The notes under the pieces were generated by a model. The model worked only from the letters and a program-made list of their open reading frames with translations. It made no database searches and was not told the origin of the DNA. From Patiria pectinifera (lineage: Eukaryota; Echinodermata; Asteroidea; Valvatida; Asterinidae): 64,000 nt of DNA. This document shows, one piece after another, positions 1-64,000 of this stretch (within the stretch, counting starts at the first letter, position 1; every line of letters starts with the position of its first letter). The translations under genes and the position numbers were made by a program. The stretch lies in the NCBI GenBank assembly GCA_029964075.1, contig CM057130.1, positions 5,704,001-5,768,000 on the forward strand, in the 5' to 3' direction.

Positions 1-1700
1 AAAGTCTTGCATTCATGGTGCTATTTTCGAGTTTCACCTCGTTTCACCTTGTTTTGTTCAATTGCTATTTTCCTAGCAATATAAAAGTTATTCACTTTAT
101 GAGACATCGAACGAAAACAATCCACCGACGTAATCTAATTATTGAATTATTTCTTCACAAAAAAAAATCGAATTACACTATTGGTTCTTGAAAGGCAGGC
201 TAATTTTGTGCGCAGAATGAAGTTACTTTTTAGCCAAGGGTTGCAAACGCCCAAATTCGCACTAAAGTATTTTTTTTCGTTAAAACAAAACAAACAAATT
301 AAACATTCGTCAGGAGAAAACCAAAAAAACTCTATTTTTCGAAGAGCACGAGCTTTTTAATTTTCGGACGCAGTGCAGGCCTGGAACTGTGTTGATAGCG
401 CCATCTGTCGTTGGGTTTGCATAGGGCTTAAAATCACGTGTTCTAAAGTTCTCGCACTGAATACCATATGCATGGTGACAAGATTAATACTGGGGTTAAA
501 AAATCTATACAGCTTAAAAGAATCGTGACCTTAAAATACAGTCATGCTTGTTGCGTTTGAACATTAGGCCAAGTCAATCAGTTGATCGTCCGGGTTTTTT
601 TTCTTCAAAAAGAGGAGGATGAGGGCCTTTTATTTGCATCTTTTTTGAAAAGTAGGTTTTAGCTTACATGATAGTTCCTCAAAAAGAAGGAGGCTCTTTT
701 TATTTGACAGTTCTGGGTAGTTGCCTACTAGTTGATGACCACAAAACCTTCTTAAAGTGCTTACCGAACACTAGTAAAGCTATTAGAAGCATTTGACCTT
801 CTGAAACATCTTTATTCAAAAGTTTATGCCTGAAATTAAAAAAATGATACAGTCTCAAAAAGAGAGTAGGTGGGGACGATCAACTGGTATTTTCTTTTAC
901 TTGGCATTATGTAATTTAAAGCACACCAATAACCAATCAATAAAAAATGTCATGGGCCAGTCGATTGTTGGGTTGTTGGGCTGCCGTTTGTTTGTTTGTA
1001 TGTTTTGTTTTTTATCATCAACGAATGTCAGGAGTAACGTTTTTAGCGAATATTTTCAATCCTTCTGTTTTGGATCTCTAACATCATGCACACCCTATAC
1101 TTCCGTTTTACACAAGTTGATCAAAGCATTGATCGTCCGAGAAAATATTTTAAAACATCTCGATGCTGGTATTATGACTAAGTAATTGTCAAAATCTACT
1201 GACACAAGCCCAGAATTGATTGGCATTATCGACTAGCAGATAATATTTGCGTGGACACGAAACTCGAAGTAGTTGTCGTTAATCACACAAAAGTCTACAG
1301 GTAAGTTGAACGTTTTAAGCAATTATACCAAAAACTTCCTCTCGTAAAAATGTTCAGTCCTGCGCAGCCGGACCAGTTCGGGTGTCCTGCAGGGCGAGGC
1401 GGTCAGTGAGCCCACGGAACCACCATGTCAAGGCTGGCTAGTCTCGCCTGCCAAATCGTTCAGGGGCTGCGTGACGGTACTATTTTCCAGTCCACTAAAA
1501 TAGAATAAACATACCAACAATGATGTCCCCACATCTTGTCAAATTTTCTTGAACAAGATACGTTCCAAATTTTGGGAGAAGTAAACTCGACCAAAAAAGT
1601 GCTTTGGTCTTATAAAGTTTGGCAGAAAAAAATGGTAACGTGCCCCTTGTTTTCTATATCACTGCTCAGTAACGTACATGGGCACAAAGAAGTGAATTTG
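1..1700. other. No gene recognised
   Basis: This stretch is AT-rich with homopolymer runs and only short open frames with no recognisable domain. The longest forward frame, about 826-1185, has low-complexity composition and no splice context that I would trust. If IgA has cytoplasmic-tail exons, they could lie here or beyond the window edge, but none was identified. Confidence 0.5.
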
Positions 1701-1706
1701 TATTAA

Positions 1707-2060
1707 CCCTAACATTCCAAAATCCTCCAAAATCCTCTTTGCAAATGGAGGATTTTGCCTCATTGAGGCTATATATATGGCAAAATGAGCGGCTGATTTT
1801 GGACGATGCACTGTGTCAAAGTAGGCCGGACCGTTGTTTATGCTCATTTTATTATACTTGAAATCCTCCGCTCTGCTCTAGGATGCCACTGGCTCTGCCT
1901 CAACATATTGACATCGACAGTGAGTGCTGGAGGATTTTGCAGGATTGAGGCAGTGGTCACCCCTCCGACCACATTCAAGAAATAACGGATGATTTTGGAG
2001 GATTGAAACTGTATGCAATTATTACATGGAGGCAATTGCAAAATGCCTAGAGAGTTAGGG
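1707..2060. mobile_element. piggyBac-like MITE, TTAA target duplication
   Basis: The element starts CCCTAAC and ends GTTAGGG, and is flanked on both sides by TTAA (1703-1706 and 2061-2064), the target duplication typical of piggyBac elements. It is 354 bp long, has no coding capacity, and carries repeated GGAGGATTTTG motifs in both orientations (around 1747, 1931 and 1995). The termini also resemble the TTAGGG telomere repeat, so a telomere-like origin is an alternative, though the TTAA flanks argue against it. It lies just downstream of the last recognised IgA exon. Confidence 0.6.
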
Positions 2061-2132
2061 TTAATAATCATCCATGAAGTAAATGTTAAAACAAACAATT
2101 ACCATTTTCATTATAATGAGGGGTATTATTCT

Positions 2133-5100
2133 TTACCGTATTCGCGCTGTAAGTTGACGCCTCTGGTAAAACAGATATGCACACGCCGCCATCACCACCA
2201 GCAGAAGCACTCCGCCTAGTACTCCAATTGCCACCTGGTACCCAATGTTTTCACAACTTTCGGACTTGGCAGCATCACATTTGGGAGAGTGCTGTCCCAC
2301 CTGGTTGCTATCACCTATTGAAACAAATTAAAATGTTTACATGTTTACATGTTGCTACAACTGCCAAAGTACATTTTTTAAAAGTCTTTAGATTTCAGGT
2401 AATAAACGCTTTGTGTTTTTACCCCGACCAGATTTGACATGGAATTCCGGTCATATTTTGACCTGATATACTTTTCGGGGAAAAATGACGCTATTCTTGT
2501 TTGAAACGACACTTATTTGGATCATTTTGCGGGTCATTTTGACCAGACAAAGGTCCTTTTGACCCTGACAGTATCAGGTCCAATAATAATCACCCGGATT
2601 CTGGACCAAATTTTGACTTGAGACTTCAGTGCATAAAATGGTGTCTTTATACATGGCACATTAAAATTAGAATCTTGTTCGGTTCTGTTTATTAAACGTT
2701 ATGACAGGTAAACATTTATGACAGGTTGCTATCTTACATTACAAAACTCTAACCAAAGTTGCCATGCCTCGCTACCCCATCTGTGCATTATATCCGAAGA
2801 TACTTGCCTGCAGAACTGAGAGTTGTGCCTGCAGAACTGAGAGTTGTGCCTGGAGTGTCGACGATCTCTCCAGGGCCAGGGCAAGATGTATCGTCGACTG
2901 TATTATTTTATCCAAGAAACAAAAAAAAGCGAAGCTAATATAAAATATACACAAAGTCCTCTCGTTACAGTTTGCGTGAAAATCTTCCTGTTGAGGTTTT
3001 TTTCGGAATCAAAGCAAACTGAGAAAATGATGTCTGCCTAAATGAAGAATGAAATAATTATTTAATATGTTTTACAATCTCTTTATTAATTTTCTTGGTT
3101 GAAGAAGCAAATAAAATTGATTTAAACATAATGCCATTAGCATGAAAAACAAGTGTCATTAATGAAGTGCATGTATTTTACACCATCGCGTAGCATGTAA
3201 AAAAATCGTCCTGCAATTCCTAGAATGACAATCTCCAGGTCAGATTGTTTTCAAAAATATAGACTCTATTTACTGTGTAATTCTGATACATTGAGGAGTG
3301 TGTATTGAACAAAAAAAGCTTCATCCCCGCCTGAACTCCCATTCCTCATCATTGCTGATTCCCGTACGCAACTCTGAAAATAAACGGTTCGGGACCCCAC
3401 TTGTTAAGAACATTACTTTCTTACCGCGTACTTGCAGATACCGTGTCGTCTCGACCGGTTTGTAGTACCTACTAGCCCGGTAGGTGACGCGGTAAAGCCC
3501 CTGGTCGCCGCAGCCCGGGGCCGGGAAGCAAAGCACCGGGATCTGCCCCGAGCTCAGCCTGATGTAAGGCGCTTGGCGAGGGTTGGTGTTATCCCAATCC
3601 CCGATGTGCTTCAATGGCGTGCCGTGTCCGTTTTCGCGGATGACCTCGAAAGTACCATCGAAGTCACATTTGATTTCAAACGATACAGTCAACTCGCCCT
3701 GACCTGGAGTTATCGTGATGTCGTCCTCCGATAGGGAGAAAACTGCAAAAGTGATGAAATAAAAAGGAAAAAAAAATCCAAGAATTTTCCAAACTACATG
3801 ACATATACCCACATGTATCATATGACAATTTGTACAATTCGTCGTTAGTTTGTACTATAATAGTTTATTATTTGGTATACCTACTTTGACTGACTGTCGT
3901 TAAAGTTGAGCTTTGAAAAAAAAAATGTGAGAGGGTCAATTGCATACAATTGTTGCATCGGTTTGACCTTTTGCATTTTGTAATATGCCTAAGTGGAACT
4001 TCGTTGTGATAATCTCGTAAACTAATACATTTCTTCAAAATCGACATGACAACCGTTACTCTCTTCCCACCCAACCGTCCCTGATACAAAATTGCAGCAA
4101 TTGAGTAAATCACATTTCTATCTCAAATCAAAAAGTCAGGTTAATGGAAGAGGCATAAAAATGATCGTGTCGCAATTTATTTGATAGATAAAGATTCACA
4201 GGCTACGCATTATTGAGCATAATTTACCGCGTGGAAGCAGAGTAAAACCCGTATTTTGTTATTACACAAGCGATGCGTAATAATGTTTTGGTGTTTAAAT
4301 CAATAATTGTTTAAAAATTTACTCAATTATTTTACTTGTGATGACTTTACTCAACAAAAATTTACACTATGTTTTCAGAGTGTGTCACTTAACAGGTCCG
4401 ATTTACGATGGGCTTCTGATTGATTTGTGATGACTTGTGTGGACTTGTGATTACCGATGTTGACTTATGATGACTTGTGTTGACTTGTGTTGACTTTGAT
4501 GATTTGTGTTAACTTTGATGACATTTGATGTATTGTGATGACTTGTGATGACTTGTGTTGACTTGTGATGACTTGTGATGACTTGTGATGACTTGTGTTG
4601 ACTTGTGATGACTTGTGATGACTTGTGATGACTTGTGTTGACTTGTGTTGACTTTGATGATTTTTGTTGAATTGTGACGACTTGTGTTGACTTGTGATGA
4701 CTTGTGTTGACTTGTGATGACTTGTGATGACTTGTGATGACTTATGATGACTTGTGATGACTTGTGGTGACTTATGATGATTTGTGTTGACTTGTGATGA
4801 CTTGTGTTGACTTGTGATGACTTGTGATGACTTGTGATTAACTTGTGATGACTTGTGAAGACTTGTCATGACTTGTAATGACTTGTGTTGACTTGTGATG
4901 ACTTGTAATGACTTGTGATTGACTTGTTATGACTTGTGATGGACTTTTGATTGACTTGTGATTGACTTGTGATGACTTGTGATGACTTGTGATGACTTGT
5001 GATGACTTTTGTTGACTTGTGATGACTTGTGATGACTTGTGTTGACTTGTGATGACTTGTGATTACTTGTGATTGACTTGTGAGTGACTTGTAATGACTT

Positions 5101-6524
5101 GTGATTGACTTGTGATTGACTTGTGATGACTTGTGATGACTTGTGATGACTTATGATGCCTTATGATGACGCCTGTTGACTTGTTTTGACTTAAAGTTTA
5201 CTTGTGATGCCTTGTGACGACTTGTGATTACTAATGACGAACTGAATAGTGACTTTTTTGTGAATTGAATGCAGCTCTGCTGACCGGGGATGGTCACAAA
5301 CCTGTGTCGTTTCTGACCCAGACATTGGCTGTAGAGTCTCCAGGTGTCTCATCATGCACGCCTACCGGCACTCCACCCTTCACCACGTCACAGTCACATG
5401 ACCCAGAATCCTCACGTTCAATGAGGTGAAGCACCGTCAGCGTTGTCCCCAGGGCGCACTTCCGCGTTCGATTGTCACAACACTTGCTTTCGGCAATCGT
5501 GTATCGCTCATCATGTTGGTGCTCGATTAGCGACCCATCGAGTCGTCGGCAGCGCACCTGGAGGGTTTCGGCCGGGTCTGCGTTCTTGGCTTGCCATTTA
5601 AGTTGGTAAAAATCTCCCGGTGATGCACAGACCCCCTTGGGTGAGACGAGTATAGATGCTGCAGATGTCTCTATATTAATTGTAAAAAAAAATAAGTCGG
5701 CATAAAGTGGATAAATGTCTGGTGTACATAAAACTAGGAAAGTGAGTTCTGTGAAATACTTGGTTATAAGAACGGTATCAAAGCACCCCAACATAATGGA
5801 ATGTTGGGCACTGGGCCAGCTTTGATGTGCATTGAAAATGCGTCACTTGAAAAAAATGCTTTCCCCTTCGCAATGGTTTGGTCTTAACCATCGTGAGGAA
5901 ATTCCCCTTTTCTTGAATATGACAGCACACTAGGCGCAATGATTTTATTGATCCTATACAATTTACTTACACTCAACTAAGATATTTCATAATTTTTCAG
6001 ATTCATATTTGAATGTTTATAAAAGGTGTCTATTACCTTTAAAGGACTACATCATCATTGGCTTTTCATGCATTTTGTTCGTTTCCAACAACACCACTTA
6101 AAATACACCACTGAAGGAGATTCAAATCCTGTAAGTTGAATCTTCAGCTCAGTTGAATTACACTTTTTTCAATCAGTGAAAAAGCATGCACAACCTTTTG
6201 ATCAGTAAACACGATTTTATCAGCAGCACTCTTCCCCCCCCCCAAATCAGTCAAAATACTGATTGTTGGAAATCATACACACGTCATATGATTTCTTCTG
6301 AATGACAGCAAGCCAGAGAGCATATTTAACGGGGTGTTCGATCTTTAATCCAAGTATTTTGTTGATATGAAGTCGGTAGGTTACTTTTTGGGATATGTGC
6401 AAATGATCATATTTATACTGAACGCATGTCCTACAGTCTTACCTGTGACTGAGGGTCTGGTAAGGGACATCAGCAGCATCAGCGCAGCTAATACCAAGTA
6501 AGAATTCATCTGTGCAGCTTGCAT
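2133..6524 (-). CDS. IgA: two-Ig-domain type I membrane protein
   Basis: Five exons were assembled from splice sites, all introns phase 1: 6443-6524, 5302-5670, 3425-3742, 2808-2849 and 2133-2314, giving 330 residues. Exon 1 encodes a signal peptide (SYLVLAALMLLMSL); a second Met at 6509 is an alternative start. Exon 2 (residues 28-150) is a V-like Ig domain with GVCASPGD and DSGSCDC, but the usual B-strand Cys is Trp (YQLKW). Exon 3 (151-256) is a second Ig-like domain with IKCDFDG and GLYRVTY. Exon 4 is a Ser/Thr-rich stalk and exon 5 holds a transmembrane helix ending YLFYQRRQLTARIR. NRT and NDT are potential N-glycosylation sites. The role is probably cell-surface recognition or adhesion (inference; no ligand can be named). 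It is diverged from IgB and IgC but has the same plan. The stop TAA overlaps a GT donor-like site, so more tail exons are possible. Confidence 0.75.
2430..2640. repeat. Interspersed repeat in IgA last intron
   Basis: The text with TTTTGACCTGATA and GACCCTGACAGTATCAGGTC matches, in the same order and orientation, the element at 46241-46496. The copy here is diverged and its ends are unclear. It lies inside the last IgA intron and has no coding potential. Confidence 0.5.
2808..2849 (-). CDS. IgA stalk exon with internal 21-bp duplication and GC donor
   Basis: This 42-nt exon reads, after one base from the previous exon, GTTLSSAGTTLSSA, two exact copies of a seven-residue Ser/Thr-rich unit. The acceptor is CTCCAG and the donor is GCAAGT, a GC-AG intron. 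Phase in and out is 1, matching the neighbouring exons. The Ser/Thr content suggests an O-glycosylated stalk, which is inference. An alternative acceptor inside the duplication would drop one repeat without changing frame. Confidence 0.6.
4390..5250. repeat. TGACTTGTGA minisatellite in an IgA intron
   Basis: About 860 bp of tandem 10- to 11-bp units built on TGACTTGTGA, with GTTGACTTGT and GATTGACTTGT variants. It lies in the intron between IgA exons 2 and 3. It creates long but meaningless open frames, for example a Ser/His/Lys/Gln-rich frame on the minus strand, which is not a gene. Confidence 0.9.
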
Positions 6525-6689
6525 GGGGAAAATATGAGAATGTTTAACATGGCAACAAAACACTATGAGCGGCTATCAACACCAATGCCACTGCAACAAT
6601 ATAATACCCTCACACGCAGAACAATCATACAAAAGCCATAAATAGAATTCTGTGAATCATTTACGTAAACCCGACACGAGTTGGCTGTA

Positions 6690-7450
6690 GGTTTTGTTGT
6701 TATTCCCCTTGTTGGTACAAAACAAGCAACGCTTAGGGCTTACATTTGATTGAAATCAATCTCCAGAAAAAACAAACCAATTTCTTTTTTAGGTTATTCC
6801 CGTCTGCCCGAGCCGTTCCCAGGGTTTCCCAGCCGGAACTTCCCCTGTTTCCTACAAGTGTATTTCCGCCTTTTCATTACGTTTACCCAATTTATTTGTT
6901 GTCGCCCACTCTGTAAACAATTGCGTATGATTTGGGACTCCAAGTAAACAGACATTGTCACACAATTGGAATAATTCTGTTGCATTATATCTTTACCCCC
7001 CCCCAAAAAAAAACTAAATCGGCCGTTTCTTATCTGACCCGTGAATCAAAAACACGACTCGATTGGACATTGGTATTCCCCTTGTTGGTACAAAACAAAC
7101 GGCCCCCTTGGGAGGCTGATAACATTATTGAAATCAATATCCAAAACCCCCCAAAAACAATAAAACAACAACAACCTGATTTTAGGTTATTTCCGTCTGC
7201 CCCATCAGTTCCCGGGGTTTTCCAGATGGAACTTCCCCACGAGTGTATTTCCCCCTTTTCACCTCGTTTACCCAATTTAATTATTGTTGCCCACTCTCTG
7301 TAAACACTTGATGATTGAGGACTCCCAGTAAACAGATATGTTGGCAACAAACTGGAATCTGTTTTGTTGTAATATGGGATTCTGTTGCACCATATCTGTA
7401 CAAAAAAACAACAAAAACCCCAAAACAATCGGCCGTTTTTTATCTGACCC
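6690..7450. repeat. Tandem repeat, about 372-bp period, two and a bit copies
   Basis: TATTCCCCTTGTTGGTAC occurs at about 6701 and 7073, followed in both by a block containing TTCCGTCTGCCC and TTTACCCAATTTA. A third partial unit begins near 7431 with GGCCGTTTTTTATCTGACCC. The units are diverged by indels and homopolymer changes. No coding capacity was recognised. Confidence 0.7.
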
Positions 7451-8825
7451 GTTTTTGTTTATTTGTTTGTTTTATAACATTACATCAATACATCCAGGCG
7501 GAAGGCTACATATAAAATAGCCAATGATGAATGACCTCATTTATATAAATTCCCATTCTTAGTTCTCTCGTCGGTATACATGTAGTGAGGATTTATAAAC
7601 AAACATGAGGTAATGTCCTATAATAATTGTGCAGTACTAGGAGCCTCGGTTGGGGTGGTACATGCAATTGAAAATGCAATGACTGATGCATTGCCAAAAT
7701 CCCTCTATATTTGTTTCGCACCAGGCAAACCCAGAGACGCCATCTTGGTTTTTCATTTCGTTGTCAATATGATGACCAAAACTTTACAGGAGGATACTTT
7801 CTACAAACCAACCCACAAAATGTTGATGTTGTTATAGGTCGTTCTCGCAGACCAATTAATCCTCACTGGAATATAAAAAAGTGGCAAAATTATTGAGGGT
7901 CCCGTGTCAGTGTGTTCGGAACGAAAACGCACTTTCGGCGAGGACAACTATCCAGCGAGCATTCGGCCATAGCTTTACCCACTAACTTTACCCATTGTAA
8001 ATCGACTCAAATAGAATTTGGTTTCACTGTTCGGTTTCTTTTAATATTATTACCCCTTTTAAGGTCGACAAGATCTTAAAACTACTTTGAAATAAACTAC
8101 ACTGATTTACCATTCAACGGCTTCATCGGGAATTCCAATCGCGACAGGATTACGACCCGTTTGTGGCTGTGTGAGTCCGGAAACGTCCGGGGAAAATGTT
8201 TGCGTATGCAATAATTTCCGGGAATTTCCGTCATAGCAATGGGCCCATGAATTGAACATTGAAAGTAGATCACTCGCCAAGTTGGAGGGTGGTGGTGGTG
8301 GTGGGGGGGGGGGGGGGTGTTACAATTCTACACTGGCGAAGTTAAGTAGGCTAGTTGACTAACCAACGTGTAATTACACTTGGACATTTTTAATGGCACA
8401 ATTTTAACAGCAACCATAGTTTCAGGGTAGAGAAGAATTTCTGAGGGAATTTTTTAAGGTATACGGTGCGCTGTCAAATACAAACGTATTTTGGGGTAAT
8501 ATAAAGAATGATTTAGTTGCTACATATAAGACACCCACCTTTTTATGAAGAAATGCTACTGGGGAAATCCGCGATATCGATTTCCAAAAACATGTACATG
8601 TATTCTGTTTAATCAATTTAATCTTTGCATTGCAAACACTTGCCGCTGTCATATGAAAAATCGGACTCGTATGAAAATCGGACTCTTTTCCCGTTTTATT
8701 GGTTAAACCCTCTCGCGTGACCGGTCCCTCTCCTAATTATCTATGTATGAGCGTGCGCAATACCACAAATGAGTCCGTATTTCATAAAACCTAAATTCAT
8801 GCTACACCGCCATTAACCAGAGGTT
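7450..8825. other. No gene recognised
   Basis: Short frames only, with a (GGT)n followed by poly-G near 8290-8320. No domain, RNA gene or clear transposon boundary was seen. Confidence 0.5.
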
Positions 8826-8829
8826 CCGA

Positions 8830-9930
8830 TACAGGGCTGTGCCGAATATGCCGAATAATCGCTCATCAATCGGATATCCAAATACCATTTATTTCGATTC
8901 AAATAATTATAATAAGAATGGGAGCGGTTGCGAGGAGAGTCCACAGTATTAATCGTATAATTTCCGTGGTTTAATTGCTTGTCAAGTACCACACAAGTTG
9001 TTGAAAGCCACTTTCGTGCTGAACTTCTGAATTATTAGGTCAAATTTATTCTTTTAAAATCGACCAAATATCAGCCATTCCTCTGCCTATGTACCTGTTA
9101 CTTTAAAAAGCTCTGTGTAAATTTTCGACAAGCGCAGGAGTACGCAATTCCCGCTCAGCGGACAGTTTCGGCTGGGACATTTTTAAACTTGATCAACTGA
9201 AATAGAACGCCTCCATTATTATTCTAATATGCATATCCTTATTGGTTTCGGTGTCATTGCCAAACAAACTAACCATGTTTTTTTCCTGCCCCGCGCCCAC
9301 GGCGATCTATTAAACTTAAGATAAATCCGAGCACGCTATACAACTCTATCACGAAACCCCTTCCACGGAGGCTAGGAAGCATTGTGCTGGCTTTGATCGG
9401 GTCGTGCCCATACTACATGCCTGACTATCATCCAGGCCCACCGGGAAAAAATGCTTACCGTAACGCCGAAGATCAAAGGCGGTGCACTGCTGCAATCAAC
9501 AAGGACTCCTCGGAATTATGTTAAGGCCGGTAATACCAATCAACTTATATTGCGCTATCCGGTTAAAATATCGGCTTGGGTATTCCCAATATTCGATCGT
9601 GTTATATAGGCCTAACGCACGGGAAACATCAGTTTGTTTTCCTTCTAAATATATACTATATGTCCCGTGATCTTTGATCGTTGTTGCTTGGGAACAGTAA
9701 TTGGCATAACAAACAAATGTTTGGAATAATGAATATTTTCCCTCAATACGTGTATTTGTAAGCATTGGTGGTAATGATTTGCTGTGTTGTCAACGTTCAA
9801 CTAAGTACACAACTCATAAAAGTTACGTCACTGAAGGCCAAAACCAAATATTATATCCCCGACGCAATTACCATTAATCACTGTTTAAAAACATTTACAT
9901 TGCATGCAATTATTTATTTTTAACCAGTTT
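8830..9930. repeat. Segmental duplication, copy 1
   Basis: This 1.1-kb block is repeated in the same orientation and order at about 10195-12900. Shared landmarks are TATAATTTCCGTGGTTT, CTCTATCACGAA, AATGCTTACCGTAACG and GTTACGTCA followed by TGAAGGCCAAAACCAAAT. Copy 1 lacks the insertions found in copy 2 and so serves as an empty-site reference. No gene is evident. Confidence 0.7.
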
Positions 9931-10016
9931 TACCCACATAACATGGGTTATATGCACAATGTACAAAACTATTTGCATTGCAAATACTTGCCGATTGAAC
10001 TTTGTTACATGTATAC

Positions 10017-10186
10017 CAGTGGCGTAGCCACGGGGGCCGTGACATGAAACCTTGTCGCCCCTTCCCCCAGCCGCCCCCCCCCCCCTGAGATTTGTTTCAA
10101 AAAAAAATATCATTGATCTACATGACGCCCCCCATGAAATGTTCCAGCCCCCAGCCCCCACTGGAAAATTCCTGGCTACGCCACTG
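10017..10186. mobile_element. hAT-type MITE (CAGTGGCGTAGCCA family)
   Basis: The ends are perfect 14-bp inverted repeats CAGTGGCGTAGCCA, flanked by an exact 8-bp duplication ATGTATAC at 10009-10016 and 10187-10194, the hAT signature. The 170-bp interior is C-rich. A second copy in inverse orientation is at 52274-52408. Confidence 0.85.
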
Positions 10187-10949
10187 ATGTATACCAAGAG
10201 GTTTCGTTGGTTGTGCCCACTATACCGAATATTCGATCATCAACCGAGTATCTCAATAGATTTTTATTTTCGATTCAAATACATTGTATTCGAAAAAAAA
10301 ACCGTGAGTGGTCTCGAGGAGACTATGAAAAACGTCCACGAAATTAAGTGCAATTGTATAATTTCCGTGGTTTTATTGCTTGTCAAATACCACACTTTCT
10401 TTGAAAACCATTTTTTTCGTGCATGATTTGAGAGCTTCTACGAGAGTATTCTTTAAAATCGATCAATTATTATCAGCTATTTCGTTATTATTTTAAAAAG
10501 CTCTCTGACAAGTATTTTTTTTCGACAGGCGCAGAGCACGCAAATCCCGATTGGCGGATAAATTAAGCTGGCACGTACATATTGAACTTGATCAACTAAA
10601 ATGGAATATTGGAATATTGGATCAAGTCCAAGTTGGAATAATCAAATACTAAATTATTCGAATGCACAGCCCTAGTTTCGACGTCAATGAGAAACACAAA
10701 AACCATGTTTCATTTCCTGTCCCACAAATCTGAGCACGCTAACAATTCTATCACGAAGGCCCCCTTCAATGGCGAAAGCATTGCGCTAGCTATTGTTCAG
10801 ATTGTACAATAGCGTGCGGAATAGTTTCCTCCATTGAAGGAGCCTCGTGAGTGTACAGTCATCTCATGCCCAGACTCGAATACATCTTTACTATTCCATG
10901 AGTAGCTATCCAACATAAGAAGAAATGCTTACCGTAACGTCGAAGATGT

Positions 10950-11460
10950 TTATGTGCTCAATAGTGTATCTGTGTCTGTATAGATTTCCTCCAGCAAAAC
11001 GGCTACAGCCGCATCCCGCTAGCGGGCTAGAGGAGCTAAGGTAGGAGTTTGATGTTGCACGAGGGATCAGTGAGGGCATTTTTGAATGTATCCTAACTTT
11101 TAGCACTGATGACGTGGGAGGCAGGTTATTCCAGTGTGGGGTGGTGGATGGATAAAAACTGCATGGTGCTATACATCTTGCTTTTGGCTTGAAGTCGGTG
11201 GTATGAGAATTGGTGAGACCTCCTGTGTGTTCTTGTTTGTGAGGTGAGACTATGCCCAGCTTCAATGTCAGCCAACCCATGAACAATTTTGTAGAGCATG
11301 ATGAGACGTGTCGCCAGTCTTCGGGACTCAAGGAGTGGCCATCCAAGCTAATGTAGCATGGCAGCAACACTGGAGTTTCTGGTGAAATTGTTGCAGCACA
11401 TTCTAGCAGCCCATCTTTGAATGCTCTAGAGTCGTTTCTGTTCTTCGTCAGTGTATGGAG
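10950..11460 (-). mobile_element. Degenerate LINE reverse-transcriptase 3' fragment
   Basis: On the minus strand one frame gives WPLLESRRLATRLIMLYKIV followed by HGLAD, the conserved C-terminal region of non-LTR retrotransposon reverse transcriptases, and another frame gives SFYPSTTPHWNNLP, the common terminal WNxLP motif. In-frame stops and a frame change between the two show that it is dead. It is 5'-truncated, as is usual for LINEs. A 154-residue open frame here is a mixture of frames and not a host gene. Confidence 0.7.
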
Positions 11461-11528
11461 CAGTCAGTAGTGGGGTAGATATGGGAAATATCTGGGGATG
11501 TCATTGATGATACAAACATGGGGGTGAA

Positions 11529-11751
11529 TTGGCACACAGTCAGAGTATGTCTTCAGAAAGATATTTGGCTATAGTGCCATCGCAGATTTGTCCTTTGAAA
11601 AAATATAGGAAGAACAACACGCGACTTTCAAAATTTTCAAAATGGCTGCCGTTGCGTGTTATTCCACCCCTAGTATTTTTTTCGAAGGACAAATCTGCGA
11701 TGGCCCTACAGCCAAAGTTCTTTCTCATGACATACTCTGACTGTGTGCCAA
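11529..11751. mobile_element. Hairpin MITE next to LINE fragment
   Basis: The ends TTGGCACACAGTCAGAGTAT and its reverse complement are followed inward by further matching arms (CATCGCAGATTTGTCCTT against AGGACAAATCTGCGATGG), so most of the 223 bp can fold as one hairpin. No clear target duplication was found. Confidence 0.6.
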
Positions 11752-12291
11752 ATGCCATGCTTGTATCATCAAAGGCACAATCCCATCACCTATCTGCCAT
11801 ACTACAAAGGCGGTGAGCTGATGCAGCGCAGCCTCCATCAACAAGAACTCCTATTGTGTTAAGGGCTGGGAAGTACCACTCGTTTCATAGTATCCGTTTA
11901 AAAATAACGGCTAGGGTTTTCCCAATTTGTGTTTATATAACGCCGGGAAAACAATTTTTCCTCTCGAAAGACTATATCCTTTGATCTTTGATCTTTGTTG
12001 CTTGGGAATGGGTACTAGGCATAATAAGCAAATTATTATTATCATTATTTATTCGGCCAACAAATGAACAAAAGCACAATGACAAAGCAAATACATGTAT
12101 ATATCATAAAGTAAACAAAAACTGAGAATTGAAAATTACATAAAAAAATTATACATGAAAAGTAAATGAACAAAAGTAAAAACATAACAAAAATTTTGTT
12201 AGAACAAAATGGCAAGCAAATGTATATAAATGTAATCCTCTATATCAACAACACAGAACAAAGCATTGGTGGTAACGATACGCTTTGTTGT

Positions 12292-12719
12292 CAGGGTGAC
12301 TGTTTAGCCGATTTTCGGCTAACTTTGACAGAATTTTTGTTTAAAAAAAACGAGTTTGACAGAAAACTTGACAGAAAGGAATTTTTGGGGCAAATTTCTG
12401 GCAGAATTCTGCAAAAATTATTATTTGACAGAAAAACAGTGTTTGTTTTAAAAATGCTTCAATCCTTTCAAACAACCCCTTGCATATAATGGGACAGATT
12501 CACTGGAAAATGGACTTCGTCGTGGCCGGATCCGCGTTTTGCCCGAAATTTACCAATAATTTCACAACATCTTTATGTGACTTGAATCTTAATTAAGGCA
12601 ATACTACCAATCTGCATGTGATTTTAAGTGTTTATAGTGTATTTCGAGTAATCTGGGGAATTTGACAGATTTTTGATGTGCATTTAGCAGAATTTGGCTC
12701 TGATCCTACGGTCACCCTG
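12292..12719. mobile_element. hAT-like nonautonomous element with empty paralogous site
   Basis: The termini are CAGGGTGAC and its complement, flanked by the exact 8-bp duplication TTTGTTGT (12284-12291 and 12720-12727). The duplicated segment at about 9783-9790 has only one copy of the target (GTGTTGTCAAC) and no element, so the insertion post-dates the segmental duplication. The interior is AT-rich without a transposase. Confidence 0.75.
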
Positions 12720-13889
12720 TTTGTTGTCAACATTCAACTAAGTGTAGGCCTACACGGGCCCTTAGTAAAAAAGTTACGTCAGTGAAGGCCAAAACCAAAT
12801 ATTAAAATATATATTCCCGACGCGAGGAAAACCATTAACCACTCTTTAAAAATATTTGCATTGCAATGAAATTTAATTTTTTGACCAGAACAGTTTTACC
12901 CAAATTCCATTTGTTATATTCACCTCCACCTAATCCGTACAACGTGTAGACCGTGAGTGAAAAAGAAAAAGTGTAAAATCAAATCAAATCAAATCGCAGA
13001 CATTCCCTTGCAGAGACAGAGACACGTCGCAGACAATCGCAGACCTTAGAGCGGCTTACAAGCGTGTGCCACCATCAGGTCTATCGGAAGGAAGACATAA
13101 CCTGGTCCAGTCTCATCCGGGTATCGGGACAGAGTCCACTGCCAGAGATCTTCTAAATAAGCATCCACCTCTGACTCGGGTATCCGCTCCGAGATCCCCA
13201 ATACAGCCTTCATGAACACTAAAGAAGAAAACAGATACATTCTGATTATACGCTCAGTTATAGTTAGTTGATCCGGATTATACTTTTGACCCAACTTTTA
13301 AAGGGTTGGGTGAAAAAAAATCCACGTCCCGGGTCACACATGTGACTGGAGACGTTTAAAGGGAATGTTCAACATTTGCTTTTGCTGCAATTTTCAGAAA
13401 TAAATGGATTTGGAGGATTAGTATGTTATAGAAAATATAGTTAAACTGACTTGCTTCACGTTTTGGATTCGGAGATGCTGGAAATCCAAGAAAACCAACC
13501 ATGTTCTTGTAGTCTGGTTCCATGACCACACTTGAGATGAAACGGAACAATTTTTATAGACTTTGGGGAATTGTAAGGTCAAGTAATCAGTCTAGCAGGC
13601 TTGTATCCATTCACAGGTGTGTTTAATCAATTGCAAAGGAAATGCGGAATAACTAAATTAAAAACTAAGGAGCAGTTTTTGAAGGAAAAAAAGCTAGTTT
13701 TCTCCATCGCTGGTCGGCCGACCAGCGTTGGAAAAATACCATATTTCTCGAAAATGACAGAACACCAGGAGCCACGATTTTAACAGGATGATTTGGACAG
13801 TCATTCCCTAACAATCCAGTAAGATATTTGGTGATAATTTGATCATTCCTTTTTTGATGTTTGCAGATGTTGTATCTTCCCTTTAAGAA

Positions 13890-13968
13890 TGTAAACGCCT
13901 GGTGGGATTTGAACACAGTAGTGAGACCTGAAAGTCAAAGGTGCTAGCAGCTACCAAATTCCATAAGT
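13890..13968 (-). repeat. tRNA-derived SINE head
   Basis: On the minus strand GGTAGCTGCTAGCACC resembles a pol III A box/D arm and GTGTTCAAATCCCACC a B box/T arm, at tRNA-like spacing. The anticodon arm does not pair well, so this looks like a tRNA-derived SINE fragment and not a functional tRNA. Confidence 0.45.
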
Positions 13969-14639
13969 TAGCACTAATGCGTATTATCCCTACAGTAATT
14001 AGTAATTAATTTCTGCGCTATAGTTGAAGATCGGTTCATAAGTGCAGATTTTCTGTAGTTAGCATACAGAGCCTTGAAATTGGGCCCAGTTCGCTTCTTA
14101 CGTTTCGTTCGCAGTTCTGTTTTCTGGTAAGTGGTGCTGTATCTCGCAACTGGCGTTTGTCCAACCGCACGTCGCAAAAAGCTCCTGTGTCTCTGCAACG
14201 GACCGATTCCAGAAGCAATAAGAAGTCTTGAAGCCCTGGGGCAAATGAAAAATCACACAAATATGAAAAATTCAATTCCATACAGCTGTGTGGGAGGGGA
14301 TTCGATCCTAACACATGTTCTCATCATCAAGGAGCGAGAGACAACTTATCGGAGTCTTCCTTTTACTCATATGAGCACCCATTGATGTCAATTACCATTT
14401 AGTACCTGATAAAGATGCGAATCTACAATTAAGATTGAGTATTTTGAAAAAAAAAGGTGCATTAAAACTTTTAAGGCTACAACTTTGTGGACTGTATCTC
14501 TTTAACTTTACTATGAACAGTTGTGGAATTTTCGTTTCCAAAGATGCTTGATGTTTGATAAAGTCATCCCTACACTATACACTCAGTTCCCCAATGATGT
14601 AAGGGTCAACATTTTCTCTCTTTTTGGGGGGGGGGGGTA

Positions 14640-14870
14640 TGACCTACTGCTTGGTGTCAGTTGACTCTTGGTCAGAATTAAGGTCTTGCGTTCGATCTTG
14701 TGTCACTTGCCTCTCTCCACCAGGGGTATAAATGGGTACTGGAACTAGCTGGGGAGAAAACAGCGATGGACTGGCATCCCCATTAACTGCTGCATTCCCA
14801 GTCGTTTTATGCCACGGAAACCAGAGATAAATGCCGGCCTGATGAACCATATTGGCTCAGAACATACTTT
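14640..14870 (+). mobile_element. SINE-like element in M1 intron
   Basis: A tRNA-like head with a B-box-like GCGTTCGATCTTGT is followed by a body containing GGGGTATAAATGGGTACTGG and ATGCCACGGAAACC, text that I recall from short interspersed elements of marine invertebrates. It lies in the intron between exons 2 and 3 of pseudogene M1. Family assignment is from memory and was not checked. Confidence 0.45.
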
Positions 14871-15539
14871 TTTGTGGCTAAAATCTCTCACAAAAAGACA
14901 ACTGTCCAGCAGTCTGTCAATTACCTTCGCGTAATCACCCCACCTGGCGTGACTTTTACGAACGTGTCTGCATCGTTTACGAGCGGTGTTTGGTTAACTA
15001 TGATGAACAGCCCCTCCCCTCCCGGCTTCAGACAAGCCAAGATGCTCCTGAGTGCCTTAGCTTGGTCCGGGCACCAGTGAAGAACGAAGAAGCTAAACAG
15101 CCTTGTCGAATCTTCCAAGATAATCCGGGTTGTCTCCAATGGTTTGCGCGTCTCCCAAAGTGTAACTTAAATTAGGGGCTTGGCTGTTTGCACAAGCGAT
15201 GGCTAACATCTCCTCTGACGAGTCAATGGCTATATTGGACAAGAAATATAGGCCTATCACATTAATGTGGTCATCGAGGAACGAGATTACGCAAGCCTAT
15301 AGATTATTATCACAACGGCGGTACGGTTTTCAAAATGGGGTGGGGGGGGGGGCAATCACCAAAGGGGCACTTGCACAGCCGTGATAATGTCGACACGTTT
15401 TCACCGGATCACCTTATCACCTGGTACTTTTTTAACCGTTGCAGAGATCACAGCTTGAAGCGCTGGCCACACAGGATGCGGACGCGGTACGTCTAGAAAC
15501 GGATCCCATCCGTCGCCTCCGATAATTACCGTACATGAA

Positions 15540-15815
15540 ATTTTTTTTCGCCTTCGCCACATTGCAGGGTGTAGCAAGGTCATTTTTATTGGGGGGGGAT
15601 ACAATTTCTTGAAAAGGGCATTTGCCCATCCATGCTGATATCACTTGGCCTCCGTAAAATTGAATAGGGGTTTTGGGGTTTGATGGGGTGTTGTTCAAAA
15701 CCGATGATTATGCACATTAACGGACAATGGTGCTTTTCAGGGAGATGCATGTGCGAAATTAAAAAATAGGCACCCATAACGGCACAAAAAGGGCACTTGT
15801 TAAAGGGCACTTGTT
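15540..15815. repeat. GTAGCAAGGTCATTTTTAT repeat
   Basis: The text GTAGCAAGGTCATTTTTAT followed by a poly-G tract recurs at 33729-33775. Related C/G-rich text recurs at about 34420-34610 and 37740-38120. It lies in the first intron of M1. Open frames across it are low-complexity shadows. Confidence 0.5.
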
Positions 15816-16264
15816 TATTGCCTGTTGACCGTTTTTACTTGCCCAAATTTACCTGTTACGCTGTGAACTTTCCTCGCTAATGCTTTCGTCTCTTCGCCCG
15901 TGCCACAACCAACGTCTATAATGACATCCTCGGGTCGAAAAGTAAGCTTGTCGAGGTTGCGCACTATGACTGCATGCTGATAGTATCTACCGTCACTCTG
16001 GTAATCTTTGCTCGCTGAAAAGTTCATACTGAAACTGAAAATATTGAAACCTTTCCAATTGAAAAAAAAGAAAAGAATTATGCGAGTTACAATAAACTCT
16101 GTGGAAGTTGTAATCCTTGACTGAACATCCTGAAACTGCGCAGAGTAAGCCTCGGCTTTGCTGGGACAAAACTTTATGGAACAGGGCCGCAGATTATTTT
16201 GTTCAGTGTATTTGGCTGTTTGTCTCTGAAAATTATGAAAGCTAAAAATGATTTAATAAGGGAA

Positions 16265-16415
16265 TAAATCATGTGTTTGGCCGTTTTTAAACACTCTGTT
16301 TAAGACCGGTTGGATGCTGATATTTGCCCGAGCCAAAGGTGAGGGTAATTATCAGCATTCCAGATTCAACCAGTCTTAAAACAAAGTGTTTAATACCGGC
16401 CAAGCACATTTCTAT
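16265..16415. mobile_element. Hairpin MITE
   Basis: Left text ATGTGTTTGGCCG and TTAAACACTCTGTTTAAGAC pairs with right text TCTTAAAACAAAGTGTTTAA and CGGCCAAGCACAT, giving about 60-bp imperfect arms around a short loop. It is noncoding, upstream of M1 exon 1. Confidence 0.6.
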
Positions 16416-16972
16416 TTCCATTAATAAATTTTCGGTCAAAACAATTAAAACTTTTCGGTCCTAAAGTCAAAATTAGCCAAAAAAATTATAACTTTCCTAT
16501 GATTTTGTTCAACAATTTTATCTCATGTTTTTTTTTCGGGACACCCCTCTGGCTATAATATGGTATGTCCAGTCTCGCGAGGGTCGTAACAACTCCTTAT
16601 GGAGATTGGCGCGCGCGTCGCGCGTAGTGCGCGATGTGGCGCACAATGCAGCTGTGACGGTGTATTGTGAATTTAGGACTTTAAAATACTGACTCACTGG
16701 TACTATAGTATTGCGCATGCCAGCCTAAGTGAGGATTGTGAACTTCAACCAATAAAACAGTAAAAGGCACCGGATTTAATTCATATACATGGGACACTGC
16801 AAAGGTATATAAGACCAGCCAGCCGTTCGAACTATTAAATAGGGAATGGGAAAACTGTCTTAGATATCATGAATTGCTTTTAAGAAATTGTCACTAAATC
16901 AACGTACTTTCTCATAATTTAATGCCTACCAGGACCAGCTGTTCACGTTATGCATCGAAAATCGTAATAATA

Positions 16973-17436
16973 CAGGGTGAGTAAAAAAAAACACCCAAAT
17001 GTCGGGATATTGTTTTATTGAAGTTCTACATGTATCGATCACTTTCAAAATCTAGGATATGAACTCCCAATTCATGAGCTTTCTTTTAGTACAAGAATCA
17101 TTCAAATCACTCATGTACATGTACTTTTAAAGTTACAGAATTTTAAACACAACCACCGTTCAAGGTTACGGTCCACAAATCATCAAAAAAGTTCGCGCTC
17201 TTTCGGCGTTTTGCTGAAAGAACACTGAACTTATTTTACGATCCGTGGACAAAACTTTAAAACGGTGGTTGTGTTTAAAATCCCGTAACTCAAAAGGTAC
17301 ATGAGTAGTTTGAATGATTTGTACTAAAAGAAAGCTTATGAATTGGGCTCTCATATCCTAGAGTTTGAAAATGGTACATGCAGAACTTCCCTAAAACAAT
17401 TGTCTCAACATTTGGGTTTCGGGTTTACTCGCCCTG
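16973..17436. mobile_element. Tc1/mariner-type MITE, TA target
   Basis: The ends CAGGGTGAGTAAA and CAGGGCGAGTAAA (minus strand) are flanked by TA at 16971-16972 and 17437-17438. The arms align almost to the centre (for example TTTTAAACACAACCACCG against CGGTGGTTGTGTTTAAAA), so the 464-bp element is a near palindrome. A related terminus is seen at 48835-49368. Confidence 0.7.
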
Positions 17437-18229
17437 TACTGTACCATTCACGTCACCCGCACCCTATTTATTTACCCAGTGCCACCGCCAGCCAATGCGG
17501 AGGTCAAGTGTCACTGTAGCGCATTCGTAATGCAATTGTAATTTACTGTTATGTTAGGTCTACACCATGTACATGTACATGTATGTACATGTACATTCAC
17601 CGGAAACGTACAGTGTACATGTATCTTTCTCGTATCAATTTATGGAATGCGTGTTTCCTGAATATGAAACCTCGACTTGCTATCGATTTTCGCCATGGTA
17701 GCTACACGTGTACTTCTCATAGGTGCATGCATACGGCCCGGCCAGTGATCGACCTCGAGGCTGCAGTCATTTGTGACACAGTCTCAGTGCAAATTCTGAA
17801 AATTTATACAGAATATCTAGAGATATAGTGAATACCAGGTGGGAAAAAAACTGTCCAGATTTAAACATCGGGAAATACAAATTTTCAGGATTTTGTTTTT
17901 GCGTGATGATTGCTCGGTGTCGGCGGTGATGAGTCACATTTTTTGTTATATGGGGCTACGATCTGTGGCGAACTTAATTTCCAGCTAGACTTCAGTTTGA
18001 GCATCATCAACATCATCCATCATCGCCGCAAGTTATGTTGGCAAGTGGCAGCCAATATGTGCCATTTTAGACGGGAAATGCTGTTAGTTACTCACCCGTA
18101 AAGTTGCCCTGTTGCAAGTGTGTACTACCCCCATGCATTCGTTTAGAATGAGATAGCTATGTTTGCGGTCTCTATAGTACGGTGGCTCGTATTCGCCAAT
18201 TTGTTGCGCATGTCCTTTTTTCTTATGGC

Positions 18230-18440
18230 GTTATATCGCCGTACTATGGCGTTATATCGCCGTACTATGGCGTTATATCGCCGTACTATGGCGATATAAC
18301 GCCGTATTTTATTGCGTTATAACGCCGTATTTTATTGCGTTATATCGCCGTATTTTATTGTGTTATATCGCCGTACGATGGCGTTATATCGCCGTACTAT
18401 GGCGATATATCGCCGTACTATGGCGTTATATCGCCGTGCT
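18230..18440. repeat. 21-bp palindromic satellite, left foldback arm
   Basis: About ten units of ATGGCGTTATATCGCCGTACT and close variants, each containing a self-complementary core (GGCGATATATCGCC, GGCGATATAACGCC). Confidence 0.9.
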
Positions 18441-18502
18441 CTAACGCCGAAAATCAACAGTGACGTCGCCATTTTGTAATGCAACACTACGAAAGCCCAT
18501 TA

Positions 18503-18868
18503 GGCCAAAAAAAAGTCTCCGGTTTCTGGTATGGAGCTTGCCCCAAAAGTGGTGCGGCGACGCGGCTTTTTTTTTTTTACCCGTTTTTTTTTGTTTTTTG
18601 TGGCTTTAAATGTCGGCTGATGACTGCAAATGGTGCCCGAATAAACTTAGTGCAAATATATGGGAGTCCAGAGAGGCCACATTCTCGATCATAACCCCAT
18701 CTAAAAACACGTTAAAATTGTGCAGCAGCAGAATTCCAGTCAAACCAGTGAGTTTGGCGGTTTTGAAACATCATCTTGTATTGAAAAAAAAAAAAAATTC
18801 ATTTTGCCGACGCGCATGGCTACGGCGACGCGCGCGCATACCAGAAACCGGAGACTTTTTTTTTGGCC
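18503..18868. mobile_element. PIF/Harbinger-type MITE nested in foldback arm
   Basis: The termini GGCCAAAAAAAAGTCTCCGG and its complement form about 31-bp inverted repeats (one extra A on the right). They are flanked by TTA at 18500-18502 and 18869-18871, the 3-bp duplication typical of PIF/Harbinger. The opposite foldback arm reads CCCATTAGCGCC without the insert (complement at about 20391-20404), giving a direct view of the empty site. Confidence 0.85.
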
Positions 18869-20439
18869 TTAGCGCCAGTATGTATATATGTTACAGATTA
18901 TTTAATTCGTTATTACGGATTATTAATTCGTTATTACGGATATTCGTTATTACGGATTATTAATTCGTTATTACGGAATATTAATTCGTTATTACGGATT
19001 ATTAATTCGTTATTACGGATTGATTTTTTTTAAGAGGGGGGGGGGCAAAGCATATTTCTCAACCGTTTATTCTCTATTTATTTTTTAGTGGGGACAGGGT
19101 CATCCCCCCAAACCCATTAAATTTAAAGCAATATTACATCGTGCCTCTTTTTCTTTCCTTTTTTCTCTTTGTTTTCCTTTCGGGTCTGAATTAATAATCA
19201 TGAGAGTAGAATAATAAAAGTTGCAATAGCCATCCTTTGCACTTCACGAAAAGCTGGCGTTTTGAAGAATGTAAATGATAAATAGTGATAAGTTTGTATG
19301 CAAAGTTAATTGACCCATCCCAGGGTACCAGATGCCTGATATGCTCCTCCCACATCTGAAAGTATTTGAATGGAAACCCAAATATTTGTAGTACATTGAG
19401 TGAAGTTTCAATTCAACCTGTTAAAATGATTTGTTGTCATGGTCATTAAAAAGTCAGCGCTCTCGATCTCATGCGCACTCTCATGTAAATAAAACATGGT
19501 CAATGTGATGGGAAAAGATAACATTTAAGTCGACCTGTTTTGGTAAATGGACATTTTGCGACGAGAGTATGCCCTATGTACATAACGTGGTGTCAAAAAC
19601 ACCACAGGACATCCGAACAACTGTTAGAGAAACTTGGCAGGATTTAAAAGTGGTTTGCGACGATATAAGGAAAAAAATGAACATGGAGGGGGTTGCGCTT
19701 CCTCCCCCTCCGTATTTTGCGCCGCTCTTAAGTTAATTATTCGGACCTAAAATCACTCTTTATTCATAATTTCATATTTCACAAGTGCCAAGGCACCAAT
19801 ACAAGCTGTTTTTTAAAATGTTGTCCAATACCGTTGTGTAGCAAGGGTATGAGCGAAAAAGAAAAGGTGAGGGTAAAGGCCATGCCCCCTGAGCTTTTTG
19901 CGCATCTTTGAAGTTAATTAGTCTGATCTAATCCCTCTTAATTTTTTCCCACAATCTACAAGTTCCAAGCTAATACTAGTTGGTTTGATCTTGTTAAAAT
20001 TTGCCGCATGCCGCCAATGGGCCTCCGTCTGATTGAGCAAAATTTAAGACCGACCATTCTGTGATCAGGGTCGGTGATACTATGCTCTGAGACAATCTGG
20101 GGATTTGTTCCCGAAATGTTGCATTTTGATTAAACCCTATCCAGCTCTCAGTGCATTTTGATCACGTGCTCTCCGCATGTGAGTACCAGATTAATTTCGT
20201 AATAACGAATAAAATAATCCGTAACAACGAATTAAATAATCCGTAATAACGAATTAATAATCCGTAATAACGAATTAAATAATCCGTATTAACGAATTAA
20301 TAATCTGTAATAACGAACTAATTAATCCGTAATAACGAATTAATAATCCGTAATAACGAATTAAATAGTCTGTAACATATATACTTCCAGTGGCGCTAAT
20401 GGGCTTTCGTAAGCTTTCGTAGTAATCAAATGGTATAAC

Positions 20440-20755
20440 GCAAACAAATACGGCGTTATAACGCAATTAAATACTGCGATATAACGTAAAACTACGGCGA
20501 TATAACGCCATAGTACGGCGATATAACGCAGTATTATAGCGATATATCGCCATAGTACGGCGATATCACGCAATAAAATACGGCGATATAACGCAATAAA
20601 ATACGGCGTTATAACGCAATAAAATACGGCGTTATAACGCAATAGTACGGCGTTATAACGCAATAGTACGGCGTTATAACGCAATAGTACGGCGTTATAA
20701 CGCAATAGTACGGCGATATAACGCAATAGTACGGCGATATAACGCCATAAGGAAA
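20440..20755. repeat. 21-bp palindromic satellite, right foldback arm
   Basis: About fifteen units of AATAGTACGGCGTTATAACGC and variants, the inverse of the left-arm array but longer, so the two arms have expanded independently. Confidence 0.9.
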
Positions 20756-20801
20756 AGGGACTTGCGCAGCAAATTGGCGAATATGAGCCACCGTAGTATA
20801 G

Positions 20802-22430
20802 CCATGGAGGTCATTGTATAACCATGTATAATCCTTCGGCATGGTTTAGCCTACACGTACACGCTCTACTATCCTGCCAAGGCCTACGGCTAATAATCGC
20901 CATGATATAGGCCTAGGCCTACGGTCATTTACGACAAAACAGGCCTTGACCAGGAATCAATTGCAATATCACTTTAACACTTTCACACGAAGAAACAATC
21001 ACTGGATAACATACTGAAAAAATCTATTTTTACCCTGGGGAGTGGAAACTGGTTTTACTCGCCTTTTCTTGGCTGATTTTGTTCGTAACGCGTTTACGCG
21101 TGAACTGCATGTTGTATTTTTGACGTTGACACGCTTTGCGTCTGTTGCCCGTCAGCACAACCTTTCATGTCGCGCAGGAAACGTCAGGAAACACGACTGA
21201 TCACAACAAATGGCTTTAGTCCTGTCGATACTGCAGAATGAGGATTTTACCTTGCCGAGAAGTTATCGTGTAAAACAGTAATAGGGTATAACTAATTTTT
21301 TTTTTAAGAATTTGGATTTTCTTTTTCTACATTCATTATTATCCACCCAATCGCCTAAACCATTGAGGGGATATACAAACGTTTGCCCAGTAGGCCTATT
21401 GCAGCTCAGTAAATTATTCGTATACTCCGGGGATCCTTGTACATACATGCATGGACTTCAGTTCAATCTTACTTAATTGCCATTTTTGGGGGGTGGGGGA
21501 GGTGGGGGTGGGGTTGGGGGTTCCGAATCCAGCATTCGTAGAGAAATTAAGGTCATTGTCAAAAACTATAATTGTAATGAAAAACCAATTATCATTACTA
21601 ATGATAATTGGACGAGATCATGTAAATCGAGCAGTTATAAGTTCGCTGAATTAAGCAGGACCTTTCGAGAAAAGAGATTTAACAGACAAAGAAAGACAAT
21701 CAAATCAATGAGTTCCATTTTTCAAAAGTGATATAGTAATTAAACAACAATCATAAGTAAAAGGTAAATTTAGACAAGAATTTTGGACTTTTGTTGCTTA
21801 CATGCATTACAGCGAAAAAAAGAAAAATAACAAATCTTCTACGGTTTGTTCCTGAGAAAGAAAACAAAACTTTCAGAGAAATAGAGGCTAAAAATGTTGC
21901 ACAATTACCTCTCCGCTTGTTCCCCAATTCTTTACAAGAAACGAAAAAGAAAAAGAAAAAGAAATTCAGATTCAGAACGGAACATATTCCCGTCAAATAG
22001 CCTAAATATTAACCAAATCACAACCTAAGGCTTTTAATATACATTTATAATCAACTCTAAAAATTCACGTTGTACAGCACCGTAATTAATCTCTTTTTCA
22101 CGTCATGGAGGAGTCACGTGAGATGATATATCGATACTAAGCCTACGATGGGACGCCCTATTATCGCGGTACTTACCACGTTTTTTGTTCGGAATAGAGA
22201 TTGCCCACTAACTTCCCCGGATTGTCCTGTGTTTTGTGTTGTATAACTCTTCCTTTTCAAATCGATATAACTCCATGATATAAGCAAATCCAACGGTGGT
22301 GAGATTTATTTGGTGTACGATGCCCGTGAAAATAGACATGCTCGGGGAATGCAAACGGAGGACTTATTGTGGGGGTAGGCGGGAAGTGGTTTTTATAACG
22401 ATCTCAACTTTTGCTATTCATAGTTAATAT
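20802..22430. other. No gene recognised
   Basis: Short frames only, with TAGGCCTA-rich text near 20870-20930 and A-rich stretches around 21730-22000. No domain or repeat boundary was established. Confidence 0.5.
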
Positions 22431-22431
22431 T

Positions 22432-23060
22432 TCGTCACTGAGACCACGAAGTAACTCCCAAGTCCACTTCGGTGTTACTTCGTGAAAACCGCAAAATGAC
22501 AAATGTTGGTTTCACTAAGTAACACTCATGTGTGCAATATTTGGATTAAAGCGTTTTAAAAATTTGACAGGAATGTAATTTTTTACCTAGTCTTGTAGGA
22601 TCAAGGGCGGATCCAGGGGGGGGGGGGGCAAAGAGGGCCATGGCCCCCCCAAAACGAAACCAATTTTGTTTTAATGTGACATCGCAATAAAGGCAGGCAA
22701 TGAGTACACCACCATCTTTTCCTAAAAAAACCACATTGGTTAAAGTGGTCAGAAATTGCCCAGAAACAGAGCATCTAGAATCCAAAATTTTTTTTGACCC
22801 ACTTTTTGGGGGACCAAAATTTTTTTGGGCCCCCCCCAAAAAATTTGTGTTCTGGATCCGCCCTTGTGTAGGATACAAACGTTTTTGATATAAAGACTTC
22901 AAACTGGTGAAATGAGTGTTACTTCGTGAAAACAAAAATGACCGATTCAGCGCACAGTGTACATGAGTGGTAATTTACTTCGTGAAAACGAAAATCACTG
23001 GGTTCCGTAAAATACGCGCGAAGCGAGCACTCAAAATCCATTTGGGTGTTACTTCGACGC
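22432..23060. repeat. Interspersed GTTACTTCGTGAAAAC repeats
   Basis: GTGTTACTTCGTGAAAAC occurs near 22472 and 22917, with variants near 22978 and 23046 and an inverse copy (CACGAAGTAACTC) near 22444. The hAT-type MITE at 22602-22866 interrupts the series. Confidence 0.6.
22602..22866. mobile_element. hAT-type MITE (CAAGGGCGGATCCAG family)
   Basis: Perfect 15-bp inverted termini CAAGGGCGGATCCAG are flanked by the exact 8-bp duplication TGTAGGAT (22594-22601 and 22867-22874). Other copies are at 61436-61744 and 47045-47303. The interior has runs of C and G next to A runs but no transposase. Confidence 0.85.
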
Positions 23061-23879
23061 CACTGACGATTTTTACCAAAACATCATCTAATAAATTCGG
23101 GGATGTTCCCTGTATTAAAAACTACACGCATGTAGGATGATTTCTTAAGACCCTACCCCTCCCATATGATCACGAAAGGAGAACCAGAGACAAGTATACT
23201 GATTGGCAATTGGGGGCGTCATTCAAACGGTGTGACGTTTTATTATTAATTGTTTAACGGGCTGTCTTAGTATTTTGATCTCCGTAAAAGCTGTAATGAT
23301 TTCGCGGTGGAAATATCCTCCTTCGACGTCATTTTGCGTTTGCAGCTGCAGAATGGGAACCAGACAATGGAACTTGCATGGACAGAGAGCACCATTAAAA
23401 AAAAATATGTTAAAATATAGACGTACTTTTTAGCATTAATAGCAGACACGCTGAGGGAAAAGTTTTTGAAAGCGTGAATATTTATTAAAAATCATTACAA
23501 GTCCCGAAAGACACAACATTTGTTAATGGTCCTCTTTTATACAACTCGGCAGAAAGGCCTTAATACCTGGTGAACTGCCACTTGAAGGAGTTTTGGCAAC
23601 GCAAAAAGAGAAAAGCGATAATGCAAGTCACCAAACGAAATAAGGAAGGGCGCCCTCCATATAGGCCTAGTTCAGGTACAAAAAAATACAACATACATGT
23701 ATTAAATCTACAAAAAGTGCTTGGAAAACCCCACACTTTCAATGGGGCCGCTAAACATGTTTACAAACTGATAGCAAGAAATTTTTTGACATTATTTCTT
23801 TCGCAATGGCAAATATTATAAACACATCACAGACACTCCCAGACAACAATACAGAGAGCATCGCAGACATTCGGCAACT

Positions 23880-26800
23880 TTAGAGTGGCTTGGAAGCGTG
23901 TATGACCATCAGATCGATCGGAAAGAAGACATATCCTGGTCGAGACTCATCCGGGTATCGAGACAACGCCCACTGCCAGAAATCCTCAAGATACGCCTCC
24001 TGATCTGACTCCGGTATTTGCGATGATGTTGCCCAAATTGTCTTCAAAAATACTAGGAGCAAAAAACAGAGAAAATGTTATTTTGGTTTCGGATTAATAA
24101 AAGAGTTATTGTTGTTAGACGAGAACCCTCGTATTACATTTAATATTTAATATACATGTAATATGACGTTATGTACTATTATGTACTAGAGCAAAGGGCT
24201 TCCTATTGAAGTCGGATCGGGAAAAACAAAATGATTTCACACAGTTAGGCCTACAAAGTAAATTAACACCCATTCGATATCCAGTCATTACGCTAAGAAT
24301 GACAACGATCTCTTGAAGACGAAAAGAGCATACTGATCAGAACGTCGAGTTTTACAACCAACCGGTTCTTTTCAGAACCAGCCATCTTCCCAAAAGAGAT
24401 GTCTACATGGTGTTACCTTCATAGGTCAATGTTCAAATGAGAAGGGGAAAACAGTTTGTAAGGATCTAGGAGGGTAATTAATGTGTTCACAGTGAACTTT
24501 AACTGACATTGTAGGCCTATAGGCTTATAATGATCATTGAAATCAAAAGACATAAACCCATTGTGTATTGCAAAAACCATTCTGAACAAAGGAACCACCA
24601 ACTCTCCTAATGTCTACTATGAAGACCGGGGTTGAACCTAAGTGGAACGTGGGACGGAGGTTGAGGAATTTCCTCCTAAATAGGAATTACTTTTTGTTCG
24701 CAGCTCTGTTTCTGGCGGGAAGTATTGTGTCTCAGACCACGTGTTGATCCAACCACAACTCTCAAGCAGCTCTTCAGTCTCTGACACGGACTGGTTCCAG
24801 AAGTTGAATGGACTCTTGTAGTCCTGGAAAAATATGTCAAATTGTCAAAAACGGAACTTGGTTTTAAATACGATTTTCATTTACATTTTGCGGTCATTTC
24901 TATTTCTGGGATACGATTCTGTACATAGTATTAGTAGGAACTGCAGTTATTCAAATAAATGGATTGCAATTGCAAATGTCCGAGCAGTTGGAACATGTAG
25001 TGCCTGGCGTATAGCCAGTCTGGCTTTTTGCCTCAGGGATGGTCCCAGCCCTGAAGAGGGCATGCTGAGCGTCATGTTCTATTATGGCTTCGCTCGTACC
25101 CCCCTCCGCCCCCTGCCCTGCAAACAGGACGCTGGGATACTCTGATGAGCTTCACAGAATCTTGTGAAGGAAGTGGCCTCTGACCTATGCATAAAGCATC
25201 TGGCTGCAGCTGTTCAAGACCGCAGTTAGACAATGTGCACAAATGCTATCCGAAAACTTCCCATGAAATTGCGCGCATTCCATACCGGATGTGATTTCTG
25301 TTTCATTGCGGACCATGTGGACACAATTTTGAGCGTCGCATAATGCAATCCGACCGTTCGTGATTCGAAACGGAGCCTGAGCGAGTGACGGGAATTGTAA
25401 ATTAACAACACAGATAAGTTTTACAGAATTTCCTACATTATTACGATTTTCAACGACAAAAAAACCTCTCTTAACTGGAGTAAAAGAGTAATGAATCAGT
25501 CTTAACGGCCGATTCAAACCTTGCAGAGTCATGACCTTGTTGACGTGCAGGTCACTGGTCACGCAAAATCCAACCAATCAGAGCGTGAATTCATCAGAGT
25601 ATCCCAGCGTCCTGTTTGCAGGGCCGGGGGGGGGGGGGGAACGAGCGAATATTATGGCAACCTTGTCCCCAGAGCTTACTTTATTTCCAACCTCGTTTCC
25701 AATAGTAAGCTCTGGATAGGAAACTTTCTTCCTGTAGGCCTATCCTGATTCGATACCGCAATTTGCTAGTAATGGATATATGTCGTGTAGTTGGTGTTTT
25801 CACGATCACTGTAATTATAACGTCCACGCCATCTCAATAATGCTCATTTTCTTTCCAGTTTGCTCATACAGAAATATGAAATGTGATACTGCATATTGGC
25901 AGGGGCAATTTGATGCTGTTTTTACCTCAGACACCGCATACAAAACAAACGCTAATGTAACGTACGTGCATGCGCCAGACTACATGTATTCCTCATTTGC
26001 ATACGTGTTCAAAAATCTTGCACATGCAAATGATCCAATACCAGGGTGAAAGAGCAGGTAGTGGTGGGCACGTACTGCTCGACACCCTGGGGACGAGGTT
26101 GCTATTATGGTTACCAGGCCTACGTCAGGGGAATGTCATGTCAGTGAAATGGCTCACCTGCATGTATTTACCCCACTTGGCGTGACTGCTTAGAAAATCA
26201 TGAGCCTCCTTTACAAACGTTGTTGGTTTACCCGCGATTAGCAGCACCTCCCCTCCCGGCTTGAGACAAGCCAAGATGCTCCTGAGTGCCTTAGCGTGGT
26301 CCGGGCACCAGTGAAGAACGAAGAAGCTGACAGCCTTGTCGAATCTTCCAAGATAGTCTGGGTTGTCTCCAATGGTCCGTGCGTCTCCCCAATTGTAAGT
26401 TATATTGGGTGCCGAGTTGTTGGCATGAGCGACGGCTAGCATCTCCTCTGAAGTGTCAATGCCTGTGTTAAAAATGTTCAATAGTAGATGACAGATCTTC
26501 AATGAATTTTAAAAAGCATTCACACATTGGAATTTTGGAGGGGGTCATCATTTGGAATGATATTTCAACTGTGATATCTGGGAATTAATTTTTGAAAAAA
26601 AGAGAAATGACACTGTGGGAACCAGATATGGATGCTCGTTTCAGATTATAACATGTTCTAGATTGGAAAACTGAAAGATGCTCTCCTGACGAATTTTCAA
26701 TTATGTATGTTTTGTTTTAACGAAAAACTATTTTGGGTATCTGCAACCCTGTGAAATGGAATTTCATTTTACGCACAAAATAATGAACCCGGCCTGTTTA

Positions 26801-27891
26801 TATATTGTCTGACAGCCAATAATTCGATTTTGGGATTTTTTTGTCCGCTGCCTCATTCAAAAGTGAACTTAGGAAAATAATAATTGAAAAAATATCAAAT
26901 CTGTCGTCGAAGTGAAACTCCAAAATAGCACAGGAAATCATTTTGTGAGCAGTCCACCTAATGTCACCCTATATAATACGCGCGATGTTGGAAGTATTTG
27001 CTGCCACATGTAATTTGAGTCCCCCCCAACTCAACTCCACAAACGAGACCATGTTTCCATTTATACCAGTCATATTTTATAGGGGGGGGGGACACAGTCT
27101 AACCGTTAGCTATAGTTCCCATTTAAAGCCATTGGTGATCACCTCCGGCGTACGAAGCATTATTTTCAATTTTGGAAACGATGTTCACAGCGGTGCGTAT
27201 TGCATTTGAACACATGCCTATCAAAAAACCCTAACCATAACCAGAAGGCAAAATCGCCAGTGTCTCCACGAAGGTAACTTTCTAGACTTGGTGCCAAGTC
27301 GGTAATTGTTTTGTGTACAGTAATACTGGATCCATGCACGCAAAATATGTATCGCTGCATGCAATGCGGTAGTCAGGTTCCCAGACCAAATGATGCTGAC
27401 TATTGATGTTCAATTACCGACTTGGCGAATACGGTTTCAATTTTGTATACAACATAATGGGAGTATTTGGAATCGCTAGCGAATTCCCGGTGAGCACTCT
27501 GATTGGTTCGGATACCATAATGTATCAAGTTCTAGGCCGCCACGGAGGATAATTCGAATATTTTCAAGGGTTCGCACTTTGTGTTGTGAAACATTACAAA
27601 AATGTACCATAATCCATACCATGATGTGCTGAATTGACCTCGGTCGTGTTTATTATGTGGCCGGGACACAATACGTAAAAGTGATTGATTAATTAATTGG
27701 TTTATTTGCTTTATACCTGTTACGCTGTTAACTTTCCTCGCTAATGCTTTCGTCTCTTCGCCCGTACCACAACCAACATCAATAACGTCATCCTCGGGTC
27801 GAAAAGTAAGCTTGTCGAGGTTGCGCATTATGATTGAATGTTGAAAGAATCTACCGTCTCCTTCGTAATTTTTGGCCGCTGAAAAATTCAT
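23880..27891 (-). CDS. M2: JHAMT-like SAM-dependent methyltransferase
   Basis: Four exons join with canonical GT-AG sites: 27717-27891, 26158-26462, 24691-24823 and 23880-24052 (phases 1, 0, 1), giving 261 residues, normal for the family. Exon 1 carries motif I, VIDVGCGTGEE. Exon 2 has GIDTSEEMLAVA (post-I acidic region), the GRFDKAVSFFVLHW segment typical of juvenile-hormone-acid methyltransferase relatives, and LKPGGEVLLIAG (motif III). Exons 3 and 4 form the C-terminal cap, ending MVIHASKPL. The family transfers a methyl group from SAM to a small carboxylic acid; insect members act on juvenile hormone acid or farnesoic acid. The substrate here is unknown, and a soluble cytosolic enzyme is expected. 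It is the only copy of the three with no defect seen. The chosen Met has no in-frame alternative that keeps the domain. Confidence 0.85.
25089..25649. mobile_element. Inverted-repeat element in M2 intron 2
   Basis: GCAAACAGGACGCTGGGATA plus CTCTGATGA at about 25120-25148 is repeated in inverse at about 25593-25621, with further matching GCTCG and C/G-run flanks outward. The interior holds a 130-residue minus-strand open frame with no recognised domain; I do not call it a gene. No target duplication was established. Confidence 0.55.
25915..26110. repeat. Block shared with methyltransferase upstream regions
   Basis: The series CACCGCATACA, AAATGATCCAATACC, AGAGCAGGTAGT and CGACACC also occurs upstream of M2 exon 1 (28290-28500) and M3 exon 1 (38745-38945). 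Here it lies inside M2 intron 2. Confidence 0.6.
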
Positions 27892-28289
27892 ACTGAATCT
27901 GAAAAATAATGAAAATCTTTAACAGTTGAAAATGTGAAAATGTTCGGTTTATGTATGCTCAGTGGAAGGTGTTGCTACCTCTAGCCTCGTTTCAAAAGCC
28001 TCTGGATTGATACGTGGTTCCTGTAGCCTTGCAAACGATATTTGCTACACAAGTGTTTTATTTGAAGTATTCGGTCCCTTTCTGAACACACCCTGAGGCA
28101 GTAGTACTTTAGTGCTGTTGTATTTGGTGCTTATGGTGGTGGTGGTTCACTGTAATTACACAAATTACAATACTTAACTTTAGTATTTAGTTTAATAATA
28201 TTCAGTTTGAGTCTCCATATTGGATATCTTCATATCTCCATGTTTTGTTTTTTATCTCACGCCGTATCAAATTGAATCCGTTGTACTAC

Positions 28290-28500
28290 AGACACCGCAT
28301 ACAGAAACCAACGCTGATGATCTATGGCCAGGCACCAGACTATTATGTAATCTGCATGTGTACGATTTTTTAACATGCCAATGATCCAGTACCCGGTGTG
28401 AGAGAGCAGGTAGTCTAAGCGTACTTCTCGACACCATGGGAGCGAGGTTGACCTCTAGGTCTCTGGTAAGGGTGTAAATACGCAGGAACATTTTTCCAAC
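28290..28500. repeat. Duplicated block upstream of M2
   Basis: It shares ACACCGCATACAGAAACCAA, AATGATCCAGTACC and CAGGAACATTT with 38745-38945, about the same distance from the start codon in both genes. It may be part of the duplicated gene unit, a promoter region or an older repeat; the copy inside M2 intron 2 favours a repeat. Confidence 0.6.
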
Positions 28501-28629
28501 CTAAGGCTAGCAGTGCGTTCGATTACTCCCCCAGCTTACTCGCGCCTGGCTCCTCGCGTAATGACAGACATGCGCAGTGGAGCTAAACAAACGAACGGTT
28601 TCGGGTAAAGTTCCGTGCAAGAGCTGGAA

Positions 28630-28880
28630 ACATGGGCGTCGCCAGGATTTTTTTCTAGAGGGGGGCAAAACATGTTCCCCCCCAAAAAAATCCTGTTTTT
28701 CTCAACATATTCTCGATTTATCAGTTTTTTTTGGGGGGGGGGTAGGGACATTTTGCCCCCCATTAAACTTACACAAATATGACTTCTCGCCTCTTTTCTT
28801 TTTGTTCTCTCTTTTTTTTCTTCCTTTTTTGCTTTTCCGGGGGGGGGGGGGAAGGTTGCCACTGACGCCACTTTTTTCTT
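28630..28880. mobile_element. Nonautonomous repeat with poly-G tracts
   Basis: It begins near GGGCGTCGCCAGGAT and ends near GCCACTGACGCC, with an interior of GGGGGGCAAA, TTTCTCAAC and pyrimidine runs. A degenerate relative lies in the centre of the foldback element at 19030-19170. The termini are imperfect and no target duplication was confirmed. Confidence 0.5.
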
Positions 28881-29080
28881 CATATACCATCTCAATAAAG
28901 GTCATGCATTGCAAAAATGACGATAAGACATGAATCTGGGACTGAGAAATATTTCCAATTTAGTTAGGAAATTTTTTTCTTGACTCTCCATAGACTTTGT
29001 ACACAATTGCGCAAGTGGCGTCAGGTTGCAACATTTTTCCCAGGCTGCATCCGAGAGCACGTCCACGGCCTCCACGCCCA

Positions 29081-30354
29081 GTAGTCAGGTGGCATATGGT
29101 CGGAATCGTGACCGACTGGTCCAAAGCACCAAACTTGGCAGATAGATTCTTATGGCCCTAGAGAAGATATTTAGAAGGGGTGACACCTGAAATTCTTTTG
29201 GGAAGGGTGCCTAATTTGCATAAATCGTTAATCCCTGCCGTGTAATATATTTATTCCCATATTTGGGTATATTTTTATTTTTTATTTTTTTGAAAAGTGT
29301 ATTTTGGTGATTCTACTTGCATATACTTACTTCAATAACATTTTGTAAAACAAATAAGTGACTGAATAATTAGGAGGACATAGTAAAGAACCAAAATTGC
29401 TACTATTTTACCCTAAAGTTACGCGCATTTACCTTTTCCTCAGATATCATCAACTAGTCTCGCCAGACGTGGGTATTGATGAGCTTCAAATTAACAAAGC
29501 TACTTACTGGCATAGTTACCCTAACAAAAATAATTGGGAAATCAAGTGAAAATTGATAACATCTTGATGTTTAGCCCAAAAGACCAACAAAAGGGGAGAA
29601 AATGTGGTGTCCGTAAATTGGGCTAGTACAGTAAGGGTAACGTTGGGACTTAAACAAGCTCAACAAAATCCCACTAAATAAGAGATTATTGTTGTTTACA
29701 ATAATTTTGTCTACGCCAAAACGTTTTCTCAACATTAATTAGGGGAATTTCCTTGAACTTGTTCCAGTCTTCCATGTTAGGCAACCCTTCACCTACTTGT
29801 TAGCCTAATTATGGATACCTCGTTTTTTTCCCAGTTTTTGTTTTCTGGGCTAAATATCACAATGTTATCATTGTTCACACGATTTTGCATAAGGTTTTAA
29901 TAGGGTAGCTGTACCAGTAAGCTACTTGGTGAATTGGAAGTTCATCAATGCTAATGTTTGGCAAGACTAATTGATGATATCTGGAGACAAGGTAAATGCG
30001 CGCAATTTTAGGGCATAATAGTAGCCATTTTGGATCGTTACTATGTCCTCATAATTATTCAGTCACTTATATGCTTTGGAAAATGTTATTTAAGTAAAGA
30101 TATGTAAGTAGAATCCCCAAAATACACTTTTCCAAAAATTAAAAAAATTAAAATATACCCAAATATGGGAATAAATATATTACACGACAGGGATTAACGA
30201 TTTATGCAAATTAGGCACCCTTCCCAAAAGAATTTCAGGTGTCACCCCTTCTAAATATCTTCTCTAGGTCTATAAGAATATATCTGCCAAGTTTGGTGCT
30301 TTGGACCAGTCGGTCACGATCTTGACGAAAATTAGATCTAAGCCACCTGACTAC
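29081..30354. mobile_element. 1.3-kb palindrome / foldback element
   Basis: Left arm (29081 to about 29690) and right arm (about 29735-30354) are inverse copies over about 600 bp each, for example GACCGACTGGTCCAAAGCAC against GTGCTTTGGACCAGTCGGTC, and CCTGAAATTCTTTTGGGAAG against CTTCCCAAAAGAATTTCAGG. Identity falls towards the short centre. The ends are GTAGTCAGGTGGC and its complement. No coding region or target duplication was identified. Confidence 0.75.
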
Positions 30355-30514
30355 AGCTAATACGCGGGGACGCGCTGACAATAATTCGTAGTCGTATATA
30401 GCTCCGTGCATAGAGCTTCATCGGGTTTGTAGCTCTATGCTCCGTGGAAGCCCGTTTCGGACACGGCCTGATGAGGCGCCCGCCGGACGTTGCATGGCCT
30501 TATGGGATACTTAC

Positions 30515-30547
30515 CCAAGTGACCGGCTCGGCGAGTCGGTCACTTGG
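30515..30547. repeat. Perfect-stem hairpin
   Basis: CCAAGTGACCG at the left pairs exactly with CGGTCACTTGG at the right, with inner CTCG and CGAG extending the stem. It shares the GACCG and CGGTC core with the nearby palindrome, but the surrounding text differs. Confidence 0.7.
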
Positions 30548-31480
30548 ACCAGGCTCGAGTAAGCGCGAGAAGTCACGTGAGAGGTAAATCGAACGCTTGT
30601 CGCGCTTGCACGAGTAAGCGCGGGGGAAGTAATCGAACGCACTGATGATGTCTTTAACTTTTGACCTTTGTGACATTTGACCTTTCAACCGAAATGTCTT
30701 TACTGGAGTAGGCCTACTTCTTTAATGAAATCCCAGTTACATACACATTACCAATCAAGCCAGAGCGAGTGTGGGCGAGAACCATCGTTTACCAAAGTCC
30801 TACTTAATCACGTGATCAATATTTGACAATTATTTATTTACCTATTTATTTATTTATCATTATTATTATACTTTGTTATCTGTGGACATTAAGAAGAAGA
30901 AAAAGGTAATGTACAAGTTAAAAAGATACAATACAAAATGTAAGCCGGGCTGTCTAGGAAAACTGTCATCATGTAATGTGTACATCTATACCCCTGATTG
31001 CAAATTAGGGTAAAAATACACAGACGAAGAACTTGTTCAGTTCGCAACGTCAGGCCGCATTAATTGTTTAGATTTCAAAATACAAAGATGAAAAAAAAAA
31101 AACCGTTGTTAAATCCCGACATGAATAAAAGGATGAATATAAAAACATAAAAACAAAGGGAAAGTATTGAAAGCCTACCCCCCCCCCAAAAAAAACCACC
31201 AAAAGTATGGACACCCACTTTAACAGACTGTTAAAAGTCAATTGGAATCATTCGAGGCTGGTCGCATCGCCAATAACAGCAGCAGGTTTAACTGCGCATG
31301 CATTTCCCTTCACGACAAGGAAAACTGTGGTTCAAGAATGTTGAATCGATCCAAGTTGAATGTCGTTTAAACATGATGTTATAATTTAATATTAACATAA
31401 TTTGATATTAACATAATTTTATTCAGGATTCCCAGCCACTCTGGAAATCAAGGAAAACCTTGAAGGGTCCATGCATGCGA
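30548..31480. other. No gene recognised
   Basis: AT-rich DNA with a TTTATTTA run near 30831-30860 and no recognised domain or RNA. Confidence 0.5.
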
Positions 31481-31491
31481 AGAATTTTTTT

Positions 31492-32998
31492 GGTAGCGTC
31501 AGTATCACACTGGGAGGAAGGTACACTTATCATAATTTATGCCTACGTCACCAAGTTGATGAGCAGGTCGTATGACGTTGCTAGAACATGAATTATGCAG
31601 ATCCGTGCCAACGGCCGAGGCATGCGCCAGATGCAGATGAAAGCGCTGGCTCGTATGCAAACGATAGCCTAGCAAAGCTGACCGTCAAGATAGCGGCGGT
31701 TTATTCCCCCATGGTCGATCGAACTACTACTAGCCCGTTTGGCGAGTCAAACATTATTAGTACAGCTACGGGCAAAGATGCAAAGAAAGGAAGAAATAAA
31801 TCATTGCATTCAGAAAGCAAATCTGTTGCTGTATCAATTAATGGTTAAATAGATCTGTTTATTAAAACACTGACGAGATTGCCTCAGGATACTCAAAAAA
31901 GGACAACGCGGCGGGCAAGCACAGTAACCGGCCCTGATCAAATTACATTACATTTGAACGGCATAAAAACAAAAACGACATCGACAATGCATTTTTCTTT
32001 CTAGTTTATTCATTTTTTTAGATAGAGGATCTTGATACAATATTATTCTCGTTCCTTTTTTACGAAACTTTCTGTTTTGATATCCATGTCCATGCAAACT
32101 TATAAGGAATTGTACGTGCCCGTAAAGTAGTTAAAGAACAGCAATGTCAGTGATGTTCATCCACTTTTTCGTTTGCAACACTAAAGTGCTAAAAATCTTA
32201 ACTTGGCCGGCCGGTGCTTAATTGAACAATAACCTGATTGCAACTTCGTCAAACATCGCCACTAAGAAATAACTTGAACCTCAGTTTAAAGGTTAAAAAT
32301 ATTCAACAAAGTTCTTTTGAAGGCCCATCTTTAAAAAAAAAGAGTGGATTTTATAAATCATATATTGTTTGCGAATTGCTAATGACTAGAGCTTGTTGTT
32401 GACAGTTGTTGAAACAAGTATTCTGTGTCAATTTCTCCAAGCAGTCAGGATGATGCACAATAAATTCCTTTTTTTGACGAAACAGGTTTCTAGGGTCATT
32501 GCGTTTTAATGGTGATATCATTTGAACGGATTGAGCAATTTCAGTAATTTCTTTTTTTATTTAAAAGTAGTTTCTGAAATAGGTTTTCCAGTCATTATAG
32601 GCCTACTTATTTTGGTGCTACATAATTTTTTTTAAATATGAAATATATTTTTGGAGGTTTGGGTTCAGCTCTTTTTTTTTTTAACTCACCCTGCACTGCT
32701 GTTTAATTTAAATAAATGAAACGAGAACTGTTTTACACTCAAAGCTTCTGCACAGTTTTCAGGAGCCATACATAAAGCTTGATCTCAGTCCACGACGCGG
32801 CGTATAGCGCCGTTCATGCGATGCACGTGTTCACAACAAGGTATGCATTATGTTATGCATATACTACCATCATCCGGGACATCCATGTGCATACATACTG
32901 CATAATTCAGTGTGCTAAATGACCTCCGTGGCGAAATAGTGACGTAAGCATAAATTATGATAAGTGTACCTTCCTCCCAGTGTGATACTGACGCTACC
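31492..32998. mobile_element. 1.5-kb DNA element, 62-bp TIRs, 9-bp TSD (MULE-like)
   Basis: The termini begin GGTAGCGTCAGTATCACACT and stay identical for about 62 bp except for one base (ATGCCTACGTCA against ATGCTTACGTCA). They are flanked by AATTTTTTT at 31483-31491 and 32999-33007. Long inverted termini with a 9-bp duplication suggest a Mutator-like element, although the A/T-run target weakens the count. The interior has one 86-residue forward frame (31588-31848) without a recognisable domain, so it appears nonautonomous. Confidence 0.75.
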
Positions 32999-33539
32999 AA
33001 TTTTTTTTCTTAGGAACACTTGACATTAATTTTGTGCAACTTTCTCCTCCTCTGAAATAATATGAAAACTATTCAAAATTCCTTTTGGTTGATTTTACTG
33101 AAAAGTGTACCTCTTTAAACGTTGAAAATTTCACGTTTTTACGGACATCCAAGGGCGCTGTTGCTGAGATGCCATTTCAGAAAGACACTTTTCAGTTTAG
33201 GGGTTTTTAGATTGTGAACCCAAAAGACAGTGACCCAGAACATTACGGTTTTTGCCAGTTAGGCGTTTGTGCGTCTTGCGCCATGCGTACAAGTTATGTC
33301 CACTAGTACTGCTTTTTAGTGTGAAAATTATTGCACACCTGTCCAAACAATAATGCTGTCTGGTGTTTTAGCATTGTACAATGCCTAGCTGGCCAGCATT
33401 GTCGATGTCGAGATTAATCGAAATTTGCTGACTCGTCTGGCATGTCCGAAAGATTTTTATTTTATTTTTAAATGATCGAGTTACATGGTAATCCTTTTAA
33501 TGGAATATACTTAATGAATCCTAATCTATAACTACGTAC

Positions 33540-33728
33540 CTCAAGATATGAAGTAATTGTCACTCTTCCGTACAAAATCTTGCCAGTGCTTTTAACACGC
33601 AGTACATCACACCATGGAGCTACCAGCCATTTCAGCCTTGAGTCCGGTCAAGCTGTTACGTAACATATCAAGCCGCGCGGCCAGATGTCCTTCTACCCGC
33701 AGTCTCGCACAAAGGAAACAATCCGCAT
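33540..33728. repeat. Interspersed repeat shared with 40890-41060
   Basis: ATTTCAGCCTTGAGTCCGGT and CACAAAGGAAACAAT occur here and, with substitutions, at 40974 and 41042. There is no open frame of note. Confidence 0.6.
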
Positions 33729-34620
33729 CAGGGGCGTAGCAAGGTCATTTTTATCGAGGGGGGGGTGGTAAACATTTCTTTAGTGAAAAACTTAGGCACT
33801 TGCACATCAGTGCTGAAATGTAAACACGTTGTTTTCTTCGGACACTTGGCCTCTGTAAAATCAATGTTATTGGCACTTATGGGGTACCGGGAACAAAGGG
33901 CAACAATAGGGACAATGGTACCCCGGAAGTCCGTCTTTAGAAATTGAAGTACCCCATAGCCCTAATGATATGTGTTTTGAGATTTCCAAGGGGATAATGG
34001 AGAACAAAAGAAGGGGATAAGGGTCAAACAATAATGGTACCCCATAAACCCCATATGCTAAGTGTGGGTGTGTAGCTGTGTACTGTTCATCTTTTCAAAC
34101 CGTGGACAAAAAATACTAGAGAACAGAAGAGAACAAAAGAGAACAATATCGTCCACAATTCCCAGCATATGTCCACGATTGGGGTCGTGTACAAAACATA
34201 TGGGAGTCTTCCTAAAAAGTACAAACAAAAGAGCAGGGACAATAGGACGTCCACGATCGAAGGTGAACACACGTGGGTGTGTGTGTGTGTGTGTGTTGGG
34301 GGAGGGGGTACCATCTCTCGATGGGGGCGCTGTTCAAAAGCGACGATTATGCACACTAACGGACAATTATCAGGGCGATACCCGGCGCGAAATTTAAGAA
34401 AAAGGCACCCGTAACGGCCGATGCCACAGAAAACAAGCCCGACTATTTTTTTATAATGGATTTTTTTTTTTTTTAGAAAAGGGCACTTTTGAACAAAAGA
34501 TTGGCACTCTACAATATTTTTTTTTGGAGGGGGGGGGTATGCGCTGGTGAAAAAGGGGCATTTTGATGGAAAAGGGCAGTCTTTACAAAATATGGGGGGT
34601 GGTAAGTTCATACATTTTAC
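33729..34620. repeat. Composite of poly-G-containing repeats
   Basis: It contains the GTAGCAAGGTCATTTTTAT family start (33729), GGTACCCC-rich text and further poly-G pieces to about 34600. A 174-residue minus-strand frame crosses it but is Pro/Cys/Phe-rich repeat translation. Confidence 0.45.
34277..34296. repeat. (GT)n microsatellite
   Basis: Ten GT units followed by poly-G. Confidence 0.9.
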
Positions 34621-35024
34621 CTCCGTTTACAAACTTTTTATTAACATCTTTCTGAATTATAACATTTTTTTAAATGTATTTAATTAATTTTGTTGGTTTT
34701 TTTGAAAAAATATAATTTGGTTTATAGTTATATTTTATGGAACACTAAGTATGAGGCTTATTTTGGTCAATTTTCCGGGGACAAACGTGCCGACCGACCA
34801 TGCCACCAAGTGACATGTAGAAACTCCTGCCAGAGCTTAAAAATTTGTTCAGAAAAAGAAAAAATAGCGTTGATAATTTGAAATATAACGAACACTCCGA
34901 CTTTAACAACATCCTGAATCCTATAAATACCACCCCTTTTCTCTTTGCTCAACAGTGTTTCCTTCGAAATGGCAAATATTAAATTATCCCTCTAAACAGA
35001 TCGCATCACAGACAATCGGCGACT

Positions 35025-38000
35025 TTAGAGCGGCTTTGAAGCGTGTGTGACCAACAGCTGTATCGGAAAGAAGACATATCCGGGTCGAGTCTCATCCGGG
35101 TATCGAGACAACGCCCACTGCCAGAGATCCTCCAAATACGCCTCCTGGTCCGACTCCGGTATTTGCGTTGATGCTGCCCAAACTGTCTTCAAAAATACTA
35201 CGAAGGGAAAACAGAGAAAGGGTTATTTTATTTTCAGAGTAGGAAGAGGGTTAACGTTGTTAGAAAAACATATCGTACTATTTAGCCAGAAATGCAGGTG
35301 AGAAACTAAAAGTTTAGACACATTTCATATCAGGCATGCCGAGGCTCCTAGTGAGAAGCATTGTATGACACGGGGGGGGGGGCTTTTTTTAAATCCTCAC
35401 TGAAGAGAGAATATTAGGCCTTCGGTTCCAGTGTTTATTTGAAATTCGTCTATGATTATGCCGATATAGAAGCCAAAGATGCCAAAGCAGGGATCGTATC
35501 AATATGATTTATTAGCAGACCGTTGTATTAGAGGATAGATCATTCAATGATTATCGTCATAAAAACGCGTTTGGTATCCACCAACCCGTCCCCAGGCCCA
35601 AGGCCAAGCATGGCTTAATTTCAAGCATTATTAGCTGTTATCTCACTTAAGCAATGGATCGTTGGCCAAAAACCTTGGATATCACGAGGCGTGGAGCAGA
35701 CTGGTACAAGTATACCACTGCAAGTCCATGCAGTTTATGTGACGTTTGGGGTACCAGACTAAAGTAATTTCAGTTGAAGTCTGATCGGAAAACACAATGA
35801 TTCCATCTGCGGTCATTACGCTAAAATGACAATATTCAAAATCAAAAAATAGAAAATAGTTTGTAAGGAGGGTAATATGTTCACAGTGAACTTAAACTGA
35901 TTATGCCTATAGGCTTATAATGAATATTGAAATCAAAAGATCTAAATGAAATCAAAAGATCTAAATTGTGTATTGCAAAAACCAATCAGAACATATGAAC
36001 ATGCAGCTACCCTCTTAATGTCTACTATGAAGACCGGGGTTGAAACTAAGTGGAACGTGAGAACGAGGTTAAAGATTCAATACGCATTACTTTTCGTTCG
36101 CAGCTCTGTTTCTGGCAAGAAGAATTGTATCTCACTCCTTGGGTTGGTCCAACCACAACTCTCAAACAGCTGTTCCATCTCAGCAACTGACTGGTTCCAG
36201 AAGTAGTACGGACTATTGTAGGCATATAAAAAAAAAAGAAGTGTTGAATACGCAATTTAATTCGACTTGTTTATAAAAAGACGGTTTTCATCTTTGCGGT
36301 CATTTCTAATTCCGGGATACGGTTCTGTTAATGGAAGGAACTGCAGTTATCAAAATGTGTCGATTATAATCGCACATAATGTCCTGCACTTGTAATATGT
36401 CATGCCTAGCTAAATTATCTAGCTTGGTGCTTTTGCCTTCAGTATGCTCCCGAACAAGGGCGATGCTAAGCGTCATACCCTTTTTTGGCTATACCTGACA
36501 TACCATAAGAGGCGTCAGGGGATGGTCAAGACAGGGAACCAGACTAATACGAGTGGGCCGTGTGACTCACCTGCATGTATTCACCCCACTTGGCGTGACT
36601 GCTTAGAAAAGCAAGTGCCTCCTTTGCAAACGTTGTTGGTTTACTCACGACGAGCAGCACCTCCCCTCCCGGCTTGAGACAAGCCAAGATGCTCCTGAGT
36701 GCCTTAGCGTGGTCCGGAAACCAGTGAAGAACGAAGAAGCTGACAGCCTTGTCGAATCTTCCAAGATAGTCCGGGTTGTCTCCAATGGTCCGTGCGTCTC
36801 CCCAATTGTAAGTTATATTGGGTGCCGAGTTGTTGGCATGAGCGACGGCTAGCATCTCATCTGAAGTGTCAATGCCTGTGTTATAAAACATTCATTTGGT
36901 AGATGATGATAGATCGTCAACAAATAATGTTATCAAGGATTTTCATAATTGGATTTCTGGCGTTTTGAAAAAAGAAACGACAGTGCGTCGGAAACCAGAT
37001 ATTCCGTGGATTATATATTTTCTGGAAAACTTTTTCTTCTCCTAGCGAATTTTCAATGTGAATGTTTTGTTTACACGAACAACTATACCGATTTTGGGCG
37101 TTTGCAAATCTCTGAAAAAGGATTCTTTTTTTAACACACAAAATGAACCCACCCTGTGAGAGCCGAGTATCGTACAAGCAATAATTAGATTTTTTGGGTT
37201 TTTTTTCGTTCGATGCCTCATTCAAAAGTGAATATTTCTAGAAAATTAGCAATTTGAAAAAAAAAAAATCATCTGTTTTCGAAGTAAAACTCAAAAATAG
37301 CACGGGGAACGTATCAATTTCTGAGCACTCCACCTAATGTCATCTTAATACGCGCTACCTTGGAAGTATTTTTCCGCCACATGCAATTTATGAGCCCCCT
37401 CCCCAACTCAGCTCCACAAATGAGACCATGGCTCTACTGAGGCCAGTCATATTTTGTGGTGGGGGGGGGGGGGGGAAGCCGGGGGGCATGTAGTCAAACC
37501 AGTAGCTAGTTCCCATTTAAAGCCAATGATTGGATCACCTCTGCGCGTACGTGCGCAGCATTAGCTTTTATTATTTTGAAAATGGTGTTCACACATAAAA
37601 GCGCCCACTCGAACATAAATGTGCCCCCTCGAGATGAAAGCAAAACTGACTCTAAAATTTCAGACAATTTTAATCAGTAACCATTTCCCAGAATGGTATA
37701 GAGAGTTCGGATATGAACGAGGAATATGATCCCCAAAACCCTTACAAAATGCGTAGTTTGCATAATGGCCGGTTTTGAAGAGCGCCAAATTTTGGAAGAT
37801 GGCACTAGCCCCCCCCCCCCCAACCCCACCCCCTTACACACCCCCACACCCCCACCCACCGCTCTCCCCCATTTGATTTTACGGAGGCAAAGTGTCCGGT
37901 GAAAAAAATCTTCTGACATGTCAGCACGGATGTGCCCCCGCCCCCCACCTTCCCCCAACCCCCAAAAAAGCTGGATACGCTGCTGCACAGACGGAAGATG

Positions 38001-38396
38001 CCTTTTACTGAGCAAGTGCCCCTTTTTGGTAATGCCCCCAGTTTGAAAACCGTTCAGCCGCCAACGGATCGCTTGGCTGATTCGAATTTGGTTTATACCC
38101 CCAACTTTCACTTATGAGGTAACACACTGAGTATGCAGTGTTTATACGTCGGTAAACTGAATAGAAAAACATTGATTTACATCACCCCAGTGACGCAACT
38201 TCCATGAATCGCTCAATATACCTGTTACGCTGTTAACTTTCCTCGCTAATGCTTTCGTCTCTTCGCCCGTACCACAACCAACGTCTATAATGACATCCTC
38301 GGGTCGAAAAGTAAGCTTGTCGAGGTTGCGCACTATGACTGCATGCTGATAGTATCTACCGTCTCCCTTGTAATCTTTGATCGCTGAAAAATTCAT
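35025..38396 (-). CDS. M3: JHAMT-like methyltransferase, exon 3 acceptor lost
   Basis: Exons at 38222-38396, 36571-36875, 36091-36223 and 35025-35197 have the same lengths and phases as M2 and no stop or frameshift, giving 261 residues if joined like M2. Motifs are IIDVGCGTGEE, GIDTSDEMLAVA, FVLHWFPD and LKPGGEVLLV; the C terminus is THASKPL. The defect is at exon 3: M2 has TTTCCAG before the exon, whereas M3 has TTTATAT. The nearest AG, eight bases inside, would shift the frame to a stop within eleven codons. Either the gene is recently broken, uses a noncanonical site, or an assembly error is present. Intact coding sequence suggests the loss is recent. Exons 1 and 2 are closer to M2 than to M1, consistent with tandem duplication. 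Confidence 0.7.
36091..36223 (-). CDS. M3 exon 3 lacking AG acceptor
   Basis: The exon reads AYNSPYYFWNQSVAEMEQLF and onward, aligned residue for residue with M2. The donor GTAATG is present, and a polypyrimidine tract precedes the exon, but the two bases at the boundary (36225-36224) read AT on the minus strand. Confidence 0.7.
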
Positions 38397-38744
38397 GCTG
38401 AAAAAAAAATCTTTTAACAGTTGAACATTTGAAGAAAAAAAAAATTTCGGTTTTATGTACACACTCAGTGGAAGGGGTTGCCACCTCTAGCCAACCTAGT
38501 CCCCAGGGTCTTCATAATTTTCAACCTCGTTTCAAATAAAAGCCTCTAGATTGAAAACGTGGTTCCTGTACGCTGATTAGCTACCGTAATAGCAAATAAT
38601 GGGTTTATATAGTGCACTTGGTAACTGTATTTCCAGCATACGATTTAAAGTTCAATATCACGTCAAATCCTCCTCAAATCCTCCCTTCTCCAGAAAACCA
38701 GAAAAATCATGTTTTTCGATCACACGCGGTGACGAATTGATTCC

Positions 38745-38945
38745 GTCCGTGCTACGGACACCGCATACAGAAACCAAATGCTCATTTACCAGGCTGTTCT
38801 GGACCAAATCTGCACGTGCGAGAATTTTGAACTTGCAAATGATCCAGTACCGGTGAGAGAACAGCAAGTGGGAGCGAACTGCACCGTGTTGACCTCCAGT
38901 TCTCTGGAAAGAGTTTAAATAGGCAGGAACATTTCCACAACCTTG
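38745..38945. repeat. Duplicated block upstream of M3
   Basis: Counterpart of 28290-28500; see the shared landmarks there. It ends in CAGGAACATTTCCACAACCT, close to the M2 text CAGGAACATTTTTCCAACCT. Confidence 0.6.
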
Positions 38946-39166
38946 GGCCAATTACGTAGTTAAAGGAAAGAACAAATCCTGACGCTGATAAACGGAAGAA
39001 AAATTTCAATAAAAAGAAAGAAAAGGAAAATATTGTGAGGTCCCCTCACAAAAAACCCACCACCAAAAGTATTGACACCCACAAGAACATTATACAAGAA
39101 GACTAGTCCGAAAATTTGGGACTCTCAATACATGTGTGTACTGTGTATGAGAGTCCCAAAACTTAA

Positions 39167-39677
39167 AGCTATAGTCCATCATTTGCAGCTATCTGAAAAG
39201 TAACTGGCGTAATTACTGTTGAAAAACAAACTTGGTTGAAAGATAGTAAGGGAACTAAACTCCCTGTGAAATTATTCTTTCTGGGATGCTGTCATTTTGA
39301 AGAAATCAACGAAAGAAAGCATTTTCAACGGTGATTCTTAAGAAGCACCGTAGGAAAATTTAAATTAGTAGTTCGTTTTGTTATTCGGCGCAGCGCGCGC
39401 AAGCATTGGAACGACGCACACGCGCGCGCGGTTGTTATAATTCGTCGGATCAGTGCGCGACGCTGCGTATAGCTGCAATTCAAAACAATTCAAAACATGA
39501 TTCAGTAACTTTTGATGTGAAATTGAGATCCTAGAATGCTGCTTTTCTCGGAATGTACAGCTGAAGCTTAGCTGAAACTTCATCAGGTTAGTTGCTCAGT
39601 ATCCTTCATTAGATTTTGAACACTTTTGTTGCTTCAAACGAACAAAATGCACTAATTACAAATGATGGACTATAGCT
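39167..39677. mobile_element. MITE with TTAA flanks
   Basis: The inverted ends AGCTATAGTCCATCATTTG are flanked by TTAA at 39163-39166 and 39678-39681. A piggyBac-type or TA-targeting element is possible. The interior is noncoding with a CGCG-rich patch near 39395-39430. Confidence 0.65.
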
Positions 39678-39939
39678 TTAAGGTATTGAAAACATGCAAA
39701 ACAAGAAAATAGACTGGCGCCTAAAACAACCAGTCTAACACAGCTTCAGTACTGCATCAATCAACCATGCCAAATAATTAAAGAAACATGTGGCATGAAA
39801 CGGAAACTAGTCTCAATTTACTACTCATTTCTCCATAGTCAAGCCACCAGACTATTGACACTGAAAAGAGGTAAGTCTTTTCAAATAGTTGGACCATGGT
39901 TGGACATGTACCAGTCTAGTATTTAGCCCCATTTTTAAA

Positions 39940-40143
39940 TCACTTGACTTCCCTCTCATGTGCAAAATATTGAGGAAAAGTCTCCTTTATTAAAAATTGA
40001 ATTGAGTCTGCAAACTTGGTTGGTGAAATAGTGAGGACATTTTCTTTGCCCCAGTGGACTTTTTTGAGAAATTTGCTGGCTAAACTGTGAGTAAAGTGGG
40101 CCTGATTTAGTTTTGCACGTGTCAGAGGACTCCAGAGCCCTGT
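39940..40143 (-). CDS. Candidate terminal exon of an unrecognised protein
   Basis: After a good acceptor (TCTTCTTGCAG) a 67-codon frame, phase 0, runs to a stop: it begins TGLWSPLTRAKLNQAHFTHS and continues with FLKKVHWGKENV and ends EREVK. Composition looks protein-like and the exon avoids low complexity. I do not recognise the family, and no upstream partner exon was found between here and 47 kb. It may be a pseudo-exon or a transposon-captured fragment. Confidence 0.3.
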   Translation of the reverse strand, partial: TGLWSPLTRAKLNQAHFTHSLASKFLKKVHWGKENVLTISPTKFADSIQFLIKETFPQYFAHEREVK

Positions 40144-40889
40144 CTGCAAGAAGACATGCATCAATCTATTTTTTTACATAGACGGCTATGGGAAATGGTG
40201 GCATCACCGATTTCGGTATTTTTCAATATTTTCCACAACTTGGATTTCCGACTTTTGATATGTCATAAAGGACATAGGCCTATTTATGAGACTAGAACAG
40301 CCGTAATCTATAATGCCTGTACTATTACTGCTTTCGCAAGCAGCCACCGCCAACCGAAACACCCAAGTTAGGATTCCGTCCGTATCATGAGTATGTAATT
40401 CTTTGGAATATAGGCCTTTCTTTTATTTGTAAACACTGGCGCCATTTTGTATGGGCTGCCGTAAGCGCATAAATTGAAGCCGTGGTTGGCAACATATTTT
40501 TCCAAAAAAGTCCTCATAACGCCATGAACACATATATAAAAAGGCATATGTAGGCATTATTTTGTAGCTATGTTGAAAATGTTGTATTTTCAAGTATCAA
40601 ATAATATTTTGGTGATCTGTTATAACTCTTCTTCATTTTTGCAGTGTTGGACCTTCCATAGTTTTGCAGGCCGTGGTTGGCAAAAATGCAGTTTGCCAAC
40701 CAAGCGCAGAAAGGTCTGTAGGCCTACTTAACCGTAACGGGCTCTTTGGACTCAATGACCGAATAGTACTACCGAATACTGTTGTGCACAATATTGTGTG
40801 GAAAGAAATGCACAGTACAGGTTACTTACTACTCAGTAGTAATTTGAAGTAAATCCTCATCTAAAAACAACGTATACGTACCTTAAGAT

Positions 40890-41060
40890 ATGAACAACGG
40901 TCACTCTACAGTTCAGACGTCAAAATTCTGCTTTTAACAGTGCTATATCGATGCAACTATGCACATGCAGCTATTTCAGCCTTGGGTCCGGTCAAACTGT
41001 TGCCCCACATATCAAGCCGGCGAGATGTCCTTGTTTGCTCACACAAAGGAAACAATGGCA
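40890..41060. repeat. Interspersed repeat shared with 33540-33728
   Basis: ATTTCAGCCTTGGGTCCGGT and CACAAAGGAAACAATGGC match the other copy in the same orientation. It runs directly into the repeat at 41220-41530. Confidence 0.6.
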
Positions 41061-41219
41061 TTGTTAGCCTTGGTCAATGCTCTCGTCGTTTTTCGTCCCG
41101 TACGCGGTCAATCCTCGGCATATATCCTCACGCGCTATGGGTGCAGACCAGTAAATCGGTCCGAAATTGCCTGCGCCGGCCAAATCACGATTTGCATGCC
41201 CTCAAAATCTTCGGTATTT

Positions 41220-41530
41220 GAGCATGCTGTGGGCCATGAACTTGAGAGTTTGTAAAAAATATGGGTGGAAGCCGTGCACAGGACTGGGAGCTTGCAGTTC
41301 TGTGTAATTTTGATGTAATTTGGACCCTAAAAGCGCTCTACTTTGCAATGGAGTGTAGGCATCATTTTTCAAAATGGCGATGGGCTTCAGGACTATTTTC
41401 AGGGGTGATCATCTTCAGATGGAAATTTCTCCTAAAAATCATCAGTTGACCCCCCGAAAATTGAAAAGAAAATGAAAGATGATGAAATATGCTTTAATTT
41501 GATGTGTGTCTCGAACACCTTGAAGAGTTG
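41220..41530. repeat. Interspersed repeat shared with 56090-56405
   Basis: Shared text includes GGGCCATGAACTT, GGGTGGAAGCCGTG, GGGTGATCATCTT, GATGGAAATTTC and GAACACCTTGAAGAGTTG (AACACCTTGGAGAGTTG in the other copy). No coding frame is conserved between the two. Confidence 0.7.
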
Positions 41531-41609
41531 TGAGTATTTTTCCCGAATTTTTGAAGTGGGAGCATTTACCATTGGGGTCTATGGAAGTTTATTTACTGGT
41601 CTACTACCT

Positions 41610-42362
41610 ATAGTTTCAAAATGGCGCCTTCCACCGTTTGTTGTCAAATGTTTGCGGAGTGTTTTTTTTTCAGGGGGCGGAACCTGGGGGGAGGGGGGGG
41701 GGCAGCGTTTCAAAAGGGGTCACCAATGGCGGTTCCGCAACAAATGCGCCCAAAATCAGAATAGGGCCGATGGACCGTCCTCCGATCATAGCAATTTTGA
41801 GCGAACAAGGGGGGGGGGGGGTAATTTGGGGTCGGAAGGAGCAAAAACTCAATTAACGCCCGTTGGGGCGCCCAACAGTAAGGTAGCCGCAAACAGAGGG
41901 CTTGTTTTCAGGCCAGAAATCGCAGTCAGAGATTTTTTTCTCGCAATTTTTTGATGAAATATGAGTAATCCATCCTTCCTCGTGCCGTACAAGTGGTTTG
42001 GAGAAATTTTTCAAAACCACGCTTCTTTATAGTTTCAAAATGGCGCCTTCCACCGTTTGTTGTCAAATGTTTGCGGAGTGTTTTTTTTCAGGGGGGGCGG
42101 AACCTGGGGGGGGGGCAGCGTTTCAAAAGGGGTCACCAATGGCGGTTCCGCAACAAATGCGCCCAAAATCTGAATAGGGCCGATGGACCGTCCTCCGATC
42201 ACAGCAATTTTGAGCGAACAAAGAGGGGGGGGGGGGGGGTAATTTGGGGTCGGGAGGAGCAAAAACTCAATTAACGCCCGTTGGGGGCGCCCTATAGTAA
42301 GGTAGCCGCAAACAGAGTGCTTGTTTTCAGGCCAGAAATCGCAGTCAGAGATTTTTTTCACA
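41610..42362. repeat. Direct repeat of about 330 bp, two copies
   Basis: TTTCAAAATGGCGCCTTCCA starts copies at about 41612 and 42032; both run through GGCGGTTCCGCAACAAATGC and end near GAAATCGCAGTCAGAGA. Identity is high outside the poly-G tracts, which differ in length. An 85- to 160-residue frame through it is not conserved between copies and contains poly-Gly, so I do not call a gene. Confidence 0.8.
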
Positions 42363-42369
42363 CAAAACG

Positions 42370-43280
42370 AAAGATGATGAAAAAATGAAAATAGCTTTAA
42401 TTTAATGTGTGTCTCTAAAACATTGGAGATGGGTCTCTGGCAGTTTATTTACCGGTCAGCAACCTGGTCAAAATGAACGTGCGATGAAGGCCGGTTCATA
42501 CGAGGCGCAAAGCGAACGCGAACACGAATTTGTGACATTTTTCGCGCTGCGAATTCGCCGTGAAAAGTTAAACACATTTCAACTCCGGCAAGTTTCGCAG
42601 CGAACGCTTAGTGACGTCAAATTATGCATCGCATAATTATTTTTGGTTCATTAACGTTTTAAGAAAATCACCTCCAAAACTATAAAGGCCATCATAAAAT
42701 TGTTAATGGCAAAGCGATAATATGGAAACGTTTTCACGCAAGTAGACGAAATGAAAACAAACATCATTAGCAGCGTATTAAGGAGACCTATAATTATAGG
42801 AACGACAATGCCGGTTGTGAGAGGTCGAAAATAAAATTCATTTTTACCCATCTCCAAGTGATTATTCCTCAATTTTACTGAAGAATACCAAGCTAAAATT
42901 TCACCATGAGTGTTTTTTGGGGTAGTTACGGTTAGAAATCATTCTGCCAAAAATATATACATAACTTTAGGGGGCAAAGAGTCGGTGAATCAATTTCAAG
43001 CCTCACACACAGCCATAATAGCTCATTACTTTTCATTTTAATGGTACAATGAACTTCTTCAAAAGGAGAAATATATAAACGGAATATATTATAGCACAGC
43101 AATGAAAAATGAATTTGAATGGAAAAAAAAGGTATCAAAAAACATTGATTGCGGCGAACAAATATTGTCTTTATCGTTGAAAGAAAAAAATGCAAGCTTC
43201 AACTAGAAAATCACTGACGTCATTCTTATATACATGAGGATGGTTTGAACTGTGGCCAATTTGGAGGTGTGTATTACAGG
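42370..43280. other. No gene recognised
   Basis: The first 90 bases resemble text at 56300-56400. The rest is AT-rich with short frames. A 73-residue minus-strand frame with hydrophobic stretches (42651-42872) has no recognised homology or splice context. Confidence 0.45.
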
Positions 43281-43287
43281 GATACAC

Positions 43288-43416
43288 TGCAAAAACTGTA
43301 GTGTTAATTTAACACCATTCGGTGTCTATATAGGACAACACCAGTAAAATCTAACACCAGATGGTCCTATATAGATACCAATGGTGTAAATTTAACACTG
43401 CAGTTTTTGCAGTGTG
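43288..43416. mobile_element. Palindromic MITE (ACACTGCAAAAACTG)
   Basis: The ends ACACTGCAAAAACTG are exact inverse copies, followed inward by TGTTAA-type and CTATATAGGA pairs. It can fold as one hairpin. No target duplication is clear. Confidence 0.75.
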
Positions 43417-43559
43417 CGCATGAGTAGACTTCTTGTGCATTCATGAATTAACATAACAAAACACACCCCATATATGACTGTCTAATGCGATCGGTCTATT
43501 GACCAAGTATGGTGAGGCAGACATGACTACTTTTTTTTTTTAAATAGTTGTATAAATCA

Positions 43560-44690
43560 CGTAACAACATTAAGAGGATGTATTCAAAATACAATACTCA
43601 GGCCAGTTTATATCCCTTAAATGGCCAATTATGCTGCTAGCCACGACAAATAATCTAATAAACTATTAGCCTAGCTGTTATATGACCAATTACATCATAC
43701 TGTATAATACATTACGATCGAAGGATCAAATTTAGCTTTCTTCTTTATAAATACATAGCGACACAAAAGCGGAAGGATTAGATTACTGGACACTGAACGA
43801 GGTCAAAAATACACAGCGATATAAACCTCAAATTATATATAATTATAATAATTATCTCAAACATTACAAAAAGAGGAAATACCAAGGTGTTTCCAACAAA
43901 ACAATTACAGTAGAAACTGTTTATCAACTCAGAGAAGTTACAAGTAGACTCTAGTACAAATATATCAATCTGATTTTTTAAACATCGTGCATTTGCACTT
44001 ACATTTCTTCCTATCAATATCTACTGTTGCTCGACTCAGTATTTCAACAAAATATAAATGTACCCACAGGGTTTTACCTTCCCATTATGCTACACTCGTA
44101 CACACAAGCGCCCGTCATTTGCGTTCAAAAGACAACCCTCATATCCAATCAATATCATCTTGATCATGAATCTCGTATTTTGTCTTCAAGAATTGTCAAC
44201 GTATATCGGCACACCCCAGTTGGAAAAAGGGGGCATTAATGTAGCCCTACCTTAGCCACTCCCAAAACAAACTTATTTCTCTCGCCCTGCCTCCTCAAAA
44301 AATCCATTCATACTTGAAATAACGGTTCATTTCAAGGGTGAAAATGTTTATAATTTTGCATTGTCTATCTCGCTTTGGTCTCCCACGTGCATCAGTGTGT
44401 ACCAGTGCAGCATAACGGTATAATTTTTTCTTGTACATATTTCCGCAGGAGTCATATCAAGCCTTAACAAAAACATAAACACTACCGTCATACGTAATAT
44501 GCAAATAGTTTTCGATGTCCAGATAAACAACAGTATTGATCTCGACACATGATCTGTGCTAAAAACTGGAACAGATTTTGAAGCTGACTCCTGCAGGAAA
44601 TAATGTGAACGTTTGCACTTTAATATAAAGTGCATGTTAGACAAAAATCATGGCACACATATTTGTCCACGAATAGACTCACATAAAATT
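43560..44690. repeat. IgB downstream flank, paralogous to 56930-58150
   Basis: Aligned landmarks are TGCTCGACTCAGTAT, AGGGTTTTACCTTC, CACACAAGCGCCCGTCATTT, ATGAATCTCGTATTTTGTCT and CACTTTAATATAAAGTG. It lies about 3 kb beyond the IgB transmembrane exon and may be 3' UTR or flank; no shared open frame was found. Confidence 0.75.
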
Positions 44691-44699
44691 AGTACCAAA

Positions 44700-45930
44700 A
44701 AAAAACAAAAGAAACATTTCGAAAGATAAACAATGATTGGTACTAAGGCCCTAGAATTTCTACTTTGGAATCTTGAAGAAATCACATTTTTAAAGTTTTA
44801 AACATAAACTCATGAACTCTCAAAGGCTTAGAAATATGCTCCCTCCTCGAAAATCAAATAGTACGGGTAGAAAACGTACGGGCGTCACCTTCTCTAGTCT
44901 AATTATCCCTCGTTGCAGAGCTGAGAGATACAAAAACTCGACCATCCCGGCTCTAACTTGAGTTTTGTGGCTAGGAAAACAGTGCCCTCACTCGTTTTAA
45001 CATCCACTTAAATACACATTTTAATGTATAGTTTTTAATACTCCGATTTGTATTTGATAATGACATCCATTCAAAGCACATTTACATCATTTTAGTTTAA
45101 TTATTTAATTGATTGTTAAATTTCAATGTAAACTTATCTTATATATACACAATTATATTTTACATATAGGCCTATAAGCCTTTTTCAAAGTTAAGAGTTC
45201 AGTTCGTTTTGTGTTATGATATTCTTCTTGTTTTTTAGTTATATTTTGGGAAATGTTACGATAGAGGGCTTTTGAGGTTGATAAGGCATTTGCAGTAGAG
45301 AATGCAATTTTCTCAGTAACTGTAGGAATTGATCACAACAAATCCACCTTTGAAGATAAAGGTAATTGTATTTATTTTGTAATATTTTGGTCAAGCACAC
45401 CAGTGGCCCACCCCAAGATTTTGTCATGGGATATTGGTATTGGGAAAAGAGTATTTTTTTTCGACTGGTCGAGGCAAAGCTAGAAAGTGGGGGTGGGGGG
45501 TGGGGGGGGTGGAAGGCAGCATTTGATGCTATGATTTGATGCCCTTCAATGATTTTCAGGAGTTCACTCTAGCATTTTACACAACTTCCGGCACTTTAAA
45601 TTGTGTGATTGAAGCTAAATTTACAATCATAATATCGGCTTACGGCCTCTTCTTTTTTTTTCTTTTCATTCCCCCACTTTTCTGGTTTGGGAGAAGCACA
45701 TAACTTTAAAAGAACCCCTGCTTTACACTCCATAGGATGATAATTACAACCCTTAAGTGGCTTCAAATATGCATTGAAAGCTGACTTAGTAATTGTGAAT
45801 ACCACTCCAGAGCTTAAATGTATGACGTATTCTTGCGAATCAGGCAGACCTAAAAGTAATGAATTTTTCAAAACGGGATTTTTCTAGGTTTTGCTATGAT
45901 CTAATACTGAAAAAAAAAACCCTTGAACGT
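44700..45930. other. No gene recognised
   Basis: AT-rich DNA beyond the IgB flank with short frames and a G-rich tract near 45489-45515. Confidence 0.45.
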
Positions 45931-45935
45931 TGGAA

Positions 45936-46051
45936 CTTTATACCGTTGTAAAACATTTCGTTTTTTACATTGTGTCCTGAATCGTCATATTCTGAACCTA
46001 ATCGATTCAGGACACAATGTAAAAAATGAAATGTTTTACAAATGTATAAAT
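45936..46051. repeat. Long hairpin with 39-bp arms
   Basis: TTGTAAAACATTTCGTTTTT through GTCCTGAATCG at 45946-45984 pairs with 46003-46041 with one mismatch across an 18-nt loop; weaker pairing (TTTATAC) extends outward. It is either a MITE or a small structured element. Confidence 0.75.
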
Positions 46052-46240
46052 ATGGCGAATTTGTTTTCTTGTTTCGGCCCGTGTCCAGTTTTGATTGATT
46101 CCTCATTATTTTCACTGCCTATGGGCTTGGCCGTTTGGGATCACCTGTATATTAAGCGGTTCCCTGGTTCCACTCTCTCCATCTTCTGCATTGCTTGTAC
46201 TGTCAAAAACAAGAATCAATCTGAGTGTTATAATTCAGAC

Positions 46241-46496
46241 ACACTCTTGAAAGTCCTGGATCGGATTTGACCCGGAATCCGGGTCATAATTTGACCTGAT
46301 AATTTTCAAGGTCAAAATGGTCACCTTTTCGGCTCAAAATGACATTCCGCTCGGTCAACCTCGGCAAAAATATCATTTAGACCGGGGAACATGAATCGGA
46401 AAAAAATTAGAATTGTGACCCTGAAAGTATCAGGTCAAATACATGCGTATGACACAGATTTCGGATAAAATCTGACCAGGGATTTTTTTTAGAGTG
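46241..46496. mobile_element. MITE with ACACTC termini
   Basis: The left end ACACTCTTGAAAGTCCTGG is inversely matched at the right (minus strand ACACTCTAAAAAAAATCCCT). The interior GACCTGATA and CTGAAAGTATCAGGTC form a second inverted pair. It is related to 2430-2640. Confidence 0.6.
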
Positions 46497-47044
46497 TATA
46501 AACTCCCCTCATCTCTGAATCGAAATATATTTAAACTTTTCTGTTGCATTATCGCAAAATTGAAAATACTGTCTCCTTTTTTGTAGGGTTCATTAATGCT
46601 AAAGTACTTTTGTTCTATCAAAATCCACACAACTATAGTGCGGCGCGGCATTACGTCATTGTCAGCTGAGGCCAAGTTCGGGCAAGGACCATTAGTCGAC
46701 TAGTGGTTGATTTGTGACGTACCTTACGCCTGCGCTCTAATAGCAACGTGCGAACGTCTCTAGTCAAACGCTGGTCAAAATGTCATCGCAAAACTCTTGG
46801 ATCCTGGCTCCCTGCTGTACGTTATGAATGGGCGCGGCTATTGGTTACCAGCGATGCAACCAGCCCCAGTAGGTTGGTTCCAAATAGTCGACTAATAGTT
46901 CGGGCTAACTTTAGTCGAACTATTACCAACGGTCAACAGTAGTTCTTGCGCGAACTTGCCCTGGGCTGATGATAACATACTTTCATGAGCAAGTTGGTTT
47001 CCATCGGTTGATATGTTATTACCATTCAGCACTCAAGAACCGTT

Positions 47045-47303
47045 AAGGGGAGGGGGGCAACGGAGACCATGGCCCACAACATGAACCATTTAAAAAAAAA
47101 GTGACGTCGCAATAAAGGCAGGCACCCGTACACATTTCCTAAAAAGCAATTGGTTAAAATGGTCAGAAATTGCCTCAGCTTGCACAGAGCATTTAGAATC
47201 CAAAAAAAAATCGGGGCCCTTGAGCGGGGGCCCGAACCCCACGCCGTAATTTTTCGGACCCATTTTTTTGGTGCCCCACAATTGTGTTCTGGACCCACCC
47301 TTG
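47045..47303. mobile_element. Degenerate copy of CAAGGGCGGATCCAG MITE
   Basis: The interior matches 22602-22866 and 61436-61744 (GTCGCAATAAAGGCAGGCA, TGGTCAGAAATTGCC), and the right end is GGACCCACCCTTG. The flanks GAACCGTT and GAACCATT fit an 8-bp duplication with one change. It lies just downstream of the IgB transmembrane exon and is absent from the matching IgC position. Confidence 0.7.
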
Positions 47304-47462
47304 GAACCATTCAGTTTTATGAAAATGGGTCCATAACGAGACAAGGAGATTTCAGAAGTTCCTGTATGCCCACGCCAACCCTAATCCTTGAGCCGATGTC
47401 ATAGACGCATGTATAATTATATACAATTACTATAGTCATTAATCTGTTAAGATACAAACGTT

Positions 47463-50400
47463 TCACCTGGAGGATCGACGGTTCTTGCGCCGGTGACAGA
47501 AATGCACAATAAGGGGGACGGCTATCCCCCAGGCGACAAGGAGTCCTATGACAATGTAAGCGCCGTTATCCGGTTGATTCTCTGCATCCAGCATTCGGTT
47601 TGGGGCGACTACGGTTCCTAGTGCTTCATTGGTTTTGCAACTGGTTTCAGCCTGGCCAGTTGCTGTACCCAAGTGATAAAGAAACTCAGTTCAAAAAGTG
47701 AAGGAGTGTTGTGGTTTGTAATCAAGATCCTCCCCAACAAATTCACCTTATTTTAGTTTCTATTAAATATTATGTTGAACAGAAGGAAGTTGTTATGGCT
47801 TTGTTTGGGGGCGCAAGGCATATACGCGAAAGACTGCCAATATAAAACTTGGGCTGGATAAAGCAATGTACAGTATACGTACGGTATTTCCGCAAGTTGG
47901 GATACAAAAGTACGCTATTCCGAAAGTGGCAGGTAGTAATGCCTTGTCAGACGTAATGGTGAAAAGTACGACCGCGTGCTTGCCCATTATTGTGTGTGTG
48001 TCCACGAGTTGCTCACCACCTGAGTTAATCACGAGCAGGGGCGGTCATCGCCCGTGAAGAGGACGAGGCAAAGACTCGCTTTCAAATGCAACTTAAGCTA
48101 TGTTAAATTTGTATATTAAGCCTCTCTCTGCTTGAATAACCAACTTTTAATGAGAACATTTAACGAACATGTCTAAACCTTTTGTCTGGCATATTCGGCA
48201 AAAATCATTAAACCACACACATCTCTTCCCATCATAATGAGGAAATACCAGTCGAAACAATGGAAACATAATATGACAGTTGAAACAAAAGTGCTGATTG
48301 CCATACTTCCCCCAGATAATCCTTATGACGTTTACAAAGGAAGTGGTTTGAACCGCTGGACGTTCTGGGCTCGAGTGCTGTGACAACCCGTTCCTTTCCC
48401 CGAAAAAACACCCTCAACAGAGCTTTCTCAGGATACGCCATCTTGATAATCAAACTGAGGCAAACAAACATGGCGGCGTAAATAGTGTGTGCGGTGAATG
48501 AGTAACTCTCGCAAAGTAGTTACAGCCACCATTTTTGTTAGCGTTATTTGCCTCGCTTTTATTTTCAAGGTGGCGCACCCCGAGAAAGGTCTATTGGCCA
48601 TGTAAAAACTTACTCTTGAGGGTTGGAGTCACTGGAACCGCGTCTTCTGGGCAGCAACTTTCACACGAAGCTGTATATGAAAATTGACCAAAGCTACCAA
48701 TTAATTATTTTTTTTGCGTGTTTGTGTGCTGATTTGTTCGTGACACTGTGTGTAAAGAGACACAGATACGTTATCTTCCCTACAAAATCAAAATGAAAAC
48801 GTACACTCTTTAAAATTAAGTGAGTACACGTACACAGGGTGAGTAATCCTTTTGGATTAGTTCTTGTCTCCCACAAAAAACGGGAAAGTTTAATACCAGA
48901 GTTTTTTTCAGCCAACAATCGGTCTGGGTATTTATCACGTTCAGTAAAATTTTCACTGATATTCAGCCATGCATGAATTGGATACAGGCCTTTCTCTGTG
49001 ACTACACGAAAACACTGCCAACACAATGTTCAGAATAGGCCTCTTGCTATCGACACAATGGCAACAATGGGCCTCTGGACAATGGAGGAAAAATAAGTAA
49101 CAACAGAATAGGATATGAATGAAATGGAATTATATTTACTGAACTTGGATCTGAATTACAGGTAAGGTTCACACTTTCACTGTCCTGCTGCTCGACCTTC
49201 CATGTGTCTGCCATTCAAAGCAATGCATAGTTGAGGCGAAGAACACGGATGGTCTGCAGAGCTAGTGAACGTATGCCCAGACCGATTGTTGACTGAAAAT
49301 AACCCTGGTAACTTTTTCCCGTTTTTGTGGGAGACTAATCCAAAGTGACACTTTATTTACTCACCCTGTAAACCAATATGCATGTACATGTACATGTACA
49401 TACATCAGAAGTCGTGCATCGTATAGCATACCTATTTGATTTACATTTTAATCTTACCATTTATGTCAATGGACTTTGACGTTGACACAGGTTCCAAGCC
49501 CCTGCTTGCCATTACAGTGAAATTGTACTTGGCCGCGTCCGTGCACTTGAAGTTTGGAATGACGAGCGCGCCGTCTATCTTGTCGACATACGCATGCTGA
49601 TAACCTTCGTGGCTGTAACGGTAGGGAAGCTCTTCGACCATTCCATCCCTGCTGGTTCGGGTGACTCGGACTGGTGCTTTGTGGTCGCATTTTCGGTCCG
49701 GCTGGACAGTGACAAACTCCCCCAGGTTTGCCGCCATATTGGTGGGCAATTCAAACTCTAGATTATAGAGAGTAAATTAAATTGTAAAAGTAATATCTAA
49801 AATGTTCTCAAAGCTGGTCTGATGAAAGAGCTCTGTTTTTGATAGAAAACTTGTTTTCCTTTCCCCAACATTTTGCTGAAATTCCCTTTGAGATACATGG
49901 GGATATAATGTACGCACCTTTTTAGTACTGCTACGCCCCAACTATCATGTTCCCAACTGTAATTGGACAGTCCCAACAACGGTCACAACCACAGTTGGGG
50001 CAGTCAAATTTGGTCCCAACTGTATAGTCCCAATGGGACATGCAGTCCCAACAATACATGTATTATAGCTGGGGCGATCCTAACTGTATAGTTGGGATCG
50101 TCCCAACTACATAGTTGGGGTGTAACAACGCCACAGAGGTTCAGTGATCCCTTTAACATATTGGAAAGGGAGGCTCTAAAAATTCGGCCACTTGAACGAG
50201 TTTATAAATAGATTAAGTAACCTACAAGCCGATTTTATGAAGATCATAGAGTGACAACATCACCTAAAATGACTTCATAAGTTGCTCAATAACTTGTTGC
50301 GGAAGTCGCGTACTATATCCGAAATGTTGCGCTATGGGAAATGTTGCGCAATGCGAAATGTTGCGCAATGCGAAATGTTGCGCAATGCGAAATGTTGCGC

Positions 50401-52035
50401 AATGCGAAATGTTGCGCAATGCGAAATGCTGCGCAATGCGAAATGCTGCGCAATGCGAAATGCTGCGCAATGCGAAATGCTGCGCAATGCGAAATGCTGC
50501 GCAATGTGAAATGTTGCGCAATGTGAAATGTTGTCTCAGATTTTGCACCTTCCGCGTCCATTTGTATATCATGTAATCGGACAATATTTCACATGCTGCC
50601 GACGCGATTCTACCGAGATATGTTATTTGCAGGTCGGCGTCCCACTCGCGCAAACGTTTGCGTAAATGGAACGCAGCCCAGGTGCGTCTCAGGTTGCTCT
50701 CACATGGCGATTCAATGCACAAAGAGAATAGCGGGTGCCTATACGTGAAATGCCATGGTTCTCTTACCTGATTGTCGTTGGACAAACACGGTGGCACTCG
50801 ATGTGTACGTTCTGCCATTTTCTACTGCCCGACACCAGTAGACGCCCTCATCGCTCACGGATGCAGCATGCACTGTCAGCCTCACCTTCAGATCCCACTT
50901 GTAGTCCGAGTCGATCTGTCGACACATTGGAGTGAAGGCGAGAATCTGGGTGTGACTCGTGTCGTCGATCGGCGTGGATTCCTTGCCGAAAGACACCTGT
51001 GTCTCTTTCCTGGATGCCGAGCGCAGTGTACAGTACAACTCAAGTGCATCCCCGGGAGCTACACAGACACCTGTCGTCTCCATGTAGATTTGCGTTGCGG
51101 CAGACCCTAGAAAACAAGTGCGAGTGCACAATAAGCTCTGGCCGTGTTGCAAGAAGTCTTGCATGAAATCGATCACAATGATCCCTGCCAGAGCTTAAAA
51201 ATCCGACGCCGAAAAATGCGACGCCGATGGCACATATGGAACACCATACTTTAAGTCAATTTTCGGGGACAGACAGACAGACAGACCATCCGACCGACCG
51301 ACCAATCACCAAGTGACATGCAGAAGCTCCTGTCAGAGCTTAAAAGGGGGGTTCCATTTTGTTTTCAGATGAGACATCTTTTACGCGTGGTTTTGCAATT
51401 TGTTTTGTTTTGAAGGTTTCATTTCAATCTGTACAGTGTACTGGATTCTAGAGATTCTCATTCTTCTACCATGTGCTACGGTCCCAGAGGGCCGGCCTAG
51501 TATCTTCTTTTAAACTTTCTCACTGACTGAATGAGTCAGTGACAGATAGACTGACTGTCGATTGTGACTCAGACTGGATACAGACTGTTGACAAGTGCTA
51601 TCGTATGGGATTACCCGGTAACGCCATTAAATTGGCCAAAGACGGACCAGTGTGTAGACCAGTTGCATGAAAAAGACTTCCAGTAAATATCCATTTTGAA
51701 TCGAGAATTTCTTGTGATCTGGGACTAGCTTGACTAATTTTTTTCCCATTATTATATTGTCTTGCATTGAGAATTTCATTCTGGAATAATAAAAGTTAGG
51801 ACTCTTCCACACAGAACGGAGATAAATTATTTTCAATATAATACACCGCATTTTTAGTGTGCTAAGACTATAGGCCTACTCGGTTAATCTAAACAACACG
51901 ATTGTTAAACAATTTCTTTAAAATCTTCATCAAGATGAAGATTTTGGGAAGTTCTTTTAGTTTTTTCATACCAAGGGCGGTCTCCAGTAGGAGCACGCAG
52001 AGGAGCAGAGCCATCAAGAAGGAAGAGGCATCCAT
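47463..52035 (-). CDS. IgB: two-Ig-domain type I membrane protein
   Basis: Exons 51972-52035, 50768-51106, 49458-49757, 48614-48670 and 47463-47662, all phase 1, give 319 residues. Exon 1 is a signal peptide (SSFLMALLLCVLLLETAL). Exon 2 (22-134) is a V-like Ig domain with GVCVAPGD, LYCTL and DEGVYWCRAV. Exon 3 (135-234) is a second Ig-like domain with DRKCDHK and FKCTDAAKYNFTV, where the usual F-strand Cys is missing. Exon 4 is a Cys-rich stalk (SCESCCPEDA). Exon 5 has ENQPDNGAY, a transmembrane helix and tail HRRKNRRSSR. An AG just upstream of exon 5 in IgC is GG here, so the TACAG six bases later must serve as acceptor, keeping frame. A spliced 5' UTR is suggested by an AG acceptor 17 bases before the start codon. 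The stop TGA overlaps a CAG/GTGAAA donor. Probably a surface receptor (inference). Confidence 0.8.
48835..49368. mobile_element. Palindromic CAGGGTGAG element in IgB intron
   Basis: The ends CAGGGTGAGTAA are inverse copies, with inner pairs such as GTCTCCCACAAAAA against TTTTTGTGGGAGAC and CAACAATCGGTCTGGG. It fills the intron between IgB exons 3 and 4. The matching IgC intron is only 300 bp and lacks it, so insertion followed the gene duplication. Confidence 0.7.
49930..50125. repeat. CCCAACT/AGTTGGG inverted-repeat cluster in IgB intron
   Basis: At least nine CCCAACT or AGTTGGG words occur in both orientations over 200 bp, with GCCCCAACTA near the start and TAGTTGGGGT near the end. It could be a MITE with internal repeats. 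No matching cluster is seen in IgC. Confidence 0.6.
50333..50535. repeat. 17-bp minisatellite in IgB intron
   Basis: About twelve units of AAATGTTGCGCAATGCG, switching to a CTGCGC variant midway. It lies in the intron between exons 2 and 3. IgC has one diverged unit at the matching place (GAAATGTTGCGCAACTGCG near 62134). Both strands have long frames through it (Ile/Ser/His/Cys/Ala/Phe or Asn/Ala/Lys/Cys repeats) that are artefacts of a 17-bp period. Confidence 0.9.
51183..51347. mobile_element. Short retroposon-like repeat with direct flanks
   Basis: CCCTGCCAGAGCTTAAAA on the left and CTCCTGTCAGAGCTTAAAAG on the right are direct repeats around a body with (GACA)n and (GACC)n and CACCAAGTGACATGCAGAAG. 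A related body is at about 34740-34840 (CACCAAGTGACATGTAGAAA). Direct flanking repeats suggest a SINE or LINE tail. It sits in intron 1 of IgB. Confidence 0.5.
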
Positions 52036-52273
52036 TATCTTGTGGTTAACCTGTGTTCATCAAAGAAAATCATCAGAGAGAAAAAAAAAACTGTGAGATG
52101 TAAAAAATCATCAGAGAGAAAAAAAACTGTGATGTAAAGCAGTGGATGTGCAGGACCAGCTATACTGAGACGGGTGTGCTTAGAGAAACAGCTGTTGGTT
52201 TTCCGAGAGGCGTGGTGGGTAACTTTCATGTGCGTGGGGTGGGGTAAGGGTAAGGGGTGGGGTAAGGGGTCAT

Positions 52274-52408
52274 CAGTCGCGTAGCCAGGCATTTTTCAGT
52301 GGGGGGGGGGGGCGCTGGGGGCCTGGAACATTTCATGGGGGGCGTCATGTAGATCAATGATAATTTTGTTAGAAACTCAAAATCTAATCTCAACCGGCTA
52401 CGCCACTG
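52274..52408. mobile_element. hAT-type MITE (CAGTGGCGTAGCCA family) upstream of IgB
   Basis: The ends CAGTCGCGTAGCCAGG and CAGTGGCGTAGCC (minus strand) are flanked by the exact 8-bp duplication GGGGTCAT (52266-52273 and 52409-52416). The paralogous IgC flank shows a single GTGGTCAT at 63822-63829 without an insert. Confidence 0.85.
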
Positions 52409-52639
52409 GGGGTCATGGAAAGATAGGCCAGGGTCAACAGGATGGCAGGGAAAGACGAGGGGAAGGATTGGACAGTAGGCTTGGAAAACAAATAAATCAA
52501 ACCCGGAACTGCAAATTGATTAAACAATAATGTTTGAACATCAAATACAATAACATCAACATTAAACCATCAATAATTTAACACCTGTGCCCTCCAGGAA
52601 ACGGAATGCTGTAATTACATTACAAATTACATGAGAACA

Positions 52640-54780
52640 CACCATACTGATCGACGTGCTAAACACCTACCTGCAGCCAAATAGTTAAGGAGGAGGAAGG
52701 AAATGTGAGGCATACATAATCAGACTCAGCCAAAGTCTCTTGGGCCCAATTAAGCCGAAATAGCAATTAGCATTTATTCCTCGTACATAGTGGCACACGC
52801 ACATCACATGCACAGAGTAGATACAACAGACTTCCCAACTGCAGACAAGTAGCCGTCGAAAATTATGACCCTATGACCTTATGGCATTCCGCTTTGTTTA
52901 TCACGGTCCATGAACCCGGATACATGACCAAAATAAAGATTTATAATGCAATACTTTTCCGAGGAGTGAAAGTATATCCATCGGGAAGTTGATTTTGGTA
53001 CCAGAGGCGTAAATCCTCCCGGGGGGGGGGGGGGAAGGGAGGCATTATATCCCCCACTTTTAAACCGGGGGATGTGCAATAGAATCATCCCCCACTTGTT
53101 CGTGATGAGAAAAAAAAAATCGCAGATTTTGAAGTATTTTTAGAACATCCGAACCTTGCAACCAAAATGTACTTAATAGCACTGAAAAGTGGAGAAACAA
53201 AGTACAGGAGCTTTGAAAATGCACCGTTTTGATGTATAGGCCTACATTGATATACATCTATATGAAGAACGCCCCCTAGTGTAATGTGGTGTTCAGCAAC
53301 CCCCGCTTTTCGATTATCCATGCACGATCGGGCATTTTTTTTTGGGGTCATCCCCTCAATTCACCGGCACGAATTTAAACCACTGTTTGGCACTACATAC
53401 ACACGAGGAGCCCTCCGTTTTGATTTAAACCCATGTCTTGTCCAAATATTTGTTTATTAAGCTATAAAAAGCCGCCAAAAGTCCAAAAGTGAGTCATTCA
53501 TCTATTATGAAATAACTGGGGATTTTCCCTCCATAGATGTCGCAATATTGACTACACTGAGCATTTTGGGTGACGCAATACTATATGCACACCTGGGGAA
53601 AAAAAGTGATGACGAATTCTTCTTTAAATGTGTTTATTTTCTTTCAGGTATAACACTCTATATGATTATTCGACTAGATTCATTTCAATGAAAGAAAAAT
53701 AAGACCAGTTACAAATATTGCGAAACTATAGGGTTACAATACTACAGGATATCAATAAAACTTAAATGGAAATTTGAATAAATAAGGTGACTTTAATAAG
53801 ATTATCCCAAAAAGCTTAATTTTTTTTTAGAAAGTTATGAACAGAAAACCGATATACAAGTCCAACTTGCACGGGCATACGTGGGTTTACATGTACATCC
53901 GGGGATTGAAGCTTTGAGCAATCGGCAAACTGTGCATACGTATGGCAAATGGCCATATACAAACACCTCGGGTTAACGAACTCTTCCTTTATAAGACCAA
54001 TGATCATGTCTGCCCAAATAACGCACAATGGCTATTCGGGATACTGTTGACTTCGCCTAGGTGTCTACCACGAATAATGATCCCTATCAAATAATATTTC
54101 ATGAAACAAGAGTGCCTACCTAATTGGAAGGATGCTGTGTATTCACTCATGCAGTACATACACGGTGTGGTGCGATCGGACGCAGCGGAACATTATGATT
54201 ATCGCCTCGTATTCCGTGTTATATACGGCGAGGCATACTATGCGGGGCTGTTTGCTGTTACGAAATATGGGGAATTCCCGTCTAGGCTCAATCCAGCGTA
54301 GAGCATCATCGTTATTTTTAGGCATGAAGCTGATGCTTTCAGGCCGGTGTAAGTTTTGTGAATCATGAATTGCATTTGTCATTCCGCTGGATAGGCGGTA
54401 AGCAATGGTAAATTCCAGAAAATAGTGCAAAAAAGATAATGAAGAATGAAGGATGTAGCAAAGGTGTTATTTGTTGATAGAAATAAGTGCGAAATGTTAC
54501 TGCAACGAACAACGACATATCAACTTTCATTCCGGCTGTACTGCGGTGGGGCTGGAGAATGTGCATAAGAGGGTGCAGCTTATAAAAAAAAGTCAATAAC
54601 CTTTGGCTGAACTAGAACTTAATGTATTCTGGGCACGCTCTGTATACTACGAAAGATCCCTTCAATGGCGAAAATATTGAGCTAGCTATTCTGATAATAT
54701 GTCATGTGGCAGTAGCTTTGCTCAATAGCTTGCACAGTGGTTTGTCCATTGAAGGGGGCCTCGTGTGGGCAGTGATCACG
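52640..54780. other. No gene recognised
   Basis: Contains a poly-G repeat near 53000-53110 and a block near 54640-54770 that matches 10720-10860. Remaining frames are short and unrecognised. Confidence 0.5.
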
Positions 54781-54796
54781 TGACCGGATTCGTATA

Positions 54797-54965
54797 GTAA
54801 TAATAATAATAATAACAAAGCATTTGTAAGGCGCACAGTATCTGACGTGAAGAGAGATAATTGGTGTATTGCCCTTAACTCGTCTGGTAACGAGTTCCAG
54901 AGACGCGGTGCAGAGCTGGAAAAAGCACGGTCACCGTAGGTCGCCAAACGAGTCTTCGGGACAAA
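54797..54965 (-). mobile_element. LINE 3' end fragment (RT C terminus, TTA tail)
   Basis: On the minus strand RLATYGDRAFSSSAPRLWNS followed by LPDELR is the conserved C-terminal end of CR1-like non-LTR reverse transcriptases. The sequence then runs out of frame to a (TTA)n tail at 54797-54815. It is severely 5'-truncated. Confidence 0.8.
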
Positions 54966-56085
54966 CAGTATATTGGGTGTGGTTTAAGTTTTGCGAATTC
55001 CGATTGGAAGACCTTATTCACAAGGAAGTAATGATCGTGTTCCCTGAATGTATTTTATACATTGAAACTGTTGAATGAGAGGTGCCAGCTATTTATGCCT
55101 TCCAAGCCACACTTTCTTTTTTTGGAATGCAGCTTAAACGTGTTTAATCACAAATTGTAAAATGATTCATCAGAGCAGACCGGTGTTAATTTATAAATAA
55201 CTTTAAAAAAAATTATATTCGCAAGTTCCCTAAATGAGGATTTTACCCTTGCTTTCAATTTAATATTGCCGACCAGTGAATACAGATAGCAGCAGTACGG
55301 AGTTGGCCATGATGTGTGGATTTTGTTCCTGATTGCATAGTCCTCCAGGACTCTCACATGTTCGCCACTGTGTGCAGGGTTCTCAGTACAGTATAGCCCA
55401 AACAGCCTGTTGAGAAATGTTTTTTGGAAAAGAGCTGTTGACAAGGAAATATTTGAGAAACAGAATGTTTAGGTATAGCCTAATCAGAGGAAAATCGAAA
55501 GTGGAACGATATTACGACATACCCACATATCCATCTATCATAAAACGATTGAAAAACCTTGAAGTAATGAAAGGAATTCGGCATTCTTTCGTTTGCTATT
55601 GGCCTCCAAGGATTATTATGTTTGAAACTGATAAACCAGGAACTATACAAAAAACGCCAGGAACAAACGAGAACACTAATCAATTGTTTTCTGGCGTATA
55701 TCAGGATATAAATCTAGGAAATTGGGTATTTTTCCCCCGAGATCAAAATACGCAGGAAACATTCGACTGAGTGTCCTTGAAAAAGTTTCATCTCTATAAA
55801 GCTTTATACATACATTAATGTCAAATGGAAATTAAAAGACAATGGCTCAAGAGTATACGAAGATGGGGTTGACCCTTAATTCTCAACAATGCAAAGCGTA
55901 TACATAGTTATGACATTACTTCATCCGGGGCCTGGGGAAAGTTGTTCCGGAAATTAACACGACTGCGACTATTATTACATTGACGACGACGCCACAAACA
56001 AGGAAACAGAGGATGCCAGAAAATAGGCCCGAAATTGCCTAGACACTGTCCAAATCGCACATGCCCTCAACGCGTCCGCTTTAGA
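54966..56085. other. No gene recognised; unassigned open frames
   Basis: A 117-residue forward frame (55417-55770) and a 98-residue reverse frame (55148-55444) are present. Neither has a recognised motif, and neither has splice context that I would trust. Confidence 0.4.
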
Positions 56086-56089
56086 ACAT

Positions 56090-56405
56090 TTTGAGGGCCA
56101 TGAACTTCAGGGTTTGTAAATAGAAGGGTGGAAGCCGTGAACAGGACAGCGAACTCGTATTTCTGTGAAATTCGGATGAAATTGGGCCCTAAAATTGCTT
56201 CGTTTTGCGATGGGCTAATAATTCAGGACTTATTAGGGTGATCATCTTTGGATGGAAATTTCACCCGTGGGTCATTGGATTACCCCCAAAAAATTGAAGA
56301 GGGAAATGAAAGATGGTGAACTTGGATTTGATGAGTGTCTCAACACCTTGGAGAGTTGTATTTTTCTGGAGTCTATGGCAGTTTATCTACTGGTCTGCAA
56401 CCCAA
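56090..56405. repeat. Interspersed repeat shared with 41220-41530
   Basis: Same-orientation copy; see the landmarks listed for the partner. A poly-A run with interruptions follows at 56570-56600. Confidence 0.7.
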
Positions 56406-56929
56406 AGAAGACTGGCCCTCTCTAGCTCTGGCAAGCAATATTATATTAAACAATAAACAAACAATCCCAAAGGACCAGACTTTACAGAATTTTGTTTGCT
56501 GTGTGCTGAAAAATCAAAAATCATTTCCTCCTTGCTTGTGCAAACCAACCACGATTATTAGGCTCTTGAAAAAAAAAAAAAAACAAAAAAAAAAAAAAAA
56601 TTGAAAACGGCTTAATAAATCAATAAATAACTTTCAAATAAAAAAGAAAATAGAAAGACATCCAGTTGATTTATTTGTAAGTCATTCTCAACTAGACATG
56701 TTTTTATTTTGTATCGAATGCTTGGACTAGTTCCTGGTGTGCGCGCGATACAGGAAACTTAAAACCCGACAGTCCCTGGACAAACCAACTTTTGTAAATT
56801 GAGTCATCATATCAAGGGCTAGGGACCAGGAAAATGCATTGGGAGCAGTGACCCAGGCAGGTTGAGGATTTTGATAGGTATTTTACACAGAAAATTAATA
56901 ACTACCCGAAGGCTAAACTGTGTGACAAA

Positions 56930-58150
56930 AAATTACTAAGGCCAGTTGATATATCTTTATTCGACCAATTTTATACACCGTATTAAAAAAAATGCAAATT
57001 ATGCTACTGACCACAAGTAATCTGATAAACTATCAAACTAGCTGTTAAATAATTTGACCAATGATTTATATCTTACTACCTGTATATAATACATTATGAT
57101 CAAATTTATCTTCATTTTTATACATGTACATAGCGACACAAAAGAGGAAAGATCAGATTACTGAGAATTGAACAATTAAATATAAACTACAATATAAGCA
57201 CTCAAATCATATAAGTTAAATACTGCACTAACATCCAGAAAAAGGAAATACCAAGGATTTTCCGAGCAAAACACTCGAAAATCGGATCATCAACTCAGAG
57301 CAGTTACATGAGACGCTAATACCGCTAATGCAGTTTTAAACACTGGTAAACTACTCTAGTTTTAAACCTCCCGAGGTAAGATATCGCCATTGCTTAGTTA
57401 TGGCACTATTGCCCCTACAATATTGTCCTATAATAAATATCTATTGTGATAGAATTTACATTGTTGCTCGACTCAGTATGTCAACAAAATATGAATGTAC
57501 CCATAGGGTTTTACCTTCACCTTATGCTATACTCGTACACACAAGCGCCCGTCATTTTCGTACAAAAGACAACCCTCAAATCCAATAAATATCATCTTGA
57601 TCATGAATCTCGTATTTTGTCTTCAAGTAATACTGCCAATACAATCACCACCCCGGTTGGAAAAAGGGTATGAATGCAGACCTCCCTTCGGCACTCTAAA
57701 AAAACAATTTTATATTTCTCTCACCCTCCAAAATGAATGTAAACTTCAAGTGATAAAAGAAAATGATTTTACATTTATCAAGGGTTACGATATTTAGAAT
57801 TATATATTATTTTACTTTGGTCTCCCACGCAATAATGTGTACCAGTGCAGCATAACGGTAGTGTTTTTCTTATGAATATTTCTGCAGGAGTCAATGAAGT
57901 TATTGACAGGAACATAAACACCGTCATACGAAATGTACAAATAGCTTTTGATGTCCGACTATAAGTCCAACAGAAGACAGTTTTGATAGTTCATTTTGTA
58001 TATCTACACTTTTGTTTAGAACGGAAACACCGATTTTGGACATGACTCCTGCGGGAAATAATGTAAACGCTTGTTGCACTTTAATATAAAGTGTATGTTA
58101 GAATACTCTCACATGAAATTAAATACAAAACAAACTTCTTTAGAACCATT
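56930..58150. repeat. IgC downstream flank, paralogous to 43560-44690
   Basis: Matches the IgB flank over about 1.1 kb, which supports duplication of a unit of roughly 12 to 13 kb containing a whole Ig gene. Confidence 0.75.
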
Positions 58151-58677
58151 TCGAGAGATAAACATATTCTGCGTCAAGGAATCCAAATGTCATTTTCTTC
58201 TGTGTCAATATTAAGCAATATATCGCTCGACACAAAAATTCTGGAGTCGAGAACATCAAATCTATAAATGCTTGATTTCATCAAATGCTATTATAATGAA
58301 TTGCTTAATTTGAATAAAGCTGTCAATTTAACACTTGTAAAGTTTCATGGTAAATATTAAAACAGTTCGTGTAGTTACTAAACATAATATAACAATTTCC
58401 GTCTTAGTTTCTGGACATTTCGTTTTATAATATTAAGTATCAAGTCCGATTTTCTATGTGGGATGTTCTATGTGCCACCCCGATGCTACCCTCTCGATTT
58501 GCAGAATGCACGTTCATTTTTCAGTGTTTGTATATTATATATCATTTTTGAATATGTTGCTAGAACTCTAACATTCTAGTGGGATGTTGTGAGAATCTTT
58601 TTCATACGGGTGCATGGAGCACAATATTTACCTAAATGCCACCAAGCTTGATGAATCTTGTACAACCCTGAACTGTT

Positions 58678-58905
58678 TCAGATAAACTTGTAGTCAACTG
58701 ACCCTTTGCTCCTCAACGAATGGTTTGTGTGTGTGTTTCTTCTACCAATAATAACTCTTTCGTTATTTTGAGCAACTGCAGACCTGTGGGTTCGTGTATC
58801 GGCACCAGTGTTAGGGTGATCGGGCGTCTCCAATGAAACACGATTCGATGGCAAAGACGAAGTTTTCCCCCTTATTTTAGTGTAATCTTCCTCTAATGTC
58901 AACGT
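58678..58905 (-). CDS. Candidate exon downstream of IgC
   Basis: After the acceptor CTGGTAGCAG a phase-0 frame of 75 codons starts TLTLEEDYTKIRGKTSSLPS and ends GSVDYKFI before TAA. It is polar and could be a cytoplasmic tail; EDYTKI is a loose tyrosine-based motif. It cannot be joined in frame to IgC exon 5 or to 59091-59219 with the splice sites I see, so it may be spurious or belong to another isoform. Confidence 0.25.
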   Translation of the reverse strand, partial: TLTLEEDYTKIRGKTSSLPSNRVSLETPDHPNTGADTRTHRSAVAQNNERVIIGRRNTHTNHSLRSKGSVDYKFI

Positions 58906-59090
58906 CTGCTACCAGATACACCAATTATATATAGGTACGCCTGTATTATTGTCGGGCCATAAATAAATCGAAATTGGCTAAGTAACCATTCCATGACTAA
59001 ACATTCGGTATCTCGTTTCAAAGTGACTAAATTTGTATTGCATTAACAGCAATCGGGATAAACTCAAAAATTGCACGCGAAAACAATTAC

Positions 59091-59219
59091 CATTCATCTG
59101 TCCATTTCCAAGAGGAAATGTTCTAATCATCGGTGTTAGTGGTGTCAGCTGGGTTTGGGTCAACTCGTAGTCGAACCGTTTCTCCAGTGGCGTCAGCGGG
59201 CGCTCTCGTATTGTACGCT
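59091..59219 (-). CDS. Candidate alternative cytoplasmic-tail exon of IgC
   Basis: A 129-nt segment bounded by TTCTCGACAG and the donor GTAATT. If the IgC transmembrane exon is spliced at the GT overlapping its stop (phase 2), this exon is read as R-AYNTRAPADATGETVRLRV and onward for 31 codons to a TAG at 59123-59125. A different, fully open frame reads ERTIRERPLTPLEKRFDYEL but needs phase 1. Which frame is used, if any, cannot be decided from sequence. Confidence 0.35.
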
Positions 59220-59496
59220 CTGTCGAGAATACAATATAAAAACAGCACAAATAAAAATTAAAAATGGTTACATGTATTTAAAGAATGTAATCTAAGAACC
59301 CCCCGCCACATGTGGTATGTGTGATTTTAAGCTCAAGCAAACGAGGAGGGGTGGGATGGGGTGTGGAAACTTCAATACGGCTCGACGATTCTGTTTTGTT
59401 ATTCATGTCAGTTACGACACCATTTTGTTATAGCCATTGGCCCATTTCAAAGACATATTATTTGAATTTATTACAAAGTGACCCACAATGAAGGTT

Positions 59497-62400
59497 TTAC
59501 CTCGTCAAATCACGAATTTTGCGGCGATAGTAGAGTATCACCACGACGAAGCAGGCGATCGCAAAAACGACAATGACCACTATGACGACAATGTAGGCGG
59601 TGTTATCCGGTTGATTCTCTGCACCATCTAGCTTTTTGATGTCTCCCGGTATTGCAGTGGTTCCATCCTGGGTATTCGCTGTACCTACGAGACAAAAAAA
59701 CCCATTATTTCAAAGTGAAGGAGTGTTTGGGTTGTAATGAACGATCCTCCCAAACAAATCCACCTTGAGTTTCTATTAAATATTCTGTTGAATTCTGAGT
59801 GGACCCCTACAGCGACTGATGAAATATCTAGCTCTATACATGTTGGCGTTTCACAAGTTGTTATGTTTTTCTTCGGAGTGCAAGACATTGATGAAATTGA
59901 CTGCCAATATAGGGCCTTATTATAGAGCAATGGTGTGGTATTTCCGCAAGTAGGAATGTGAAAGTACACTATTCCAGAAGTGGCATGTTTAAACATAATC
60001 ATCTTGTCATACGTAATGGCAAAGTACGACATCGCTTGCGCATGTGCATGTGTGTGTGTTCACGTACGAGTTGCTCACCGTACCACCTCGAGTTGATCGT
60101 CCGCAAAGCCGGTCATCGCCCATGAAGAGGGCGAGGCAAAGACTCGCTTTCGTTTTCCAATGAAACTTAACTTATGCTACATATCCTCTCTTTGCTTGAA
60201 TAAACAACTTTCTATGAGAAAATTGTCGAATTTGTCTAATTCTTGTGCCCTGCATATTCGCCAAAAATCATTAATCTACACTCGTTTCTTTTATTTACAT
60301 TGTATAAGGAAATGCCAGTCGAAAAAAAACCTGTTTTTTTTTCTCGACATGTTTAAACATGACAGTATAAACGAAAGTGCTGACTGTCATATGTGTTTCC
60401 CCCGATAACAAACTCCTTGGTGTTTATATAAGAAGTGCTTTAAACCGCAGACGTTTCGGGATCGAGTGCCGTGACAAACCCGAAAAATACCCCCGAGTCA
60501 ATTGGCCAAACTTACTCTTGTGGGTTGGAGTCACGGTAGCGTCTTCTGGGCAGCAACCTTCGCACGAAGCTGTATATGAAATTGACCAAAGATATAAATA
60601 AATAATTTTGTTTGCATGTTTTTCAGGTAATTTTTGTGTGACACTGTGTGTGCAGAGATATGATACACATACATAATGGTACCATTTGCATGGATTAGTT
60701 TGTCAGGTTCCCTATATACAAGGTGGAAATATGTATATTTTATAACAGAATATAATTTTATGCAATTATAATTAGCGTATATGGCTCCATGCAATTGCTC
60801 ATGCATCTCAGCATACCTGTACATTGTTTCATACAATTATGGCTTACATTTATTTCATTTTACTCTCACCTTTTATGTCAATAAACCTTGACGTGAACAC
60901 AGGTTCAAAGCCCCTGCCAGCCATAACAGTGACGGAATAGTTCCCCTCGTCCATGCACTGAAAGTTAGGTATGACGAGCGCGCCTTCTAGCCTGTCGACG
61001 TACGCAGACTGACTTTCCTCGTGGCCGAACCGGTAGGGCAGCTTTTCGATCACTCGACCCCTGCCCGTTCTGGTGACTTGGACCGGTTCAAGTTTGTCGC
61101 ATTTTCGGTCCAACTTTACCTTGACTTTCTCCCCCAGCTTTACCGCCATCTCACTGTTGGGCAATTCGAACTCTATAGATAATAGAGAATAAAAATTAAA
61201 GTTATCATTTTTAAAGGCAGGCATATATTTTCCAAAGGCAACCAACCGAACTCAGTATTATCAAAAAAGATTATGGATTGAAAATCGTATTGGCACCGTG
61301 AAAACACCGTGGAATTATTCCGTGTTGCTTGCGTTTAGTAGAAAATAGGAAATGTAGGTGATTTCCAACAATTGGTTAACTGGCTGATTTCTAGAAATAA
61401 AAGAGAACTTCTGCCAACAACTTCTGTAATGTAGCCAAGGGCGGATCCGGGGGGGGGGAGGGTCAAAGGGGGCCATGCCCCCCCCCCAAAAAAAACAAAC
61501 CAATTTTTTTTAATTTTTTTTTATGTGACATCGTAATAAAGGCAGGCAATGAGTACACCACCATCTTTTCCTCAAAAAAAAACCATTGGTTAAAGTGGTC
61601 AGAAATTGCCTCAGATCGCACCACAGAGCATCTAGAATCCCTTAAGCGGGCCCCGAACCCCACGCCGTAATTTTTTTGACCCACTTTTTTGGGGGACCAA
61701 ATGTTTGCCCCCCCCCCCCAAATTGTGTTCTGGATCCGCCCTTGTGTGTAGCTGCGCAATGAATGCACAACGCTTTGACGAAGAGAAATCATAGCTTTTA
61801 CGGCGGTTGTTTACTCCGGTCGTAAAATTGTTCCTCCATCTGCCATTGTAAAAAAAAGGTTTGTGTGAATTTCTTCGGAATCGAGCTGCAAAATTCTAAC
61901 ACGGGTAAAATTGCATTTTATTACCTTCAAAAATAAAGTCGTCGATATAAAAAAACCTTGATAATTTGGGCAATTATGACGGAATCTACGACTGTCACAA
62001 TGAGTCATTAAAAATTGCTCAATTTCCCGTCAGTACGCCGATAACTACGCCACCTTCAATGACTTCATAAGTTACGCAATAATTTGTTGCGAAATTCGTG
62101 GACTTGTGTCATATCCCAAAGGTTTGCAATGTGAAATGTTGCGCAACTGCGTAATTAACGAATACTTTCATCAATTCTACTTGGTTCTGCAAGTGCAGGA
62201 TGGGTTCGCAACGGTTCCCTAAGCGGAATGGAGCCCCATCTCAGGTAACATGGCAATTCCATTCAGAGACGAATAGCAAATACCTCTAGACCTCTGCATG
62301 CTGCCACCGTTTCAGTCATGTTCCCTGTATCCAATAACAGTACTGAATGATGTATTTTGTGCAAAAAGGAACCAGACTGTTTAACTTCCAGCCTCGCTTT

Positions 62401-63656
62401 GGTTACGTTGATTTGAATGGGGGAAAAATCAAAGTAGGCCGCAACATGATAATGGTCTATTACCTATACGTGATCTCTCAAGTTTGTTTATTGTGTGAAT
62501 CGAGGATTTTCTAATGTTCCTCTTCCCTTTTCCTTTATTTATACTCTAACTTTTTTGCAACAGCTCTCATTGGTTTTGTAAACATTTTCTAATCGAGGTC
62601 GTCCTCGATTTGGTTCCTGTCCTAAATTCACCGATGATGTTGCATGTGTGTGTCCTCGATTTACACCATAAACCAACGCACAATGCAATGTTCTTACCTG
62701 ATTGGTATTGTACAAACACTTCGGCACTATCGTTGAAGTGTTCTCCATCTTCTACCGCTTTACACCAGTAGACGCCCTTATCGCTCGCAGATGCTGGATC
62801 TACCGTCAGACTGGCCGTCAGATCCCATTTGCACTCCGAGCCTCTCAGTAGACACCGTGGAGGAAAGGTTATTACCTGGGTGTGGTTGGTGTCGATTGGC
62901 ATCGATCCCTTGTAGAACGACAGCCGTGTGTCGCTGTTGGATGCCGATTGCAGAGTACAGTACAAGACAATAGGGTGTCCAAGAGGTACACAAACGCCCT
63001 CTGGGATTAAGCTTATCTGCGTCGCAACTGTTCCTATAAAAACAGTAACAGAAGAGCAGGCACACCATAGATAAATTTTCGGCTGGATATCCGTAAATTG
63101 TATATTTTCCTTATTCCCAAATAATAAAATTTCAATCCAACACCCACAGACAAAGAAATAGGGACCCATGGACCTCGCCAGACCCAGTAGTTGTAACTAC
63201 GTCCGGGTGGCGAAATTATTTTTCCCCAAACAACATCGTATATAATTATGCTTGTTGAGCGCCCTCTACGATACTTTTATTATACGTACGCGGGTACAAG
63301 TATAATGCCATTAATTACGGCTTGCTGTCGAGCTCTTCGATAGTTCAGCTGAATAATGACATGGTTTTCAAATCGGAGGGTGTGGGTTCGCAACCACATT
63401 TCCCGATTTTTTTCTTTTCTAATATGCGGTTTTGGCGGATTCCCCCAACCCTTTATATATTATTTTCTCATGATATTAGGGAAGTAAACTCCAAAACCTC
63501 ATACTAGTGATAGCGTTCACCCCATTCGGTTATGTCGTTGGGGAAAAAAAAAATCGCGTCCGGGTATAAAAGAAGGATTTTCGTCTCACCAATGACTGTC
63601 TTCTGGAGGAGGACGGCAAGCAGGAGGGCCATCAGTGGGAGTTTACAGCTGTCCAT
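59497..63656 (-). CDS. IgC: two-Ig-domain type I membrane protein
   Basis: Exons 63590-63656, 62698-63033, 60870-61172, 60516-60569 and 59497-59684, all phase 1 with GT-AG sites, give 315 residues. The signal peptide is LPLMALLLAVLLQKTVI. Exon 2 (23-134) is V-like: GVCVPLGH, LYCTLQSAS, an extra pair in RCLLRGSEC, and DKGVYWCKAV. Exon 3 (135-235) has DRKCDKLEPV and FQCMDEGNYSVTV, lacking the F-strand Cys. The stalk is SCEGCCPEDATVTPTHK. Residues 285-304 (IVVIVVIVVFAIACFVVVIL) span the membrane, followed by YYRRKIRDLTR. NHT, NDS and NYS are potential glycosylation sites. A TATAG acceptor 25 bases before the Met indicates a spliced 5' UTR. It aligns with IgB exon by exon, including AENQPDN before the membrane. 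A surface recognition role is inference. The stop TAA overlaps a GAG/GTAAAA donor-like site. Confidence 0.8.
61436..61744. mobile_element. CAAGGGCGGATCC-family MITE in IgC intron
   Basis: The inverted ends CAAGGGCGGATCC are intact. The flanks AATGTAGC and TGTGTAGC agree at six of eight positions, an eroded 8-bp duplication. It lies in the intron between IgC exons 2 and 3; no copy is in the matching IgB intron. Confidence 0.75.
63325..63420 (+). repeat. tRNA-like fragment
   Basis: TAGTTCAGCTGAATAATGAC, TTTTCAAATCGG and GTGGGTTCGCAACC follow the order of a D arm, anticodon arm and T arm, but the acceptor and anticodon stems do not pair properly. Probably a tRNA-derived repeat. It lies in the first coding intron of IgC. 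Confidence 0.3.
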
Positions 63657-64000
63657 TGTCTTGCACCTTATCCGTGTCTATAAAAGAAAAAAATCGGAGA
63701 AAATAGAACTGTAAGTTGCAAACAAAGCAGGACCAGCTGTACAGACGGGTGTTTCACCCTTTGGTTTTCCGAGGGTCATGATGGGTAAATTTCCAAACAT
63801 GAGGGAAGGGGGGGGGAGGTGGTGGTCATGGAGATGTAGGACAAGGTCAACGACAAAGGAAACGACAAAGAGAAGGATTGGGCAGAAGGGTTGGAAAACA
63901 TAACGATTTAATACTCTCCTTTTACCTTGAACAGTAAATTGATGCAACAATAATGATTGAATGTTAAATTCAGCAACATCAAAATTAAACCATCAACAAT

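Follow-up and report, generated by a model that had tools for sequence, protein, structure and literature searches.

The window, the 64,000-nucleotide stretch of Patiria pectinifera DNA analysed here, raises the question of what its three immunoglobulin-like genes, IgA, IgB and IgC, encode, how far their kind extends, and whether they serve recognition between cells. The preliminary description took them for a lineage-specific family of two-Ig type I receptors, with an immune or allorecognition role offered as inference. IgA, IgB and IgC are real genes, all on the (-) strand (Table 1). The signal peptide, V-like domain, second Ig-like domain, small stalk exon and transmembrane exon described for each are present, and the same exons find matches in annotated proteins of P. 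miniata. The P. miniata proteins also extend into a tail exon that had been overlooked in every gene, and in all three read-through beyond exon 5 hits a stop no more than two codons on. The genes therefore have six coding exons instead of five. Their fifth intron lies in phase 2, giving phases 1,1,1,1,2 where phase 1 throughout had been claimed, and the predicted proteins measure 362 (IgA), 347 (IgB) and 346 (IgC) residues, not 315 to 330. Exon lengths are 67-369-318-90-178-67 in IgA, 64-339-300-57-196-88 in IgB and 67-336-303-54-184-97 in IgC. The splice sites are of the usual form, with the GC donor of the IgA stalk exon as the sole exception; the P. miniata protein includes the product of this exon. 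Ig-superfamily receptors commonly devote one exon to each domain, with borders in phase 1, so the exon plan is not distinctive in itself, and as genes IgA, IgB and IgC are mostly ordinary. An Rfam scan of the window at gathering thresholds gave no match, and a DNA pattern designed for the GVC motif of domain 1 gave an uninformative 4 matches against 2.46 expected.

Table 1. Coding exons of the three Ig-like genes, in window positions
Gene	Exon	Position	Strand	Content	Remark
IgA	1	6443..6509	-	signal peptide	matches P. miniata P0005
IgA	2	5302..5670	-	domain 1, V-like, Trp at B-strand Cys site	no Pfam Ig match
IgA	3	3425..3742	-	domain 2, predicted Ig fold, displaced cysteines	fold taken from the orthologue's domain
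IgA	4	2808..2897	-	stalk	GC donor (gcaagt); sequence found in P. miniata P0005
IgA	5	2137..2314	-	transmembrane	
IgA	6	1428..1494	-	cytoplasmic tail and stop	P0005 tail matches
IgB	1	51972..52035	-	signal peptide	
IgB	2	50768..51106	-	domain 1 (V-set)	Pfam V-set 27.3 bits, cut-off 26
IgB	3	49458..49757	-	domain 2 (DRKC...C)	
IgB	4	48614..48670	-	CCPED stalk	
IgB	5	47467..47662	-	transmembrane	
IgB	6	46112..46199	-	cytoplasmic tail and stop	P0003 tail matches
IgC	1	63590..63656	-	signal peptide	
IgC	2	62698..63033	-	domain 1 (V-set)	Pfam V-set 27.7 bits, cut-off 26
IgC	3	60870..61172	-	domain 2 (DRKC...C)	
IgC	4	60516..60569	-	CCPED stalk	
IgC	5	59501..59684	-	transmembrane	
IgC	6	59123..59219	-	cytoplasmic tail and stop	

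The genome (613.5 Mb in 1,020 contigs, with the window on contig C2) was searched with IgA and IgC as queries. With IgC, 13 matches were obtained at E <=0.1, corresponding to exons of IgC, of IgB and of a third close copy, IgD (C2:5.325-5.331 Mb, plus strand, about 0.38 Mb from the window genes), and to a pair on contig C20, where two V domains match IgC at 30% identity. The IgA query gave 10 matches at E <=1. Besides IgA itself, it led to IgE at C2:8.050-8.054 Mb, about 2.3 Mb off, which is 53% identical to IgA in domain 2 and 44% in domain 1, and it reached domain 2 of IgC and IgD only at E 0.155 and 0.366. Six exons with phases 1,1,1,1,2 are found in all five genes, and five is a lower bound on membership with these two queries. 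The tandem duplication proposed earlier is seen for IgB and IgC, whereas IgA, IgD and IgE are scattered along the contig that carries all five. The CCPED stalk is a feature of IgB and IgC, reads CCQED in IgD, and does not occur in IgA and IgE.

P. miniata has counterparts of four members, namely LOC119740605 (IgA), LOC119741159 (IgB), LOC119741160 X4 (IgC) and LOC119741817 (IgD), with 330/358, 311/347, 299/333 and 263/347 identical residues, respectively. They cover the same exons including the tail, are 76-92% identical over the four pairs, and are uncharacterised proteins there. In a tree of ten proteins (IgA to IgE and five from P. miniata), the IgB and IgC pairs each have a support of 99 and the IgD pair 96, IgA with LOC119740605 is separated from the others with a support of 99, and the branching order of the IgB, IgC and IgD pairs is poorly supported (45). 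LOC119741160 X3 is a further P. miniata paralogue, which joins the IgC pair with a support of 85. Nothing among the matches in this genome corresponds to it, and copy number therefore seems to differ between the two Patiria genomes.

With two single sequences and one profile, the latter built without IgE, we searched about 5.8 billion database proteins at E <=10. The searches returned 4 of 3,948 candidates, 1 of 6,805, and 5 among the best 7,997 candidates scored, and all five proteins returned are from P. miniata. The search relies on shared 5-residue words, and relatives below an estimated 40% identity or so could escape it. Within this reach, the lineage-specific character of the family is borne out, and the two-Ig family is apparently restricted to Patiria as judged from sequence comparison. 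No sea-star family of this kind appears in the titles or abstract openings of the best-ranked papers of one open-access library, and the four P. miniata LOC numbers are not mentioned in the open-access literature searched. The family is uncharacterised, although the superfamily around it is very well known.

The members fall into two groups, IgA with IgE and IgB with IgC and IgD. Compared as profiles, the IgA pair and the IgB-type set gave a probability of 98.2% (E 4e-14, 285 columns). We further compared local scores between the groups with those of 8 Ig-domain windows of the same genome, taken from 10 loci scanned. Domain 2 scored 54-91 between groups, above control maxima of 28 (IgA query), 31 (IgE) and 39 (IgC). 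Domain 1 exceeded the controls with IgA as query (46, 55 and 65 versus a maximum of 39), and did not with IgE (28, 30 and 42 versus 50) or IgC (46 and 30 versus 64). When domain 1 was shuffled, 0-6 of 1000 shuffles reached the observed score in 4 of the 6 A-type/B-type pairs, compared with 182/1000 for IgE-IgC and 296/1000 for IgE-IgD. The shuffle control is insufficient, because real Ig windows scored as high with the IgE and IgC queries. As domain 1 stands only partly above the controls, the two groups are joined mainly by domain 2, together with their common exon plan and invariant cysteines.

Pfam placed IgB and IgC above the V-set cut-off and IgD above the I-set cut-off (3/5 members), and no curated Ig-family match was obtained for IgA (E up to 1) or IgE (E up to 0.01). 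Membership of a known curated family was rejected, since IgA and IgE lack an Ig-family match and IgB to IgD meet generic Ig families only. Sequence matches in the PDB included pIgR (E 5e-4), VEGFR and junctional adhesion molecule 1 (E 0.016), with a best value of E 0.43 for IgA. Kinship to pIgR, VEGFR or JAM was likewise rejected, as these matches look like generic Ig motifs. Structure prediction, proposed earlier as a check, was performed with AlphaFold2 from four- and five-sequence alignments, yielding models of low overall confidence (mean pLDDT 58 and 53). In these models, Ig folds are matched by both domains of P0001, the orthologue of IgC, and by domain 2 of P0005, the orthologue of IgA; domain 1 of P0005 was poorly predicted. 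The predicted folds place the family in the Immunoglobulin superfamily.

The displaced cysteines are the oddest and most interesting trait of the family. Five cysteines are invariant in 10/10 proteins: the domain-1 cysteines of the GVC/GIC motif and of strand F, two domain-2 cysteines, and a single stalk cysteine. Domain 1 of the B-type proteins (n=7) has both B-strand and F-strand cysteines (7/7). In the A-type proteins (n=3), a tryptophan occupies the B-strand cysteine site and a cysteine lies in the strand-C stretch (3/3). Domain 2 of CD4 is an Ig domain with a disulfide joining strands C and F, and A-type domain 1 resembles it in these two positions if its cysteines pair as we infer, as if disulfide and core tryptophan had swapped places. 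An additional cysteine two residues ahead of the F cysteine (3/3) would allow another pairing. In domain 2, the alignment places no cysteine at the canonical B and F sites of any of the ten proteins; the sites hold L, F or P (P in IgB) and V, F or I, respectively. The canonical B-F disulfide is not strictly required of the Immunoglobulin superfamily. Neither displaced domain-2 cysteine falls within a predicted strand in either model; one occupies the B-C stretch and the other a three-residue turn ahead of strand F. These positions sit at opposite ends of the standard Ig fold, and the two cysteines are therefore probably not paired together. Instead, the upper one may bond the GVC cysteine of domain 1 and the lower one the stalk cysteine. 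Such bonds would account for each of the four invariant cysteines left over and would tie domain 2 both to domain 1 and to the stalk, producing a stiff rod. A further domain-1 cysteine, present in 9/10 proteins (absent from IgE), could be the partner of that of GVC instead.

For fast divergence, the other ground for expecting recognition receptors, the picture is mixed. Conservation is lower in domain 1 than in domain 2 for 3/3 paralogue pairs (51-55% versus 61-67% identical) and for two of the four orthologue pairs (IgA, 113/122 versus 102/105; IgD, 79/115 versus 77/100). In contrast, domain 1 is not less conserved between the orthologues of IgB (104/112 versus 87/99) and IgC (104/111 versus 94/100), and pairwise dN/dS among IgB, IgC and IgD is <1 in 17/18 exon comparisons. 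The sole value above 1, 1.23 for the IgC-IgD stalk exon, rests on 17 codons, and positive selection was not seen. The dN/dS values compare paralogues of this genome, P. miniata having been compared at the protein level, and such pairwise averages are blunt enough to hide a few selected sites. With dN/dS mostly <1 and the domain-1 excess limited to 2/4 orthologue pairs, these comparisons demonstrate neither positive selection nor allorecognition.

The predicted 21-residue membrane segment is uncharged in 10/10 proteins, and the cytoplasmic tails have 30-42 residues. None of the ten tails contains an ITIM, ITSM or paired YxxL/I pattern; AYNTR occurs in the tails of IgC and LOC119741160 X4, and NYTEM in that of X3. 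With no tyrosine signalling motif, either a signal needs a partner or the protein is itself a ligand or adhesion molecule, and partner binding is the most likely mode of action for so short a tail. The reading we favour, at about even odds, is that IgA to IgE are short-tailed type I recognition or adhesion receptors of the Ig superfamily. Domain 1, of V type, would be the likely ligand-binding head and domain 2 an Ig-fold spacer that lacks the customary core disulfide, with the short stalk and single transmembrane helix anchoring the receptor. It would bind a partner protein carried by another cell or surface, and any signal would be passed via a partner chain.

Purely non-immune adhesion molecules, JAM- or nectin-like two-Ig proteins of epithelia, nerves or development under relaxed constraint, would account for the low dN/dS and for a domain 1 whose variation between genomes does not exceed that of domain 2 in IgB and IgC, and the weak PDB match to junctional adhesion molecule 1, one among other Ig proteins, agrees with them. 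However, apparent restriction to one genus is unusual for conserved adhesion genes, as is a P. miniata copy, P0002, that lacks a counterpart among this genome's matches, and we regard this alternative as unlikely. The proteins could also be tail-less recognition subunits that pair with separate ITIM- or ITAM-like co-receptors. The same genome does contain single-frame V-domain membrane proteins with ITIM-like tails (3/8 loci, plus one with a paired YxxL), and in Botryllus, according to a review, fester proteins without signalling domains are proposed to pair with motif-bearing FcoRs. Yet the ITIM-like loci examined sit on other contigs and the membrane segment offers no charged residue for adaptor pairing, which makes such a pairing improbable. 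The FcoRs themselves, as described in that review, differ from the proteins studied here in having a sushi domain and long tails able to carry motifs; no sushi match was found in IgA to IgC at E up to 1 or in IgD and IgE at E up to 0.01. The chitin-binding domain of amphioxus VCBPs likewise had no match in IgA to IgC, IgD or IgE.

A role in sea-star coelomocytes as determinants of allorecognition, or of another form of self/non-self discrimination, has context in its favour. Adult P. pectinifera coelomocytes allorecognize (PMC9763293), Ig-superfamily type I receptors are reported to serve this function in Hydractinia and Botryllus, and in each of the three paralogue pairs domain 1 has diverged more than domain 2. 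As they are described in the literature, the Hydractinia Alr proteins are similar in being lineage-specific Ig-superfamily membrane receptors, with domains of V-set and I-set type, encoded in one clustered region. The Alr family, set apart here by description, differs in having 41 members versus the five found here, and the Botryllus review reports ITIM/ITAM-type motifs on candidate Alr-locus genes, versus 0/10 in our set. The small number of genes found, the tails without an ITIM or ITAM-type motif and a dN/dS above 1 confined to a 17-codon exon all argue against this role, which we rate as very improbable. Least probable of all is the composite in which genus-restricted coelomocyte self/non-self receptors, built as Ig rods with inter-domain disulfides, would send their output via separate ITIM-bearing Ig receptors from other parts of the genome. 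The available text of PMC9763293 supposes histocompatibility genes and names none for P. pectinifera; coelomocyte allorecognition in this species is a reason to test the family, and no evidence for the role.

If IgA to IgE were coelomocyte receptors, they would provide concrete candidates in a genus with demonstrated allorecognition, for which the accessible literature names no gene yet. Whatever their ligands, ten proteins that carry the displaced domain-2 pair and lack the usual one offer a clean test of how Ig disulfides can be re-wired.

Repeated methyltransferase-like ORFs were observed on the minus strand between the two-Ig receptor genes IgA and IgB, and one stretch made by joining two of these ORFs matched Methyltransf_11 (E 2.3e-21). 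The table below gives their coordinates, together with those of a repeat within IgA and of V-domain loci elsewhere in the P. pectinifera genome.

Features in the window and V-domain loci elsewhere in the genome
Feature	Position	Strand or context
Methyltransferase-like first stretches (three, alike)	window 15815-16252, 27532-27918, 38142-38486	minus
Methyltransferase-like second stretches (two, alike)	window 26125-26508, 36544-36891	minus
Long tandem array of CATCACAAGT-like units (sequence reading)	window about 4430-5250	IgA intron, exons 2-3
L001, V-domain membrane protein, single long open frame, ITIM-like tail motif	C12:8526524	
L002, as L001	C12:3912362	
L007, as L001	C1:9226744	
L004, V-domain membrane protein, single long open frame, paired YxxL	C12:8642395	

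In Patiria miniata, the IgC counterpart (LOC119741160 X4) and a further paralogue (LOC119741160 X3) are annotated as isoforms of one gene. The two proteins are about 69% identical, with differences spread over the whole length, and look like the products of two merged tandem genes or of duplicated exon cassettes.

Across the P. pectinifera genome, clusters of V-set matches in frames of >300 aa were found on contigs C12, C1, C6, C15, C17, and C354. Many more matches, mostly in short frames (about 100-220 aa), occurred on C20 (10.4-12.6 and 22.0-23.3 Mb), C21, and C3, and these perhaps represent clustered, exon-split V-domain genes. As 150 of 978 candidates were scored, the genome carries at least these matches. 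ITIM-like tails were present in 3 (L001, L002, and L007) of the 8 V-domain loci analysed, a set in which the reading of L008 is unreliable. Proteins of the L001, L002, L004, and L007 type could possibly constitute an inhibitory/activating receptor set of the sea star.
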